A stretch of DNA of 64,000 nt from positions 62,001 through 126,000 of the forward strand of contig JAOAAY010000001.1 in assembly GCA_026418615.1 (NCBI GenBank). The letters run 5' to 3'. The notes under the pieces were generated by a model that was given only the letters and a program-made list of their open reading frames with translations, made no database searches and was not told the origin of the DNA. Shown here in pieces: positions 1-64,000 of this stretch; the first letter of the stretch is position 1, and each line of letters starts with the position of its first letter. Origin of the DNA: Candidatus Sumerlaeaceae bacterium. GTDB lineage: Bacteria > Sumerlaeota > Sumerlaeia > Sumerlaeales > Sumerlaeaceae. The position numbers were made by a program, and so were the translations under genes.

Positions 1-2
1 AA

Positions 3-734
3 TTGACGGCCGCGTACGCCGTCATTGCCAACGGGGGCATTGGAATCGAACCGTCGCCTGTCAAACGCCTGTACAGCGCCAAAAATCCCAACGAAACCCG
101 CATCGAGCGACCCGCCAAGCACCAAGTGCTTTCGCCTCAGGCCGCATTCATGGCTACGAAGATCATGCAGGATGTCGTGAACATGGGCACTGCGAAGACA
201 ACCGTGGGCAAATGGGTGGCTGAACAGACCGCCAAGGGGCGCAAGATTCCGCAGGTGGCCGGAAAAACTGGCACGACGAACGATTGCTATGTGGCGTGGT
301 TCGTTGGGTTCACGCCAGACCTCGCGCTGGGGATCTATGTCGGTTACGACCAGCATCGCACCATGGGACCGAAAATGGTGGGCGGGCGTACCGTAGGTCC
401 TATCTGGGTGCCTATGATGGATCGGATTCTGCAGACCCGCGACGATTGGCGGCTAAAATTTGAGGCTCCCAATGGATTGGCCTATTGCGATATGTGCTCG
501 AAGAGCGGCAAACTGGCCACGAGCGCTTGCTACGCGAGCGGCAACAGTGTGTTCAAAAATGTGGCGTTCAAAGCCGGCAGCGAGCCCAAATCCTCGTGCA
601 CCTACCATAGCAGTTACGCCGGCTATGAGGGTTCCTCCGAGGAGGATGTGGAAGGCGGCTACTTTACAGGTCGGGGTGCCTCGGTGGGACAACCCGGGGA
701 TCCTCTGCCGCAAGGCTACCAGTATTACTGGTGA
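3..734 (+). CDS. Penicillin-binding protein (class A, transpeptidase C-terminal part); truncated by window start
   Basis: KTGTTNDCYVAWFVGFTPDLALGIYVGYD: transpeptidase KTG motif and PBP1A-like C-terminus; ORF runs to the window edge. Confidence 0.85.
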   Translation: MTAAYAVIANGGIGIEPSPVKRLYSAKNPNETRIERPAKHQVLSPQAAFMATKIMQDVVNMGTAKTTVGKWVAEQTAKGRKIPQVAGKTGTTNDCYVAWFVGFTPDLALGIYVGYDQHRTMGPKMVGGRTVGPIWVPMMDRILQTRDDWRLKFEAPNGLAYCDMCSKSGKLATSACYASGNSVFKNVAFKAGSEPKSSCTYHSSYAGYEGSSEEDVEGGYFTGRGASVGQPGDPLPQGYQYYW

Positions 735-1345
735 CGCCCCAGCGCTGCCTCGGCGAGAACCTCGTATTCGGCCCCTGTCGGCTTTAGGCGGCTTCGATAC
801 AGTGTAACGGAAGTCACTTCGAAAGGTTCCGTGCGCGCTAAACGGTGCGAGTGGACCAAGTCGCGCAGAGCAGCAAGCCCCGAACGATCTTTGATTCGAG
901 CAAGCGTCACATGGGGCGTGAAATCCCGCTGCTCCACCGCAAAACCGAGTCGCCGCATGGCAGGAGCCACATCCCGGTACAGGTTCTGAAGCGCTTCGAC
1001 ATCCTTGATGACACTCATGCTAATGGCCCGCGGACTACGCGGTGACGGAAAAATGCCGACTCCGGAAATGGCAATCTTGAAAGGCGCATGCCGCGCCGCG
1101 GCCTGTCTCAACGCATCAGATACGTCTGGGACATGGGCTGGGGGGGTGTCGCCTAAAAAGACCAATGTAATGTGCACACCTGCCGGCTGAACCCACGCGA
1201 GACGCGCGCCGGTGAAGACGGAACCGGTGCGCAAACGGCCCATGGTTTCTGCGATGGCAATCCGGACGCTCTCAGGCGGCACCACAGCCGTGAACAGGCG
1301 CCAGCGTTCGACAACTGCGCCGCTTGGCGAGGCGTCATCGCTCAA
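725..1345 (-). CDS. thpR: RNA 2',3'-cyclic phosphodiesterase (2H/LigT family)
   Basis: Two HxTx motifs (HITLVFLGD, HVTLARI) in a ~206 aa protein. Confidence 0.85.
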   Translation of the reverse strand: MSDDASPSGAVVERWRLFTAVVPPESVRIAIAETMGRLRTGSVFTGARLAWVQPAGVHITLVFLGDTPPAHVPDVSDALRQAAARHAPFKIAISGVGIFPSPRSPRAISMSVIKDVEALQNLYRDVAPAMRRLGFAVEQRDFTPHVTLARIKDRSGLAALRDLVHSHRLARTEPFEVTSVTLYRSRLKPTGAEYEVLAEAALGRHQ

Positions 1346-1839
1346 GAAGTCCGCCCTTTGTCCGCGTCATTGTCCGGCCGTGGCGGCGTAAGCGGTTGTC
1401 CCAACCGCTGTTGCTCAGCCGGCCGGGATGTGCGCACAGGAAACAGCCGACTAACGCTGGTGATGTTCATGATCCGGAGGAGCGCGCGCGACGGATTCTG
1501 AATTTCTACGCGGCGATTGGCTGAGGCTAATATTTTCCTGATTTCTACAAGAACACCGAGGCCCGTCGTATCTACGATCTCCGCTTTTTCAAGGTCGAGA
1601 ACAACCACAGGCGTCTTGCTGCGGTTGGCATGTTGCAAGAGCACTTCATGCGCCGGACCGCTATTGCCCGCAGTAATCGAGTTTTGGGCATAAATGACAG
1701 TCTCCTGACCGGTCACTTGAGAGTAGGCCCGGAAGTCCGAGAGCGCCGAAGGACTGACATCATTGTCCGTCGCGAACCGGTTGCGCTCAGCGCGACTGGA
1801 CTTGAGACGATCAGCACACATTCTGATTGGAAACCCCAA
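1342..1839 (-). CDS. STAS-domain protein (anti-sigma factor antagonist-like); exact start uncertain
   Basis: VVVLDLEKAEIVDTTGLGVLVEIRKIL resembles the STAS D-S/T-xGL core; ATGA overlap with downstream thpR. Confidence 0.7.
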   Translation of the reverse strand: MGFPIRMCADRLKSSRAERNRFATDNDVSPSALSDFRAYSQVTGQETVIYAQNSITAGNSGPAHEVLLQHANRSKTPVVVLDLEKAEIVDTTGLGVLVEIRKILASANRRVEIQNPSRALLRIMNITSVSRLFPVRTSRPAEQQRLGQPLTPPRPDNDADKGRTS

Positions 1840-1907
1840 CGGTTTTTGACCCCATAAAGCGGCCAGTTTCCCAAGTTGTCAACGGGAAAGATTTCGCATA
1901 ACAACGG

Positions 1908-1994
1908 TGGTGCCGGGACGGGGACTTGAACCCCGACGAGTGTTACCTCGCCAGCCCCTCAAGCTGGTGCGTCTGCCAATTCCGCCACCCCGGC
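1908..1994 (-). tRNA. tRNA-Leu (anticodon GAG), CCA encoded
   Basis: Reverse complement GCCGGGGTGGCGGAATTGGCAGACGCACCAGCTTGAGGGGCTGG...GGTTCAAGTCCCCGTCCCGGCACCA; 7-bp acceptor, long variable arm, anticodon loop TTGAGGG. Confidence 0.95.
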
Positions 1995-2039
1995 ACTCGG
2001 AGCATTGCTTGCGTGAGGCATTACCCGACGATGCCCCGA

Positions 2040-2771
2040 TTATTTTTTCCGCATGTCTGCGCCCGCGGATCCCGGATAGGGAGTCGGCTCGAGGGGCGCA
2101 TATCGGCCAGGCCCAAACACAGCCTTTTCAGGTTTCTCTGGCAGTGTGGCACCCTCTGCAGGCAGCAAGGGCACCTGAACCTCTTGCCATGCGAACGATA
2201 CGGGCTTTGTGAAGAAGGCACCAAGAACCTTGTCACGCCGCGCAAACGGCGGGGGCTCAACCAAAACCGAAAGCGTGAGCGGCCCTGAGGTCTCCGCCAA
2301 GTTCACATTGGCACCATAATGGTTGAATACAGGATCCCATACGAACGACAGCGTCACCGTCGAGCCAATTGACTTGCCGTCGGCCGAGGTCAGGCAGGCC
2401 CGCACCTTGCATTCGGGCACAACGCGCTGGTCTGCCGATCCAAGAACGGTGATGCCCAGATAATGCGTTTCCCCGCCCTGTGGCAGGCGCCAAGAGATGT
2501 TGCCAGACCGCATAGTGTAGACCCCGGCCGCCGGCTCGAGAAAGTAGCCGAGGCTGACATCGGTATCTGGCACCGCTGTCAGCCCCAGTACATGCTTTCG
2601 AATGGCAGCGGCCTCGTCCACGCGGCCAAGCCGGCCAGCGTGAACACCAGCCGAGGCCGTGGAGGCCCCGTCCGTGGTCGCCGGCTTGGCAGCGTCCGCC
2701 AAGGGCAGCCACCCCCAAGTCACCGTCATCCAGCAAATCAAAAGGCTGGGCAATCGCGGGCACATGCGCAT
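2040..2771 (-). CDS. Secreted Tp34/P19-like (periplasmic Fe2+-transport protein family) domain protein
   Basis: Signal-peptide-like N-terminus (MRMCPRLPSLLICWMTVTWGWLPLADA); HYLGITVLG...WDPVFNHYGANVNL...LVEPPPFARRDK resembles the Tp34/P19 family. Start placed at internal M62 of the track ORF. Confidence 0.5.
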   Translation of the reverse strand: MRMCPRLPSLLICWMTVTWGWLPLADAAKPATTDGASTASAGVHAGRLGRVDEAAAIRKHVLGLTAVPDTDVSLGYFLEPAAGVYTMRSGNISWRLPQGGETHYLGITVLGSADQRVVPECKVRACLTSADGKSIGSTVTLSFVWDPVFNHYGANVNLAETSGPLTLSVLVEPPPFARRDKVLGAFFTKPVSFAWQEVQVPLLPAEGATLPEKPEKAVFGPGRYAPLEPTPYPGSAGADMRKK

Positions 2772-2790
2772 CACAGAACGGGCTTCCGCA

Positions 2791-4170
<1,380 letters not shown>

Positions 4171-4336
4171 TCAAGGCAAAACCCCTGCCCCACGCCGAAC
4201 GCATCGCGAGCAATCAGCGAAACTGATTCGCCCAAAATCAGCAACAAAAGCGCAGGAATTGTCAGAAAATGATAGACTCCGACACCGGCTAACATCAAGG
4301 CAATGGGTCACGAATTCTTGATTCCGGGAGTGTGTC

Positions 4337-4990
4337 ATGGAGGCGCAGTTGCAAGAACTGGCTCAGGCCATCATTGATGGCCAGCGCAAGACGGCCGTTG
4401 AACTTACCAACAAACTGCTCGAGGCGGGGGCAACTCCCAAAACGATTTTGGAAAAGGGATTGATCGCCGGCATGAATGTGGTGGGGGTGCGCTTCAAGGG
4501 CGGCGAGTACTTCGTCCCCGAGGTCTTGGTCTCCGCGCGCTCCATGAAGGCATGCATGGAGATCCTCAAACCGTTGCTGGCGCAGGGGAATGTCGAATCG
4601 CGCGGGACCGTCGTGTTGGGCACAGTCAGCGGAGACCTTCATGATATCGGAAAAAACCTTGTCAGCATGATGGCCGAGGGTGCGGGGTTGCGGGTTATTG
4701 ACCTTGGCGTGGATGTCACGGCTGATAAATTCGTGCAGGCAGCGAAGGAGCACGATGCGGATGTGATCGCCATGTCCGCCCTCCTGACAACGACCATGAT
4801 CTACATCCCCAAAGTCATTGATGCCTTGGCTGAGGAGAGCCTCCGGGACAAAGTGAAAATCATTGTCGGAGGCGCACCGGTGACTCAGGAGTGGGCAACC
4901 AGCATCGGCGCCGACGGATACGCCCCCGATGCCGCCTCCGCCGTGGATGTTCTACTCGACCTTGTCCAGCAGCGACGCGCAAGCCGCTGA
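4337..4990 (+). CDS. Cobalamin-binding (corrinoid) protein of methyltransferase system (MtaC/MtbC-like)
   Basis: GTVSGDLHDIGKNLVSMM (DxHxxG corrinoid-binding motif), B12-binding Rossmann fold IIVGGAPVTQEWATSIGADGYAPDA. Confidence 0.9.
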   Translation: MEAQLQELAQAIIDGQRKTAVELTNKLLEAGATPKTILEKGLIAGMNVVGVRFKGGEYFVPEVLVSARSMKACMEILKPLLAQGNVESRGTVVLGTVSGDLHDIGKNLVSMMAEGAGLRVIDLGVDVTADKFVQAAKEHDADVIAMSALLTTTMIYIPKVIDALAEESLRDKVKIIVGGAPVTQEWATSIGADGYAPDAASAVDVLLDLVQQRRASR

Positions 4991-5056
4991 CAACGCAACG
5001 CACGGAATCACCAAAGCACAAATCTTTTCCTTACGCTACCTCCGCAGGAGACGCGC

Positions 5057-6133
5057 ATGCCCTCCCAAGTCCGTATGCTGCTGCACGAACTCGCCGCGCG
5101 GGGTCACCGCGTCCCCATCGGGACCGATTTGATCCTCCGAGAAAAACCCGATTCAGAAGAGATCCTATACCATGCCGACCGGCTTGGAGCCGTGATCATC
5201 GAGGCGGCCGGCAAATACAAGACCCCGCTGGGCCTGCCGCTCATGGACCTTACGGTCGAGAAACAGGCGATGCTTACGGCTCTGGGAATCCCGCCGTCTG
5301 AGGCGCAAACATTTCACTTTAGCGTGGACTCGCTTCCCGAACCAGGCGCACTTGCCGAATTTCTTGCCGGTTTCCGTCCGGAGACCGATCAGCGCATGAC
5401 CGCTCAGGCTCACGCGATTCGGTATGTCGCTGCCAACTCGGACTTGCTGCCAGTCGGCATGGCGATTGGGCCATTTTCGCTGATGACCAAACTGCTGGCA
5501 GAGCCCATCACTCCGGTTTACACGGCCGGAACCGGCGCGACAGCGGCGGAGGACGAAGAGGTGGCCCTGCTGGAGGCCGTTCTCGACCTCTCGCTGGGCA
5601 TCCTGCTCAAATATGTGGCTTTTCAAATCGAGCATGGAGCACGCGCCATGATCATCTGCGAGCCTGCCGCCAACCGCGTGTTCCTGTCGCCCAAACAAAT
5701 GGAAAAAGGCAGCGATATTTTTGACCGGTATGTCTTGCGACCCAACCGGCAACTGCGGTCCTTGATGGCAGCCCGCGGCGTCGAACTCATTCTTCACGAT
5801 TGCGGCGAGTTGACTGACGAGATGTTGCGGCAACTGGTCACGCTCGAGCCCGCGATGCTGAGTCTCGGCAGTTCCCGGCTACTGTGGGAGGATGCCGCCA
5901 TCGTGCCGCGCGAAATCGTGCTTTTCGGAAACTTGCCTACGAAAAAATTTTACTCCGACGATTTGGTGACCGTGGCCGATGTCGAGCGGATGGTCTGCGA
6001 ATTGGAATCGAGGATGCGCTCGGTCGGCCACCCCTTCATTCTCGGAAGCGAATGCGATGTGCTGAGCGTGGCCGGTGCCGAGGCGATCATTCGGGCGAAG
6101 GTTGACACGATGCTTACCTGCCGCTGCCATTGA
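5057..6133 (+). CDS. Uroporphyrinogen decarboxylase-family methyltransferase (MtaA/MtbA-like)
   Basis: UroD-type fold sequence; candidate zinc ligands HDCGEL and C-terminal ECDVLSVAGAEAIIRAKV; lies directly after the corrinoid protein. Confidence 0.8.
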   Translation: MPSQVRMLLHELAARGHRVPIGTDLILREKPDSEEILYHADRLGAVIIEAAGKYKTPLGLPLMDLTVEKQAMLTALGIPPSEAQTFHFSVDSLPEPGALAEFLAGFRPETDQRMTAQAHAIRYVAANSDLLPVGMAIGPFSLMTKLLAEPITPVYTAGTGATAAEDEEVALLEAVLDLSLGILLKYVAFQIEHGARAMIICEPAANRVFLSPKQMEKGSDIFDRYVLRPNRQLRSLMAARGVELILHDCGELTDEMLRQLVTLEPAMLSLGSSRLLWEDAAIVPREIVLFGNLPTKKFYSDDLVTVADVERMVCELESRMRSVGHPFILGSECDVLSVAGAEAIIRAKVDTMLTCRCH

Positions 6134-6150
6134 CGGCAGAGGTGAACGAA

Positions 6151-6666
6151 ATGGAATTCTTCGAAACACTGTACCAGCGGCGGTCGGTGCGCAAATACAC
6201 GGCACAGCCAGTGGATCCCTCGCTGGTGAAACAAATCCTTGAGGCGGCCAACCGGGCACCATCCGCCGGCAATCTGCAAGCCTACGAAGTGGTAGTCGTC
6301 ACGGATGCCGGGCGCCGGCAGCAACTCGCCGAGACATCGTTCAGGCAGATGTTTGTCGCCGAGGCACCAGTAGTGCTCGTGTTTTTTGCCAATCCGGCCA
6401 GGTGTCGCGAGCGGTACGGCGATCTGGCCGACCGGCTGCTGGCCTTGCAGGACGCAACCATCGCATGTGCCTATGCCGAGTTGGCAGCAGCCGCGCTTGG
6501 ACTCGGTGCCTGTTGGATCGGCGGCTTCGGCGAGGCCGTCGTTCGAGAGGTGTGCGAGGCTCCCGAATCGTGGATTCCCATTGCACTGCTGCCGATCGGT
6601 CACCGGGCGGAGCAGCCGGAGTTACAGCCTCGTCGCACGCTCGAGGACCTATGCAAATACCTCTGA
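6151..6666 (+). CDS. Nitroreductase family protein
   Basis: RRSVRKYTAQPVDPSLVKQILEAANRAPSAGNLQAYEVVVV; GLGACWIGGF. Confidence 0.9.
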   Translation: MEFFETLYQRRSVRKYTAQPVDPSLVKQILEAANRAPSAGNLQAYEVVVVTDAGRRQQLAETSFRQMFVAEAPVVLVFFANPARCRERYGDLADRLLALQDATIACAYAELAAAALGLGACWIGGFGEAVVREVCEAPESWIPIALLPIGHRAEQPELQPRRTLEDLCKYL

Positions 6667-6814
6667 CTGACCGTTGGCGGCCGGCTGCAATTTCCAGTTG
6701 CCCGACTCCAACCGCAGGCCATGCTCGCCATGGCATTCATACCGCCACTACTGGCGATCCAAAGGATTTTGTGTAGCATTGACCATCTCAGGTAAACACA
6801 GTGGTCAGGTTCTC

Positions 6815-8443
6815 ATGGAGAGTCGCCTAGCCGCATGGTGGCATCCCGGCGACACGGAATCCGTTACGGATGCGCATGGGTTCAAGCGCCTGCTCCACAA
6901 CCTGAGCGAGCCGGTTATCGTCGTGGAGACGCCGCAGGGACACGCCGCCGTCACGGGTGGCCGGCTGGAGATGGGGTCGGGAGGAACGCTCTCGGATGGT
7001 GCTCTCCCAGTCGTGGCGTATGCTCCCCCACTGACTCCTCCCCAACTTGGAGATCCGGCCTTCCGCCAGGCCCACGGGGTTCGCTGCGCTTATGTCGCGG
7101 GCGAAATGGCCAACGGTATTGCCTCGACAGCCATGGTTGAGGCCATGGCACGCGCCGGCATGCTGGGTTTCTTCGGCAGTGCCGGTTTGTCCATTTCGGA
7201 GATTGAGGCGGCGGTGGCCCGCATTCAATCGGCAGTTGGCGGCCTTCCCCACGGTTTCAACCTCATCCACAGCCCCTACGAGCCAGCGCTCGAGGAGGCA
7301 ACGGTTGATCTCTATCTGGCTCGCGGAGTGCGTCTCATTGGTGCAGCGGCCTTCCTCGATCTGACGCCCGCCCTTGTCCGATACCGCGTAAAAGGTTTGC
7401 GCAGATTACCGGACGGAACGGTGGAGATCCGCAACCGCGTGGCAGCCAAGATTTCGCGAGCGGAGGTCGCGCGTAAATTCATGGCTCCTCCCCCGCCGGA
7501 CATACTGACTCATCTGGTCGAGGGAGGACACATCAGCCGCGACGAGGCGGAATTGGCATCCCGTATCCCGATGGCGGATGACATCACAGCAGAGGCCGAC
7601 TCCGGCGGCCATACGGATAACCGCCCCGCGATCACCCTGCTTCCGGGCATGATGGCTCTGCGTGACGAACTGCAACTGGTTCACCGATTCGCCACGCCCG
7701 TGCGCGTCGGCCTTGCGGGCGGAATTGCCACACCGGAGTCCGTGGCCGCGGCATTCGCGATGGGCGCAGCCTATGTTTTGACCGGTTCCATCAATCAGGC
7801 CTCCGTCGAGGCCGGCACATCACAGTTGGTCAAGGACATGCTGGCCAAGGCCGGGCAGGCCGATGTGGTCATGGCTCCCGCGGCAGACATGTTCGAGATG
7901 GGCGTCAAAGTCCAAGTGCTCAAGTGGGGCACCATGTTTCCAGTCCGGGCTAAAAAACTTTATGATCTTTATCTCCAACACAGCGGGCTGGAAGACCTCG
8001 CCCCTTCAGTGCGACAAATGCTCGAGCGCGATTACTTTCGCTCAACACTGGAACAGGCTTGGGCCGAAACAGAGCAGTTTTTTGAGCAGCGCGACCCAAC
8101 CCAAATCGCCCGCGCTCGACGCGACCCCAAACATAAAATGGCGCTCTTGTTCCGGAAATACCTTGGTCAGTCATCGTCGTGGGCCATCATGGGCGACCCC
8201 ACGCGCCGCCAGGACTTTCAGGTCTGGTGCGGCCCGGCGATGGGAGCGTTTAATGACTGGGCCCGCGGCTCGTTTCTCGAGCAGCCTAAGAATCGCACGG
8301 TGACAGCCATGGCCGTGAATCTGATGGCGGGTGCATGTGTCATTCAACGGGCAGCATGGCTCCGCTTGCAGGGCGCGAGGCTTCCGGTGGGCGTTGATCG
8401 CTTCCGCCCGGTACCTCCGGACGACTTGGCCCGGTACATCTGA
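6815..8443 (+). CDS. pfaD: PfaD-like enoyl reductase (PUFA/secondary-lipid synthase ER, 2-nitropropane dioxygenase-like)
   Basis: PfaD hallmark stretches: SPYEPALEEATVDLYLARGVRLIGAAAFLDLTPALVRYRVKGL; GLAGGIATPESVAAAFAMGAAYVLTGSINQASVEAGTS; MFEMGVKVQVLKWGTMFPVRAKKLYDLY. Start at internal ATG 6815 preferred over 6674. Confidence 0.92.
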   Translation: MESRLAAWWHPGDTESVTDAHGFKRLLHNLSEPVIVVETPQGHAAVTGGRLEMGSGGTLSDGALPVVAYAPPLTPPQLGDPAFRQAHGVRCAYVAGEMANGIASTAMVEAMARAGMLGFFGSAGLSISEIEAAVARIQSAVGGLPHGFNLIHSPYEPALEEATVDLYLARGVRLIGAAAFLDLTPALVRYRVKGLRRLPDGTVEIRNRVAAKISRAEVARKFMAPPPPDILTHLVEGGHISRDEAELASRIPMADDITAEADSGGHTDNRPAITLLPGMMALRDELQLVHRFATPVRVGLAGGIATPESVAAAFAMGAAYVLTGSINQASVEAGTSQLVKDMLAKAGQADVVMAPAADMFEMGVKVQVLKWGTMFPVRAKKLYDLYLQHSGLEDLAPSVRQMLERDYFRSTLEQAWAETEQFFEQRDPTQIARARRDPKHKMALLFRKYLGQSSSWAIMGDPTRRQDFQVWCGPAMGAFNDWARGSFLEQPKNRTVTAMAVNLMAGACVIQRAAWLRLQGARLPVGVDRFRPVPPDDLARYI

Positions 8444-8456
8444 CAGGCGTTGGCAG

Positions 8457-11400
8457 GTGAAGGTGTCCGGCACATCCACAAAGCCAATAGAACTAACAGC
8501 CACACCCTTGGCGGTGATTGGCGCCGGCGCCCTGTTCCCAGATGCCGACGGCCTGCAAGAGTACTGGCGTCTCATCCGGCAATCCAAAGATGCAATCCGT
8601 GAGGTTCCCCCCGGCTATTGGTCGGCCGACGACTATCTAAAGCCGGAACGGGCCTCGTGCGGCCCCGGTTTGGACTATGTTGCCGCCGCGCGCGGCGGGT
8701 TCATTCCGGCCGTGGATTTCGATCCGACCGAGTTCGGTATCCCCCCGACCATCCTTGAGGCGACAGACACGGCCCAGTTGCTCTCCCTCGTAGTCGCCCG
8801 ACAGGCTTTGGAGCACGCCGGATATGGTGAAAAGCGGGAATTCGACCGCACACGATGCAGTGTCATTTTGGGTGTCACGGGGACGCTGCAACTGGTTGTC
8901 CCATTAGGAGCGCGCCTTGGTCATCCTCTGTGGCGACAGGCGCTGATCGAGTCAGGAATCGCGCCCGAAGTCGCCCAAGAGGTCATCGAGCGTCTGGCCG
9001 AAGAGTATGTCTCGTGGCAGGAAAATTCCTTCCCCGGCCTGCTTGGCAATGTCGTGGCTGGACGAATTGCCAATCGTCTCAACCTCAGAGGTACGAATTG
9101 TGTCGTAGATGCCGCCTGTGCCAGTTCCCTCAGCGCCATCCATTTAGCCGCTCTCGAACTGACAGCCGGGCGCGCCGACATGGTGCTGACCGGCGGAGTG
9201 GATGCGTTCAACGACATCTTCATGTTCATGTGTTTCTCGAAGACTCAGGCGCTATCTTCAACTGGGGATGTGCGTCCCTTTGATGCTCAAGCCGACGGGA
9301 CCATTCTCGGCGAAGGGGTCGGCATGGTTGTCCTCAAGCGCCTCGACGACGCCCGTCGCGATGGTGATCGCGTGCTGGCCGTGCTCAAAGGTTTGGGGTC
9401 CTCCAGCGACGGACGCTCTCAGAGCATTTACGCCCCACGCGCCGAGGGACAGGCTCAGGCGCTACGCATCGCGTACCAAATCAGTGGGATCAGCCCCGCT
9501 ACTGTCGAACTTGTCGAGGCTCACGGAACGGGAACGCGGGTCGGTGATGCGACAGAGTTCGAGGCCTTGCGGACCGTGTATGCCGAGAGTGGACGGAGCG
9601 GTGGGCCGTGGTGTGCACTCGGAAGCATCAAATCGCAAATAGGCCACACCAAGGCGGCCGCGGGTGCTGCCAGCCTCGTCAAGACGGTCCTCGCCTTGTA
9701 CCACAAAGTCTTGCCGGCAACCATCAAGGTCGCGAAGCCCAATCCCCAACTGCAATTGGCGAGCAGTCCCCTTTATCTGAACACGGAGACTCGTCCGTGG
9801 TTGGCCCCTGACGGGTATCCGCGTCGGGCTGCGGTGAGTTCATTCGGGTTTGGCGGCAGCAATTTTCACGCGGTTTTGGAAGAGAGCGACACCCCAACGC
9901 GAGAACCCGCTTGGGATGGTTCCGTGCAAATCTTGGCCTGGTCCGCTGACACGCCTGAATCGTTGCTTTCCGCAATTCGCGCGCAAGCCGAGAAACTGAT
10001 TCAAGAAAAGAACCAGAAGTTATTTGCTTTCAACGCTTTCCAAACACGGAACGCGTTCGATTCGCGTCGTCCTTACAGGGCTTTGATGGTCGTCGAGGGC
10101 CCCAACGATATCGAAGTCACCATCGGGGACTTGTGTCGCCACATCGAGGCGCAACCCAAGGCCCAACTGATGAGTCGCCGAGCCTTCTATGGCTTCGGCG
10201 AGGCCCTCGGCGATTTATGTCTGCTGTTCCCCGGTCAGGGCAGTCAGTATGTCATGATGGGCCGGGATTTGGTCTGCATATTCCCCGAGGTCCGCGAAGC
10301 GCTGGAACTAACAGGTGAAGCGGGTCGCGCAGTCTATCCCCTGCCGACTTTCGACCCTGCTGAACGCGAGCGGCAGGCGGCTACCCTCGCACGCACAGAA
10401 ATCACGCAGCCGGCCCTGGCAGGCTTAGAATTGGGCATGCTGCGTCTCCTTGATCGCTTCGGCGTGCGGTTTGATGCGACGGCGGGACACAGTTTTGGCG
10501 AGTTCGTGGCCCTGCGGGCAGGATCTGCGATTGATGACGCAACCTTGGTCCGCTTGGCGCGCGAACGCGGCCGACTCATGGCGGGTACTGGTGAAGATCG
10601 CGGCACCATGCTGGCCGTGCAAGCGTCCTTAGCCGAACTCCAAACTGTGGCGAACGAAATTGGCCAGGGCCTCGTGCTCGCCAACTATAATAGCCCCACG
10701 CAAGGCGTGCTCAGCGGCCCCCGCCCCACCATTGCGATTGCCAAGTTACGCTGTGAGGAGCGCGGTTGGACGGTTCGAGCGCTCCCCGTCTCGGGCGCCT
10801 TCCACAGCAGCCTGATGTCCGATGCGAGCACCGCATTTGCAAATGTTTTGGATGAATCTGAGATTCGCGCGCCGGTCGCGCGCGTTTACTCGAATGTGAC
10901 TGGCGAGGCTTACCCGGCTGAGGTGCCAGCAATCCGTTCGTTGCTTGCACGCCAGTTGCTGAGCCCGGTGCGTTTTGTGGACCTGATCGAACGAACCTAC
11001 GCCGACGGAGTCCGGACTTATCTCGAGGTCGGCCCCCGGACCGTGCTGTCCTCCCTAACGCGCGCCATTTTGGACGGCCAGCCCTGCCAAATTCTCTCGA
11101 TGGACGCCTCGGGCGGCAAGGGCTGTGGGATCGCCGATTTGGCCCGCACGCTGGCCGGGTTGGCTGCGCTCGGCCACCGCGTGGATTTGACCGCTTGGGA
11201 AGTGCCAGTAGCCGAGCCCCGAAAACCGAAAATGGTTGTCAGGCTGACTGGTGCCCCCTATCGCGCCCCACGCCTTCCTAAGCCGGTTGACAAGCCGGTC
11301 GTCAGGACGCCGATGCATGAGACGGTTGCAGCAGCACTGCCGCAAATTCCATGCGTCCCTGCGGATGGATCATCCGGCTCAAGAGTTATGGAAAGCACGC

Positions 11401-14400
11401 ATCACAGCACCACGACCGTGACCAAGGGTTCACCAGATCAACCGGCTACTCTCACGGCCCTTTTGGAAACTGTTCAGGAGGGCCTGCGCGCCATTCAGGA
11501 GGTTCAACGCCAGACGGCTGCCGCCCACGAGAAATTCCTCGAGGTGCAGGCCGAGGCTCAACGGTCGTTCCAACGGATCATTGAGAGTCAGCAGGCTTTG
11601 GCTTCGGGTGGCACAATCGCCATCCCGCAGTCACCGACAACACCTGTAACAATCCCTGCGCCTACGCCACCTGAACCCACTCCGCTGCCCAAGGCGCCGG
11701 AACCCCCGCCCCCGCTCCAGTCAGAGCCGGCAGCATCTGCACCAAAGCCGGCGGGATCCGAGGTGGAAGCCATCCTTTTGTCCATCGTCGCGGAACTCAC
11801 GGGATATCCATCAGACATGTTGGATGCTTCCATGGACATGGAGGCTGATCTCGGCATTGATTCCATCAAACGCGTCGAAATTCTCGCTTCCCTTCAGAAG
11901 CGGATGCCGGGTTTGCCGCAAATCAACACGGCTCAATTGGGGTCGTTGCGGACGCTGCGGCAGGTGGCAGAGCATGTCGCGGCGCAGTCTGGTGTGCCCT
12001 CGCAGGCTCCGAGTCCTGCCCCAGTCGTCGCTCCGTCCAACTTGGGTATGTTGGAGGCCGAACTGGTTTCGATCGTGGCCGAGTTGACCGGTTATCCGGC
12101 CGATATGCTGTCGCCCGAAATGGATCTGGAGGCCGATCTCGGCATAGACTCCATCAAAAGAGTTGAAATTCTCGCGGCTGTTCAAAAACGGCACCCCGAA
12201 CTGCGCTCGGCGAGTTCGGCTCACTATGGCGCCCTGCGCACTTTGCGACAGGTGGCCGAGCAGTTGGCAGCCGATGCAGGTTCTATTCCGACTTCCACTG
12301 AGCCCCCTACGGATCGGCAAAATGCTCACGGGGGTCGCACAGAAGACATCTCGGCCGTGATGCTCGATGTGGTTGCTGAATTGACCGGCTATCCGCGCGA
12401 CATGCTCAGCGCTGACATGGACATGGAAGCGGATCTCGGCATTGATTCCATCAAACGCGTCGAAATTCTGGCTGCACTGCAAAAGAGAAAACCTGCGCTC
12501 AGGAATGTGAGTGCGTCGGAATTGGCGGGGCTTCGCACGGTGCGGGCCATTGCCGCGCATTTGTCTGCCAGCGAAGCAGTGGAGGAAACGCAAGTTGGCG
12601 GCGTTACGGGTAACCCCGCCGGATTTTCGACGGTCTCAGCCCCAACCCCGACGGCTGTGCAAGACACGACACTGCGCCGGCTCGTGGTCCCCAGAGAAAT
12701 AGGGATTTCGGGAACAAACGGCGCCGGCCTGCCGGTTCCGCCGGGGGCGACACTACTTGTTTTAGGCGAGGACGACCTCGCGCGCGAGACGGTCCGCACA
12801 TTGTCCCAGCAGGGGTTTAGCGCCCGGCTCGCATCACCGCTCGAGCCGCTGCCCGCGGGAGATTTGTCTGGCCTGATTGCCATCGCGCCTGCGTCTGAGT
12901 CGTCGGACCGCGAGGCAATCAGTTTTGTGTCTGCGACTTTCCGCGCTGTGCGCGATGCCGGCGCCCGCCTCCTTGGCGCCGCCAGCCGGGGTGGTGCCTT
13001 GTTGGCCACTGTAACGCAATTCGATGGGCGTTTTGGACTATCCGGACGCCTGTCTTGCTCCCCGATTTTCGGGAGTCTCGCAGGGCTGACCAAAACCGCC
13101 GCGCACGAGTGGCCGGAAGTCCGCTGCCGCGTGATCGATTTGGATGCTTCCGACGGACACGGGGCCGACCGCGCCGCCGTGTTGCTGGCAGAACTGACAC
13201 GCGCTGACTCGCTCGAGGCCGGCTGCTCGGGCGGGCGGCGTTTTGCACCTGCCCTTCAGGACGCGCCATGGCCGGCCGCAACCGCACCGTTGGGTCCGGA
13301 CGATGTCGTCTTGGTATCGGGTGGCGCACGGGGCGTCACAGCGGAGTGTGCCGTGGCCTTGGCGAAGGCCTGTGGCTCACGCATGGTTCTTCTGGGTCGC
13401 TCGCCAGCCCCTGTGCCGGAACCGCCAGCCTTCGCGGTGGCTACGGATGCGCAATCCCTGCGCCTAGCCGTGGCGGCCAGCCTGCAGGCATCTCAAAACG
13501 GCCGGGTCACGCCTGCGGATATCGAGAAGGAAGTCCAGCGCGTCCTCGCCAATCGGGAAATTTCGGCTACGCTGGCCCGCTACGGCCAACATGGCCTGCC
13601 GCCGGCTGAATACCACCCCGTTGACATCCGAGACCGGGACGCCGTTCACCGCCTGATCCACGAAGTGTTGCATCGCCACGGCAGGATCACGGGGCTCATC
13701 CACGGGGCGGGGGTCATTGCCGACAAGTTTTTGTTAGATAAAACAGACGCGATCTTTGACCGCGTCTTCGGCACCAAAGTTGTGGGGCTGTTGAATCTGC
13801 TCGAGGCTCTGGAGAACCAGCCGCTCAAGATTGTCGCCCTGTTTGGGTCGGTTAGCGGCCGGTTCGGCCGGCAGGGGCAGAGCGACTATGCCATGGCAAA
13901 CGAGGCTCTAAACAAAATGGCGATCGCTCTGCAGACCGCGCGTCCGTCGTGCCGTACGGTCTCCATTAATTGGGGGCCTTGGGACGGCGGCATGGTCACT
14001 CCGCAACTTAGGGCTGAGTTTGAGCGCCTTGGGGCTCCGCCCATGTCGATTCAAGCGGGAAGTGCGGCTTTCGTGGCGGAACTGTCGGTCCCGCCGCCGG
14101 GGCCGGCTGAGGTGGTCATTGGATCTGCCCTGCCGGCAGCGGCGCCCAAGTCTGGTGCGAAGGGATGCAGCAGTAAGCCTTCAGGTGCGACCGCCAAAAT
14201 GTCGGTTGTGTTTGAGCGCAATCTCAGCGCGAAGCGCCATGCGTTCCTCGACTCGCACATCGTGGGCGGCAACCATGTGCTGCCCGTGGCGGTGATCTTG
14301 GAATGGCTTGGGCATGCAGCGCTGCACGAAAATCCGGGCCTGCACCTCGTGGCTTTGCGTGACCTCAGAATCTTCAAGGGGGTTCTCCTCAACGGCGGCA

Positions 14401-15062
14401 CCCACGACCTCTTCTTCTTAGCCTCCCGACCAAAACGGTCGGGGGAATTGCTGAGCCTTGAGGTGGAACTGCGCGGTGCCCCAAATGGCAATGGGGACCT
14501 GCTTCACGCGCGCGCCACGGCGGTAGTGTCGGACACCTTTCCCCAACCGGCCGTGCTTACCGCATGTGGGGCGATGCAGCCGTACCCGTATTCCGTGGAC
14601 AGGATTTATTCTGACATCCTTTTCCATGGCAGTCACTTTCAGGCGATCGAGCGCGTAACCGGGCACTCGACCGAGGGGTTGTCAGCCGTTTTGCGGTGCG
14701 CTCCGCCGCCCGCCGAATGGATGCTTGACCCGCCACGAAGCGAGTGGCTGGCCGACCCGCTGGTCACTGACGGCTGTATGCAATTGGGCGCCCTTTGGTG
14801 CCATCAGTATCTCGGATGCGTCTCGCTGCCGTCGGGCGGCCGCGAGTATGTGCAATACCGCCAGGCCTACCCCAGACCGCCCGCGCTTGTGACGGCCGTC
14901 TTGCGTGTCCAAGAGACGACGGCTCATCAACTCGTCGCAGACATTGATATTTTGGACGAGGCGGGTGTGTCGGTGGCACGCTTTCAGCGCTTCGAGTGGA
15001 CCGCTGACCGGTCGCTTACCGAAGCCTTCAGGGCGCGAACACTCGCCGGCGCCGAGACCTGA
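8457..15062 (+). CDS. pfaA: PfaA-like multidomain secondary-lipid synthase: KS-AT-ACP-ACP-ACP-KR-DH (start approximate; GTG 8457 or 8463)
   Basis: KS: GNVVAGRIANRLNLRGTNCVVDAACASS (Cys codon at 9117); AT: GHSFGEF; three ACPs each with LGIDSIKRVEIL; KR: VLVSGGARGVTAECAVALA; C-terminal hotdog HAFLDSHIVGGNHVLPVAVILEWLGHAA. Confidence 0.93.
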   Translation: MKVSGTSTKPIELTATPLAVIGAGALFPDADGLQEYWRLIRQSKDAIREVPPGYWSADDYLKPERASCGPGLDYVAAARGGFIPAVDFDPTEFGIPPTILEATDTAQLLSLVVARQALEHAGYGEKREFDRTRCSVILGVTGTLQLVVPLGARLGHPLWRQALIESGIAPEVAQEVIERLAEEYVSWQENSFPGLLGNVVAGRIANRLNLRGTNCVVDAACASSLSAIHLAALELTAGRADMVLTGGVDAFNDIFMFMCFSKTQALSSTGDVRPFDAQADGTILGEGVGMVVLKRLDDARRDGDRVLAVLKGLGSSSDGRSQSIYAPRAEGQAQALRIAYQISGISPATVELVEAHGTGTRVGDATEFEALRTVYAESGRSGGPWCALGSIKSQIGHTKAAAGAASLVKTVLALYHKVLPATIKVAKPNPQLQLASSPLYLNTETRPWLAPDGYPRRAAVSSFGFGGSNFHAVLEESDTPTREPAWDGSVQILAWSADTPESLLSAIRAQAEKLIQEKNQKLFAFNAFQTRNAFDSRRPYRALMVVEGPNDIEVTIGDLCRHIEAQPKAQLMSRRAFYGFGEALGDLCLLFPGQGSQYVMMGRDLVCIFPEVREALELTGEAGRAVYPLPTFDPAERERQAATLARTEITQPALAGLELGMLRLLDRFGVRFDATAGHSFGEFVALRAGSAIDDATLVRLARERGRLMAGTGEDRGTMLAVQASLAELQTVANEIGQGLVLANYNSPTQGVLSGPRPTIAIAKLRCEERGWTVRALPVSGAFHSSLMSDASTAFANVLDESEIRAPVARVYSNVTGEAYPAEVPAIRSLLARQLLSPVRFVDLIERTYADGVRTYLEVGPRTVLSSLTRAILDGQPCQILSMDASGGKGCGIADLARTLAGLAALGHRVDLTAWEVPVAEPRKPKMVVRLTGAPYRAPRLPKPVDKPVVRTPMHETVAAALPQIPCVPADGSSGSRVMESTHHSTTTVTKGSPDQPATLTALLETVQEGLRAIQEVQRQTAAAHEKFLEVQAEAQRSFQRIIESQQALASGGTIAIPQSPTTPVTIPAPTPPEPTPLPKAPEPPPPLQSEPAASAPKPAGSEVEAILLSIVAELTGYPSDMLDASMDMEADLGIDSIKRVEILASLQKRMPGLPQINTAQLGSLRTLRQVAEHVAAQSGVPSQAPSPAPVVAPSNLGMLEAELVSIVAELTGYPADMLSPEMDLEADLGIDSIKRVEILAAVQKRHPELRSASSAHYGALRTLRQVAEQLAADAGSIPTSTEPPTDRQNAHGGRTEDISAVMLDVVAELTGYPRDMLSADMDMEADLGIDSIKRVEILAALQKRKPALRNVSASELAGLRTVRAIAAHLSASEAVEETQVGGVTGNPAGFSTVSAPTPTAVQDTTLRRLVVPREIGISGTNGAGLPVPPGATLLVLGEDDLARETVRTLSQQGFSARLASPLEPLPAGDLSGLIAIAPASESSDREAISFVSATFRAVRDAGARLLGAASRGGALLATVTQFDGRFGLSGRLSCSPIFGSLAGLTKTAAHEWPEVRCRVIDLDASDGHGADRAAVLLAELTRADSLEAGCSGGRRFAPALQDAPWPAATAPLGPDDVVLVSGGARGVTAECAVALAKACGSRMVLLGRSPAPVPEPPAFAVATDAQSLRLAVAASLQASQNGRVTPADIEKEVQRVLANREISATLARYGQHGLPPAEYHPVDIRDRDAVHRLIHEVLHRHGRITGLIHGAGVIADKFLLDKTDAIFDRVFGTKVVGLLNLLEALENQPLKIVALFGSVSGRFGRQGQSDYAMANEALNKMAIALQTARPSCRTVSINWGPWDGGMVTPQLRAEFERLGAPPMSIQAGSAAFVAELSVPPPGPAEVVIGSALPAAAPKSGAKGCSSKPSGATAKMSVVFERNLSAKRHAFLDSHIVGGNHVLPVAVILEWLGHAALHENPGLHLVALRDLRIFKGVLLNGGTHDLFFLASRPKRSGELLSLEVELRGAPNGNGDLLHARATAVVSDTFPQPAVLTACGAMQPYPYSVDRIYSDILFHGSHFQAIERVTGHSTEGLSAVLRCAPPPAEWMLDPPRSEWLADPLVTDGCMQLGALWCHQYLGCVSLPSGGREYVQYRQAYPRPPALVTAVLRVQETTAHQLVADIDILDEAGVSVARFQRFEWTADRSLTEAFRARTLAGAET
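11759..12550 (+). repeat. Three tandem ACP domains within the PfaA-like gene
   Basis: LGIDSIKRVEIL occurs three times (about 11849, 12138 and 12435), roughly 290 bp apart, each preceded by AELTGYPxDML. Confidence 0.93.
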
Positions 15063-15073
15063 AACGCGCCATC

Positions 15074-18000
15074 ATGCCCGTCGCGCCTATCGCCATCGTC
15101 GGGCTCGGTGCCGTGATGCCCGGCGCCAGCACTCCAGAAGAATTGTGGGAACACATTCTTCGGCGCGAGCCGCAAGCGCGCGAGGTGCCACCCGGCCGAT
15201 GGATTGTGGATGCTCACCGTGTCCTTTCCGGGGCACCGGAACCCGACCGGGTCCTGTCGCTGCGCGCGTGCTTGGTGGAGGGCTTTTCTCCCGACCTGGC
15301 CGGTTTGGATCTCGATGCAGAGTTCCTTAAACGCCTCGACCCGATGTATCACCTCGTCTTGCATGCGGGGCGTGCAGCGTGGCAGTCGGCTTGCACCAAA
15401 CAAGTTGATCCCGACCGCACCGGCGTGGTGCTCGCGGCCATAGCCCTGCCCACGGACGCATCGTCCGCGTTCACGCGTCAGACCTTGGGGCGTCAATTTG
15501 AGGAGCAACTGCTGGGGCATGTTGCCCCGCCCTCGGCATGGACCTCCGGCACTACCGATCCCGCCAACCTGCGCGTCACAGGCCTGCCAGCCGCGTTACT
15601 GGCGCGCGCCTTGGGCGTCCGGGGCTGCGCCTACACACTGGATGCAGCGTGTGCGTCCAGCCTTTACGCGATCAAACTGGCGTGCGACGAACTGGCCGAA
15701 GGGCGGGCGGACGCCATGCTGGCGGGCGGCGTCTCAAGGCCGGAAAACCTCTACACACAAATGGGCTTCTCGCAGTTGCGCGCGCTTTCCCCGACGGGAC
15801 GCTGCGCCCCGTTTGACGCCCGCGCCGACGGGCTCGTGGTCGGCGAGGGCGCCGGCATGGTGGTGCTCAAGCGGCTCGACGATGCTCTCGCCCACGGCGA
15901 CCAGATTTTCGGCGTCATCCGTGCCGTGAATCTGTCCAATGATATCGGTGGGTCCCTGCTATCGCCGGAAACGGAAGGACAATTGCGCGCTCTCCGCGGC
16001 GCATATGAACGGGCTGGATGGCGTCCTGATGATGTGGATTACATTGAATGCCATGGGACCGGAACGCCGGTCGGCGACGCAACAGAACTCCTGAGTTACA
16101 CGCGTTTGTGGGAGGGCCTGACCACACGCAGCGGGCAGTGCGTCCTTGCTTCCGCAAAATCCGTTGTCGGTCACCTGCTCACGGCAGCAGGGATGGCCGG
16201 CCTGTTTTCTGTTTTGCTCGCCCTGCGATACCGCTGCTTGCCGCCCACGGCCGGGTTCGAATCGCCGCCTGCAGGCAGTCCACTCCACGGCAGCCCGTTT
16301 CGGGTCCTGCGCGAGGCCGAGCCTTGGCCCAAGCGGGCGCTCAACCGTCCGCGGCGGGCAGGTCTGAGCGCCTTCGGCTTTGGCGGCATCAACGCGCACC
16401 TACTTGTCGAGGAATATGATGCGTCTCTTGCCGACGCCCGGCAGGGCAGACTCGTCTCTGTGCCGGCCGAACCGCCGGCACTTGAAATCGCCGTCGTCGG
16501 CCTCGGTGCGCGTACGCGCACGGCCGCATCGTTAGATGATTTTGCGCAGTGGCTTGCGACCGGCGAGAGCCCGTCGCGCGATTTCGGCAGTGCGGCCACA
16601 CTCGAAATCCCGTTGGGCCGGTACAAGATTCCGCCCAGCGAGTATCAAGACATTCTGCCCCAGCAACTCCTCGCCCTGGAAGCGGCTGCGCAGGCGCTCG
16701 AGGACGCACAGATTGACAGGAATGAGAAGCGCCCGCGCGCCGGCGTCGTGGCCGGGATGTCGCTCGACCCTAACACATCGAACCACCATCTGCGCTGGAT
16801 GGCCGAAACGCTCGCCCCGCAATGGGCGCGCTCGCTTGGACTCGACGCGCAAGATTCGCAGGCACTCCACTGTTGGGCGACGGCCCTCAAGGATGCCCTC
16901 GGCCCGGCTCTCAATCCGGTGTCGGTGATCGGTTCGCTCGGGAATATCATCGCCAGCCGGATTGCCAAGGAGTTTCATTTCGGAGGACCGGCTTTTGCCG
17001 TCTCCGACGGCGAGTTGTCCGGTATTCAGGCGCTGGAGATAGCGTGCCGCTCCCTTGCACGAGGCGAGACGGACCTCATGGTGGCTGCGGCAACGGATTT
17101 GCCGTCGGACGCGCGAGCGAGACAGGCTGCCTCGGGGTCGTCCAACACTCCGCTGGACTGCTCGGTTGCGCTGGTGCTCAAGCGCCTTGTTGATGCCCAG
17201 CGGGACAAGGATCGGATTTACGCCGTGATTCGGGATGTTCAGCGCGCCGGACCCGGCGATGATGCTCTCGCGCGCGCTTACCAGCGCGCGATGGCGCGGG
17301 CCGATGCGCCACCGCACGAATCGCTCGCCTACCACGAGTTGCCTCGCGCGGAGGAGGCCGAACTCCTTCCCCTGCCACCGGCGCCGACCGGCCGGCTTCG
17401 AGCCGCCAGCGCTGTCCGACATTTTGCCGGCGCATGCAGTGGTCTTTTGTCGGTCTTCAAGGCGGCGTGGTGTTTGCACCGCGAGATTCTTCCTACAGGA
17501 GTGAATGGTGCTTCAACACTGCCCGCCTCGTGGCATTCGCCGCGCAAACCCGTTGCATGGCTACGCAACCGCGCCGAAGGCCCTCGAAGGGCTGCCGTAT
17601 GGGGACGCTCCGAAAATGGCTCTGCGGCCTGTGTCCTGCTCGAGGAGGGGCATGACCCGGTCGGTGAGACGGCCAGCCATGCCGCGCGCCCGCTCGGGCT
17701 GCCAACGGCCTTGTTCGGAGTTTTTGCCGAGACAACGGAGCGCCTTCTGGCCGGTTTGGATGCCCTCAAAGCGTTCGCCCACAGCGCCCAAGAAGAGACG
17801 CTCTCAATACACCGGCTGGCCAGCCGTTGGCACAACTCCGCTCACGCGCGTTCCGCGCGGTGCGCCGTGGTTGTCATGGCGCGGGACGCCCGGTCGCTGG
17901 CCCGGGCGGTCGAGGCGGCGCAAACATCTGTGCGCGACGAGACTTGTATACGCGCGGCTGGTGACCACGGCGTCTTTTTTTCCCGCCACCCCGCAAGTCT

Positions 18001-21000
18001 GTCAGGACGGTTGGCATTTGTTTTTCCGGGTTCAGGCAATTGGGCGCCAGGTCTCGGCTCCGACATCGCCCTGCACTGGCCCGCCATCTTGCGACGCCTC
18101 GACAAAGCCAGCCTTTATCTGGCAGATCAGTTTCAGCCGGCTTTGACCGTGCCGTACAGGGCAGCGTGGCCCGAGGGCTGGGAAGCAGCAACCATCCGAA
18201 GGTTGGAGTCCGACGCTCGGACAGCCATCCTCGCACAAGTGTCACATGCCGCTCTGGTGTCCGAGATTTTGGTCTCGTGCGGCGTGCGACCGTCTGCCTG
18301 CATTGGATATAGCCTCGGCGAGTCAAAGGCCTATCTTGCCATGGGTGTTTGGCGGGACCGGGATCTGCTATGCCGCCGCACGCTCGAATCGCCCCTGTTC
18401 ACGCGAGATTTAGGCGGCGAATTCCGACTCGCTGAAGAGGCTTGGGGACGACCCGGCGATGGGGGCGACCCTTGGACTGTGGCGGTGATCCCGCGATCAG
18501 CCGACTTCGTTCGCTCGGCAGCGTCAGGGGTTCCCAATGTTTATGTGTTGATCGTGAATGCCCCCGACGAATGCGTCGTTGGAGGACACCCGGACAGCGT
18601 CGTGCATCTTGCCCAACTCTGCGATGCTCAAGCCGTGCCGGTGCGAGGTGTTACATCGGTTCATTGCCCTCTGGTCGAGCGCGTGGCGAAGGAGTATCGC
18701 GACCTGCACCTCCTCCCTGTCACACCGCGAGAGGACATAACATTTTACAGCGTGGCCCGGGGTGGCCCTGTCGAGCAGACATCCGAGGCGCTTGCGGACT
18801 CCATTCTGTCCCAAGCGCTGCACGGTTTCGATTTTCCGCGAACAATCCTCCGGGCCTACGAGGACGGCATACGATTTTTTGTCGAGGTGGGTGCAGGGTC
18901 TTCCTGCACCCGCGTGATCCGGCGCATCCTCGGTGAGCGCGATCATGTGGCTATCCCCACCTGCCCGATGGGGACCAATGAGGTGGAGGCTCTTCTCGAG
19001 GCCTTGGCCGTGATGGTTGCCGAGCGGTTCGTTCCCGACCTGTCCGGATTGTACGGCTCGGAGAGTGAGTCAGCCGAACTTCGCGGCCCTGACACGCCGG
19101 ATGCCCGCACTGTGTCCGTCCCTGTAGGCCCAAGGATTTCGCTGCCGCCTGCACCGCCTGCGGCAATTAATCGTCCGGCGGTGCGAAGCGTGGTCAGCGC
19201 TGACGCATCCCCGCAGTATGCGACTGCCGCTCGATCCAAACCCAACGCCTCTGTGACACTGCTGCGCGCCGCCGCAGAGGCGGCCGGAGCCACTGCGATT
19301 GCACACGAGGCTTTTCTGCGAACCTCCCGATTGGCTTCGGCAAATCTTTTTGCGGCCGCCACGCTGCAAGCCGCCTTGCAGAGGCAACTGCAGGTGGTCG
19401 GTGCACCGGCCGACGGCGTCGTGCAACCGGCCACCGCGAGCCATCGGCCGCAGGCCATCGCGTTCCCCTACGAAAAATGCCTCGAATTTGCCCGCGGCTC
19501 CATAGCCGCCGTTCTCGGCCCGGAGTTCGCTGAAGTAGACCGCCATCCGACTCGTGTGCGCCTGCCGGATGAGCCCCTGATGCTCGTTCACCGAATCGTG
19601 CTGGTTGAGGGAGAACCAAAGTCGCTTAGAGAGGGCCGCATTGTTACCGAGCACGATGTGCCAGAACAAGCATGGTACCTTGACTGCGACCGGGCACCGG
19701 TCTGCATCAGCGTCGAAGCGGGTCAGGCAGACCTTTTTCTGTGCTCCTACTTGGGCATAGATTTTGTCACGCGGGGCGAGCGCGTGTACCGTTTGCTTGA
19801 CGCGACCGTGGAGTTCCACCGCGGACTCCCCCGTCCCGGCGAAACCATCCGCTACGACATTCGCATCAGTCGCTTCGTCCAACAAGGGGATACATGGCTT
19901 TTCTTTTTCCAGTTTGATGCCACCGTTGCGGGCCACCCGTTGCTAACGATGCGAGACGGGTGCGCCGGATTTTTTACAGAACAGGAAATGGCTGACAGCG
20001 GCGGAATCGTTTTAACCCCCGAACAGCAAGTGCCTGTGCCCCGGCGCACAACGCCCGATTGGCCTCTGCAACTACCGTTTGACACATCAGAAAAGTACTC
20101 CGCGCAACAGGTTGACGCGCTGCGTGCTTCGGATCTCAGGGCGTGTTTCGGGGAGCAGTTTAGCCGGCTGCCTTTCACGCCACCCCCGCTGCCCGACGGC
20201 CGCCTTCGTCTGGTTCACAGAGTCAAGGCCCTCGAACCGTACGGCGGACGCTATGGCCTCGGGCGCATAGTCGCCGAAGCGGACATTCATCCCGATGACT
20301 GGTTCCTGACCTGTCACTTCGTGGACGATATGGTGATGCCGGGCACCCTGATGTACGAATGCTGCGCCCACACACTCAGGATCCTGCTGATGCGCATGGG
20401 CTGGGTTGGGCCGGTCGGCGAGATCGCCTTCGAGCCGGTGCCCGGCGTCCGAAGCAAACTCAAATGTCGCGGACCCGTGACCACGAACACCCGGGTGGTC
20501 ACTTACGAATTGGTCATCAAAGAAGTCGGCTACCGTCCTGAACCCTATGCGATTGCCGATGCTTTCATGTACGCCGACGGCCGTCGCATTGTTATGTTCC
20601 ACGACATGAGCATGCAGGTCACCGGGCTGACGCGCGAGGTTGTTGAGAGCCTGTGGCGCGCCGCCAAGTCCGACAGTGGCTCGACGCCGATGGATCCCCC
20701 GATCGGTTCGGTCGCCGTTACCGGCGTGCCACAACCCGCACTGTTCGATGACCGCTCGATACGCGAATTTGCCGAGGGCAGGCCGTCGGCAGCCTTCGGC
20801 CCGCTGTACAAGGATTTTGATGGTGACCGGTTCATCGCGAGGCTGCCGCGCGCCCCCTATCTCATGATGCATCGGGTCACGGCCATCGGCGACTGCGAGG
20901 CATGGCATCTCGCACCAGGCGGATGGGTGGAAGCCCAGTACGATGTGCAACCTGATCATTGGTGCTTTGCGGCTAACCGCATTCCTGTCATGCCATTTGC

Positions 21001-21871
21001 TTTCCTGCTGGAAGCCGCCCTCCAGCCGTGCGGATGGATGGCCGCGTATCAGGGTGCGGCCCTCAGAAGCCATGAAGGACTTCATTTCCGCAATTTGGGA
21101 GGTCGCGGCACCCAGTGGCGCGAAATCCCGGCGGCTCCGGCCACCCTCACCACGCGATGCAAAATGCTCAGTGTCTCCGAGGCCCACGGAATGATAATTC
21201 TGGACTACGCCGTGCAAGTCTGGGTCGGGGCCGATCTGGCTTACGATGCGCGGACGAATTTCGGGTTTTTCACGGCGCAGGCCCTGGCTCAGCAAACCGG
21301 CATCCGTGAGAGCATGGCACGGCCAATCGGGGCCGCGTTGCACGACTCGGTCACCCTGCACATTCCCCATCTGCCGCCCTTCGCACCGGATGATCCGGCC
21401 AGGGACACAACCGCTCCGGCGGCATGGCCCTCGCGCGCTCTGCTGATGTTTGACCGCATCAAGCACTGGTCTCCATCAGGCGGCGCTGCCGGGCTTGGCC
21501 ACATGGTTGCCACCAAAACCGTTGATCCATCCGAATGGTTTTTCCACGCCCACTTCAAGGATGACCCTGTCTGGCCGGGATCGCTCGGTTTGGAAGCACT
21601 CCTACAGATGCTCAAGGTCGCAGCCCACGAAAAATGGGGCGGCAGCGCCGGTAACAAACTCCGCCCCCAGGCGCCTGCCCTCGGCATCGAGCATGCTTGG
21701 ACATACCGCGGCCAAGTCCTGCCCGGCAATCACGAGGTGACGCTGGAAGCCTCGATCACGAGTGCAAAAGGTGCGCCTGAACCTGTCATCAGGGCCGATG
21801 GGTTTCTCAGCGTTGACGGGCTGACGATCTACCGTATGAACGATTTCTCCGTGCGCCTTGTGGAGGCGTGA
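15074..21871 (+). CDS. pfaC: PfaC/Pfa3-like multidomain synthase: KS-CLF-AT-(hotdog/DH)x4
   Basis: KS with DAACASS (Cys codon 15650); second KS-like domain VSDGELSGIQAL with Cys replaced by Glu (codon 17012); AT GYSLGES (18305); C-terminal FabA-like hotdogs including HFVDDMVMPGTLMYE and HFKDDPVWPGSLGLEALLQ. Confidence 0.9.
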   Translation: MPVAPIAIVGLGAVMPGASTPEELWEHILRREPQAREVPPGRWIVDAHRVLSGAPEPDRVLSLRACLVEGFSPDLAGLDLDAEFLKRLDPMYHLVLHAGRAAWQSACTKQVDPDRTGVVLAAIALPTDASSAFTRQTLGRQFEEQLLGHVAPPSAWTSGTTDPANLRVTGLPAALLARALGVRGCAYTLDAACASSLYAIKLACDELAEGRADAMLAGGVSRPENLYTQMGFSQLRALSPTGRCAPFDARADGLVVGEGAGMVVLKRLDDALAHGDQIFGVIRAVNLSNDIGGSLLSPETEGQLRALRGAYERAGWRPDDVDYIECHGTGTPVGDATELLSYTRLWEGLTTRSGQCVLASAKSVVGHLLTAAGMAGLFSVLLALRYRCLPPTAGFESPPAGSPLHGSPFRVLREAEPWPKRALNRPRRAGLSAFGFGGINAHLLVEEYDASLADARQGRLVSVPAEPPALEIAVVGLGARTRTAASLDDFAQWLATGESPSRDFGSAATLEIPLGRYKIPPSEYQDILPQQLLALEAAAQALEDAQIDRNEKRPRAGVVAGMSLDPNTSNHHLRWMAETLAPQWARSLGLDAQDSQALHCWATALKDALGPALNPVSVIGSLGNIIASRIAKEFHFGGPAFAVSDGELSGIQALEIACRSLARGETDLMVAAATDLPSDARARQAASGSSNTPLDCSVALVLKRLVDAQRDKDRIYAVIRDVQRAGPGDDALARAYQRAMARADAPPHESLAYHELPRAEEAELLPLPPAPTGRLRAASAVRHFAGACSGLLSVFKAAWCLHREILPTGVNGASTLPASWHSPRKPVAWLRNRAEGPRRAAVWGRSENGSAACVLLEEGHDPVGETASHAARPLGLPTALFGVFAETTERLLAGLDALKAFAHSAQEETLSIHRLASRWHNSAHARSARCAVVVMARDARSLARAVEAAQTSVRDETCIRAAGDHGVFFSRHPASLSGRLAFVFPGSGNWAPGLGSDIALHWPAILRRLDKASLYLADQFQPALTVPYRAAWPEGWEAATIRRLESDARTAILAQVSHAALVSEILVSCGVRPSACIGYSLGESKAYLAMGVWRDRDLLCRRTLESPLFTRDLGGEFRLAEEAWGRPGDGGDPWTVAVIPRSADFVRSAASGVPNVYVLIVNAPDECVVGGHPDSVVHLAQLCDAQAVPVRGVTSVHCPLVERVAKEYRDLHLLPVTPREDITFYSVARGGPVEQTSEALADSILSQALHGFDFPRTILRAYEDGIRFFVEVGAGSSCTRVIRRILGERDHVAIPTCPMGTNEVEALLEALAVMVAERFVPDLSGLYGSESESAELRGPDTPDARTVSVPVGPRISLPPAPPAAINRPAVRSVVSADASPQYATAARSKPNASVTLLRAAAEAAGATAIAHEAFLRTSRLASANLFAAATLQAALQRQLQVVGAPADGVVQPATASHRPQAIAFPYEKCLEFARGSIAAVLGPEFAEVDRHPTRVRLPDEPLMLVHRIVLVEGEPKSLREGRIVTEHDVPEQAWYLDCDRAPVCISVEAGQADLFLCSYLGIDFVTRGERVYRLLDATVEFHRGLPRPGETIRYDIRISRFVQQGDTWLFFFQFDATVAGHPLLTMRDGCAGFFTEQEMADSGGIVLTPEQQVPVPRRTTPDWPLQLPFDTSEKYSAQQVDALRASDLRACFGEQFSRLPFTPPPLPDGRLRLVHRVKALEPYGGRYGLGRIVAEADIHPDDWFLTCHFVDDMVMPGTLMYECCAHTLRILLMRMGWVGPVGEIAFEPVPGVRSKLKCRGPVTTNTRVVTYELVIKEVGYRPEPYAIADAFMYADGRRIVMFHDMSMQVTGLTREVVESLWRAAKSDSGSTPMDPPIGSVAVTGVPQPALFDDRSIREFAEGRPSAAFGPLYKDFDGDRFIARLPRAPYLMMHRVTAIGDCEAWHLAPGGWVEAQYDVQPDHWCFAANRIPVMPFAFLLEAALQPCGWMAAYQGAALRSHEGLHFRNLGGRGTQWREIPAAPATLTTRCKMLSVSEAHGMIILDYAVQVWVGADLAYDARTNFGFFTAQALAQQTGIRESMARPIGAALHDSVTLHIPHLPPFAPDDPARDTTAPAAWPSRALLMFDRIKHWSPSGGAAGLGHMVATKTVDPSEWFFHAHFKDDPVWPGSLGLEALLQMLKVAAHEKWGGSAGNKLRPQAPALGIEHAWTYRGQVLPGNHEVTLEASITSAKGAPEPVIRADGFLSVDGLTIYRMNDFSVRLVEA

Positions 21872-21935
21872 GTGGCAGTCCGGTCGGCGTTAGGGGTTGC
21901 ATTGCGCACGGACCGCCCAATACCTGATGAGTTTC

Positions 21936-22976
21936 ATGCGTTTCAACCGTGTGAACATAGAATCCTTTGGCTATGAACTGGCGCCCAATGTGGTGTCATC
22001 GGACATGCTTGAGCAGCGACTGGCGCCGGTTTACACGGCGCTGGGGATTGCGTCAGGCCAGATCGTTGCACTTACCGGCGTGCGCGAGCGGCGCTACTGG
22101 CATCGCGGCCACATGATGTGGCAGGGCGCAGCCGCCGCCGGTCGCAAGGCTCTCGAGGCCGCCGGCTTGAGCGCAACAGAAATAGACATTCTTATCTTTG
22201 CATCTGTTTGCCGCGATCACCTTGAGCCCGCCACGGCCTGCGCCGTCGCCGACGCTCTCGGAGTATCGGGTAACACGGAAATCTACGACATTTCCAATGC
22301 CTGCCTTGGCGTCCTAAACGGCATGATCAATGTGGCGACAGCCATCGAGTCCGGTCGCGCTCGCACTGGACTGATCGTGGCTTGCGAGACGGCACGAGAA
22401 ATCGTGGACATCACCATCGAGCGTCTGTGCGCCCGCCCCGACATGGAGTCCTTCAAGAAATCTCTTGCAACCATGACTGGCGGTTCCGGTGCGGCGGCAG
22501 TCTTGCTGCGGCATGCCGCCGATTCCTCGACGCGCCGGCGCCTGCTCGGGGGCGTGGTCCGCAGCGCCGCCGAGCACCATCGGCTCTGCCGATGGGGGCC
22601 ACCCATCGGAGTGTCGGACGCGGTTCCTATGGAGGCAAGCACGGACGCCGCAGCCGTGCTCCAGAACGGTGTAGTGCTGGCTTCACTGACATGGAAGGCT
22701 TTCCTGCAAGAAATGGGATGGGATGCCGCGACCATTGATCGCACGATCTGTCATCAGGTCGGTGAGGGGCACCGTTTTGCATTTCTGCAAGCGGTTGGCA
22801 TGCCTCCGGAAAAAGACTATCCGTCCTATGGTTTTCTTGGCAACATGGGCACAGTTTCCCTGCCGCTGACAGCCGCCCTCGCCGACGAGAGGGGATTCCT
22901 CGCACCCGGTCAGCGGGTGGCTCTGCTTGGCATCGGGTCTGGCCTTAACTGTGTTATGCTCGGCGTAGAGTGGTGA
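21936..22976 (+). CDS. oleA: OleA-like thiolase (head-to-head acyl-CoA/acyl condensing enzyme)
   Basis: DISNACLGVLNGM (Cys codon 22302), CETAREIVDITIERL, CHQVGEGHRFAFLQAVG, FLGNMGTVSLPL, ALLGIGSGLNC: matches remembered OleA rather than FabH; start at internal ATG 21936. Confidence 0.9.
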   Translation: MRFNRVNIESFGYELAPNVVSSDMLEQRLAPVYTALGIASGQIVALTGVRERRYWHRGHMMWQGAAAAGRKALEAAGLSATEIDILIFASVCRDHLEPATACAVADALGVSGNTEIYDISNACLGVLNGMINVATAIESGRARTGLIVACETAREIVDITIERLCARPDMESFKKSLATMTGGSGAAAVLLRHAADSSTRRRLLGGVVRSAAEHHRLCRWGPPIGVSDAVPMEASTDAAAVLQNGVVLASLTWKAFLQEMGWDAATIDRTICHQVGEGHRFAFLQAVGMPPEKDYPSYGFLGNMGTVSLPLTAALADERGFLAPGQRVALLGIGSGLNCVMLGVEW

Positions 22977-23896
22977 GCGGCAGGATGGCTTTTTCGACAA
23001 CCTCCATCGCCCACCTCTACCCCTTTGAATCCCGCTGGTTTGACTGCAACGGTCAAACCATGCATTATGTGGACGAGGGGCGGGGAAAGGTTGTCGTCTG
23101 TGTGCACGGAAATCCGTCATGGTCGTTTCTGTTTCGCGGTGTCATCAGCGGCCTTCGCGATCGCTACCGTGTCGTGGCGCCGGATCACATCGGATGCGGC
23201 CTGTCGGCCCGTCCGAAAAGAGAGGAATATCCCTTCACATTAGAGCGGCGAGTCTCGGACTTTAGGCTGTTCATGGACCATGTCTGCCCGTCCGACCCGG
23301 TGACTCTGCTCGTTCACGATTGGGGCGGATTGATTGGCTTGGCATGGGCCGTGCGCAATCCGGCACGCGTTCAAAGCCTTATCATAACGAATACTGCGGC
23401 GTTTCCCATGCCGGCCGGCAAACGGGTGCCATGGATGCTATCATTTGTGCGACGCTCCGGCCCCGTTGCTGCGATCCTGATTCAAGGTTTCAATGCTTTC
23501 GCAAGGGGAACGCTTTGGGTCGGATGCAGCCGTCCGGTGACCCCTGATGTCCGGCGCGGCTACCTTGGTCCGTACGATTCGTGGCGCAACCGGTTGGCCA
23601 CGCTCCTTTTTGTCAAAGATATCCCAGCAACTCCTCTCGACTCCTCCTATCCGGCCCTGCTGGAGGTCGCAGAGGGTCTCAAACAGTTTCGTGACACGCC
23701 CGCGCTTGTCTGCTGGGGGATGAAGGATCCGGTCTTTGATCCGGATTATCTGGCCGAGTGGCGAAACCGCCTGCCTCAGGCTCAGGTCGTGCAGTTTGGC
23801 GACGCAGGTCATTACTTATTCGAAGATGCCGGTGATGCCATCATGGCGCCAATAATCAAGCATCTGGACCGTCTCGCGGGGCGAACACATGACTGA
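22970..23896 (+). CDS. oleB: OleB-like alpha/beta hydrolase (beta-lactone decarboxylase, haloalkane dehalogenase-like)
   Basis: HGNPSWSFLFRGVI, VHDWGGLIGLAWA nucleophile elbow with Asp; between oleA and oleC; GTG 22970 or ATG 22985. Confidence 0.88.
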   Translation: MVSGRMAFSTTSIAHLYPFESRWFDCNGQTMHYVDEGRGKVVVCVHGNPSWSFLFRGVISGLRDRYRVVAPDHIGCGLSARPKREEYPFTLERRVSDFRLFMDHVCPSDPVTLLVHDWGGLIGLAWAVRNPARVQSLIITNTAAFPMPAGKRVPWMLSFVRRSGPVAAILIQGFNAFARGTLWVGCSRPVTPDVRRGYLGPYDSWRNRLATLLFVKDIPATPLDSSYPALLEVAEGLKQFRDTPALVCWGMKDPVFDPDYLAEWRNRLPQAQVVQFGDAGHYLFEDAGDAIMAPIIKHLDRLAGRTHD

Positions 23897-25571
23897 GTTG
23901 ACCTCTGCATCGGCGACCGCGCCGCCGCCGCAAGCGAATGTTGCCGCCCTGCTGAGGGAGGTTGCGGCAGCAAGACCCTACAAGAAGGCAGTCGTGACAC
24001 CGTGCGGACGCGATGCAGCCGGCCGCAGACGCTATGTTCACCTGACATTCCAGCAGTTGGATGCCGAGAGCGACCGCTACGCCCACGGGCTTCGACGGGC
24101 TGGTGTCGGTGTGGGGTCGCGAGTGCTGGTCTTTGTCCCGCCGGGACTCGACTTCTTCGCCCTGACCTTTGCCGTATTCAAAGTTGGCGCTGTGCTGGTT
24201 CTCATTGATCCGGGAATCGGCAGAGTCGGCCTTGCGGAGGCTTTGCGGCCTGTGCAGCCGGAGGCGTTCATCGGCGTGCCCCGAGCGCACCTGCTGCGCC
24301 TACTGCATCCGTCCTCCTTCCGTTCAGTTCGCTTGCCGGTCACAGCAGGCCCGCGCTTGGGGTGGGGAGGCCTGTGCTTGCGCGATCTCCGCGCCGACGA
24401 TGCGACACCTTTTCCCATGGCAGAGACGACCGCCGCATCGCCCGCCGCCATCTTGTTTACCTCCGGCAGCACGGGCCCGCCCAAGGGTGCCCTGTACACT
24501 CACGGAAATTTCCTTGCTCAGATTGACACGCTTCGGCGTGTGTGGGGCTACGGTCCCGACGACACCGATTTGGCCACCTTTCCCTTGTTTGCCCTGTTTG
24601 ACGCAGGGCTAGGCATGACGGCGGTCATTCCGGATATGGATGCTACGCGTCCAGGATCGGCAGATCCGGTTAACATTATCGAGGCGATTACCGATCACGG
24701 CGCCACCACGATGTTTGGTTCGCCGGCTTTGCTGGCGCGGCTGTGTCTTTACGGTCGCCGACACGGGCTGCGCCTGCCATCGCTGCGTACTGTAGCCTCA
24801 GCGGGTGCGCCCGTGCCTCCGGCCACGCTTGACACCCTAAGGGGTTTTCTGTGCGCCGAGGCCAATGTTTTTACGCCGTACGGCGCAACCGAATCGCTGC
24901 CCATTGCGTCCATCGAAAGCCGGGACATCTTGGGCGTAACCGCCGCGAAAACCGGCCGAGGCTGGGGAACTTGCGTGGGAAAACCCGTTGACGGTGTTGA
25001 GGTTCGCGTCATCGGGGTGACCGATGACCCCATCGAAACCATGGATTCTGCAACACTCCTGCCGCCCGGCGACATCGGAGAGTTTATCGTCAGCGGTTCC
25101 GTCGTGACGCGTGAGTACTACAATCAGCCGGAAGCCACACGACTGGCCAAAATTCGCGACGGCGAACGCGTGTGGCACCGCGTCGGCGATTGCGGTTATG
25201 TGGACGCGGCCGGCAATCTCTGGTTCTGCGGGCGCAAGAGCCACAGGGTTGTAACCGCAGGGGGCGTCCTGTTTACCGAACCGGTCGAGGGAATCGTCAA
25301 CACCCACCCGGCCGTGGCTCGCAGCGCACTCGTTGGCGTCGGACGGGCACCCAATCAGCAGCCCGTCGTTGTTGTGGAACTTAGGGAAGACAACCGTTTT
25401 GCCGATGAGCGGGAAATCATCCGTGAAATTCAGGCTCTGATGCAAACCCAACCTATTACCTGTCAGATTCGCTCGGTTTTAGTTCATCCCCGGCTGCCAG
25501 TGGATGTCCGGCATAACTCGAAAATCATTCGCGAAAAGTTGGCTCAATGGGCCGCGGGGAGGCTGGCGTGA
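23889..25571 (+). CDS. oleC: OleC-like AMP-dependent ligase (beta-lactone synthetase)
   Basis: LFTSGSTGPPKGALYTHGNF, TPYGATESLPIASIESRDI; 8-bp overlap with oleB. Confidence 0.9.
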   Translation: MTELTSASATAPPPQANVAALLREVAAARPYKKAVVTPCGRDAAGRRRYVHLTFQQLDAESDRYAHGLRRAGVGVGSRVLVFVPPGLDFFALTFAVFKVGAVLVLIDPGIGRVGLAEALRPVQPEAFIGVPRAHLLRLLHPSSFRSVRLPVTAGPRLGWGGLCLRDLRADDATPFPMAETTAASPAAILFTSGSTGPPKGALYTHGNFLAQIDTLRRVWGYGPDDTDLATFPLFALFDAGLGMTAVIPDMDATRPGSADPVNIIEAITDHGATTMFGSPALLARLCLYGRRHGLRLPSLRTVASAGAPVPPATLDTLRGFLCAEANVFTPYGATESLPIASIESRDILGVTAAKTGRGWGTCVGKPVDGVEVRVIGVTDDPIETMDSATLLPPGDIGEFIVSGSVVTREYYNQPEATRLAKIRDGERVWHRVGDCGYVDAAGNLWFCGRKSHRVVTAGGVLFTEPVEGIVNTHPAVARSALVGVGRAPNQQPVVVVELREDNRFADEREIIREIQALMQTQPITCQIRSVLVHPRLPVDVRHNSKIIREKLAQWAAGRLA

Positions 25572-26590
25572 CAGGCACGACTCGCGGGCGCGTTCTGGTG
25601 ACCGGCGGAACCGGCTTCATTGGGCGCGCTGTTGTCTCCCGGCTGGTTTCGCAGGGTTGGACAGTGCGCAGCCTGAGCCGGCGCCCTGATGAGGCGCTTC
25701 AACGCCTCGGCGTGGAGTGTCATTGCGGGGGTATTGCCGATCTTGCCGCGGTGCGGCGGGCTTGCGCCGATTGCGATGCGGTCATTCACACCGCCGCGAA
25801 GACAGGAGTTTGGGGGTCGAGAAAGGAGTTTATCGAAACAAATCTTCGAGGGACAGAGAATATCCTGACAGCCTGCAGGGGAAGTCGCGTGCGGGCGCTC
25901 GTCCACACAAGTTCCCCGAGCGTTGTTTGCGACGGACGGCCGGTCGAAGGGCAGGACGAGTCGCTCCCGTACCCGCACTCCTATCTTTGCCACTACAGCG
26001 AGACGAAAGCCTTGGCCGAACAGGCGGTCCTCGCTGCCAGCGGCCCTGATCTGCCCACCGTTGCGCTGCGGCCCCATCTCGTGTGGGGTCCGGGAGATCC
26101 GCATCTTCTGCCGCGCCTTGTCGCTCGCGCCCGAACCGGCCGTTTGCGCATCGTGGGCGACGGTAGAAACCGCGTGGACGCAACATACATTGACAATGCC
26201 GCGGATGCGCACTTGCTGGCGCTCGAATCGCTCCTGAATCCCGCCCGAGCGTGCGCCGGAAAAGCCTATTTCATTGCCAATGACGAACCCATGCCCCTTT
26301 GGGATCTTGTCAACCGCCTACTGGCTGCGGCCGGGCTGCCGCCGGTACGCCGGCGAGTCCCGGCTGGCGTGGCCGCTGCGGCAGGGTTTCTATTGGAATC
26401 TCTCCATCGGGCGTTTGCGCCCCATCGCGAACCCCTCATGACGCGCTTCGTGGCCCAGCAATTGTCCATGCCCCACTGGTTCAATCTCGCCGCTGCCAAG
26501 CGAGATATCGGATACCGGCCCGTTGTCAGCACCGAGGAGGGACTGAGGCGACTTCAGGCAGCCCTGCGTGCCGGGAGTAAAGGCGACTGA
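25568..26590 (+). CDS. oleD: OleD-like NAD(P)-dependent beta-keto acid reductase (SDR/epimerase family)
   Basis: VLVTGGTGFIGRAVVSRLV, YSETKALAEQAVL (YxxxK); probable GTG start overlapping oleC stop (GTGA). Confidence 0.9.
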   Translation: MTGTTRGRVLVTGGTGFIGRAVVSRLVSQGWTVRSLSRRPDEALQRLGVECHCGGIADLAAVRRACADCDAVIHTAAKTGVWGSRKEFIETNLRGTENILTACRGSRVRALVHTSSPSVVCDGRPVEGQDESLPYPHSYLCHYSETKALAEQAVLAASGPDLPTVALRPHLVWGPGDPHLLPRLVARARTGRLRIVGDGRNRVDATYIDNAADAHLLALESLLNPARACAGKAYFIANDEPMPLWDLVNRLLAAAGLPPVRRRVPAGVAAAAGFLLESLHRAFAPHREPLMTRFVAQQLSMPHWFNLAAAKRDIGYRPVVSTEEGLRRLQAALRAGSKGD

Positions 26591-27345
26591 TGGAGCATAA
26601 CTGGACGATGGTTTCCTGTGCCGGATTGCCGGCGACAGCGCCGCGACAAGGCACCGTGAGCGTTTACTGCGTGCATGCCGACCAACCATTTCTTGACTGG
26701 CAGGAGTGCATGGTTTTGCTGGACGAGGACGAGCAAAGCCGTGCGGCACGATTGAAATTTGACGAGCCGCGACGGCGCTATGTTCTGGCACGCTGCCTGC
26801 TCCGGTGCGTGGCCGGTGCCGTGCTGGACCACGACCCTGCAGCACTGCGATTTTTTTACATGCCCTCAGGCAAGCCGGAACTCGAGTGGCCCGAGACGAC
26901 GCCGCCGTTTTATTTTAATCTGACGCATTCCTTCGACCTCGTGTTGCTGGCCGTGGCGCGCCATGCGCCGGTCGGCGTGGATGTGGAGAAGCGTCGAGTT
27001 CCCGGCGACATTCACCGGATTGCATCCAAGCATTTCCTGCCGGACGAGGCCGTGCAACTCGCCTCAATGCCGCAACCCCTGCAGCCGGAGGCCTTTTTGC
27101 GCGCCTGGACGCGCAAGGAGGCCTGCCTAAAGGCCATCGGCGGGCACTTGTTCCGCGATCTCAAACGGTTTCATGTATCGCTCCATCCGTCCGAGCCGGC
27201 CACCCTCCTCGGCACGACTTTGGAAGGTCGCAACGCAGGCGAATGGCACATGGCTCATCTCGAACCGGCCGACGGTTATCTCGGGGCGCTTGCCGTGATG
27301 GCGCCATTCGAAGGCCTCGCGACCTATCGAGTTCTTGCCGGCTAA
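26590..27345 (+). CDS. Sfp-type 4'-phosphopantetheinyl transferase (PfaE-like role)
   Basis: PVGVDVEKRR and RAWTRKEACLKAIGGHLF motifs; ATG overlaps oleD stop (TGATG). Confidence 0.92.
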   Translation: MEHNWTMVSCAGLPATAPRQGTVSVYCVHADQPFLDWQECMVLLDEDEQSRAARLKFDEPRRRYVLARCLLRCVAGAVLDHDPAALRFFYMPSGKPELEWPETTPPFYFNLTHSFDLVLLAVARHAPVGVDVEKRRVPGDIHRIASKHFLPDEAVQLASMPQPLQPEAFLRAWTRKEACLKAIGGHLFRDLKRFHVSLHPSEPATLLGTTLEGRNAGEWHMAHLEPADGYLGALAVMAPFEGLATYRVLAG

Positions 27346-27354
27346 ATCGCGCGG

Positions 27355-29967
27355 CTACTCCTGCGCAACCAGCAGCAGGGAGCGCGGTTCGACCTCCACT
27401 TCGCCCGAGACCCGGCCCAAAGATGTTTTCGACGCTTTGGCGCCTTGAACGAACACCGAACACTCCCCCTCAATCGGCAAACGGAACTTCAACGCGCGCG
27501 AGGTAGGATTGATCAGCACCGCTGCCCGCTTCCATGTTTCACCCGGCAACCCTGAGCCATCGAGAGTGAACACGATGGTCTCCGCCGCAGGCAGGCCGGC
27601 TTCGATGAACTTGAGCCTCCGACGAACATCCTGAGCCGTACGGAGGCGAAACATCGGATGCGCACGCCGCAAGCCAATCAGCCCCCGGAAATACTCGTTC
27701 ACCGCGGCATAGGTTTTCTTGCGCGACCAGTCAATCTGGTTGACCTCGTCGCCGGCATTGTAACTGTTGTGGTTTCCCTGTTTGTAGCGGCAAAAATCCG
27801 TGCCGCTGTGCAGAAACATGACCCCCTGAGATACGGACAGGATGGCCCCCGTCAGCATGACCATCTTCCGGTGCTCTTCCTCAGAGGCCTTCGGGGCCGA
27901 GACCAGCAGTTTGTCCCAAAGGTCCAGGTTGTCATGCACCGTAGCATAATTAATCGACTGGGCCGGGTCAGCCGCCCAGTCGTCAATGCTACCGGCGATT
28001 CCTTTGATCACGCCGTCGCGGCGGCTGCCGTTTTGGACATATCCGGGACTATTGCCGTCAGGCTCGCCTTTCAGGGCATTGCGGAAGTGATCATTAAACG
28101 CGCCCAACCCTGTCCCCCGGACAACCCGTTTGTCCGTTATCTTGGGCACTCCCGTGCCGTCCGGTCCTGTGGCGGCCCACGGTTCGCCGTAAATCAGCAG
28201 ACGCGGATCAATCTCCAGCAGTTCCCGTCGGATCTCGAGCATGGTATCAAGATCAATCAGGCCCATGAGGTCGAAACGGAACCCATCGACACCGAACTCC
28301 TCGACCCAATACTTGCATGAATCCACAATGAAGCGGCGCACCATCGGCGCTTCGGAGCGCATTTCGTTGCCGGTGCCGGATCCGTTGTAAAACGAGCCGT
28401 CGTCGCGTGTCCGCAGGTAATAACCCGGCGCGGCAAACTCAAAGGTGTTCTGGGTACCGGTGTGATTGTAAACCACATCCATGATGACTCCGATGCCAGC
28501 CGCGTGCAGCGCCTGCACGAACTGCTTGAATTCCCGGATGCGCGCGGGGCCGCGGATGTCTGTGGCATACCAGCCCTCCGGCGAGTTAAAAAATGCCGTC
28601 ATGTAACCCCAGTTGTAGGACGGATTGTCCTCGTCGTTGTCAAAGTCCTGAATGGGCTGAATCTGGACATGTGTCACCCCGAGTTCCTTGAGATGATCAA
28701 GACCGGTCACAACCGTGGGCTCGCCGGGCAGATGGGTGCCGGGCTTGATGGCCCCGAGAAATTTGCCCCGTAAAGGCTCGTCCACTCCCGATGTCGGCGA
28801 AATCGTAAAATCGCGCACGCTGATCTGATAGATGATGGCATCGGTCGGCGAAGTGCCGTAGTCGGGCCGCTTCACAGGGCGAAATCCCGGCGGATCCTGC
28901 CGCCGCACATCCGTGATGCGCGACGGCACTCCGTCGCCCACCGTGTTGGTTGCCAGCGGATCAATGATTTCGCGCTCCCCGTAACGGTCCGTGGTGACCC
29001 GCAGCCGGTAGTGGGTCCCCTCGAGGTTCCCCTCGGCACGCGCCATCCAGGAGCCGTCGCCCATGTTTTTCATGGGAAGCACCCGCAGCGGCTCGGAATC
29101 GTCGTAACTGCGGTACAGAACCACGCTCGCGGAGGTCGCCGTTGGCGAGAATAGACGGAAAGTCGTGGCTTCCGGCGAGAAGTTTGCCCCCATCGGTTCT
29201 GTCGGGACAAAGAGGGTGGGGTCGTCCAACACTCGCCGCAGCGTTGCTTGCGCCGGACGATATCCGGCCGCCGCAACCTCATATCTCGCATGTTTGATAT
29301 CGAGGTCGCTAGCCAGTTGCAGGGTCACAAAGGTTGAACGCCCGCCAGAGGGTTTGTGGGCCTTCGCTTCCAAAACCCCGACCGTGCGTCCCTCACTGTC
29401 ACGCACCCAGAACCGCTGGGCCATGATGAACGACAGGTCGAGCGGATGAGAGAGTTTGACGAGGATTTGGCGCCGGCTGTCAATGTAGGCGCCGGCCACC
29501 TTGGGGCTGATGTCCGGTCGCGACCGATAAATGTTTGGATCGTTGCCAATCAGCCAGATTTCATAGCCCAAGGCCGGGGTCCAGAACCGATCCATGCCAT
29601 CTTTAGCATTCCAGTCACGGCGCAGGCGCGGAACGAAACCGATCTCAGGTTGCTGCCCAGGTTTAGCCACATAATCTGACGGCCGCAGGACAAAATAGAC
29701 CCCGTAATCGTCTCGCCCCGACGACATGACCTCCGGTTCCTGAATCTCCGCCTCGTGGCGTGCGTCCCAAGTCCACAATCCGGCGTCCGTATAGTCGCCG
29801 TCGTAGCGATGATACCGGATGATCAGAAGAGGTTCGGTCGGAGATGTCATCTTGTCTCCGTCAGTACCCTTGCTGGCAGCAAACAACGCGCCGCTGCCCA
29901 CCAAACACCCAATCAAATACACGCCGACGACGAGTGCCGGGCGCAAGACGGCTTTGTGTTTCAGCAT
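27355..29967 (-). CDS. Type I pullulanase-like GH13 glycoside hydrolase with signal peptide
   Basis: YNWGYMTAFFNSPEGWYATD (YNWGY motif), GFRFDLMGLIDLDTM, YGEPWAATG, VHDNLDLWDKL; CBM48-like N-terminal region. Confidence 0.9.
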   Translation of the reverse strand: MLKHKAVLRPALVVGVYLIGCLVGSGALFAASKGTDGDKMTSPTEPLLIIRYHRYDGDYTDAGLWTWDARHEAEIQEPEVMSSGRDDYGVYFVLRPSDYVAKPGQQPEIGFVPRLRRDWNAKDGMDRFWTPALGYEIWLIGNDPNIYRSRPDISPKVAGAYIDSRRQILVKLSHPLDLSFIMAQRFWVRDSEGRTVGVLEAKAHKPSGGRSTFVTLQLASDLDIKHARYEVAAAGYRPAQATLRRVLDDPTLFVPTEPMGANFSPEATTFRLFSPTATSASVVLYRSYDDSEPLRVLPMKNMGDGSWMARAEGNLEGTHYRLRVTTDRYGEREIIDPLATNTVGDGVPSRITDVRRQDPPGFRPVKRPDYGTSPTDAIIYQISVRDFTISPTSGVDEPLRGKFLGAIKPGTHLPGEPTVVTGLDHLKELGVTHVQIQPIQDFDNDEDNPSYNWGYMTAFFNSPEGWYATDIRGPARIREFKQFVQALHAAGIGVIMDVVYNHTGTQNTFEFAAPGYYLRTRDDGSFYNGSGTGNEMRSEAPMVRRFIVDSCKYWVEEFGVDGFRFDLMGLIDLDTMLEIRRELLEIDPRLLIYGEPWAATGPDGTGVPKITDKRVVRGTGLGAFNDHFRNALKGEPDGNSPGYVQNGSRRDGVIKGIAGSIDDWAADPAQSINYATVHDNLDLWDKLLVSAPKASEEEHRKMVMLTGAILSVSQGVMFLHSGTDFCRYKQGNHNSYNAGDEVNQIDWSRKKTYAAVNEYFRGLIGLRRAHPMFRLRTAQDVRRRLKFIEAGLPAAETIVFTLDGSGLPGETWKRAAVLINPTSRALKFRLPIEGECSVFVQGAKASKTSLGRVSGEVEVEPRSLLLVAQE

Positions 29968-30058
29968 GACTCACCTCACGCTTCCCCGATGCATCAATGT
30001 GACATCCATCGCCACGAGACCGCACTTGCGCAACTCGAATGTGCGTCGGTTGCCTCGC

Positions 30059-32635
30059 TCAGGCTTTGGAAAAGGTCAGATGGTCGCCCTCCGCGTCCAC
30101 ACGCACCGTGTCGCCGTCTCCAAACTCGCCCTGCAAGATGCGCAGCGACAGGGGATCGAGGATGAGTCGCTGAATGGCTCGCTTGAGCGGCCGCGCCCCA
30201 AACGCAGGCACATAGCCCTCCCGGGCGAGGAGTTCACGCGCTGCGGGAGTCAGTTCAATCGTCATCCGCCGATCTGCAAGGCGCTTGAGAATCAGACCCA
30301 TCTGAATGTCGATAATCCGCTCCACATGCTCGCGACTCAACGAATGGAAGACGATGATCTCGTCCACGCGATTGAGAAACTCGGGGCGGAAATAGCGCCG
30401 CAATTCCTCACGAACTGCCGAATCCATCCGCTGATCGTCGCCAGCCATCCGCTCAATGATATCCGACGCAATGTTGCTCGTCATAATCAAAACGGTATTG
30501 CGGAAGTTCACCACGCGCCCCTGCCCGTCTGTCAGGCGCCCGTCTTCGAGGATCTGCAGGAGAATGTTGAACACATCCTGATGCGCCTTCTCAATCTCAT
30601 CAAACAAAATCACGGAATAGGGCTTCCGCCGGACTGCCTCGGTCAACTGTCCGCCCTGCTCGTACCCGATGTAACCCGGCGGCGCACCGATCATGCGGGA
30701 CACGGCATGCTTCTCCATGTACTCGCTCATGTCGATGCGGACCAAGTTGTTCTCGTCATCAAAGAGAAACTCGGCCAGCGCGCGTGCCAGTTCGGTTTTC
30801 CCGACGCCCGTGGGGCCAAGGAAGATGAAAGAGCCAATGGGCCGCTTGGGGTCGCTCAGGCCTGATCGCGCACGCCTGACGGCGTTGGACACGGCCGCAA
30901 TGGCGGCGGACTGACCCACAACGCGCTCCGAGAGGCGCTCATCCATGCGGACGAGTTTTTGCACTTCGCCCTCCATGAGTCGCGATACTGGAATGTTGGT
31001 CCACCGCGAGACAATCTCGGCGATGTGCTCCTCGGTGACCTCCATTCCCGCCAGACCCGCTGCCGACTCGCTGGCAGCCTGCAACTGCTCCAATTGTCGC
31101 CGTAACTGCGGCAGACGCCCGTGCTGGAGTTCCGCCGCGCGCGACCAATCAGAGGCCTGTTGAGCCTTTTCGATTTCCATCTGCAAGGCTTCGATTTCGC
31201 GCTTCGTCTCCGCGATGCGGTCGCCCACCTGTTTTTCGGCCTGCCATTGCATCTCGAGGTCGCGCTCCCGCTGTTGCAGGGTTTTCAGTTCTCCCTCGAT
31301 CTTCGCGAGACGCTCACGGCTGGCGCTGTCAGTCTCTTTGCGAAGGGCAGCCGCCTCAATCTCCAACTGAATGATACGCCGATGCACTTCGTCGAGTTCC
31401 TCGGGGCGGGAGGTCAATTCCATGTGCAACCGCGCAGCGGCTTCATCCACCAGATCAATGGCCTTGTCCGGCAGGAAACGATCGCTAATGTAGCGGTGAC
31501 TCAGCGTGGCCGCGGCGACCAGGGCTGTGTCACGAATACGCACCTTGTGATGCTGCTCGTACCGATCGCGAAGCCCGCGAAGAATGCTGATCGTGTCTTC
31601 CACGCTGGGCTCGTCCACGGTGACCGGCTGGAACCGGCGCTCGAGCGCCGCGTCTTTTTCTACATATTTCCTGTACTCATCAACCGTCGTGGCGCCGATC
31701 GTGCGCAATTCACCCCGCGCCAGCAGCGGCTTGAGCATGTTGGCCGCATCCACAGCGCCCTCGGCCGCGCCGGCCCCCACCACGGTGTGCAACTCGTCAA
31801 TGAACAGCACGATTCGGCCGTCCGATTGGACGACCTCGTTTAGGACGGCTTTCAAGCGGTCCTCAAACTCTCCGCGGAATTTCGCGCCTGCAATAAGGGC
31901 GCCCATATCCAGCGCCACGATCCGCTTGTTGGCCAGCCCCTCGGGCACATCCCCGCGGACAATGCGTTGCGCCAGACCCTCCACAATGGCTGTTTTGCCC
32001 ACCCCGGGGTCGCCAATGAGAACCGGATTATTCTTGGTTTTTCGCGAGAGCACCTGCATCACGCGCCGGATTTCGTCGTCTCGACCGATGACGGGGTCCA
32101 ACTTGCCTTGCCGCGCAGCCTCCGTGAGGTCCCGGGCGTACTTCTTCAGAGCCTCGTATTTCGCTTCCGGAGACTGATCCGTGACGCGCTGGTTGCCGCG
32201 AATGTCCACCAAGGCCTTGAGGATTGCGTCTTTCGTTGCTCCGCGCGCCGCGAGAAGACGGGCCGCCTCGGATGCGCTTTGTTCGGCTATCCCAAGCAGC
32301 AGATGCTCGGTCGAGGTGAACTCGTCCTGCAAGCGCTCGGCTTCACGCTCAGCGGCATCTACGGCCAGAATGACCGGCCGCGCGAGCGACGGACCTTGCT
32401 GCGCACTACCGCTGACGCGCGGCAGGCGCTCGAGCACCCGGGTCACATCGCGCGTCAGGTCTGCTACGGGAATGCCCATGCGTGTCAGAACGGATGGGAC
32501 AATTCCATCCTCTTGCACCAAGAGGCCGTGCAGGAGGTGCTCCGTCGTAATTTCAGGATGCCCGTACTGGCTGGCCAGCGATTGCGCCGCCTGAAAAGCC
32601 TCTGTCGCCTTGATGGTGAACTTGTCTGGCCGCAT
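30059..32635 (-). CDS. clpB: ATP-dependent chaperone ClpB
   Basis: [80 protein letters not shown], coiled-coil middle domain. Confidence 0.98.
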
Positions 32636-32792
32636 CCGACCGTGCCCTCCTTCTTTGGTGTGTGCCCGTCAAATCAACCTGTTTCGCCCGTAGGCGGTGA
32701 AACTACCTCAACAATGCCCACGAAAGCAAAGAGTCTGCCAGAGCGTTTTGCGCGCTTGAATGGTGGCACCCGCCCGACAGTACCGGAGGGGT

Positions 32793-34013
32793 ATGACAGT
32801 CATACGAGAGGCATTCCAGCCCGGGCTACCCGATGCGCGCGGGCATTTCGGTATTTTCGGCGGGCGGTATGTGCCCGAAACGCTCATGCCGGTCTTGCTC
32901 GATTTGGAGCGTCAATATTTGGTGCTTAAGGACGACCGCAGTTTTCAGGCTGAAGTGGACGACTTGCTGCGCAACTATGTCGGGCGTCCCACTCCCCTGT
33001 TTGCCGCGGAGCGTCTGTCTGCGGCCTTAGGAGGGCACCTGCGCATTTATCTCAAGCGGGAGGATCTGTGCCACACAGGCGCGCATAAAATCAATAATAC
33101 CATTGGGCAGGCCTTGCTTGCCAAACGCATTGGCAAGCCCCGCGTCATCGCCGAGACCGGCGCCGGGCAGCACGGCGTCGCCACGGCGACAGCCGCCGCC
33201 CTGCTTGACCTGGAGTGCGATGTTTTTATGGGCGCTGAGGACATCGAGCGTCAGCGCCTCAATGTGTTCCGCATGGAATTGCTGGGCGCTCGAGTCATAC
33301 CCGTCACAAGCGGCAGTTCGACGCTCAAAGACGCCACAAACGAGGCCATGCGCGACTGGATGGCGCGATGTGACGACACCCACTACATCATCGGCTCCGT
33401 CGTCGGGCCGCATCCGTTTCCTATGATGGTTCGCGACTTTCAGTCGGTCATCGGTCGCGAAGCGCGAGAGCAAATCCTGGAGCGCGAGGGACGCCTGCCA
33501 AACGCCATCATAGCGTGCGTGGGCGGGGGAAGCAACGCCATGGGAATCTTCCACCCGTTTGCCTCGGATGCTGGCGTCCGGTTCTTCGGCGTCGAGGCAG
33601 CCGGTCACGGCCTTGATTCCGGCGCCCACGCGGCCAGCATCGAGCGAGGGAGTGTCGGGGTCTTTCACGGTGCCAAAAGTTTTGTCCTGCAGACCGATGA
33701 CGGGCAGATCACGCCTGCCCATTCGATTTCGGCCGGACTTGATTACCCGGGCACAGGACCAGAACATAGTTATTATGCGGCCTCGGGCCGGGCAGAGTAT
33801 GTGGGCATCACTGACGCGGAGGCACTGGAAGGGGTCAAATTGCTCTGTCGCACGGAGGGCATTATCCCGGCGCTTGAAACCGCCCACGCCATCGCTTTCC
33901 TTGCCAAACAGGCAGAACGCATGTCCAAGGACAGCATAGTCCTTGTCAACCTGTCTGGCCGCGGCGACAAGGATGTTTTCAGTATCGCGAAAGGTCTCGG
34001 GAAAGAGATCTGA
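32793..34013 (+). CDS. trpB: Tryptophan synthase beta chain
   Basis: [69 protein letters not shown]. Confidence 0.98.
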
Positions 34014-35079
34014 AGATTTCATAAGCGGCCTTGGGCTTGAGGTCGCGGGTTAGCAAGCCCATGGCCATCAGACTCTCGGGACGCTGCTCGTCAGTGCGCC
34101 AGTCATTGAGCGTGTGATAACTGGCTTGCTCGATAAACGGCCGTTCCAGCATCGCCTGCATGCTCTCCTGAAGCAGCCGCGCCTGTAAGGCTTGCGTCTC
34201 GGGCGAGGTCGCGTGCCAACCATATTCAGTGATGTAAAAGGGTTTGTGCCCATCGCCCCGGCGCACGAGGACCTCGCGCATCTGGTCAATCCACCAGATG
34301 TTGATTCGGTCCTTCTCCGTGTACGGGTGAAGACCCACGGCATCGAAGCAAGGCCCGCCGCCGGCCTCGTACAAACCTTCGATAAACCGGGTCTCGGGCA
34401 CCTGTAATCCGCCGACGATGACGATGCAGTCCGGATCAGCCCGTTTGGCAGCGCGATGGAACCGCTTGAGCATCTCAGCATAGCGGTTCGGGTTGCCACC
34501 CCAGCGGATTCTCACGGGCACACCGGAAGTGTCGAGATCCCACAAAGGCATCCCCATCCCGTCTTGCTCGTTCCAAAGTTCCCAGCGTTTGACAAGATTT
34601 CTGTACCGGGCGACAAGCGCCTCGGACCAGCGCTCGAAATCGTCCAAATACGCGGGATCGGGCGGCGTCACCGAAAGCAGGTGCAATTGTTTTTCTCGCT
34701 CGAACAACATGCGCACACGCGGGTCCGGATCCCGCGCATACTCGGGCGTTCCCGCCACGCAAGCCACGACTTCGATCCCGCGCGCCCTGACCAGCCGGAC
34801 CAAAGGGTCGAAGTCGCCCCAATCGTAGTTTCCTTTTCCAGAGTCGGACAGATCCCAGCCCACGCCAAGCCGCGTGTTAGTCACCCCGGCACTCGTCATC
34901 CAGTCGAGCAGTCGCCGCGCGCGCCCGTTCCGGTCAAAGTTCGAAGTACCGCCGCCGTCACCCCAAACAACATTCACGCCCAGAAGAAGGGGCCGCGAGG
35001 TCTGATCAGCCCCACTGACGCTGCCTGCCCAGAGCCCAGCGAATAGTATGAAGGCAAGCACTCGCATGTGGCGCAACAT
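33979..35079 (-). CDS. Secreted clan-A-type glycoside hydrolase (GH5/GH39-like)
   Basis: Signal peptide; [13 protein letters not shown] (acid/base NE) and [11 protein letters not shown] (nucleophile E). Confidence 0.7.
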
Positions 35080-35101
35080 GGGATGCCCCTTTTCCTATCC
35101 T

Positions 35102-35842
35102 CTATTCCGCCGGAGCCGCGCCATAAGCCCGGGCTATGCGCAGCCGCACCTCCCCCTCGATGAAACCGCTGGCAAGATACGGATAAAGGTGTTTTCCGGG
35201 ACAAGCCGTCTGGGCATATTCGAGATGTCCGCGCAATGTCGCCGGATCAATGTTGTACTTGTCACAGGCCCACGCCATCAGATCGCAAATCGCCGACAAC
35301 TGTTTCTCTGTTGGGGTCTGCAGGTCGTAATTGCCCATGGCCGTCACAAGCAGGTGACCTGCGGGATCATAGGTCGTTGCCGTGTCGCCCGCCTTCATGA
35401 TGTCGCGGCACTCGTAAATGCGACCCTCGAGGTCCACCATAAAATGGTACGGAATGTCCGCCCAGCCTCTTGCCGACCAACCCCACTTCTGAAGGTTCTG
35501 CAACAAAACTTTCGGATCACGGTCGGGGGTCAGCGGCTTGGGACTGCCTTCGTGATGCAGGGTCAGCACGGTCGGAAAATGGCCTTTCATGGTTCCACTG
35601 CTTTCCTGCCCGCCCCACTCGGCTTTGGAGATTATTGCGGGCTTAGGCACGCGCGGCGTCGCGTTTTCTATCCCACTCGTCGTAGCATCAAACGCGCGCC
35701 CCAACGGCATGGTGCGCCGGGCCATAGGCAACGGGACCTCTGATGAAAGATACGGCCCTGCTAAGGCCGCCGTACTGCCGAGGTGGCACAAGGTGCCAAC
35801 CAGCAAACCTAACAGGATGAGGACATGCCCGACAGATCTCAT
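35102..35842 (-). CDS. N-acetylmuramoyl-L-alanine amidase (PGRP/amidase_2 type)
   Basis: PYHFMVDLEGRIYECRD...GHLLVTAMGNYDLQTPTEKQLSAICDLMAWAC...LRGHLEYAQTACPGKHLYPYL. Confidence 0.85.
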   Translation of the reverse strand: MRSVGHVLILLGLLVGTLCHLGSTAALAGPYLSSEVPLPMARRTMPLGRAFDATTSGIENATPRVPKPAIISKAEWGGQESSGTMKGHFPTVLTLHHEGSPKPLTPDRDPKVLLQNLQKWGWSARGWADIPYHFMVDLEGRIYECRDIMKAGDTATTYDPAGHLLVTAMGNYDLQTPTEKQLSAICDLMAWACDKYNIDPATLRGHLEYAQTACPGKHLYPYLASGFIEGEVRLRIARAYGAAPAE

Positions 35843-35882
35843 AACAGCCTCCTTTGTTGAAGCGGTTGCACGCGGCCCGCTG

Positions 35883-36113
35883 TCACCGGCCCTTGCGTAC
35901 GGGCAGCGCCGTGTCGGGGGGCAGGGACACTCCGTCGCCCGCGTTCACCTCTGGCGCAACAGCCGCCCAAGGGTCGGACGGTGCCGCCGCCGTCGCTATG
36001 GGGGCAGGCCCGGTACGGGTTGCGCGGCCGCCTACGCCGCTGCAACCGCACAACAAAAAGACGCTTAATCCCAAGACTACGACAGAGCGCATAAAACCTG
36101 TTTTATTGCTCAT
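35883..36113 (-). CDS. Small putative lipoprotein
   Basis: MRSVVVLGLSVFLLCGCSG lipobox; between two same-strand genes. Confidence 0.45.
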   Translation of the reverse strand: MSNKTGFMRSVVVLGLSVFLLCGCSGVGGRATRTGPAPIATAAAPSDPWAAVAPEVNAGDGVSLPPDTALPVRKGR

Positions 36114-36192
36114 CTCGTCCTCTCCCGGGCCGCAACGGGCAACCTCCTAATCTTGCAACACCCCTTAACGCTGGGCCGCATCCTTTCATCAT

Positions 36193-38469
36193 TCAAGTCC
36201 TGCCTGTCTTTTCCCTGCTGGCAAACCGGATCGTCAGTTGCCCATCATGCCAAGTCTTCAGCAGGACTTCAACGCGGTGCAAAAACACCTTCCCTTCGAC
36301 AGGCGCCAAACGCCGCATGCGCAACGGCCGGTTGTCGTCAAGATGAGCGGTTTCGACCGGCCGCAGCGTCGTGAGAATCAGACGCTGATGAAAGATGCCG
36401 GTAATCACTGCGCTATCCGCCGTCGGGTAGCGGATGTTCCAAAAAAGAATCGTCCCATCCACATCCAGTAACGGCTCGTCGGACGCGATCACCCGAAACA
36501 CTTTCAGGCCGACTCCACCGGCGCGGATTGCGGAGCCATTGCAGTCCCAAGCCTCCTGCAGGCTATGACATTCAACGACCCTTTGCCGGCCGACATCCCA
36601 CAACAAAACCGGATGCGAAGGCGAAGAGGCGGTGGACGGTCGGCGGATGTTCGCGGCGCTCCCCCCAGTCTCTCGGCTGAGAAACACGCAATAGCCATTC
36701 CGCGTAACCGTCTGCGGAAGGAGGTCGCACGAGGTGGTTCCAACTGATTCCTGTTCGGCTAACGGGAAGCAGGGCGAAAAACCGTACCAATCTCCTTCGG
36801 TGTCGCGGATGGTTTTCCAAATAATATCCATCCGATGATCGCTGGCGCTGAGCGGGATCAGAACTGCACGACCGCCCTTGGGGCGAAACCGTCGCACATA
36901 ACAAAAAGGAGACTCCTGAGTCACTTCAGCATCCGGCAAGAACGCGGGCACGGCCACAGGAACATCTTCTGAAAGCCCTCCAGCAGAACGGTCCCCCAGC
37001 GTGCCAGTAACATAGTCCACCGTGGCGCAATACGGTTTTGTCGCGTCCACCCCCCACAAGACAGTCATCTCCGGGGGCAACAGGCGGTAGGAATCGAACA
37101 TGGCGTCGCAGCCCCAGCGGTAACCGTTCCGGCCACCAACATAGATGATGCGGCGCGACGCCTTGGCCCGGACCCACTTTTCCACCACGCGAATCTCTTC
37201 CGGCGGTATGGGGAACCACTCGCTGAAAATGAGCGTATCCACCTGCGGGTGAGCGTCAAGGCAAGCGCGCAGGGACTCTGCGTAAAAGGTATGCATAGCC
37301 GGACCGTGGCGCATGAAACTCTCGTACACCCGCCATACCTCGCGGCAGGGACGCGGATAAACATGCGACAGGCCGGCATACGAATACACAAAAGCGTACC
37401 GCATCACCGGTGGGCTCAGCCGTCGCAACAAGGCGTTTACGCCTGTCATCAGAGCCATGTGCTTCCTGTCGCGGCTGTAATTCCAACCGTACCAGTGACG
37501 GCTCATCCCTTGGGGTGCCGCCGCCGTCGCCGCCAGCGTGTAGCGGGCGAAGAACGGCATCGGGATCAGAGAATCGTCTGCGTGTCCCTCCGGCGTGTGT
37601 TCATCCGTCGGGTTGTTTACCATGATGAGCGGCTTGCCGCAATGGTGGGCGAGGCACTCATAGTAGGCCTGATACGGAGAGCATTCCCCGTCATGTGGAG
37701 CGACTACTTGTGCCCACAGGTTATCCGGCTGCATGCGCACCACGATAAAATCCACATTGGGCAGATGTGTCAGGCGTCCGGTGTCGCAGCATGAGTTCCA
37801 TGTCTCCGCCGGCGTGTTCTCGAAAGTCGGCGTAAAAAACCACGGCATGATACCGATGCGTTGAAAACCCTCGGCTCGGGCATGCCGTGTCAGTGCGTCG
37901 TAAAATTCCACGAGCACATCGCGTTTCACCTTTTGAAGGGTGACATACGCCACCGACTCGTCCTGACGCGTCGGGTACTCGAGTTCGGGATGGCGCTCCG
38001 CGAAGATTTGCCTGATGGGATCATCCGGGCCCGGAATGTCGGTGCGCAGCATCGGCTCCTCGAAAACAATCCAGTCGAAGCCGTACCCTCGCATGAGCGT
38101 CGTCAGGCGCCGGAGGTAGTCCAACCAGACGCGCGACCCGAAAGAGGCGAAATGAAACACCTTTCCTTGGTCCGCGTAATGCTGATAGTGGAAGACGGAA
38201 TTATCGTGGTAATGTTGGGACTCGCTCAGCGGCACATCCTCCACATGGGCCACCGTGGACTGAATCTGGACGCAACTCGGGACATTCTCCTTGCGCGCCA
38301 GCCGCGTGAACTTGCGATATTGCGCACCGAACCTCTCGTGCACATCCCTCATCCGGAAGGCATAAAAAGCATTGTACGCGATGTCGAAGTTCCAGCGTTT
38401 GAGGTCACGAAAATATCGGACAAACTCGGGATCGCTTTTGATGATTGGGCCGACAGGCAGAATGTTCAC
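36193..38469 (-). CDS. Large uncharacterised glycosidase-like (TIM-barrel / beta-galactosidase-like) protein
   Basis: VNILPVGPIIKSDPEFVRYFRDLKRWNFDIAYNAFYAF...; barrel-like segments plus IFSEWFPIPPEEIRVVEKWV (GATase-like region). Probable GTG start at 38469; family assignment weak. Confidence 0.6.
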   Translation of the reverse strand: MNILPVGPIIKSDPEFVRYFRDLKRWNFDIAYNAFYAFRMRDVHERFGAQYRKFTRLARKENVPSCVQIQSTVAHVEDVPLSESQHYHDNSVFHYQHYADQGKVFHFASFGSRVWLDYLRRLTTLMRGYGFDWIVFEEPMLRTDIPGPDDPIRQIFAERHPELEYPTRQDESVAYVTLQKVKRDVLVEFYDALTRHARAEGFQRIGIMPWFFTPTFENTPAETWNSCCDTGRLTHLPNVDFIVVRMQPDNLWAQVVAPHDGECSPYQAYYECLAHHCGKPLIMVNNPTDEHTPEGHADDSLIPMPFFARYTLAATAAAPQGMSRHWYGWNYSRDRKHMALMTGVNALLRRLSPPVMRYAFVYSYAGLSHVYPRPCREVWRVYESFMRHGPAMHTFYAESLRACLDAHPQVDTLIFSEWFPIPPEEIRVVEKWVRAKASRRIIYVGGRNGYRWGCDAMFDSYRLLPPEMTVLWGVDATKPYCATVDYVTGTLGDRSAGGLSEDVPVAVPAFLPDAEVTQESPFCYVRRFRPKGGRAVLIPLSASDHRMDIIWKTIRDTEGDWYGFSPCFPLAEQESVGTTSCDLLPQTVTRNGYCVFLSRETGGSAANIRRPSTASSPSHPVLLWDVGRQRVVECHSLQEAWDCNGSAIRAGGVGLKVFRVIASDEPLLDVDGTILFWNIRYPTADSAVITGIFHQRLILTTLRPVETAHLDDNRPLRMRRLAPVEGKVFLHRVEVLLKTWHDGQLTIRFASREKTGRT

Positions 38470-38606
38470 GGGTGGTACTCCCCCATCTCGTTTGGTGCCT
38501 CGCGGGCTATTTCGACGATTGCCCAGAGGCAACTGCTTATGTTGAAAGACTGTTTTCGCTGCGGATTCGCCCCGCACCCGGCGCAAGAGCCGGTGAAAGC
38601 CGCCGG

Positions 38607-39497
38607 ATGAGACTGGGATATGTTTTTGTCATTCTGGCGGCTTGCTGCTGGGGCGGGTCGGCAGTGGCAGCCAAAGCCTTGTCGCTCGGCAATGTCGCCG
38701 GAGCCCTCCTCCTTTCCCAAAGCCGGGTGACCGTAGCCTGGGTGATCATACTGGTCTACCTGTTGGCGCGGTCTCCCGCGAGGCTTCGCGTTCCGTTGAG
38801 CGATCTCGCGGCTTTCGCTGTTTTCGGTATTTGTGGCATCGCAGGAGCCAACTATTTCCTCTACTTTGCCATTGAACGCATGGACGCTGCGGTGGCCGAT
38901 GTCATCCAGTTCACCGCCCCGCTTCTCGTTGCTGTCTGGCTGCATGCGACGCGACAAGAACGCTTTGACAAGACCAAGTCCGTCGCCTTGGCGCTGGCGA
39001 TGGCCGGGGTTGTGTTGTCGTTGGGGCTGCCCTCCGGTGTGCGGTCACTCAGCGCCGCGGGCGTCGTATCGGCTGCTGTTTCGGCTCTGTGCTTTGCGTG
39101 TATGATCGTCCTCGGAAAATCACTTTCCCGGCGGCACGATCCAATCGTCTACCTTCATTACGGTTTTGCCGCTTCGGCGCTGTTCTGGGCGGTCATAGCC
39201 CCTCCATGGACCCTCCCCGCGCGCATCGGGTCGTGGCAGACAGCCGGCTTACTCGTTGTCTTTGGCTTCACCTCAGCCCTCCTGCCTTATGTCTTTTTTC
39301 TCGCCGGTCTCCGTCGTGCGCCGGCCAGCCGCGCCGCCATTGTCAGCACCTTGGAACCGGCCATCATTGCTGTGGGTGCCTATCTGTTTCTTGGTGAATC
39401 GCTGACCGTGTCTCAGATGACCGGCATTTCGCTCGTCATTGCCGCCGTGGGGGTCATCGAGGCTGCGCCGATTGCACGCGAGGCGGAACGGATTTGA
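38607..39497 (+). CDS. EamA/DMT-family transporter
   Basis: Ten-TM EamA-like: MRLGYVFVILAACCWGGSAVAAKAL...; ASRAAIVSTLEPAIIAVGAYLFLGESLT. Confidence 0.85.
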   Translation: MRLGYVFVILAACCWGGSAVAAKALSLGNVAGALLLSQSRVTVAWVIILVYLLARSPARLRVPLSDLAAFAVFGICGIAGANYFLYFAIERMDAAVADVIQFTAPLLVAVWLHATRQERFDKTKSVALALAMAGVVLSLGLPSGVRSLSAAGVVSAAVSALCFACMIVLGKSLSRRHDPIVYLHYGFAASALFWAVIAPPWTLPARIGSWQTAGLLVVFGFTSALLPYVFFLAGLRRAPASRAAIVSTLEPAIIAVGAYLFLGESLTVSQMTGISLVIAAVGVIEAAPIAREAERI

Positions 39498-39500
39498 TGA

Positions 39501-40253
39501 CTATGGCGCGCCGCGCTTGTAGGCTTCGCAAAGCGTTTTGATGTCCGCCTCGAACAGAGGGCGGTTCACGGGCTGGTGAAGCACGGCTGCCGGGTGCAGG
39601 CACACAAACAACGGCAGTCCCTCGTAATGCTCCCAAGTGCCGCGGATTTTCGTGATGGTGATCTGGCGTTTCAGCAGGGTCATGACGGCGAACCGGCCTA
39701 GTCCGCAAAGCATCTGCGGACCAATCAGTCGCAATTGCTCGAGCAGGTACGGCTCGCAGGCGGCGATTTCCTCAGGCAGCGGATCTCGGTTATCGGGCGG
39801 ACGGCACTTAAGGATGTTGCAGATGAACACTTCGTCGCGCTCGACACCGTGCTTTTTCAACTCGCGGGTCAAAAGATTCCCGGCTGCCCCCACAAATGGC
39901 TTGCCCTGTTCATCCTCCGTTGCACCGGGCGCCTCCCCAATGAACACCAGCCGCGCCTTGGGATTGCCGACACCGAACACGGCGTTCTTGCGCTGATACC
40001 CCAGCGCGCACTTGCGGCAAGCCTCGACCTCGGCGCGCAAAGCCGCGAAGCGGGCAGGCGCTTGAGGAGAGGAAGACCCTGCTGGCGCGGACGGCAGCCC
40101 GCTGGCGTCTTGCGCCCCTGCGCCGCCCGGGGAAGATGCCCCGGACGCCATCGCAGCCTCAAGTTCATCCCGTGGCACCAAGAGCCCCTGACGCCGGATC
40201 CATTCCAGATAAACACGCGCATCCTGCAGCGCGCTTCGCTCGCACTGGCTCAT
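39501..40253 (-). CDS. Type-4/5 uracil-DNA glycosylase
   Basis: VFIGEAPGATEDEQGKPFVGAAGNLLTREL, NILKCRPPDNRDPLPEEIAAC, LHPAAVL. Confidence 0.92.
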   Translation of the reverse strand: MSQCERSALQDARVYLEWIRRQGLLVPRDELEAAMASGASSPGGAGAQDASGLPSAPAGSSSPQAPARFAALRAEVEACRKCALGYQRKNAVFGVGNPKARLVFIGEAPGATEDEQGKPFVGAAGNLLTRELKKHGVERDEVFICNILKCRPPDNRDPLPEEIAACEPYLLEQLRLIGPQMLCGLGRFAVMTLLKRQITITKIRGTWEHYEGLPLFVCLHPAAVLHQPVNRPLFEADIKTLCEAYKRGAP

Positions 40254-40393
40254 TCACGACCTCTTGACATCATTACCGGCCACAAGCCGTTGCTAGGGCG
40301 CAAGGCCGCAGGCTGGCAACCTGAATATGCTTAGCCACGCAAGGTACGAAAAAAGGCCGCGTCGATTGCCCAGAGCCATCGCGCGACCCGCGG

Positions 40394-40470
40394 GGGCGAT
40401 TAGCTCAGATGGTTAGAGTGCCACGTTGACATCGTGGAGGTCAGTGGTTCGATTCCACTATCGCCCACCA
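40394..40470 (+). tRNA. tRNA-Val (anticodon GAC), CCA encoded
   Basis: GGGCGATTAGCTCAGATGGTTAGAGTGCCACGTTGACATCGTGG...GGTTCGATTCCACTATCGCCCACCA. Confidence 0.96.
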
Positions 40471-40562
40471 TTTTCACCTAACTTGTAACTCCTCCGGACG
40501 CCGGCTGCCTCCAGTCTCGAAAAGATGTGCATTCGCCTTGCGATCGTCGGGCGTTAAGAGAC

Positions 40563-40638
40563 TGGAGCTGATGGTCGGATTCGAACCGACGACCTGCTGA
40601 TTACGAATCAGCTGCTCTGCCAGCTGAGCTACATCAGC
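40563..40638 (-). tRNA. tRNA-Thr (anticodon CGT), CCA encoded
   Basis: Reverse complement GCTGATGTAGCTCAGCTGGCAGAGCAGCTGATTCGTAATCAGCAGGTCGTCGGTTCGAATCCGACCATCAGCTCCA. Confidence 0.96.
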
Positions 40639-40753
40639 CCCTTCGCGCGTTAAGCGCGGGCGCCTAAGGTGGCGTCCATTTCAGCCCTTACAAGCGAAAA
40701 CTTCTGCCATTCCCGCAGCGAATCACTGCCGCGTGCGCGCATAATAGGCCGTG

Positions 40754-40975
40754 ATGAAAATACGCCATGCAGTCAAGTACGCCGTCGCCGGTTTTGCTGC
40801 TGCCGCCACGGTCGTCGGCATCGTGGCCATCAAAGTGGCTGAGCATCAGCGGCGCTCACGCGGTGCTCAGGAATCCCAGCGCATTACGGAAACGCTGCGG
40901 CAACGCGGCATCGGGGGGGCCTTGCCGACCAAACCCGCCGAGGGTGCGGCTGGCGACCGCCCATCTCCCCAGTGA
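40754..40975 (+). CDS. Small hypothetical protein, one predicted TM helix
   Basis: MKIRHAVKYAVAGFAAAATVVGIVAIKVAEHQRRS; upstream of and same strand as rluD. Confidence 0.45.
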   Translation: MKIRHAVKYAVAGFAAAATVVGIVAIKVAEHQRRSRGAQESQRITETLRQRGIGGALPTKPAEGAAGDRPSPQ

Positions 40976-40999
40976 TTGCCGCTTCGGCTCTGCGCGGCA

Positions 41000-41971
41000 A
41001 TGCCTGAACCTTGCGCATTTGTTGCCTCATCGGACGACGCGGGACTGCGTCTCGATGTTTTCCTGACACGCCACCTTGCGGGCTTCTCGCGTAGTCGCAT
41101 TCAGCGGCTGATTGAAGCAGGTGCCGTGACGGTGACCGGTCTGGCCGTCAAACCTGGAGCGATTCTGCGCGGCGGCGAGCAGATTCAGGTCATCATCCCG
41201 GATCCCGAACCGGCCTCGCCGGTCCCGCAGCAAATTCCGCTCGAGATCATCTTCGAAGATGACGATGTGCTCGTGATCAACAAACCGCCCGGGCTTGTGG
41301 TCCACCCGGGGGCTGGGACACCTGATCGAACCTTGGTAAACGCTTTGCTCGGCCGTCCCGGGTTGCTGTCGCAAATCGGGGGCGTTTATCGGCCGGGGAT
41401 TGTCCACCGTCTGGACAAGGACACGAGCGGTCTGCTCATCGTGGCGCGCAATGACGCGGCCCACCTCGCGTTGTCGCGGGCTTTGGCTCGACGCGAAATC
41501 AAACGCATTTACCGCGCAATCGTTTTGAGGGTCCCTCAGGCCGAGTCCGGCGTCGTTGAAGCGCCGATCGGGCGCCACCCCACTGTCCGAACCCGAATGG
41601 CCGTGCGGTATGACCGAGGTCGCCCCGCAACAACGAATTGGCGCGTTTTGGAGCGTTTCCATCATTTTGCCCTGATCGAATGCCGACTCGCGACGGGTCG
41701 CACCCATCAAATACGCGTTCACCTTGCGCACCTCGGCCATCCAGTGTTGGGAGATACGCTCTACGGCGGCGGCGCGGCAGTCGCCGCGGGACTAGCCGGC
41801 GCGCGCGCGCACCGCCTTCGAGGTGCCTTGGAGCGACTCGCCCGTCGCCAGATGCTGCACGCCTTCGAACTGGGGTTCGTTCATCCGCGCACGGGCCATC
41901 CGCTCGTGTTTCGCACCGACCCGCCGGCGGATTTTCAGAGTCTGTTAGACGCTTTGCGCTCCGGGGTCTGA
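41000..41971 (+). CDS. rluD: RluD-family 23S rRNA pseudouridine synthase with S4 domain
   Basis: S4 region RLDVFLTRHLAGFSRSRIQRLIEAGAVTV; GIVHRLDKDTSGLLIVARN catalytic motif. Confidence 0.93.
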   Translation: MPEPCAFVASSDDAGLRLDVFLTRHLAGFSRSRIQRLIEAGAVTVTGLAVKPGAILRGGEQIQVIIPDPEPASPVPQQIPLEIIFEDDDVLVINKPPGLVVHPGAGTPDRTLVNALLGRPGLLSQIGGVYRPGIVHRLDKDTSGLLIVARNDAAHLALSRALARREIKRIYRAIVLRVPQAESGVVEAPIGRHPTVRTRMAVRYDRGRPATTNWRVLERFHHFALIECRLATGRTHQIRVHLAHLGHPVLGDTLYGGGAAVAAGLAGARAHRLRGALERLARRQMLHAFELGFVHPRTGHPLVFRTDPPADFQSLLDALRSGV

Positions 41972-42119
41972 ATTGCGGCCGCCCGGCGACAGGACCCTTG
42001 CGGACAGCACCGCAGGCAAAAAGTTCCCGCCCCTTGCTTTTTTCCCTTGCGAAACGCCAGCCGTGTAGGGTTTACCGTCACATCAGAGGTTAGTTATTTC
42101 ATTTAGGAGGCTGGAAATT

Positions 42120-42284
42120 ATGAAGGGTTTGCTTCTCGCTGTTGCTGCGGCGGTTGTCCTTGCTGGCTGTGCCTGCAATTACAAGGCCAAGTGCTACCCG
42201 TACCCGGTGTATGATTATTCGCCGGCTCGCACCTGCTCCTGCGGCTGCCCGGTTGGCACCACGGCTTGCGCCGTCTGCAAGTAA
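42120..42284 (+). CDS. Cys-rich mini-lipoprotein (54 aa), absent from the ORF track because of its size
   Basis: AGGAGG at 42105-42110, ATG at 42120: MKGLLLAVAAAVVLAGCACNYKAKCYPYPVYDYSPARTCSCGCPVGTTACAVCK*; lipobox LAGC; 8 Cys. Confidence 0.65.
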   Translation: MKGLLLAVAAAVVLAGCACNYKAKCYPYPVYDYSPARTCSCGCPVGTTACAVCK

Positions 42285-42303
42285 GTTCTCGGAGGCTGTC
42301 TGA

Positions 42304-42513
42304 ATGAAACTCGCGCTTATCGTCGCGGCGGCCGCCGTGCTTTCCGGGTGCTGTGGCTGGTATCAGGCGCCCAGTTGCGTCAGGCCATTCCCGATTTACG
42401 ACATGTCGCCGTACCGCGTCAGCGGCAATTGCCGTGCGGTGCCGGATCGCAGTTGGAGTTGCAAAGACTCGTATAACTGCGCCGACTCGACGACTGCCCG
42501 GGTTTACTTTTAG
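42304..42513 (+). CDS. Cys-rich small lipoprotein (69 aa)
   Basis: MKLALIVAAAAVLSGCCGWY lipobox LSGC; 20 bp after the preceding mini-lipoprotein. Confidence 0.65.
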   Translation: MKLALIVAAAAVLSGCCGWYQAPSCVRPFPIYDMSPYRVSGNCRAVPDRSWSCKDSYNCADSTTARVYF

Positions 42514-42544
42514 ACCGCCTGAAGACGCACAGCGTTTCCACCGT

Positions 42545-42577
42545 GGAGGCCGCCCAATGGGGCGGCCTCCTTGTATT
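42545..42577 (+). terminator. Rho-independent terminator after the lipoprotein pair
   Basis: GGAGGCCGCCC-AATG-GGGCGGCCTCC perfect 11-bp stem followed by TTGTATTTT. Confidence 0.85.
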
Positions 42578-42651
42578 TTCGGGTCCGGTGCGAACGGTAT
42601 CCATTGTTCCGCCTTGACCCGCCACTTTGGCGAGGCGACACGGGTGACGCC

Positions 42652-43641
42652 ATGAAATCGAAAGATGAATCCCCCGCCGCCCCCCCTTCGTCCCCGCCCG
42701 TCCAGTTTAACCGCCGCCACCTGCTCGGACTCGAGGAACTCTCTGCGGAGGAGATCACCTGCATCCTCGATAACGCCGAAAGCATGAAAAGCATCTTCAC
42801 CCGCACCGTGAAAAAGGTTCCTACTCTTCGCGGCCGGATGGTCTGTAATCTCTTTTTCGAGAACTCGACCCGCACCCGCACGAGTTTCGAACTGGCCGCA
42901 AAACGCCTCTCCGCGGATGTTGTTAACTTCAACATCGCCACGAGCAGCGTGGCCAAGGGCGAGAGCCTGCTCGACACGGCGCGCACGATCCAAGCGATGC
43001 ATGTGGACATCGTCGTAATCCGTCACTCGTGCCCCGGTACGCCCCACCTGCTATCGCGGCGCCTGAACATGTCGGTCATCAACGCCGGCGACGGCGCGCA
43101 CGAGCACCCAACCCAAGGCCTGCTCGACACCTTCACGATGCGCGAAAAGAAAGGCCGCATCAAAGGGCTCAAGGTGGCCATCGTGGGCGACATCCTGCAC
43201 TCGCGCGTCGCACGGTCCAACATCTGGGCGCTGACCAAACTCGGGGCGCGCGTGGCCCTCGTCGGCCCCTCCACCCTCGTGCCGCGCCAATTCGAAAAAC
43301 TCGGCTGTGAGATTCATCACAACCTCAAAGAGGGCATTGCCGGCGCGGATGTCATCAACCTGCTCCGCATCCAATTGGAGCGTCAGAGGAAAAACCTTTT
43401 CCCCTCCATTCGCGAGTACCGCCTGCTCTACGGCCTCAACCGCGACCGCTTGCGGTATGCAAAGCCGGATGTCCTCGTCATGCATCCGGGGCCGGTGAAT
43501 CGCGGTGTGGAGATTTCGCAGGATGTGGCCGACGGACCGCATTCGGTCATCAACGAGCAAGTCACCAACGGCATTGCGGTGCGCATGGCCGTGCTGTACC
43601 TGCTTAGCGGCAACGCCGGCACCGCACCCGCGACCGAGTAA
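42652..43641 (+). CDS. pyrB: Aspartate carbamoyltransferase catalytic subunit
   Basis: [66 protein letters not shown]; start at internal ATG. Confidence 0.96.
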
Positions 43642-43758
43642 AGCCGAGGCCTACCGCGCCTATCGATGAACCGCCCTGACCGCCGGCTTTAGCGATGCGC
43701 GCCGGCCGCGCGAGGCGCGCCCAAGGCTTGATGAGGCGCCGGAGTTGCGGACTGCGTC

Positions 43759-45237
43759 TCACATGGCGCCGTAACCCGTGGCAACCACATAAATCGTTCG
43801 CAGCAGAATCTTGAAATCCAGCCAGAGCGACCAATTGTCAATGTATTCGAGGTCGAGACGCATCCATTCGTCGAAACCGATCTGATTGCGGCCACTCACC
43901 TGCCACAAGCAGGTGATCCCCGGACGCATCGAAAGCCGCCGCCTTTGCCACCGGTCGTATTTCTCCACCTCCGCGGGAATCGGCGGTCGTGGCCCGACGA
44001 GGCTCATATCGCCTCGCAGAACATTCCATAACTGCGGCAGTTCATCAATGCTCGTTTTGCGCAGGAATCGCCCCACCGGCGTAATGCGCGGATCACTCTT
44101 CATCTTGAAGACAGGGCCCTGCATCTCGTTGTGGGCGCGCAACTTGTCCAGCAGTTTGTCCGCATCCACCACCATCGAGCGGAACTTCCACAGCCGGAAC
44201 GGGCGTCCGTTGAGGCCGCATCGGATCTGACTGTAAAAGATGGGATCGCTCCAGGACTGCGAAGTCAGTTTGACGGCGAGTGCTGCCAAAAGAAATACTG
44301 GCGAGAGCAGAACCAGCGCCACCGCCGCGGCGACCCGGTCAAACACATATTTAAACAAGAGCGCGAAACTCATCTCGCGCGTTGGCGAGTAGGTGACCAC
44401 CGGGAAACCCTCAAAATCGTCCAGCACAGGCCGCGCAATCGTATGGCGGAAAAAGTTCAGCGGCAGGCGCGTGCGCACGCCCATTTCCTCGCAGGATTCG
44501 AGCAACGGAGTAAGATCGGTCAGCGAGACCGCAGACGGTACGAAAACGACCTCGTCCACAGGGTGCTTCTCGAGCCGCGGGAGCAAATCGGACAAACGCC
44601 CCACGACCGGAACACCGAGGACCTGCAGAGCCTCGCGCCCGCTGTCGTCAATGATCCCGTCAATGCGGAACCCCCAGAACGGATGGTTGCGGATCAAGCC
44701 GATGAAATGACGCAAGGTCTCGCCGCTTCCAACGAGCAACAGCGATCGCCAATTGCGTCCGCGCTTGCGTAACGCCATCAAGACGCGGCGTACACACAAA
44801 GTTTTGACCCACAACAACACAATGAGCACGAATGGCAGCAGGGCAATGACCCCCCGGCTTGTCCGCTGGCCGATCACGCCCGCCCCCGGCAGATTCACGG
44901 CATGAGCCGGGCTAAGCAGAAACCCCACCAACGCCCCTGCCGCCGTCGCCACCACCGCCGCCATGACGATGGCCCGCAGGCTGTCACCTGTGGTGCGCAA
45001 CCGCTGCGAGGCATAATAACCATTGTAGGAAAGCGTCCCCACCACCGCGACTGGCACCAGCAAGACCAGGTAGGCGTAATCGGAAAGCCGCGCAGGATGG
45101 CGCAGCAACTCCGGCAGAAAATACGGCGCCAAAACCGCGTTACGCAGCCAATGCGAGACCAACACAGCCACAACCGCGACCCCGAGGTCCACGGCCATGT
45201 TGACCTGCTTGAAAATGTATTGATGCTCCTTTAGCAT
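43759..45237 (-). CDS. Exopolysaccharide polyprenyl glycosylphosphotransferase (WbaP/WcaJ-like)
   Basis: N-terminal TM/CoA-binding region and C-terminal FRLWKFRSMVVDAD, LRKTSIDELPQLWNVLRGDMSLVGPRPP, RRLSMRPGITCLWQVSGRN. Confidence 0.95.
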   Translation of the reverse strand: MLKEHQYIFKQVNMAVDLGVAVVAVLVSHWLRNAVLAPYFLPELLRHPARLSDYAYLVLLVPVAVVGTLSYNGYYASQRLRTTGDSLRAIVMAAVVATAAGALVGFLLSPAHAVNLPGAGVIGQRTSRGVIALLPFVLIVLLWVKTLCVRRVLMALRKRGRNWRSLLLVGSGETLRHFIGLIRNHPFWGFRIDGIIDDSGREALQVLGVPVVGRLSDLLPRLEKHPVDEVVFVPSAVSLTDLTPLLESCEEMGVRTRLPLNFFRHTIARPVLDDFEGFPVVTYSPTREMSFALLFKYVFDRVAAAVALVLLSPVFLLAALAVKLTSQSWSDPIFYSQIRCGLNGRPFRLWKFRSMVVDADKLLDKLRAHNEMQGPVFKMKSDPRITPVGRFLRKTSIDELPQLWNVLRGDMSLVGPRPPIPAEVEKYDRWQRRRLSMRPGITCLWQVSGRNQIGFDEWMRLDLEYIDNWSLWLDFKILLRTIYVVATGYGAM

Positions 45238-46115
45238 ACCGATGGCTCATGTCGCCCCGTCAGACATTGCTGGCAATAGATACATGCATGCCAAGCCCTG
45301 CCAAACTCGCGCCGCTCTGAAAATTATCGGAAAAACATCGCGTTCTCGTCCGTCGCGCTGTCCGTCGAGCGCACCCCGGCCCGCAGGCTGCCCGCAAGCC
45401 ATGGGGGTGACTGGCTCGGGCGAATGTCGCCTGAACGCATTCGCTTCTCCGCAAAATGAGTCTTAATCTTGTGAAAAGGAACACCGACACGGCAACCAAT
45501 CGGCCCAAAGCAACAGAATGAAGCCGCAACACCAAACCCGGCCTACAGGCTTATTCCACCGGCCACGACCCAGTTGTGGTAAAAACAGCGTTCAGTGATG
45601 ATTTGTACGCTGCATCAGGTGTCAGTGTACCCACGGAGGGTTTCCAAGCCCAGTAAACTATGCTGCCTAAACCGCCTGATTAGCCAATGATTGCTAACCC
45701 GAATCCAGAACGCAGCATTCCCATTGTTCTGCACCAACGAAATAAGTCTGTGTTCCCTGCCAGCACAACTGCTGACGGACACTACTGACGCATTAACTGC
45801 TGAGAAACTACCATGCAGGCCGCCGTTCAACTAATCAAAACGCCGGCACGGCGAGTAAACGCTAGTCAGGGCACCGGTCATGAACCTCTCCACATGACCC
45901 CGCCTTTGCATCCCGGACCATTCGCGGCGCACTCAGTTGCTGTATCCAGTACATTGGGTCGTGCCCTGGCATTTTCAGCGGTAAGGGCTGCAAATTTCGT
46001 ATTTTAGGCATCAGTGACCGGATAGTCCACCCATGATCTTGCGGGGGAGGATGATTTCTGGTTGGCCAATCGCGGCATAGCGCCCGGATGCAAATGGCAT
46101 GAGGAACTCAGTAGC

Positions 46116-46158
46116 AAAAAAAAGGAGCGCCGACCACTGATCAGGTAGCCGGCGCTCC
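46116..46158 (-). terminator. Rho-independent terminator downstream of pseudopilin gene
   Basis: Minus strand: GGAGCGCCG-...-CGGCGCTCC stem followed by T8 (A8 at 46116-46123 on + strand). Confidence 0.8.
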
Positions 46159-46188
46159 CGCGCTTGCCTATGTCAGCGAGTTCGCCTG

Positions 46189-46815
46189 TTAACCGCGCTG
46201 GTAACGGTCGGTCGTGCGCTGCGTCCGGAAGATGTTCCCCGGACTGACAGTGCCATTAGTAGCGTCATAATTGATATACACGGCGCCCTGCTGGTTAAAT
46301 GGATCGCGGTCAGGACCGTAGGAATACATCAGCCAGTTGCCAGCGTCAGCCTGCCTCATCAGAAAACTTGTACTGTTGGCATACTCGGGGTCGGCAAGCC
46401 ACTGATCGAAATTGAAATATACATAACGCTTTCCAATTTCGACAATGTGGGCGTATGTGCTGTTGAGGGTGGTGTGCGGAATAAACGGGTCATACATCAA
46501 AGATGATATGTAGGCAACCGGAGTGGTCAGGTAACTCGGAATGCGTGCATGGTCATCGTTGCTCAGTGGGGCCACGGTAATATCATTGAAGACATCCCAA
46601 GTTGAACCGGCGTAATTATCGCTCATCGGCGGATAGTTGTTGTTGTCCACCCGATAGGATTCGAGCGCGGTTGCGGTGCTGCGAAGATCTGCTCGCGCCC
46701 GGCTGACCTTCGCCCGCGTCTGCGCCTCGAGGAAATTCGGGACGGCGATTGCTGCGAGGATGGCGATGATCGCCACGACGATGAGCAACTCGATTAGGGT
46801 AAAGCCGCGTCTCAT
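46189..46815 (-). CDS. Type IV pilin / type II secretion pseudopilin-like protein
   Basis: MRRGFTLIELLIVVAIIAILAAIAVPNFLEAQTRAKVSRARADLR prepilin N-methylation signal. Confidence 0.93.
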   Translation of the reverse strand: MRRGFTLIELLIVVAIIAILAAIAVPNFLEAQTRAKVSRARADLRSTATALESYRVDNNNYPPMSDNYAGSTWDVFNDITVAPLSNDDHARIPSYLTTPVAYISSLMYDPFIPHTTLNSTYAHIVEIGKRYVYFNFDQWLADPEYANSTSFLMRQADAGNWLMYSYGPDRDPFNQQGAVYINYDATNGTVSPGNIFRTQRTTDRYQRG

Positions 46816-47361
46816 GCTGGATACCTCCCCATCATATATTAAGCCATCAACGAGTCTGGTAACCGCTTGGAAACGAAAAAATCAAGCGGGAAAGCGTGGT
46901 GCTAAGCACCGACGGCTGAAGTCACGATTGATATATGCTTCCTTTCGACGAGCAAACCCGTGAAGCGCCATAACCATGCTTGCGCCTGCTCCTACGAGAG
47001 CCGCGCTTCCGCCCGTGCTGGCGCGGTCGCTCCTGTTCGCGTCGCAGGCGGTGGGCCGGGGTCGCGCACCATGCTGAGCCCGCGCCCGGCAATTCGGCGC
47101 AAGGTCGCTCACCTAAACGCGCGGGGTTCGGCGGCCTGTATGCGGTTACAGCATTCCGGCTGTTCGCGGCCAGAGCCCAAGTCCCGCCGGTTGTGGGGCC
47201 GGGCAGGTCAGCGCTGACCAAACGCTGCAGCAAGGTGCACAGATGGCTTGTGCTATCAGAGTGAGCCGGCAACGGCGGCCGTTCTAACCATCCAAACACG
47301 AAGGGCACGCCCACTGTCGCAGGCTTGTGCGGTGCAACATCGCGCACGCCGGCCATCCTAT

Positions 47362-47631
47362 CTACTCATCGTCGGTCTCGTCCTCGAATGGCTGAAGATC
47401 GGTTTGGCCACGGCTGTTTTCGACGATGACTTGGATTTTGCGCTCGATAGCCGTTAGTTCGGCTGTGCAGCGTTGGCTTAAGGCCATCCCGCGTTCAAAC
47501 AATTTGAGTGAATCCTCAAGCGAGGTCGTCTCGCTTTCGAGCGCCGATACGATCCGCTCCAGTTCCTCGAAACACCGCTCGAGCGGCCATTTGCTAATGT
47601 CATCGTCAGTCTTCGCTTTGCCCTTGGCCAT
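47362..47631 (-). CDS. xseB: Exodeoxyribonuclease VII small subunit
   Basis: WPLERCFEELERIVSALESETTSLEDSLKLFERGMALSQRCTAEL. Confidence 0.9.
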   Translation of the reverse strand: MAKGKAKTDDDISKWPLERCFEELERIVSALESETTSLEDSLKLFERGMALSQRCTAELTAIERKIQVIVENSRGQTDLQPFEDETDDE

Positions 47632-47828
47632 TGCTCAGTCCTCTTTTCGTGTCTGCCATTCGCCTCTACCCGGTAACTCCTGCATCCCGCCGGCAAGGCG
47701 TCTTGGCAACCCGTCTGCTTGTCACGCGTGGCGCAGATCCCAAGCAACTTTTTTATCTGTCAGGCATGAGATCCCGACAGCAGCATCCTGTTCGAGTTCA
47801 CGATCCGAGTTGGCGGTCCTGGGCCGAT

Positions 47829-50066
47829 TTACTCACGGGTTAGAAGGTTGAAATTGGACTTGAGAATCCGCAGGCCGAGGTCGCGCTCATCGCCCCGGCC
47901 AGCGGTCTTGCGCGGATTGAAAGTCCCGCTAAGGTCCACCACGAGAGTGAAATCCCCCGTTGCACCCGCCGACCGCTCATAGACCAAGGTCTTGGGAGCA
48001 GTTGTGTCAAAAATTTCTGTGCCGACGCGCCGCCCGTCCAGGTAAATGCGCGCGGTCAGGGGGCTAAAGCCCGCAAAGGGATTTTCGGCCACGAATCCCA
48101 CGCGATCGCCCGCCACCGGGCCGCGCACGGTCATTCGCCGGGCGGTCCAACGAAATTGGCCGCCGCCCGGCTCGCGCTCGATCTCGTGGGCGCCGCGGAC
48201 CATGGGAAGGCGCAAGACCCCGCGGGTTTCGCGCACGGTCCTCCAGCCATACAACGCCACCACCAAAACCGCGGCCGCCAAAAGCAGGACTCGGCCGGCT
48301 TCGCGGGATCCGTCGGCTGCCACCGGCTCGGGAGACCGCCCCTCTAATGCCAAAGCCACCGCCGGCAGACCCATAACATAATAAAGCATTTCGATTACAA
48401 TTACCGGATGTCCTGTCAGGTTCGACAACGCCACGATCAAGCATGCGCACCACGCCCCCCGCACCAGCCAGGCGTCGGCGGGCACGGCACTTCCCTGCCG
48501 CCCGAGCAACAGAAGCAAAACCGCCGCCAACCCAAGCACATACGGGATCAGCCCGGCCAACCCCAATTCAGCGGCGACTTGGAGATAAAAATTGTGGGCA
48601 TTCTCGCTGGGCGGATTCCAAGCACGAAACGAGGGGTCATGGTACCGGGGCAACTGCCGCGGGAACGATCCAATCCCAACCCCTGTGACCGGATGCTCAC
48701 GCCAGAGAAGTAATCCGCCGCGCCAAATATTAAGACGCCCTTTCAAGATGTCATTGAGTCGGTTTTCCTGTCGGCACCACTTATCCCAAACCCGAGAGTC
48801 GGGGCGCAAACGCACCGCCGCGCCAGCCGCCAGTGCCAGGATGAGCACCGTCACAAGCGACAGCGCGAGACGCATGCGCCACAAAGATAAGAACCAGCGG
48901 GAAGCCCGCTCGCGGTTCGCCACGCCGAACAAAATCGCAGCAGGAACCAAGGCGATGAGTGCCGTCCGGCTGAAAGTGGCGTAAACGCCAGCAGCCATCA
49001 GCACAGCCGCTCCGGCGAGCCCCACCCGAGCCGGGCGCGTTCGCGCCCCCAACAGCAAAGCCAATGACAAAAACAGGCAGCCGGCAAGAAACACTCCGCA
49101 GGAGTTCACATCCGGAAAAGTGCCGCTAGCCCGGCGGCGCGTTTCGTACGGGTTTTTCCAGAAATCAATCAGGTGGATGCCAAACACAAACTGGATGACA
49201 GCATAAGCGGCCACACCCACGCCAGCCACCACCAACAGCAGCATGGCCAGCCGGGCCGCGCGCGGACGCCCGCGCAGAAACAGCATCGCATGAAAGACTG
49301 CGACAGCCTCCACAAACGACACGGCCACGCGGATCATGTGATCGGGCCTGTCCATTCTCGACACAAAAACCTCGGACATCCGGTCGGCTAACACGCCGTA
49401 GGCCAGCGGATGAGTCAGATCCAAACGGCGCGCAAGACCAGACACCAGCGAGGCCAAGGCCACGAGCACAAACAGAGCCAGCAAACCGCTGGCCGGGGTC
49501 CAAGGCAATTTGATCGGGCGCACCCAAATCCGAGCAAGCCCCGCTCCGGCCGCGACTCCAAGGAAAGCCAATTCAGACAGACTAAAGTTGGTCACCCCTA
49601 GCCGAAACGGCAGGATCGGCAGAAGGGGCAAAGTGACGAAAAAGGCCACAAGCGCCCACCAAGGACGCACGGCGCCGGCCAAGATAAAGGCAAGAAACCA
49701 TGGCCAAGTCAAATGAGGCAGGGAACGCGAACCACTGCAGAGAAAGGACGACACCCACACAACGATGGCAACACCTGCCAGCACCGCGACGGTTCGCGCA
49801 GACCTTTGCCCTGCGGGCGAACGCGGCCGCCACCAGCAGACACATCCATCAGGTTGAGGCTGAGCATTGCTCCCGTCGGCGCCCGGCCGCGTCAAGCCAC
49901 CTGCTCCCCGGCAATAAAGGTGGCAGCCACCCGCGTGGCGGGGTGAACGAGAATTTCGCGCAAATCGGCCAGCACCCCCGGGCCTGCCGTGAGCGATGCA
50001 AAGTCGGCACAGGCACCCGGCGCGATAATCCCAACGGGCGGCTTGAGGGCCGCAAGCGGACGCCAT
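47829..50066 (-). CDS. O-antigen ligase/Wzy-like multi-TM protein with C-terminal soluble domain; true start probably nearer 49.8-49.9 kb
   Basis: REHPVTGVGIGSFPRQLP...ENAHNFYLQVAAELGLAG. N-terminal ~60 aa of the track ORF overlaps the amidohydrolase gene and looks spurious. Confidence 0.8.
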   Translation of the reverse strand: MASACGPQAARWDYRAGCLCRLCIAHGRPGGAGRFARNSRSPRHAGGCHLYCRGAGGLTRPGADGSNAQPQPDGCVCWWRPRSPAGQRSARTVAVLAGVAIVVWVSSFLCSGSRSLPHLTWPWFLAFILAGAVRPWWALVAFFVTLPLLPILPFRLGVTNFSLSELAFLGVAAGAGLARIWVRPIKLPWTPASGLLALFVLVALASLVSGLARRLDLTHPLAYGVLADRMSEVFVSRMDRPDHMIRVAVSFVEAVAVFHAMLFLRGRPRAARLAMLLLVVAGVGVAAYAVIQFVFGIHLIDFWKNPYETRRRASGTFPDVNSCGVFLAGCLFLSLALLLGARTRPARVGLAGAAVLMAAGVYATFSRTALIALVPAAILFGVANRERASRWFLSLWRMRLALSLVTVLILALAAGAAVRLRPDSRVWDKWCRQENRLNDILKGRLNIWRGGLLLWREHPVTGVGIGSFPRQLPRYHDPSFRAWNPPSENAHNFYLQVAAELGLAGLIPYVLGLAAVLLLLLGRQGSAVPADAWLVRGAWCACLIVALSNLTGHPVIVIEMLYYVMGLPAVALALEGRSPEPVAADGSREAGRVLLLAAAVLVVALYGWRTVRETRGVLRLPMVRGAHEIEREPGGGQFRWTARRMTVRGPVAGDRVGFVAENPFAGFSPLTARIYLDGRRVGTEIFDTTAPKTLVYERSAGATGDFTLVVDLSGTFNPRKTAGRGDERDLGLRILKSNFNLLTRE

Positions 50067-51148
50067 CTCGCGGGGTTGCGCGTGGCCAGATCAAGCAATT
50101 GGACGCCGGAGAGGAAAGAAAAGGCGCTTGCTGCGAGACGCAACTGCTTGAGCATGCTCAGAGACTCGCCACTGGCCAGGCTGTCCGTACCCAACGCGAT
50201 ATTGGCACCGCACGACAGCATCTTCCACATGGGAAATGGCGGCCGCGCAAAGAAACGGTGGGTGCCGGGGCAATGGACGATCAGGCGCGGCGGTGCGAAA
50301 ACCGCGGCGTCACCCTCCGCAGGGAAGTTCAGATGAAATGCCGCGTCGCAACTTGCGAGCAACCCCTCCCGCTCCAAATATTGCACCGCACCGCAACCCG
50401 GCGCCGTTTCAAACGCGCGGGGCAAACCGTGCGAATCCAGAAAATCTGCTAACGGGCCGGCTCCAGATGCCAGCATCTCCATTTCCGCTTCGGACTCGGC
50501 CAAATGCCAGCCACATGGCAGTTCAGGCCGCTCTCCCAACAATTCGCGCAGTCGTGCGCGTAACGCGGGGCCGACGGTGTACGGAGCGTGGGGATTGACA
50601 CCCGAGGCAATGCATCGCCCGGCGGAAGGCGCAGCAAGCCGCTGGCGCAGAAGCCCCATGGCATCCTCCGCCCGGGCATCGTCGAGCCCGATCATCTCGA
50701 AGAGGGCAACATACCTGAGCGGGCTCTCCGCCAAAATCGCCGCAGTGGCCGGCCGAGAATGGCTGTCCACAACCGTTGTCGTGCCGCCCGCCAGCAATTG
50801 CTTGACGCCCTCTCGTGCACCAGCCGCAAAATCCTCGTCCGTGCCATGCCGCTTCGCGTCGTACATCGCGGCCAGCCAGTCCGGAAATGGCACGCCGGCG
50901 GGCAGGCAACCGCGCAGATGCGAGTATTCGACATGGCAATGGGCGTTGATAAATCCCGGAAGGAGAAGTTCGGTCTCAACTCGTCGGCACGACAAATCAG
51001 CGGTGGCGCTGCGCGGCACAATGTCCACGATCAGACCGCCGCGAACAAGCACCGCGGCATCATGCATGAGTCCGCGACCGGCTATGTATGCGGCGCGTGC
51101 CTCGAAAATGATTTCGATCGAATCCGTGACTGCGGCGCACGAAGCCAT
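49892..51148 (-). CDS. Amidohydrolase (MTA/SAH deaminase / chlorohydrolase-like)
   Basis: LLLPGFINAHCHVEYSHLRG, NPHAPYTV, HLAESEAEMEML, GTDSLASGESLSMLKQLRLA; start at internal ATG 51148. Confidence 0.88.
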   Translation of the reverse strand: MASCAAVTDSIEIIFEARAAYIAGRGLMHDAAVLVRGGLIVDIVPRSATADLSCRRVETELLLPGFINAHCHVEYSHLRGCLPAGVPFPDWLAAMYDAKRHGTDEDFAAGAREGVKQLLAGGTTTVVDSHSRPATAAILAESPLRYVALFEMIGLDDARAEDAMGLLRQRLAAPSAGRCIASGVNPHAPYTVGPALRARLRELLGERPELPCGWHLAESEAEMEMLASGAGPLADFLDSHGLPRAFETAPGCGAVQYLEREGLLASCDAAFHLNFPAEGDAAVFAPPRLIVHCPGTHRFFARPPFPMWKMLSCGANIALGTDSLASGESLSMLKQLRLAASAFSFLSGVQLLDLATRNPARWRPLAALKPPVGIIAPGACADFASLTAGPGVLADLREILVHPATRVAATFIAGEQVA

Positions 51149-51173
51149 GGCTTTCCGGTTCTGGCTGCTCCTG

Positions 51174-52214
51174 TCAGGTTGATGGCGCGTGTTCAGGGTC
51201 GTATAGGTGGCACGCAACCTGTACACCGTCAGACTGAGGCAGAAGGCGCGGCACGATTTTATCACACGGGGCGAAGCGGCGCGGGCATCGAGGGTGAAAC
51301 GCGCATCCCGACGGCGGATTGAGCGGCGAGGGCACATCCCCTTGCAGCAAAGCCCGTGGCCCGCGTTTGGCCGGATCGGGTTTGGGAACGGCCGCCAGCA
51401 GCGCCTGAGTGTATGGGTGGCGCGGCGTTTCAAACAGTTGGAGTTTCGGCCCGATCTCGACAATGCGTCCCAAATACATGACCGCCACCCGATGGCTGAT
51501 GTGGCCGACCACGCTCAAGTCGTGGGCGATGAAGACATAACTCAGCCCATGCTCCTCCTGCAGCCGCTGCAACAGGTTGATGATCTGCGACTGGATCGAG
51601 ACATCGAGCGCGCTGACGGGCTCGTCGGCGATGATGACATGCGGCTCGACGGCAAGCGCCCGGGCCACGCCGATGCGCTGGCGTTGCCCCCCGGAAAACT
51701 CGTGCGGGAACCGCTTGAGAGCGTTCGGGTTCAGCCCCACCTCCGCCAGCAGTTCCTTCACGCGCTCGGTCTTGCGGGCGCCGTGGGCGAGACGGTGGAT
51801 TGTCAACGCCTCGCCGATGATGGATCCAACCGTCATGCGCGGATTGAGGGAACTGTACGGGTCTTGAAAAATCATCTGCATTCGACGGCGCCACGGAAGC
51901 AATTGGCGATTGCTCAGCGTGGTCAGGTCCGGCGAATCGAGCAAACGCACCTCGCCCGCGGTTGGACGGATCAATTGCAGGATGAGACGGCCTGTCGTGG
52001 TCTTGCCGCATCCGCTTTCGCCGACAAGGCCAAGCGTCTCGCGCGGTCCCAATTCGAACGAGACGCCGTCCACGGCGCGCACGGCTCCCGCATCGCGACC
52101 AAACAAACCTTTTCGCACAGGAAAATGTTTCGTCAAACCGTTGACACGCAGCACCGGCGAAAAGCCGGCTGGCCTGCCATCGGGTAGCGCGTCGTGTGGG
52201 GTGGCACTTGTCAT
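51174..52214 (-). CDS. Oligopeptide/dipeptide ABC transporter ATP-binding protein (OppF/DppF-like)
   Basis: GLVGESGCGKTTTGRLIL, HEFSGGQRQRIGVARALAVEPHVIIADEPVSALDVSIQSQIINLL, oligo_HPY-type C-terminus. Confidence 0.95.
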   Translation of the reverse strand: MTSATPHDALPDGRPAGFSPVLRVNGLTKHFPVRKGLFGRDAGAVRAVDGVSFELGPRETLGLVGESGCGKTTTGRLILQLIRPTAGEVRLLDSPDLTTLSNRQLLPWRRRMQMIFQDPYSSLNPRMTVGSIIGEALTIHRLAHGARKTERVKELLAEVGLNPNALKRFPHEFSGGQRQRIGVARALAVEPHVIIADEPVSALDVSIQSQIINLLQRLQEEHGLSYVFIAHDLSVVGHISHRVAVMYLGRIVEIGPKLQLFETPRHPYTQALLAAVPKPDPAKRGPRALLQGDVPSPLNPPSGCAFHPRCPRRFAPCDKIVPRLLPQSDGVQVACHLYDPEHAPST

Positions 52215-52326
52215 GGACGGCGGTTATGGGCGCGGGTGCCCGGCACCGCAACGGTTTTTGCAGACCTCTGATTACCGTCTTAGGCGTTGACCCGCGGCGC
52301 AGGCACGCTGTGACCTGCAGGCCGTC

Positions 52327-53892
52327 ATGACCGGGGAGCCCCCAGAGATTGTGCCAAACCGCAGCAGTGCAAACACCCGACGATTGGTTGTTCTCGCGAT
52401 TGCCGGCCTTGCCCTTCATGCGCTTGTCTACGCCGACCGGCGAGCCTTGGCCTCATTTACACAGGTTGCGTGGGCTGTCATGGTCATCACGGCGATCCTC
52501 GATCGTTCGATGCCCTTGCGTGCGCGTTTGCGCCGCATAATACCTGTCTATGCCGGCTCACTCGCGATTTGTTTCGCGACCTCTGCCATCCTCGGCCATC
52601 CGACCGAGGCCGTTTCGCAGTTTCTGCGCTACCACTTGTGGGCCGTATGGCTCACGGTCTTGTGGCTGGCGGCCTCCGTCTGGCAGATCCATGCAAACCT
52701 TTGGTCGCGAGCCTTGGTGGGCCTGTGCGTCGCCCATGCCTTCTTGTGTCTTTTATCCGCATTTGCGGCGGCTGAGCCTCGGCTCAGCATGAAACTCTTT
52801 GGCACGGATCTCGGTGTCTATGTTGGTCTTTTCCTCATTATTCTGCGCTATTGGGCCGTGTACACGCCGCGAATGCTGCGGTGCGTGGCGTGGGGTCACA
52901 CGGCCCTGATCAGTGCCGCGGTCATCGCCATGTTAGTCACTGTGACTGTCTATGCGACAGGAGACACTGCCGTGCGCACGGGTCTCGAAGCACAGGAATG
53001 GATCCTATCTGAACCTGGCGACAGCGGAACCACCTGGCGGCTTTTGTTCCCTTTTCAGCACCACAACCGGGCGGGATTTTTTGCCATGACCGCGGTGTTC
53101 ATTGTGATGGCTATGGCCCTGACGATCCGGTCCGCCGCCCGGCGCGGACTCGCAATCTCGCTCTCTGCTGCGGCAGCGGTCTGCCTTGCGTTCACGCTCA
53201 CCCGCGCCGCGATGGCGGCCGCGATCGCCGGACTGGCGGTGGCCGCTCCGATGGCTTTGGCAGCGGACCGCCGCCTGCGGTGGTTGCTGCTCCTGTTTCT
53301 CGGGTTGCCACTCATATGGTTCGGGCTTCCCGAGGCTCACAAGACGCGAATCCTTCAGGTCACCAATCCGGCGGCGTGGGTGCCCGGGCGCGCAACGACC
53401 ACGGGTGCGCGCATGGTTCTATGGGATCGGACCCTTTCCCTTGTGGCCCGGCATCCGGTGACGGGAGTCGGCTATGGTTACGAACGCTTCGAGCAAGTTT
53501 TTAACAAAACTTATCCTGACCTTGTACGCACGCTGGGTGGCACAAGCCATGCACACAACCAATGGTTGCAGGCGGCCGCCGAGTCAGGGGTGCCGGCTGC
53601 GCTGATGCTGCTAGTCTTCACACTGGCTCGCTTCGCCATTCTCATCGCCGCAATCCGCCGATCGTGGCCGCGCGCGTCGGTTTTGGTCGTGTGGCTGGGC
53701 CTTGAATTGGCTATACAAGCCTACCTGATGACCAACTACACCTTGCGTTACAGTCTGGGAGCCTACACTTACTGCATTTGGGCCGTGGGAAGTGCGATGG
53801 CGCTTCAAGCCTTGGGCCGCCTTGCCCGACCGGATGAGCCGACCGTCATGCCGCTTTCCCGTGAAGTCCCGGCGGCCGACGCGTTATTGTAA
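52327..53892 (+). CDS. O-antigen ligase/polymerase family protein
   Basis: Multi-TM; RHPVTGVGYGYERFEQVFN...SHAHNQWLQAAAESGVPAALM. Confidence 0.85.
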   Translation: MTGEPPEIVPNRSSANTRRLVVLAIAGLALHALVYADRRALASFTQVAWAVMVITAILDRSMPLRARLRRIIPVYAGSLAICFATSAILGHPTEAVSQFLRYHLWAVWLTVLWLAASVWQIHANLWSRALVGLCVAHAFLCLLSAFAAAEPRLSMKLFGTDLGVYVGLFLIILRYWAVYTPRMLRCVAWGHTALISAAVIAMLVTVTVYATGDTAVRTGLEAQEWILSEPGDSGTTWRLLFPFQHHNRAGFFAMTAVFIVMAMALTIRSAARRGLAISLSAAAAVCLAFTLTRAAMAAAIAGLAVAAPMALAADRRLRWLLLLFLGLPLIWFGLPEAHKTRILQVTNPAAWVPGRATTTGARMVLWDRTLSLVARHPVTGVGYGYERFEQVFNKTYPDLVRTLGGTSHAHNQWLQAAAESGVPAALMLLVFTLARFAILIAAIRRSWPRASVLVVWLGLELAIQAYLMTNYTLRYSLGAYTYCIWAVGSAMALQALGRLARPDEPTVMPLSREVPAADALL

Positions 53893-53902
53893 AGCCGGTC
53901 CT

Positions 53903-54598
53903 ATGAACCTGTCGCCCGATATTCTTCTCTTCATACCCGTGTTGTTGCTGTGCCTGACCGTGCACGAGTTTGCCCACGCGTGGTCCGCCAAGATGGGCGG
54001 CGACATGACCGCCACATATCAAGGGCGGCTGACGCTCAACCCGATCGCTCACATAGATCCCATCGGCACCGTACTGATGCCAATTCTAGCCCTTTTGGCA
54101 TCCGGAATCCCGATGATCTGCTGGGCCAAACCAGTTCCGGTGAACACCATGCGCTTGCGAAGTGCTGTTTGGCATGTTTATGTTAGCCTCGCTGGCCCGG
54201 CATCCAACATCCTGCTGCTGATCGTGACCGTATTGCTCGCCAAAATTGTCATGATGTCTGGCGGCCCGGCAGCGCAGATTGCCTTCAGCCAGTCCATGAG
54301 CGGAGCGGGCACGGGCCCTCTGGGCATCTTTTTCGATATCGCCCAGAAGATGATTGTCATGAATTTGGTCTTGGCGATCTTCAACATGATCCCAATCCCT
54401 CCCCTCGACGGCAGTTCGCTCGTGTACCACTTTTTCATCCGCGAGCGATGGAATCTGCATCAAATGTGGGCCGTCCTGTCCCAGTTCGGATTCATCATTT
54501 TATTTGTCTTGATCCAGATTCCGTTGTTCCGTCAGGCTCTTGCGGCTGCATATTCGCTTCCCTATTACCATATAATGATTTGGCTGGCGGGAGTCTGA
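53903..54598 (+). CDS. Site-2 protease family (peptidase M50) membrane protein
   Basis: LCLTVHEFAHAWSAKMGGD (HExxH), MIPIPPLDGSSLVYHF (NxxPxPxLDG-like). Confidence 0.92.
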   Translation: MNLSPDILLFIPVLLLCLTVHEFAHAWSAKMGGDMTATYQGRLTLNPIAHIDPIGTVLMPILALLASGIPMICWAKPVPVNTMRLRSAVWHVYVSLAGPASNILLLIVTVLLAKIVMMSGGPAAQIAFSQSMSGAGTGPLGIFFDIAQKMIVMNLVLAIFNMIPIPPLDGSSLVYHFFIRERWNLHQMWAVLSQFGFIILFVLIQIPLFRQALAAAYSLPYYHIMIWLAGV

Positions 54599-55662
54599 TG
54601 AGGCGGAAACGCATCCTGAGCGGCATGCGTCCCACGGGGCGCTTGCACCTTGGCAATTATCTGGGAGCGCTCAAAAACTGGGTGGATCTGCAGAACTCTC
54701 ACGAGTGCTTTTTCATGATTGCCGACTGGCACGCTCTGACGAGCGACTATGCCGATCCGTCGCAATTGCGAGCCAACATGCGCGAGGTCGTGCTCGATTG
54801 GCTCGGCGCAGGAATTGATCCGGCTCGAAGCACGGTGTTCATCCAATCTCTTGTCAAGGAACACGCCGAATTGGCTCTGCTGTTCGGGATGTTCACCCCC
54901 CTCGCCTGGTGTGAACGCAATCCGAGTTACAAGGACCAGATCGTCCAGTTGGCCAACAAGGAGTTGGAAACCTACGGCTTCCTTGGCTACCCGGTCCTTC
55001 AAGCGGCCGACATTCTCATTTACCGGGCCGAGGTCGTCCCCGTGGGAGAAGATCAGTTGCCGCACCTCGAGATCACACGCGAAATCGCCCGACGCGTCAA
55101 CTATATGCATGGCGGCCCGATCGAACCGGTCACCAATGCCCCCCTCAATCCGATTTTTCCCGAGCCGGAAGCACTGCTCAGCCCCGCACCAAAACTGCCG
55201 GGACTGGACGGCCGTAAGATGAGCAAAAGTTACGGCAACGCCATCAATCTCAGCGATCCGGCAGATGCCGTGACCGCAGCGACGCGGCAGATGGTAACAG
55301 ACCCCGCGCGAGTCCGCCGCAGCGATCCGGGCAACCCTGAGGTGTGCAGCGTCTTTGCCTACCACAAATTGTTCACGACTGACCGCGTGGAAGAAATCGC
55401 CGCAGACTGCCGGTCGGCCGGGATCGGTTGCACCGACTGCAAGAAGATCCTCGCCGGATCGCTCAACTCGATGCTCGACCCGATGCGCGAGCGCCGCGCC
55501 CAATATGAAAGCAAGCCCGGCGAAGTCGCCGAGATCCTCGAGGCCGGCACGGCTCGCGCGCGGACCGAGGCACAGGCCACCATGGCCGTCCTGCGCGAGC
55601 GACTCAACCTTGTTTCGGCTGCTGCGGACACCATGGCTGCCGCTGCCGCGGCACAGGCTTGA
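54598..55662 (+). CDS. trpS: Tryptophanyl-tRNA synthetase
   Basis: RILSGMRPTGRLHLGNYLGAL (HxGN), DGRKMSKSYGNAI (KMSKS); ATG overlaps upstream stop. Confidence 0.97.
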   Translation: MRRKRILSGMRPTGRLHLGNYLGALKNWVDLQNSHECFFMIADWHALTSDYADPSQLRANMREVVLDWLGAGIDPARSTVFIQSLVKEHAELALLFGMFTPLAWCERNPSYKDQIVQLANKELETYGFLGYPVLQAADILIYRAEVVPVGEDQLPHLEITREIARRVNYMHGGPIEPVTNAPLNPIFPEPEALLSPAPKLPGLDGRKMSKSYGNAINLSDPADAVTAATRQMVTDPARVRRSDPGNPEVCSVFAYHKLFTTDRVEEIAADCRSAGIGCTDCKKILAGSLNSMLDPMRERRAQYESKPGEVAEILEAGTARARTEAQATMAVLRERLNLVSAAADTMAAAAAAQA

Positions 55663-55673
55663 TTTCAGGCGCC

Positions 55674-56417
55674 ATGACCTACACTATCAAATTGCCGGTT
55701 TTCGAGGGGCCGTTCGACCTGCTTCTCCATCTCATCAAGGTCAACGAGATGGACATCAGCGACATACGCATCTCCGAGATCACCCAGCAGTACCTTGATT
55801 ATATCCGCGTGATGCGCGAACTGGATCTGGAGTTGGCCGGGGAATTCCTTGTCATGGCCGCCACTCTCATTCACCTGAAGGCGCGGACGCTCGTCCCGCC
55901 TGTCAAGGAGGCCGAGGACACAGAGGAGGAGGTCGAGGAGGTCGCCACCGCGCAGGATCTGGTGCGCCAACTCATCGAATACCGCAAGTACAAGGAGGCC
56001 GCAGCCGCGCTGCGCCAGCGCGAAGACGAGGTGTCGCGTTGGTTTTACCGGTCCAACATCGTCACCATCGAACCTGAGACCACCGAGGAACTCTCGCTCG
56101 ATGTCACCTTGCTCTACAAGGCGTTGGCTCGCGTGCTTTCAGTGATCGAAGCGCCGGCCTTCGCCCCCGAACTGACCGAGCAATTCACCGTGGAGGAAAA
56201 GATCCGACATATCGAGGATCTGGTGGCGCGGGAGCAGACCGTGGATCTTTTCGATGTTTTCCGCCGTTGCTTCAACAAATCGGAAATCATCGTGACATTT
56301 CTGGCTGTCCTCGAACTGACGCGGCTCAAACAAATCACCGTTTCGCAGGATAACGCGTTTGACGCGATTACCATTCGCGCATCCAATGGACAACTCGAGT
56401 ATGACACACCGCAGTAA
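55674..56417 (+). CDS. scpA: Segregation and condensation protein A
   Basis: KLPVFEGPFDLLLHLIKVNEMDISDIRISEITQQYLDYI. Confidence 0.95.
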   Translation: MTYTIKLPVFEGPFDLLLHLIKVNEMDISDIRISEITQQYLDYIRVMRELDLELAGEFLVMAATLIHLKARTLVPPVKEAEDTEEEVEEVATAQDLVRQLIEYRKYKEAAAALRQREDEVSRWFYRSNIVTIEPETTEELSLDVTLLYKALARVLSVIEAPAFAPELTEQFTVEEKIRHIEDLVAREQTVDLFDVFRRCFNKSEIIVTFLAVLELTRLKQITVSQDNAFDAITIRASNGQLEYDTPQ

Positions 56418-57282
56418 CGACGATATGACCGAGGCGCAGGCTGTTGCCGCGGGCGCGGACAGCGCCGACGAGGTCTTCGAGCCGCTTGAACCGCGCGACC
56501 CGTCAACGAACGGCGGCTCCGTACGGGAACTGGAGTACATAGTTCCCTCCGAGCCTCAGCCGGTCACCGAAAGCGCCGAAGAGGACTCCGAAGAGGGCAC
56601 TGCGTCGCCGGGCGAACTTTCCTCCGTTGCCCAGGCCCGCGCAATCGTCGAGGGCTACCTGTTTTTGTCCAACGAACCGCTCAGCGTGGAACGACTCTCG
56701 AAATTGATGAACAACCTGCACCCGCGCACCGTGCGCGGAATCATTATGGAATTGCAGTCGGACTACGAGCGGCGAGGCGGAGCCGTACAGATCATCGAGG
56801 TGGCCGGCGGATTCCAGATGGCGACTCGTCCCGAACTGGCGGATTGGATGAGTCGCCTTCAGCGTCAGCGCCGGAAATCGGCGCTCACGCCCGCATCCAT
56901 CGAAACTTTGGCCATCATTGCCTACCGGCAACCGGTCACCCGGGCCGAAATCGAGGCTGTGCGCGGCGTGGACTCGGGCGCCCCGATCCGACTGCTGCAG
57001 GACTTCGGGCTCGTAGATGTGGGAGGCCGGCGCGAGGTCCCGGGGAGACCGCAATTGTATGTGACAACCGACCTTTTCCTGCGAACTTTCGGCCTCAAGT
57101 CACTCAAAGATTTATCTTCGATTCCGGAACTCAAACGCATCTTTGGCGATCAGCAGCGTCTGATGCGCAAGGCGAGCCCGGAGAAGCAACCCGCTGCAGG
57201 CGCAGCCCCGGAGTCCGAGCCGGCGCCGCCGACCGCTGCCAGCGGTGAGGAGCAATCAGATACCGGTCAATGCGGCGACTGA
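56401..57282 (+). CDS. scpB: Segregation and condensation protein B
   Basis: EGYLFLSNEPLSVERLSKLM, QPVTRAEIEAVRGVDSGAPIRLLQDFGLV; overlaps scpA. Confidence 0.95.
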   Translation: MTHRSNDDMTEAQAVAAGADSADEVFEPLEPRDPSTNGGSVRELEYIVPSEPQPVTESAEEDSEEGTASPGELSSVAQARAIVEGYLFLSNEPLSVERLSKLMNNLHPRTVRGIIMELQSDYERRGGAVQIIEVAGGFQMATRPELADWMSRLQRQRRKSALTPASIETLAIIAYRQPVTRAEIEAVRGVDSGAPIRLLQDFGLVDVGGRREVPGRPQLYVTTDLFLRTFGLKSLKDLSSIPELKRIFGDQQRLMRKASPEKQPAAGAAPESEPAPPTAASGEEQSDTGQCGD

Positions 57283-57289
57283 GACCCGG

Positions 57290-57805
57290 TTAGCCCGTCA
57301 ACTGCTGACGCTGAAGTTCCTCCCGAAAGATGCGGGTAGTTTCCGCATCGAACAGAACGAACGCAACGCGCTCCAGGCGATCGGCTGCCGCCTCGTGGCG
57401 AAGCACCTCTCCGATCATCGCCCGTGCACACGAAAGGGCATCCAACCCGGCCACGCCTGTTCCAAGAGCCGGAAAAGCCATAGACTTACAGCCGGCGGCA
57501 ATCGCGGCATCGAGTGCCCGGCGTGTGCAGGCGGCGACGATCTCAGCCGTCGTCTGCGGCTGCCGCAGGTGCATGGTCGCGGCATGAATGATGAACTTTT
57601 GCGGAAGATCGCCGCTTCCCGTGACCGCTACCCCGCCCAGTTCCACCTGTCCGTGCGCCGTGCACTCGGCCTGCACCTGCGGGCCACCTTTTCGCCGGAT
57701 GGCGCCTGCCACTCCCCCCCCAAGAACGAGGTCGGTGTTGGCCGCGTTGACGATCGCCTCAACTTCGCTTTCCGTAATATCGCCTTGCACGATCTCGACT
57801 ATCAT
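57290..57805 (-). CDS. Macro-domain protein (ADP-ribose / O-acetyl-ADP-ribose hydrolase-like)
   Basis: IVEIVQGDITESEVEAIVNAANTDLVLGGGVAGAIRRKGG...MAFPALGTGVAG. Confidence 0.95.
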   Translation of the reverse strand: MIVEIVQGDITESEVEAIVNAANTDLVLGGGVAGAIRRKGGPQVQAECTAHGQVELGGVAVTGSGDLPQKFIIHAATMHLRQPQTTAEIVAACTRRALDAAIAAGCKSMAFPALGTGVAGLDALSCARAMIGEVLRHEAAADRLERVAFVLFDAETTRIFREELQRQQLTG

Positions 57806-60453
57806 TCCGGAGACTTCCCCGTTTTGCCCAGGATGTAAAAGAGCACATAGGTCTCGTAGTCCTCAAATGATGACAACTCGACCGGCGCGCCACCCCCCAG
57901 CAGTGTTCCCGCAGTGACAGGTGTCAAAGTCGCAGAGGGTATCCGCCCGGCCAAGGCTCTTGCGATTTCGTGCAGGGCGCAGTCGGGGGGCGGTGGGACG
58001 CCGAGGATCGAACAGCGGTCTGGCGCCAGAGTTCGGGCCCACAACTGGACGCGCCTGCCCTCGGGCATGGCGACGATCTCCAGCACTAACCGCGCATTTT
58101 TTGACGCCGGCGATAACCGCATGCAGGAATAGTGCAGCAAAACAATATCCGGGTAAGCGTGGCGGATCGCGACGGCTGCCGACCGGAGGGTCACAACTTC
58201 CTCGTCAAGCGTGACCGAGGTCATTTCAAGAGGTTCCTCGGTCAAGGCCGGGTGGTCGCCGCGAACAATCTTGACTGACAGCGACAGTTGCGCGGCCTCG
58301 GCAGCCACCTGCTGAGCCTGATCAAGGGTAAGTCCCCGAAGCAGGGCGAGGCGCTGGGTAGTCGCTGGCCGAACTGTCAAACCGACACGGCTGGCGAGTT
58401 CTGCCAAACATTCCGTGAAAGGACGCCCGGCAGTTTCTCTCGTGTCGGACAATAACACAACGCATGACATGTCAGCAGGAACTCTCGCGCTTTCACCGCT
58501 GGCACTGGGTCGCAGCCCGGGAGTGCCCGCTGAGGCACTGATCGGGGGCGGGGAAAAGAGAGCATCGCCGCCTGACACGGCCGGCCGCTCAGGATACCCC
58601 TCGGGGAGCAACTCGCGCTGCAAAGACCCGGCCGTGCGAATCTCTGGCGCAGGCGGAACGGCGTCCGTGGGCAAGGGTTTGCGCGGAATTTCGATCACCG
58701 TTGCACGCCCAGTGGCTCGCTGCGGAGGTTTCGTGGCCGCAGGTTCCGGCGGAAAATCCGGGGACGGCTGAAAGTCGAGAGGGGTTTTCATAGGCAAGGG
58801 CTTTCGACCCTCGAGAGCGGCCTGAGCGGGCGCGGGGGATTGTTGCGACGGTTCGATGCGGGTCATGCGGGGGCGGCGGCTGGATGCTCCGAAAGCCAGC
58901 GGAGCAAGTTTCCGCGCAGCCCACGGATCATCCGTCGATGCTGACACCGGCTCCGGCTGGGATTCAACAAGGGGCGGCAGTTCCGGCGCATCGGCGGATC
59001 CGGTTTCTTCACTTTCTTGTTTAGCCTGCTCGGCCAGTTGCTCCCGTAGTTTTTTCGCTTCGTATTTGTCGCGGTTCAGCACCGCAACAGCGAGAACTTG
59101 GTCCGCATACCGGAGACCCTCTCTGCCGTGCCCCTCATAGCCCACGCACAGGCGGGCTGCATGCAGATAAACCTGTTCTATGCCTGGTTCAGTTCCATGT
59201 TCGCCGATCGCGCGCGCGCAGGCATCCAAGGCAGCGGCGCGTTGGCCCTGCGCCTCGAGCATGCGCGCCAAGGTTATCATAGCAGGGAGATCGAGGCACA
59301 GACGCGGATGGCAACGCATGACGGTATCCACATAAAGCCGTGCCGCGGCGCCAGCGTTGCCCAGGAAAACGAGCCGGCCCAGCAATTCCTTGGCGGCTCC
59401 CTCGTCACGCGCGGCGGCCTCGGCCAGACTGGCCGCCCGTTCCCGCTCACGCTGCCGTGCAGTCGGAGCCGGAGCGTCTTGGCTGTTGGCAAAAGTCTCG
59501 CGCAGCCCGCGCAAACCATTGAAAGCCAGGGCGACCACCAATCCGCATAAGAATCCGCCAGCATGCGACCACACGGATACGGCAGACCTCATTTGCTGTT
59601 CGATCGTGACGGCATCGAACAGCAAGCGGTGACCGAGAAAGATGAACGCAGGAATTCCAAAGGAGATATGACCCGGCTCCAGGTACAGGAACGCGAGAAT
59701 AAAGCACGCAAGCCATGCCAGTTCCGCCAACGGCCCCACCACAAGACCGATCAGGAGCGACACAAAGCCCCCGACGAAGAGAGAGATCCCCCAGAAGGTC
59801 AGGCTGTAAATCAGTACCACATTAATTTTTGACCGCGGTAGGCACACAAAATAGGCAGCCAAGGTCGCATACACCACTCCGGAAAAGCCGGCGTGGGCCT
59901 CCGCTCCGGCGCCCAGTCCGCGGGTGAGGACCAACACAGCCGCTTGCGAGGTCACCAGAGCGGCCGCGATCAGCGCTCCGAACCGCAGCGGTCCTAGCCG
60001 ATCCTCCAGGTTGACCGAAAACAGATAAAAGTACCACATATTGAACAGCAGGTGCAGCCAGTCTTGGTGCAAAAAGTTGGCCGTGATAATCTGGAGATAG
60101 CGCCATCCGCCCTCATTCAAAACCTTGGCTGGATTCAACGCCAGCAAGTCCAGATATGCCGGCATGGTCTCCACGCCGGACTGCTCGCCCAACAACCGTG
60201 CCAGCGGGGAACTTTCGAGCAGTTGCAAGCCTTGAGTCACGAGGTGAACAACCAGATTCACGCCGATTAGCGCGAGGGTAACGACCGGCCGACGCGTGTA
60301 GGGAACATTTGTCCCGCGCGGAATCAGCAGAACGAATGCCAAGCCAATCAGTATGACGAGAAGGCTCAAGCCGCTCACCCAGCACTCAACCAGTATGGGG
60401 CGGAACGGCTTGCGCCGTCCCCCCTGCAATGCGCTCCGCTGCCACGGGGGCAA
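57802..60453 (-). CDS. Rhomboid-family intramembrane serine protease with ~550-aa C-terminal extension
   Basis: HLLFNMWYFYLF, HAGFSGVVYATLAAYF (Ser), VWSHAGGFLCGLVVALAF (His); long Pro-rich linker and C-terminal unassigned region. Confidence 0.88.
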   Translation of the reverse strand: MPPWQRSALQGGRRKPFRPILVECWVSGLSLLVILIGLAFVLLIPRGTNVPYTRRPVVTLALIGVNLVVHLVTQGLQLLESSPLARLLGEQSGVETMPAYLDLLALNPAKVLNEGGWRYLQIITANFLHQDWLHLLFNMWYFYLFSVNLEDRLGPLRFGALIAAALVTSQAAVLVLTRGLGAGAEAHAGFSGVVYATLAAYFVCLPRSKINVVLIYSLTFWGISLFVGGFVSLLIGLVVGPLAELAWLACFILAFLYLEPGHISFGIPAFIFLGHRLLFDAVTIEQQMRSAVSVWSHAGGFLCGLVVALAFNGLRGLRETFANSQDAPAPTARQRERERAASLAEAAARDEGAAKELLGRLVFLGNAGAAARLYVDTVMRCHPRLCLDLPAMITLARMLEAQGQRAAALDACARAIGEHGTEPGIEQVYLHAARLCVGYEGHGREGLRYADQVLAVAVLNRDKYEAKKLREQLAEQAKQESEETGSADAPELPPLVESQPEPVSASTDDPWAARKLAPLAFGASSRRPRMTRIEPSQQSPAPAQAALEGRKPLPMKTPLDFQPSPDFPPEPAATKPPQRATGRATVIEIPRKPLPTDAVPPAPEIRTAGSLQRELLPEGYPERPAVSGGDALFSPPPISASAGTPGLRPSASGESARVPADMSCVVLLSDTRETAGRPFTECLAELASRVGLTVRPATTQRLALLRGLTLDQAQQVAAEAAQLSLSVKIVRGDHPALTEEPLEMTSVTLDEEVVTLRSAAVAIRHAYPDIVLLHYSCMRLSPASKNARLVLEIVAMPEGRRVQLWARTLAPDRCSILGVPPPPDCALHEIARALAGRIPSATLTPVTAGTLLGGGAPVELSSFEDYETYVLFYILGKTGKSPE

Positions 60454-60516
60454 TCAAGCGTCAACCAAGTGCGATGCAGACTTGATGTCTCGCACGGCAG
60501 CAGGGACTGAAGGACT

Positions 60517-61689
60517 ATGTCGAATGGAGTACAAACTCCAGCCGGAACCGCCGAGCGACGCCCACGGGTTCTCCATGTTTACAAGGATTATGATCCTCCG
60601 GTCATGGGAGGCATCGAAGGCACAATCAACCGCATGGCGCGCGGACTGCTGAACGCATTCGATGTCAGCGTGCTTGTTTGTCAGGGGCCATGCCGTGCTG
60701 GCGAGGAAGTCGTTGATGGCGTGCGCGTGGTGCGCGTGGCGGAGTGGACCCGTTTGCTGAGCGCACCCGTCAGCCCCGGATTTCCGGCGGCGCTGCGCCG
60801 CGAGGCGGCTCGCGCGGACCTCCTGCATTTTCATCACCCCAATCCGACGGGTGATGTTGCGTATCTGCTTGTTCGTCCGCAGGTCCCGGCGGTTATGACC
60901 TACCACAGCGATGTCGTGCGCCAGCGATACGCCATGGCTGTCTATGGCGCCGTTCAGGAGCGCATGATGCGCGCATGCCGTGTCATCATGCCAACTTCGC
61001 CTGACTATCTTGAGAGTTCGCCGTGGCTTCAACGCCACCGCGAGCGCTGCACGGTCGTGCCGCTGGGCGTGGACTTGTCCCGGTTTGAGCCCACACCCGA
61101 ACTGCAGGAACAGGCCGCCGCGCTCCGCAAACAGTTTGGCGCTCCGCTGATCATCTTTGTTGGCCGGTTGCGATATTATAAAGGTTTGGAATTCCTCGTC
61201 AGGGCTATGGCCAATGTCCAAGCCCACGCGGTCATCATCGGCACCGGCCCGGACGGCGAGCGGCTGCGCGTGATCGCACGCGATACGGGAACGGCCGGCC
61301 GCGTGCATTTCCTTGGCGATTTGCCAAATGAATTAGTGGTGCAATACTTGTATGCTGCCCATATTTTTTGCATGCCCTCACACCTGCGGGCCGAGGCTTT
61401 TGGCTTGAGCATGGTTGAGGCCATGGCCTGCGGATTGCCGGTTGTGTCCGCTGACATTCCCAGCGGAGTGCGATTTGTGAACGAGGACGGCGTGACTGGC
61501 CTTCGCGTCGCTCCGGCGTCGCCGGCCGCACTGGCAGAAGCCCTCAACCGTTTGCTCGGCGATCCCGCGCTGCGGCAGCGGCTGGGCGAGGGCGCCCGGG
61601 CGCGGGCACATACCATGTTCAGTTCCGATGCCATGTGTCGCCGCCTCGAACAGGTTTACCGGTCGGTTTTGGCCAAGGCTGCCTCGTGA
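60517..61689 (+). CDS. GT4-family glycosyltransferase
   Basis: VLHVYKDYDPPVMGGIEGTI, FVGRLRYYKGLEFLVRAM, AEAFGLSMVEAMACGLPVVSADIPSGVRFV. Confidence 0.95.
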   Translation: MSNGVQTPAGTAERRPRVLHVYKDYDPPVMGGIEGTINRMARGLLNAFDVSVLVCQGPCRAGEEVVDGVRVVRVAEWTRLLSAPVSPGFPAALRREAARADLLHFHHPNPTGDVAYLLVRPQVPAVMTYHSDVVRQRYAMAVYGAVQERMMRACRVIMPTSPDYLESSPWLQRHRERCTVVPLGVDLSRFEPTPELQEQAAALRKQFGAPLIIFVGRLRYYKGLEFLVRAMANVQAHAVIIGTGPDGERLRVIARDTGTAGRVHFLGDLPNELVVQYLYAAHIFCMPSHLRAEAFGLSMVEAMACGLPVVSADIPSGVRFVNEDGVTGLRVAPASPAALAEALNRLLGDPALRQRLGEGARARAHTMFSSDAMCRRLEQVYRSVLAKAAS

Positions 61690-61737
61690 ATACCGCAGGC
61701 GGCGTCCTTTAGGTACGCGCAAACGGAGGAAACGCCC

Positions 61738-62058
61738 ATGGGTATGTTCAAGCGTTTTACTGACCAGCCGGCCGCCGACGCGGCACCCGACACCTCTGCG
61801 CCCGCTGCCGGCAACACGGCACCTGCGCCAGATGCCGATGTCCAATTCCGCGTACAGGCCATCATCAACGAGTTGCGCCCGTTCATCCAGGCTGACGGCG
61901 GAGACTGCGAACTGATCAAGGTCGAGGACGGCGTTGTGTATGTCCGCCTCGTGGGTTCATGCGTGGGGTGCCCGAGTTCGCTCGCGACTCTCAAGGGCGG
62001 TTTGGAAATGCGCATCAAAGAGGAAGTGCCCGAAGTCAGTTGCGTCGAGATGATCTGA
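61738..62058 (+). CDS. NifU C-terminal-domain (Nfu-type) Fe-S scaffold protein
   Basis: INELRPFIQADGGDCELIKVEDGVVYVRLVGSCVGCPSSLATLKGGLEMRIKEEVPEV. Confidence 0.92.
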   Translation: MGMFKRFTDQPAADAAPDTSAPAAGNTAPAPDADVQFRVQAIINELRPFIQADGGDCELIKVEDGVVYVRLVGSCVGCPSSLATLKGGLEMRIKEEVPEVSCVEMI

Positions 62059-62066
62059 CCAGCCGG

Positions 62067-63140
62067 TTATGCACCGGCTACGATCGAGTCGAGGGCTGCA
62101 TGGAGGCGCGCAGCCAGCGCCTCTTCCGTAAACATTGTTTGGCGTAACTGCTGGGCTTCGAGGATTTTCCCCCTGAGTACGGGGTCAAAAATCATGGCCT
62201 GCGTTGCCTCGGCCACCACTGCGAGGTCAGCGTCTGAGATTACCAATCCCCCGTCGCCAACGATTTCGCGGACCGCACCATGATCGGCGGCCACTACGGG
62301 AACGCCGGCGAACATGGCTTCGCAAAGAGGCAGTCCGAAACCCTCGTGGCGACTCATGGACAGGTACACCCCGGCCCGCGCGAAGGCGTCCGCAAGATGT
62401 TGGCCGGTTTGGAGTCCGAGAAAATCAACACAATCGCCGGCCACCGATTTGGCGTACGCCTGCACGCGAGCGCTGTAATTTGACGCTTCCCCAGCGCCGC
62501 CGACGATCGTCAGCCGGCACTTGCTGCCCGTCGCTTGCTGAACCAAAGCAAATACGCGGACGACATCGTCCACAGCCTTGTGCGGCACAATGCGTCCCAC
62601 GAACAGAATGTTTTGAGGCACGGCTGATCCGCGGCGAACGGCGGCCGCAGCCAGCAGCCGGGCTCGGTCTTGCGAGATGCCGTAAGGGACCACTTGAACT
62701 TGTCTCGCGCCACGGCAGCGCAAGTCTTCCGCGCTGAATTCACTCGCGGCCAGCCACGCTCCGACATCCGCCGTCAGCCGGTCGAGTTGCAGCAAGCCTC
62801 GATGGGACCGGGCGGCCATGTCAGGCGCTTCAAGCAGCAAATCTGGCGGCGTGATGTTGTGGTAATAGACAGCCCGTAGACAGCCGCGCAGGCTGAGAAA
62901 TGTTTCGGCCGTTTCGTCACCGGTCGAGTGATGATACAGGACAAGAGACTCCGGCCCGGGCGCACCGAGATCGGAAATCGGGTATTCATGCAATCCGGGC
63001 CGACCTGTTCGGCGGGCCGCCAGAATAATCGCTTCTCTAAAACGCCCTGCGCAAATTTTCCGTACCAGTCGCGCGTAATCAGAGATGGCGTCCCCCTCGA
63101 CGAGCGACGGCACAAGTTGGATGAATCGGCTAATCTTCAT
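62067..63140 (-). CDS. GT4-family glycosyltransferase
   Basis: ILFVGRIVPHKAVDDVVRVFALV, SMSRHEGFGLPLCEAMFAGVPVVAADHGAVREIVGDGG; start at internal ATG 63140. Confidence 0.92.
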   Translation of the reverse strand: MKISRFIQLVPSLVEGDAISDYARLVRKICAGRFREAIILAARRTGRPGLHEYPISDLGAPGPESLVLYHHSTGDETAETFLSLRGCLRAVYYHNITPPDLLLEAPDMAARSHRGLLQLDRLTADVGAWLAASEFSAEDLRCRGARQVQVVPYGISQDRARLLAAAAVRRGSAVPQNILFVGRIVPHKAVDDVVRVFALVQQATGSKCRLTIVGGAGEASNYSARVQAYAKSVAGDCVDFLGLQTGQHLADAFARAGVYLSMSRHEGFGLPLCEAMFAGVPVVAADHGAVREIVGDGGLVISDADLAVVAEATQAMIFDPVLRGKILEAQQLRQTMFTEEALAARLHAALDSIVAGA

Positions 63141-63465
63141 GCTTGATTCCAGCCACAGCGATCGTTGAAGAAGGAAAGCCAAGTGATTTAGCGACAAGGC
63201 GCGTGAGGCGATTCGGGGAGAAACGCCGGGTGCTGAGGTCGCAAAAACGGCGCGCGTGTTGGAAATCGAACGCGCTTTGTGAGCGCATTACGCCGTGGGT
63301 ACGCCGGACAAACAGGGGCCGGCTCCGCCAAGGCGAACGGTCAAGATGGCGCACGCCGGGAACAGAACATGCCCGTGACGGCTGCAGATGATCAAACGGG
63401 CTCCGGTGTCGCGCTAAGCACGATGCCGAAGACAAAGAATACCGGGGGCAATCCGGCAAACTAAG

Positions 63466-64000
63466 ATGAAACGAGTCCTCATCAATGTCGAGGAACGCGA
63501 CCTTCGTATTGCGATCCTTGAAGACGACCAATTAACCGAACTTTACATTGAATCGTTAGACGATCGGACGATTCTCAACAACATATACAAGGGGCGGGTG
63601 GAAGGCGTAGTCCCCGGACTCAAGGCTGCGTTCGTTAACATCGGCCTCGAGCGCAATGCTTTCCTGCACTTTGACGATGTGCGGATGGATTTGCGCTACG
63701 CCCCGCCCGGCACACCGGGTGCGGTCGAGGTCGTTGTCCCGCCGCCGGCCGAGGCTGAAGACGAACTCGGTGATGAACCGCAGGACGCTCAGCCGCCTGC
63801 CCAGGCGAGTGCGGGTTCTCCGATGACGCCCGGCGATGTGGACGCCGAATTTCGCAAGCGCCGCCGCGGGCGCCGCGGAGGCCGCCGCCGGCAGGGCGAC
63901 CAGCAGGCTCAGATGCACCAAAATCGCAGACCCGACGCTGGCGGCCAGCAGCCGCAGCATGCGCAGGGCTCGGCCGACGGGCAGGGGCGGCGCCGGAAAA
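63466..64000 (+). CDS. Ribonuclease E/G family protein, 5' part (runs off window; missing from track)
   Basis: MKRVLINVEERDLRIAILEDDQLTELYIESLDDRTILNNIYKGRVEGVVPGLKAAFVNIGLERNAFLHFDDV: RNase E/G S1 N-terminus; open to 64000. Confidence 0.9.
   Translation, partial: MKRVLINVEERDLRIAILEDDQLTELYIESLDDRTILNNIYKGRVEGVVPGLKAAFVNIGLERNAFLHFDDVRMDLRYAPPGTPGAVEVVVPPPAEAEDELGDEPQDAQPPAQASAGSPMTPGDVDAEFRKRRRGRRGGRRRQGDQQAQMHQNRRPDAGGQQPQHAQGSADGQGRRRK

Follow-up and report, generated by a model that had tools for sequence, protein, structure and literature searches.

In the 64,000-nucleotide stretch of Candidatus Sumerlaeaceae DNA analysed here (hereafter the window), eight plus-strand genes at positions 6815-27345, in the order pfaD, pfaA, pfaBC, oleA, oleB, oleC, oleD and PPTase, very probably constitute a complete pfa-ole cluster for polyene hydrocarbon synthesis, of the Geobacter bemidjiensis type (Table 1). 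The earlier note on this DNA had read the locus as a one-operon route from both modules to a polyene, and gene content, motifs, conserved linkage and the G. bemidjiensis precedent all support this reading well; all eight genes, on one strand and in the order and at the coordinates that it gave, were recovered with open reading frames and family models. The novelty of the linkage that the note implied does not hold, as the exact order has already been published: in G. bemidjiensis, which produces C31:9, a tandem array runs through pfaD, A, B, C, oleA, B, C, D and pfaE (PMC4882568), and the same kind of reading was proposed by Shulse and Allen in 2011 for Type I clusters (PMC3098273). Adjacent pfa and ole operons have also been described in Photobacterium profundum SS9 (PMC6463001). 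The cluster is real, conserved and functionally well read, and it is a known type in a new lineage; what is new here is of modest value (the host lineage, a separate PfaC clade and a patchy, transfer-like distribution), and no new kind of chemistry is opened by it.

Table 1 Genes of the pfa-ole cluster in the window, with predicted functions, start codons and junctions.
Gene	Position	Strand	Predicted function or domain order	Start	Junction with next gene (bp)
pfaD	6815..8443	+	trans-acting enoyl reductase of Pfa synthase	ATG; ORF opens 6674	gap 13
pfaA	8457..15062	+	KS-AT-ACP-ACP-ACP-KR-DH (PKS type)	GTG 8457 (probable)	gap 11
pfaBC fusion	15074..21871	+	KS-CLF-AT-(pseudoDH-DH)-(pseudoDH-DH)		gap 64
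oleA	21936..22976	+	acyl-acyl condensing thiolase	ATG 21936; ORF opens TTG 21897	overlap 7
oleB	22970..23896	+	beta-lactone decarboxylase, haloalkane-dehalogenase-like alpha/beta fold		overlap 8
oleC	23889..25571	+	olefin beta-lactone synthetase, AMP-forming ligase superfamily		overlap 25
oleD	25547..26590	+	2-alkyl-3-oxoalkanoate reductase, extended SDR		overlap 1
PPTase	26590..27345	+	Sfp/HetI-type phosphopantetheinyl transferase, pfaE equivalent

Expected active-site motifs were found in the proteins of the cluster. Among the synthase genes, pfaD scored 630 bits against TIGR02814 (pfaD_fam, cut-off 449) and matched the solved PfaD structures 6lkc and 4yx6 over nearly its full length (E<=1e-159), while pfaA reached 1486 bits against TIGR02813 (cut-off 1010) and retains the KS Cys/His/His, the AT motif GHSFG, three LGIDS ACP serines, GGARGV and YxxxN in the KR and HxxxGxxxxP in the DH. 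The third gene, called PfaC-like in the note, does contain a PfaC part but is not a plain PfaC: it is a PfaB/PfaC fusion in which KS-CLF-AT precedes FabA-like units. Its KS has DAAC with both His residues, its CLF has VSDG and lacks the Cys, its AT has GYSLGE, and the catalytic motif is kept in two FabA-like hot-dog units (CHFVDDMVMPG and HFKDDPVWPG). Since the AT region matches the PfaB family, the fusion supplies the PfaB function; the cluster showed neither a PfaT-like thioesterase nor a stand-alone PfaB. The last gene belongs to the ACPS superfamily with an N-terminal PPTase domain (HetI model 140 bits below cut-off) and carries GVDVE, WTRKE, FNLTH and GKP. Compared with the Type I PPTase consensus (P0 hRxhLS, P1a x(G/D)xP, P1b (F/S)NxSH), P1a is present as GKP and P1b as FNLTH, with Thr for Ser, and P0 is not clear.

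The ole genes were assigned with evidence that differs from gene to gene. The strongest case is oleA, with 453.5 bits against PRK09258 (cut-off 285) versus just 73.8 of the 292 bits required by the fabH model, a full-length alignment to the Xanthomonas campestris OleA structure 3row (211 bits, whereas no non-OleA structure listed exceeds 82 bits), and all of the catalytic Cys, His and Asn as well as the conserved Glu-Pro. The gene lies inside OleA, and its assignment survived the possible refutation named in the note, a placement outside that family. For oleC, 683 bits against PRK09274 (cut-off 478) and the motifs TSGSTG, YGATE, GDCG and GRK agree, and its next-best hits are the narrower OleC equivalogs of Xanthomonas and Shewanella, below their cut-offs (596/900 and 511/850). 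The oleB, oleD and PPTase products match their families but fall under strict equivalog cut-offs where such exist. The best NCBIfam hits of oleD are two OleD models (about 415 and 393 bits), and its score of 414.8 against the equivalog cut-off of 580 is weak counter-evidence, because the OleD of Geomonas edaphica misses that same cut-off (480.7) and the threshold is therefore narrow; by position and by motif (Rossmann GGTGFIG, YSETK) the gene appears OleD-like. The oleB product matches Abhydrolase_1 and has an HDWGG nucleophile (Asp), HGNP and GDAGH; it is 40-55% identical to the oleA-adjacent gene in many pfa-ole loci, and no OleB-specific model was among its family-model hits, so that its predicted identity is based on fold, motif and position between oleA and oleC.

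The eight genes likely form one transcription unit, and co-transcription is what we infer from their arrangement. Promoter-like and terminator-like sites are roughly as numerous within the cluster as in shuffled sequence, and the gene 3' of the PPTase gene is convergent (27355-29967). The layout is far beyond chance: 14 of the 20 pfaD-bearing stretches retrieved from other genomes share this order. As a compact eight-gene operon, the cluster would be a convenient target for heterologous expression. Directly upstream of pfaD, on the same strand, genes for a corrinoid protein, an MtaA/URO-D-like methyltransferase and a nitroreductase occupy 4337-6666. They were rejected as operon members, having no homologue in the retrieved pfa-ole loci, which extend only about 1 kb upstream of pfaD, and they are likely a C1-transfer set unrelated to the cluster.

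The note had proposed a search for co-localised pfa and ole genes across genomes, and the linkage proved to be conserved in several phyla, against another of the four refutations that the note had named (no conservation in relatives). An OleA alignment, scanned against named bacterial genomes, yielded 568 confirmed relatives, and of the best 80 of these oleA loci, 67 have a pfaC homologue upstream of oleA on the same strand, a frequency that is biased since the 80 were picked for closeness to the OleA of the window. Downstream of oleA in those 67 loci are most often oleB, oleC and oleD, and the hosts include Desulfobacterota, Planctomycetota, Elusimicrobiota, Acidobacteriota, bins labelled Deltaproteobacteria and others. 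PfaD was over its cut-off in all 22 genomes tested, and the 14 stretches mentioned above have pfaD, pfaA, pfaC, oleA and oleB in a row, most of them continuing into oleC. Across 46 loci the distance matrices of OleA and PfaC show a correlation of r = 0.91, no weaker than that of OleA with OleB (r = 0.84) or with OleC (r = 0.83); these Mantel values are uncorrected for species relatedness.

Several loci depart from this arrangement. In four Phycisphaerae bins (L029, L030, L034 and L036), oleA stands alone at about 10001-11041 with neither pfaC nor oleBCD beside it; in three of these loci it follows a conserved run resembling flagellar flhA, flhF and flhG and a sigma factor, and L030 shares most of that run. 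The orphan-oleA genomes checked have pfaD-pfaA(-pfaC) at other loci (L110, L114 and L117) and oleC and oleD-like genes at others again, adjacent in several, which suggests the same pathway scattered over separate loci; the idea that these genomes end at the ketone was dropped given their oleC and oleD-like genes. The uncultured planctomycete PLA1 (L123/L033) has a variant pfaD-pfaA-pfaC-oleA without oleBCD downstream; its pfaA and pfaC are interrupted by unmatched gaps, which in pfaC fall at the expected place of the AT. Another contig has an OleD-like gene and an OleC that exceeds its cut-off. One further contig (L024-L025, G015:C43) has pfaC-oleA-oleB-oleC and no recognisable pfaA or pfaD in about 7 kb upstream.

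Product class and enzyme activities are what we infer from sequence, and the pathway would run as follows. The PPTase would arm the three ACPs of PfaA, and PfaA, PfaBC and PfaD would elongate an acyl chain iteratively with malonyl units. According to published work, a PKS-type DH with ER gives saturated steps and FabA-type DHs give cis double bonds (PMC9702510); here, the PKS-type DH of PfaA with PfaD would account for the former, and the FabA-like DHs of PfaBC for the latter. OleA would then join two of these polyunsaturated chains in a head-to-head condensation. OleD would reduce the resulting beta-keto acid, OleC would form the beta-lactone, and loss of CO2, catalysed by OleB, would leave a long-chain internal polyene. 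In Shewanella C31:9 is pfa-dependent, the chain that OleA condenses in PUFA producers is predicted to be a 16:4n-3 product of the Pfa synthase, and co-expression of pfaA-E with oleA gave a 31:8 ketone (PMC6463001). By analogy, the product here may be a C31 polyene. P. profundum SS9, where the pfa and ole operons are adjacent, nevertheless yielded no detectable hydrocarbon (PMC6463001), and therefore the presence of the genes is no guarantee of the product.

The Pfa synthase could instead mainly supply PUFA, free or in phospholipids, or another secondary lipid while OleABCD uses FAS II chains, the two sets of genes being neighbours in separate pathways. PfaABCDE and OleABCD do each function alone elsewhere, with Stenotrophomonas and other ole bacteria drawing on FAS II chains (PMC6463001), a stand-alone pfa product was raised as a possibility by Shulse and Allen (PMC3098273), and a FabF in the genome of the window exceeds its cut-off, which makes the existence of FAS II there probable. 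However, the linkage is conserved in distant phyla, PfaC and OleA diverge in a correlated manner, and the OleA of PUFA producers condenses exclusively the Pfa-derived chain despite FAS II (PMC6463001), which together make separate pathways improbable. Still less credible is an end before the olefin, at a polyunsaturated ketone or beta-lactone (for example with OleB as a different hydrolase), which the manner of assigning OleB would permit and which recalls OleACD clusters without OleB that are thought to make beta-lactones (PMC7064751), but the nucleophile is present in this OleB, and most loci have conserved the gene between oleA and oleC. The full pfa-ole route thus stays the preferred reading, and the genome's single oleA and the single gene that exceeds the OleC cut-off are both found inside the cluster.

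Among known systems, the tandem of G. bemidjiensis Bem is closest in layout, with matching functions and gene order, ole genes and a PPTase gene following the pfa genes and, in the order as described, no thioesterase listed (PMC4882568), as in the window. The window also shares the fused PfaBC of Type I secondary lipid synthases (PMC3098273) and has the remaining features of that layout, namely a pfaA with KS-MAT-ACPn-KR, a fused pfaBC that combines KS-CLF-AT with two DH units, and the order pfaD-pfaA-pfaBC-oleA-B-C-D-PPTase on one strand. Many of the relatives retrieved are in Geobacteraceae, with about 2 to 5 ACPs by motif count compared with three in the window. The PfaC tree sets the window apart from the Geobacteraceae, in the other of two deep clades, and so its cluster could possibly be of Type K or an unnamed type. 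In Shewanella and Photobacterium, pfaABCDE and oleABCD form the same two modules, but PfaB is encoded separately there and EPA is among the main products; P. profundum SS9 has a pfaT thioesterase between the two operons, unlike the window. Xanthomonas OleA (3row) has the same catalytic residues and Glu-Pro, and we know of no linked Pfa synthase reported for its oleABCD genes. These make olefins from ordinary fatty acids (PMC7064751).

How the cluster reached its host was addressed with trees and distribution. The OleA tree places the window near Planctomycetota rows in a position that is not firm. The tree of the PfaC DH region has two deep clades (100/99), one holding the window with Phycisphaerae, Acidobacteriota and Desulfobacterales, and the other holding Geobacteraceae, Elusimicrobiota, Isosphaeraceae and three genomes of the same class as the window. 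Grouping the window with those three genomes was rejected by the PfaC DH region (p-AU 0.0002) and was not rejected with OleA (p-AU 0.114). At E<=1e-50, OleA occurs in 5 of 39 genomes of the class and in one of eight of the family, the one being that of the window, and the whole cluster likewise in one of eight. The simplest reading of these sequences would be an acquisition separate from that of the three relatives, although loss or old paralogy may instead be the explanation. More speculatively, the whole pfaDABC-oleABCD unit might be a self-sufficient cassette that moves between phyla and entered this class at least twice, and its deep-clade copy in the window could make a polyene unlike C31:9 in length or unsaturation; we hold this combined proposal to be possible but rather doubtful. 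For that clade (Phycisphaerae, Acidobacteriota and Desulfobacterales) we found no reported product in the literature. The tandem unit is a recurrent, probably transferable pathway present in several phyla, and polyene hydrocarbon synthesis may be common in uncultured bacteria, beyond marine gammaproteobacteria or Geobacter.

Judged by RpoB, the host is outside all named lineages compared: identity of the protein is about 55% with Geobacteraceae and does not exceed 56% over long stretches with other named comparators, versus 66-72% with same-family and same-class genomes. Given these identities, the host enolase (70% identical to Geobacter) was rejected as a guide to relatedness. In the same genome no FabH was found apart from the weak match of oleA to the fabH model, and OleA/FabH-like hits are likewise lacking in most same-family genomes. 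Fatty acid synthesis in this family may be initiated without a typical FabH, or the gene may be absent from an incomplete assembly. Elsewhere in the window, a 797-aa ORF at 36193-38586 (minus strand) has no Pfam match, and two divergent O-antigen ligase (Wzy_C) genes lie at 47829-50066 (minus) and 52327-53892 (plus), with a 329-aa ORF that also lacks a Pfam match between them (51430-52419, minus). AT skew is extreme at 48-50 kb, where it reaches 0.365.
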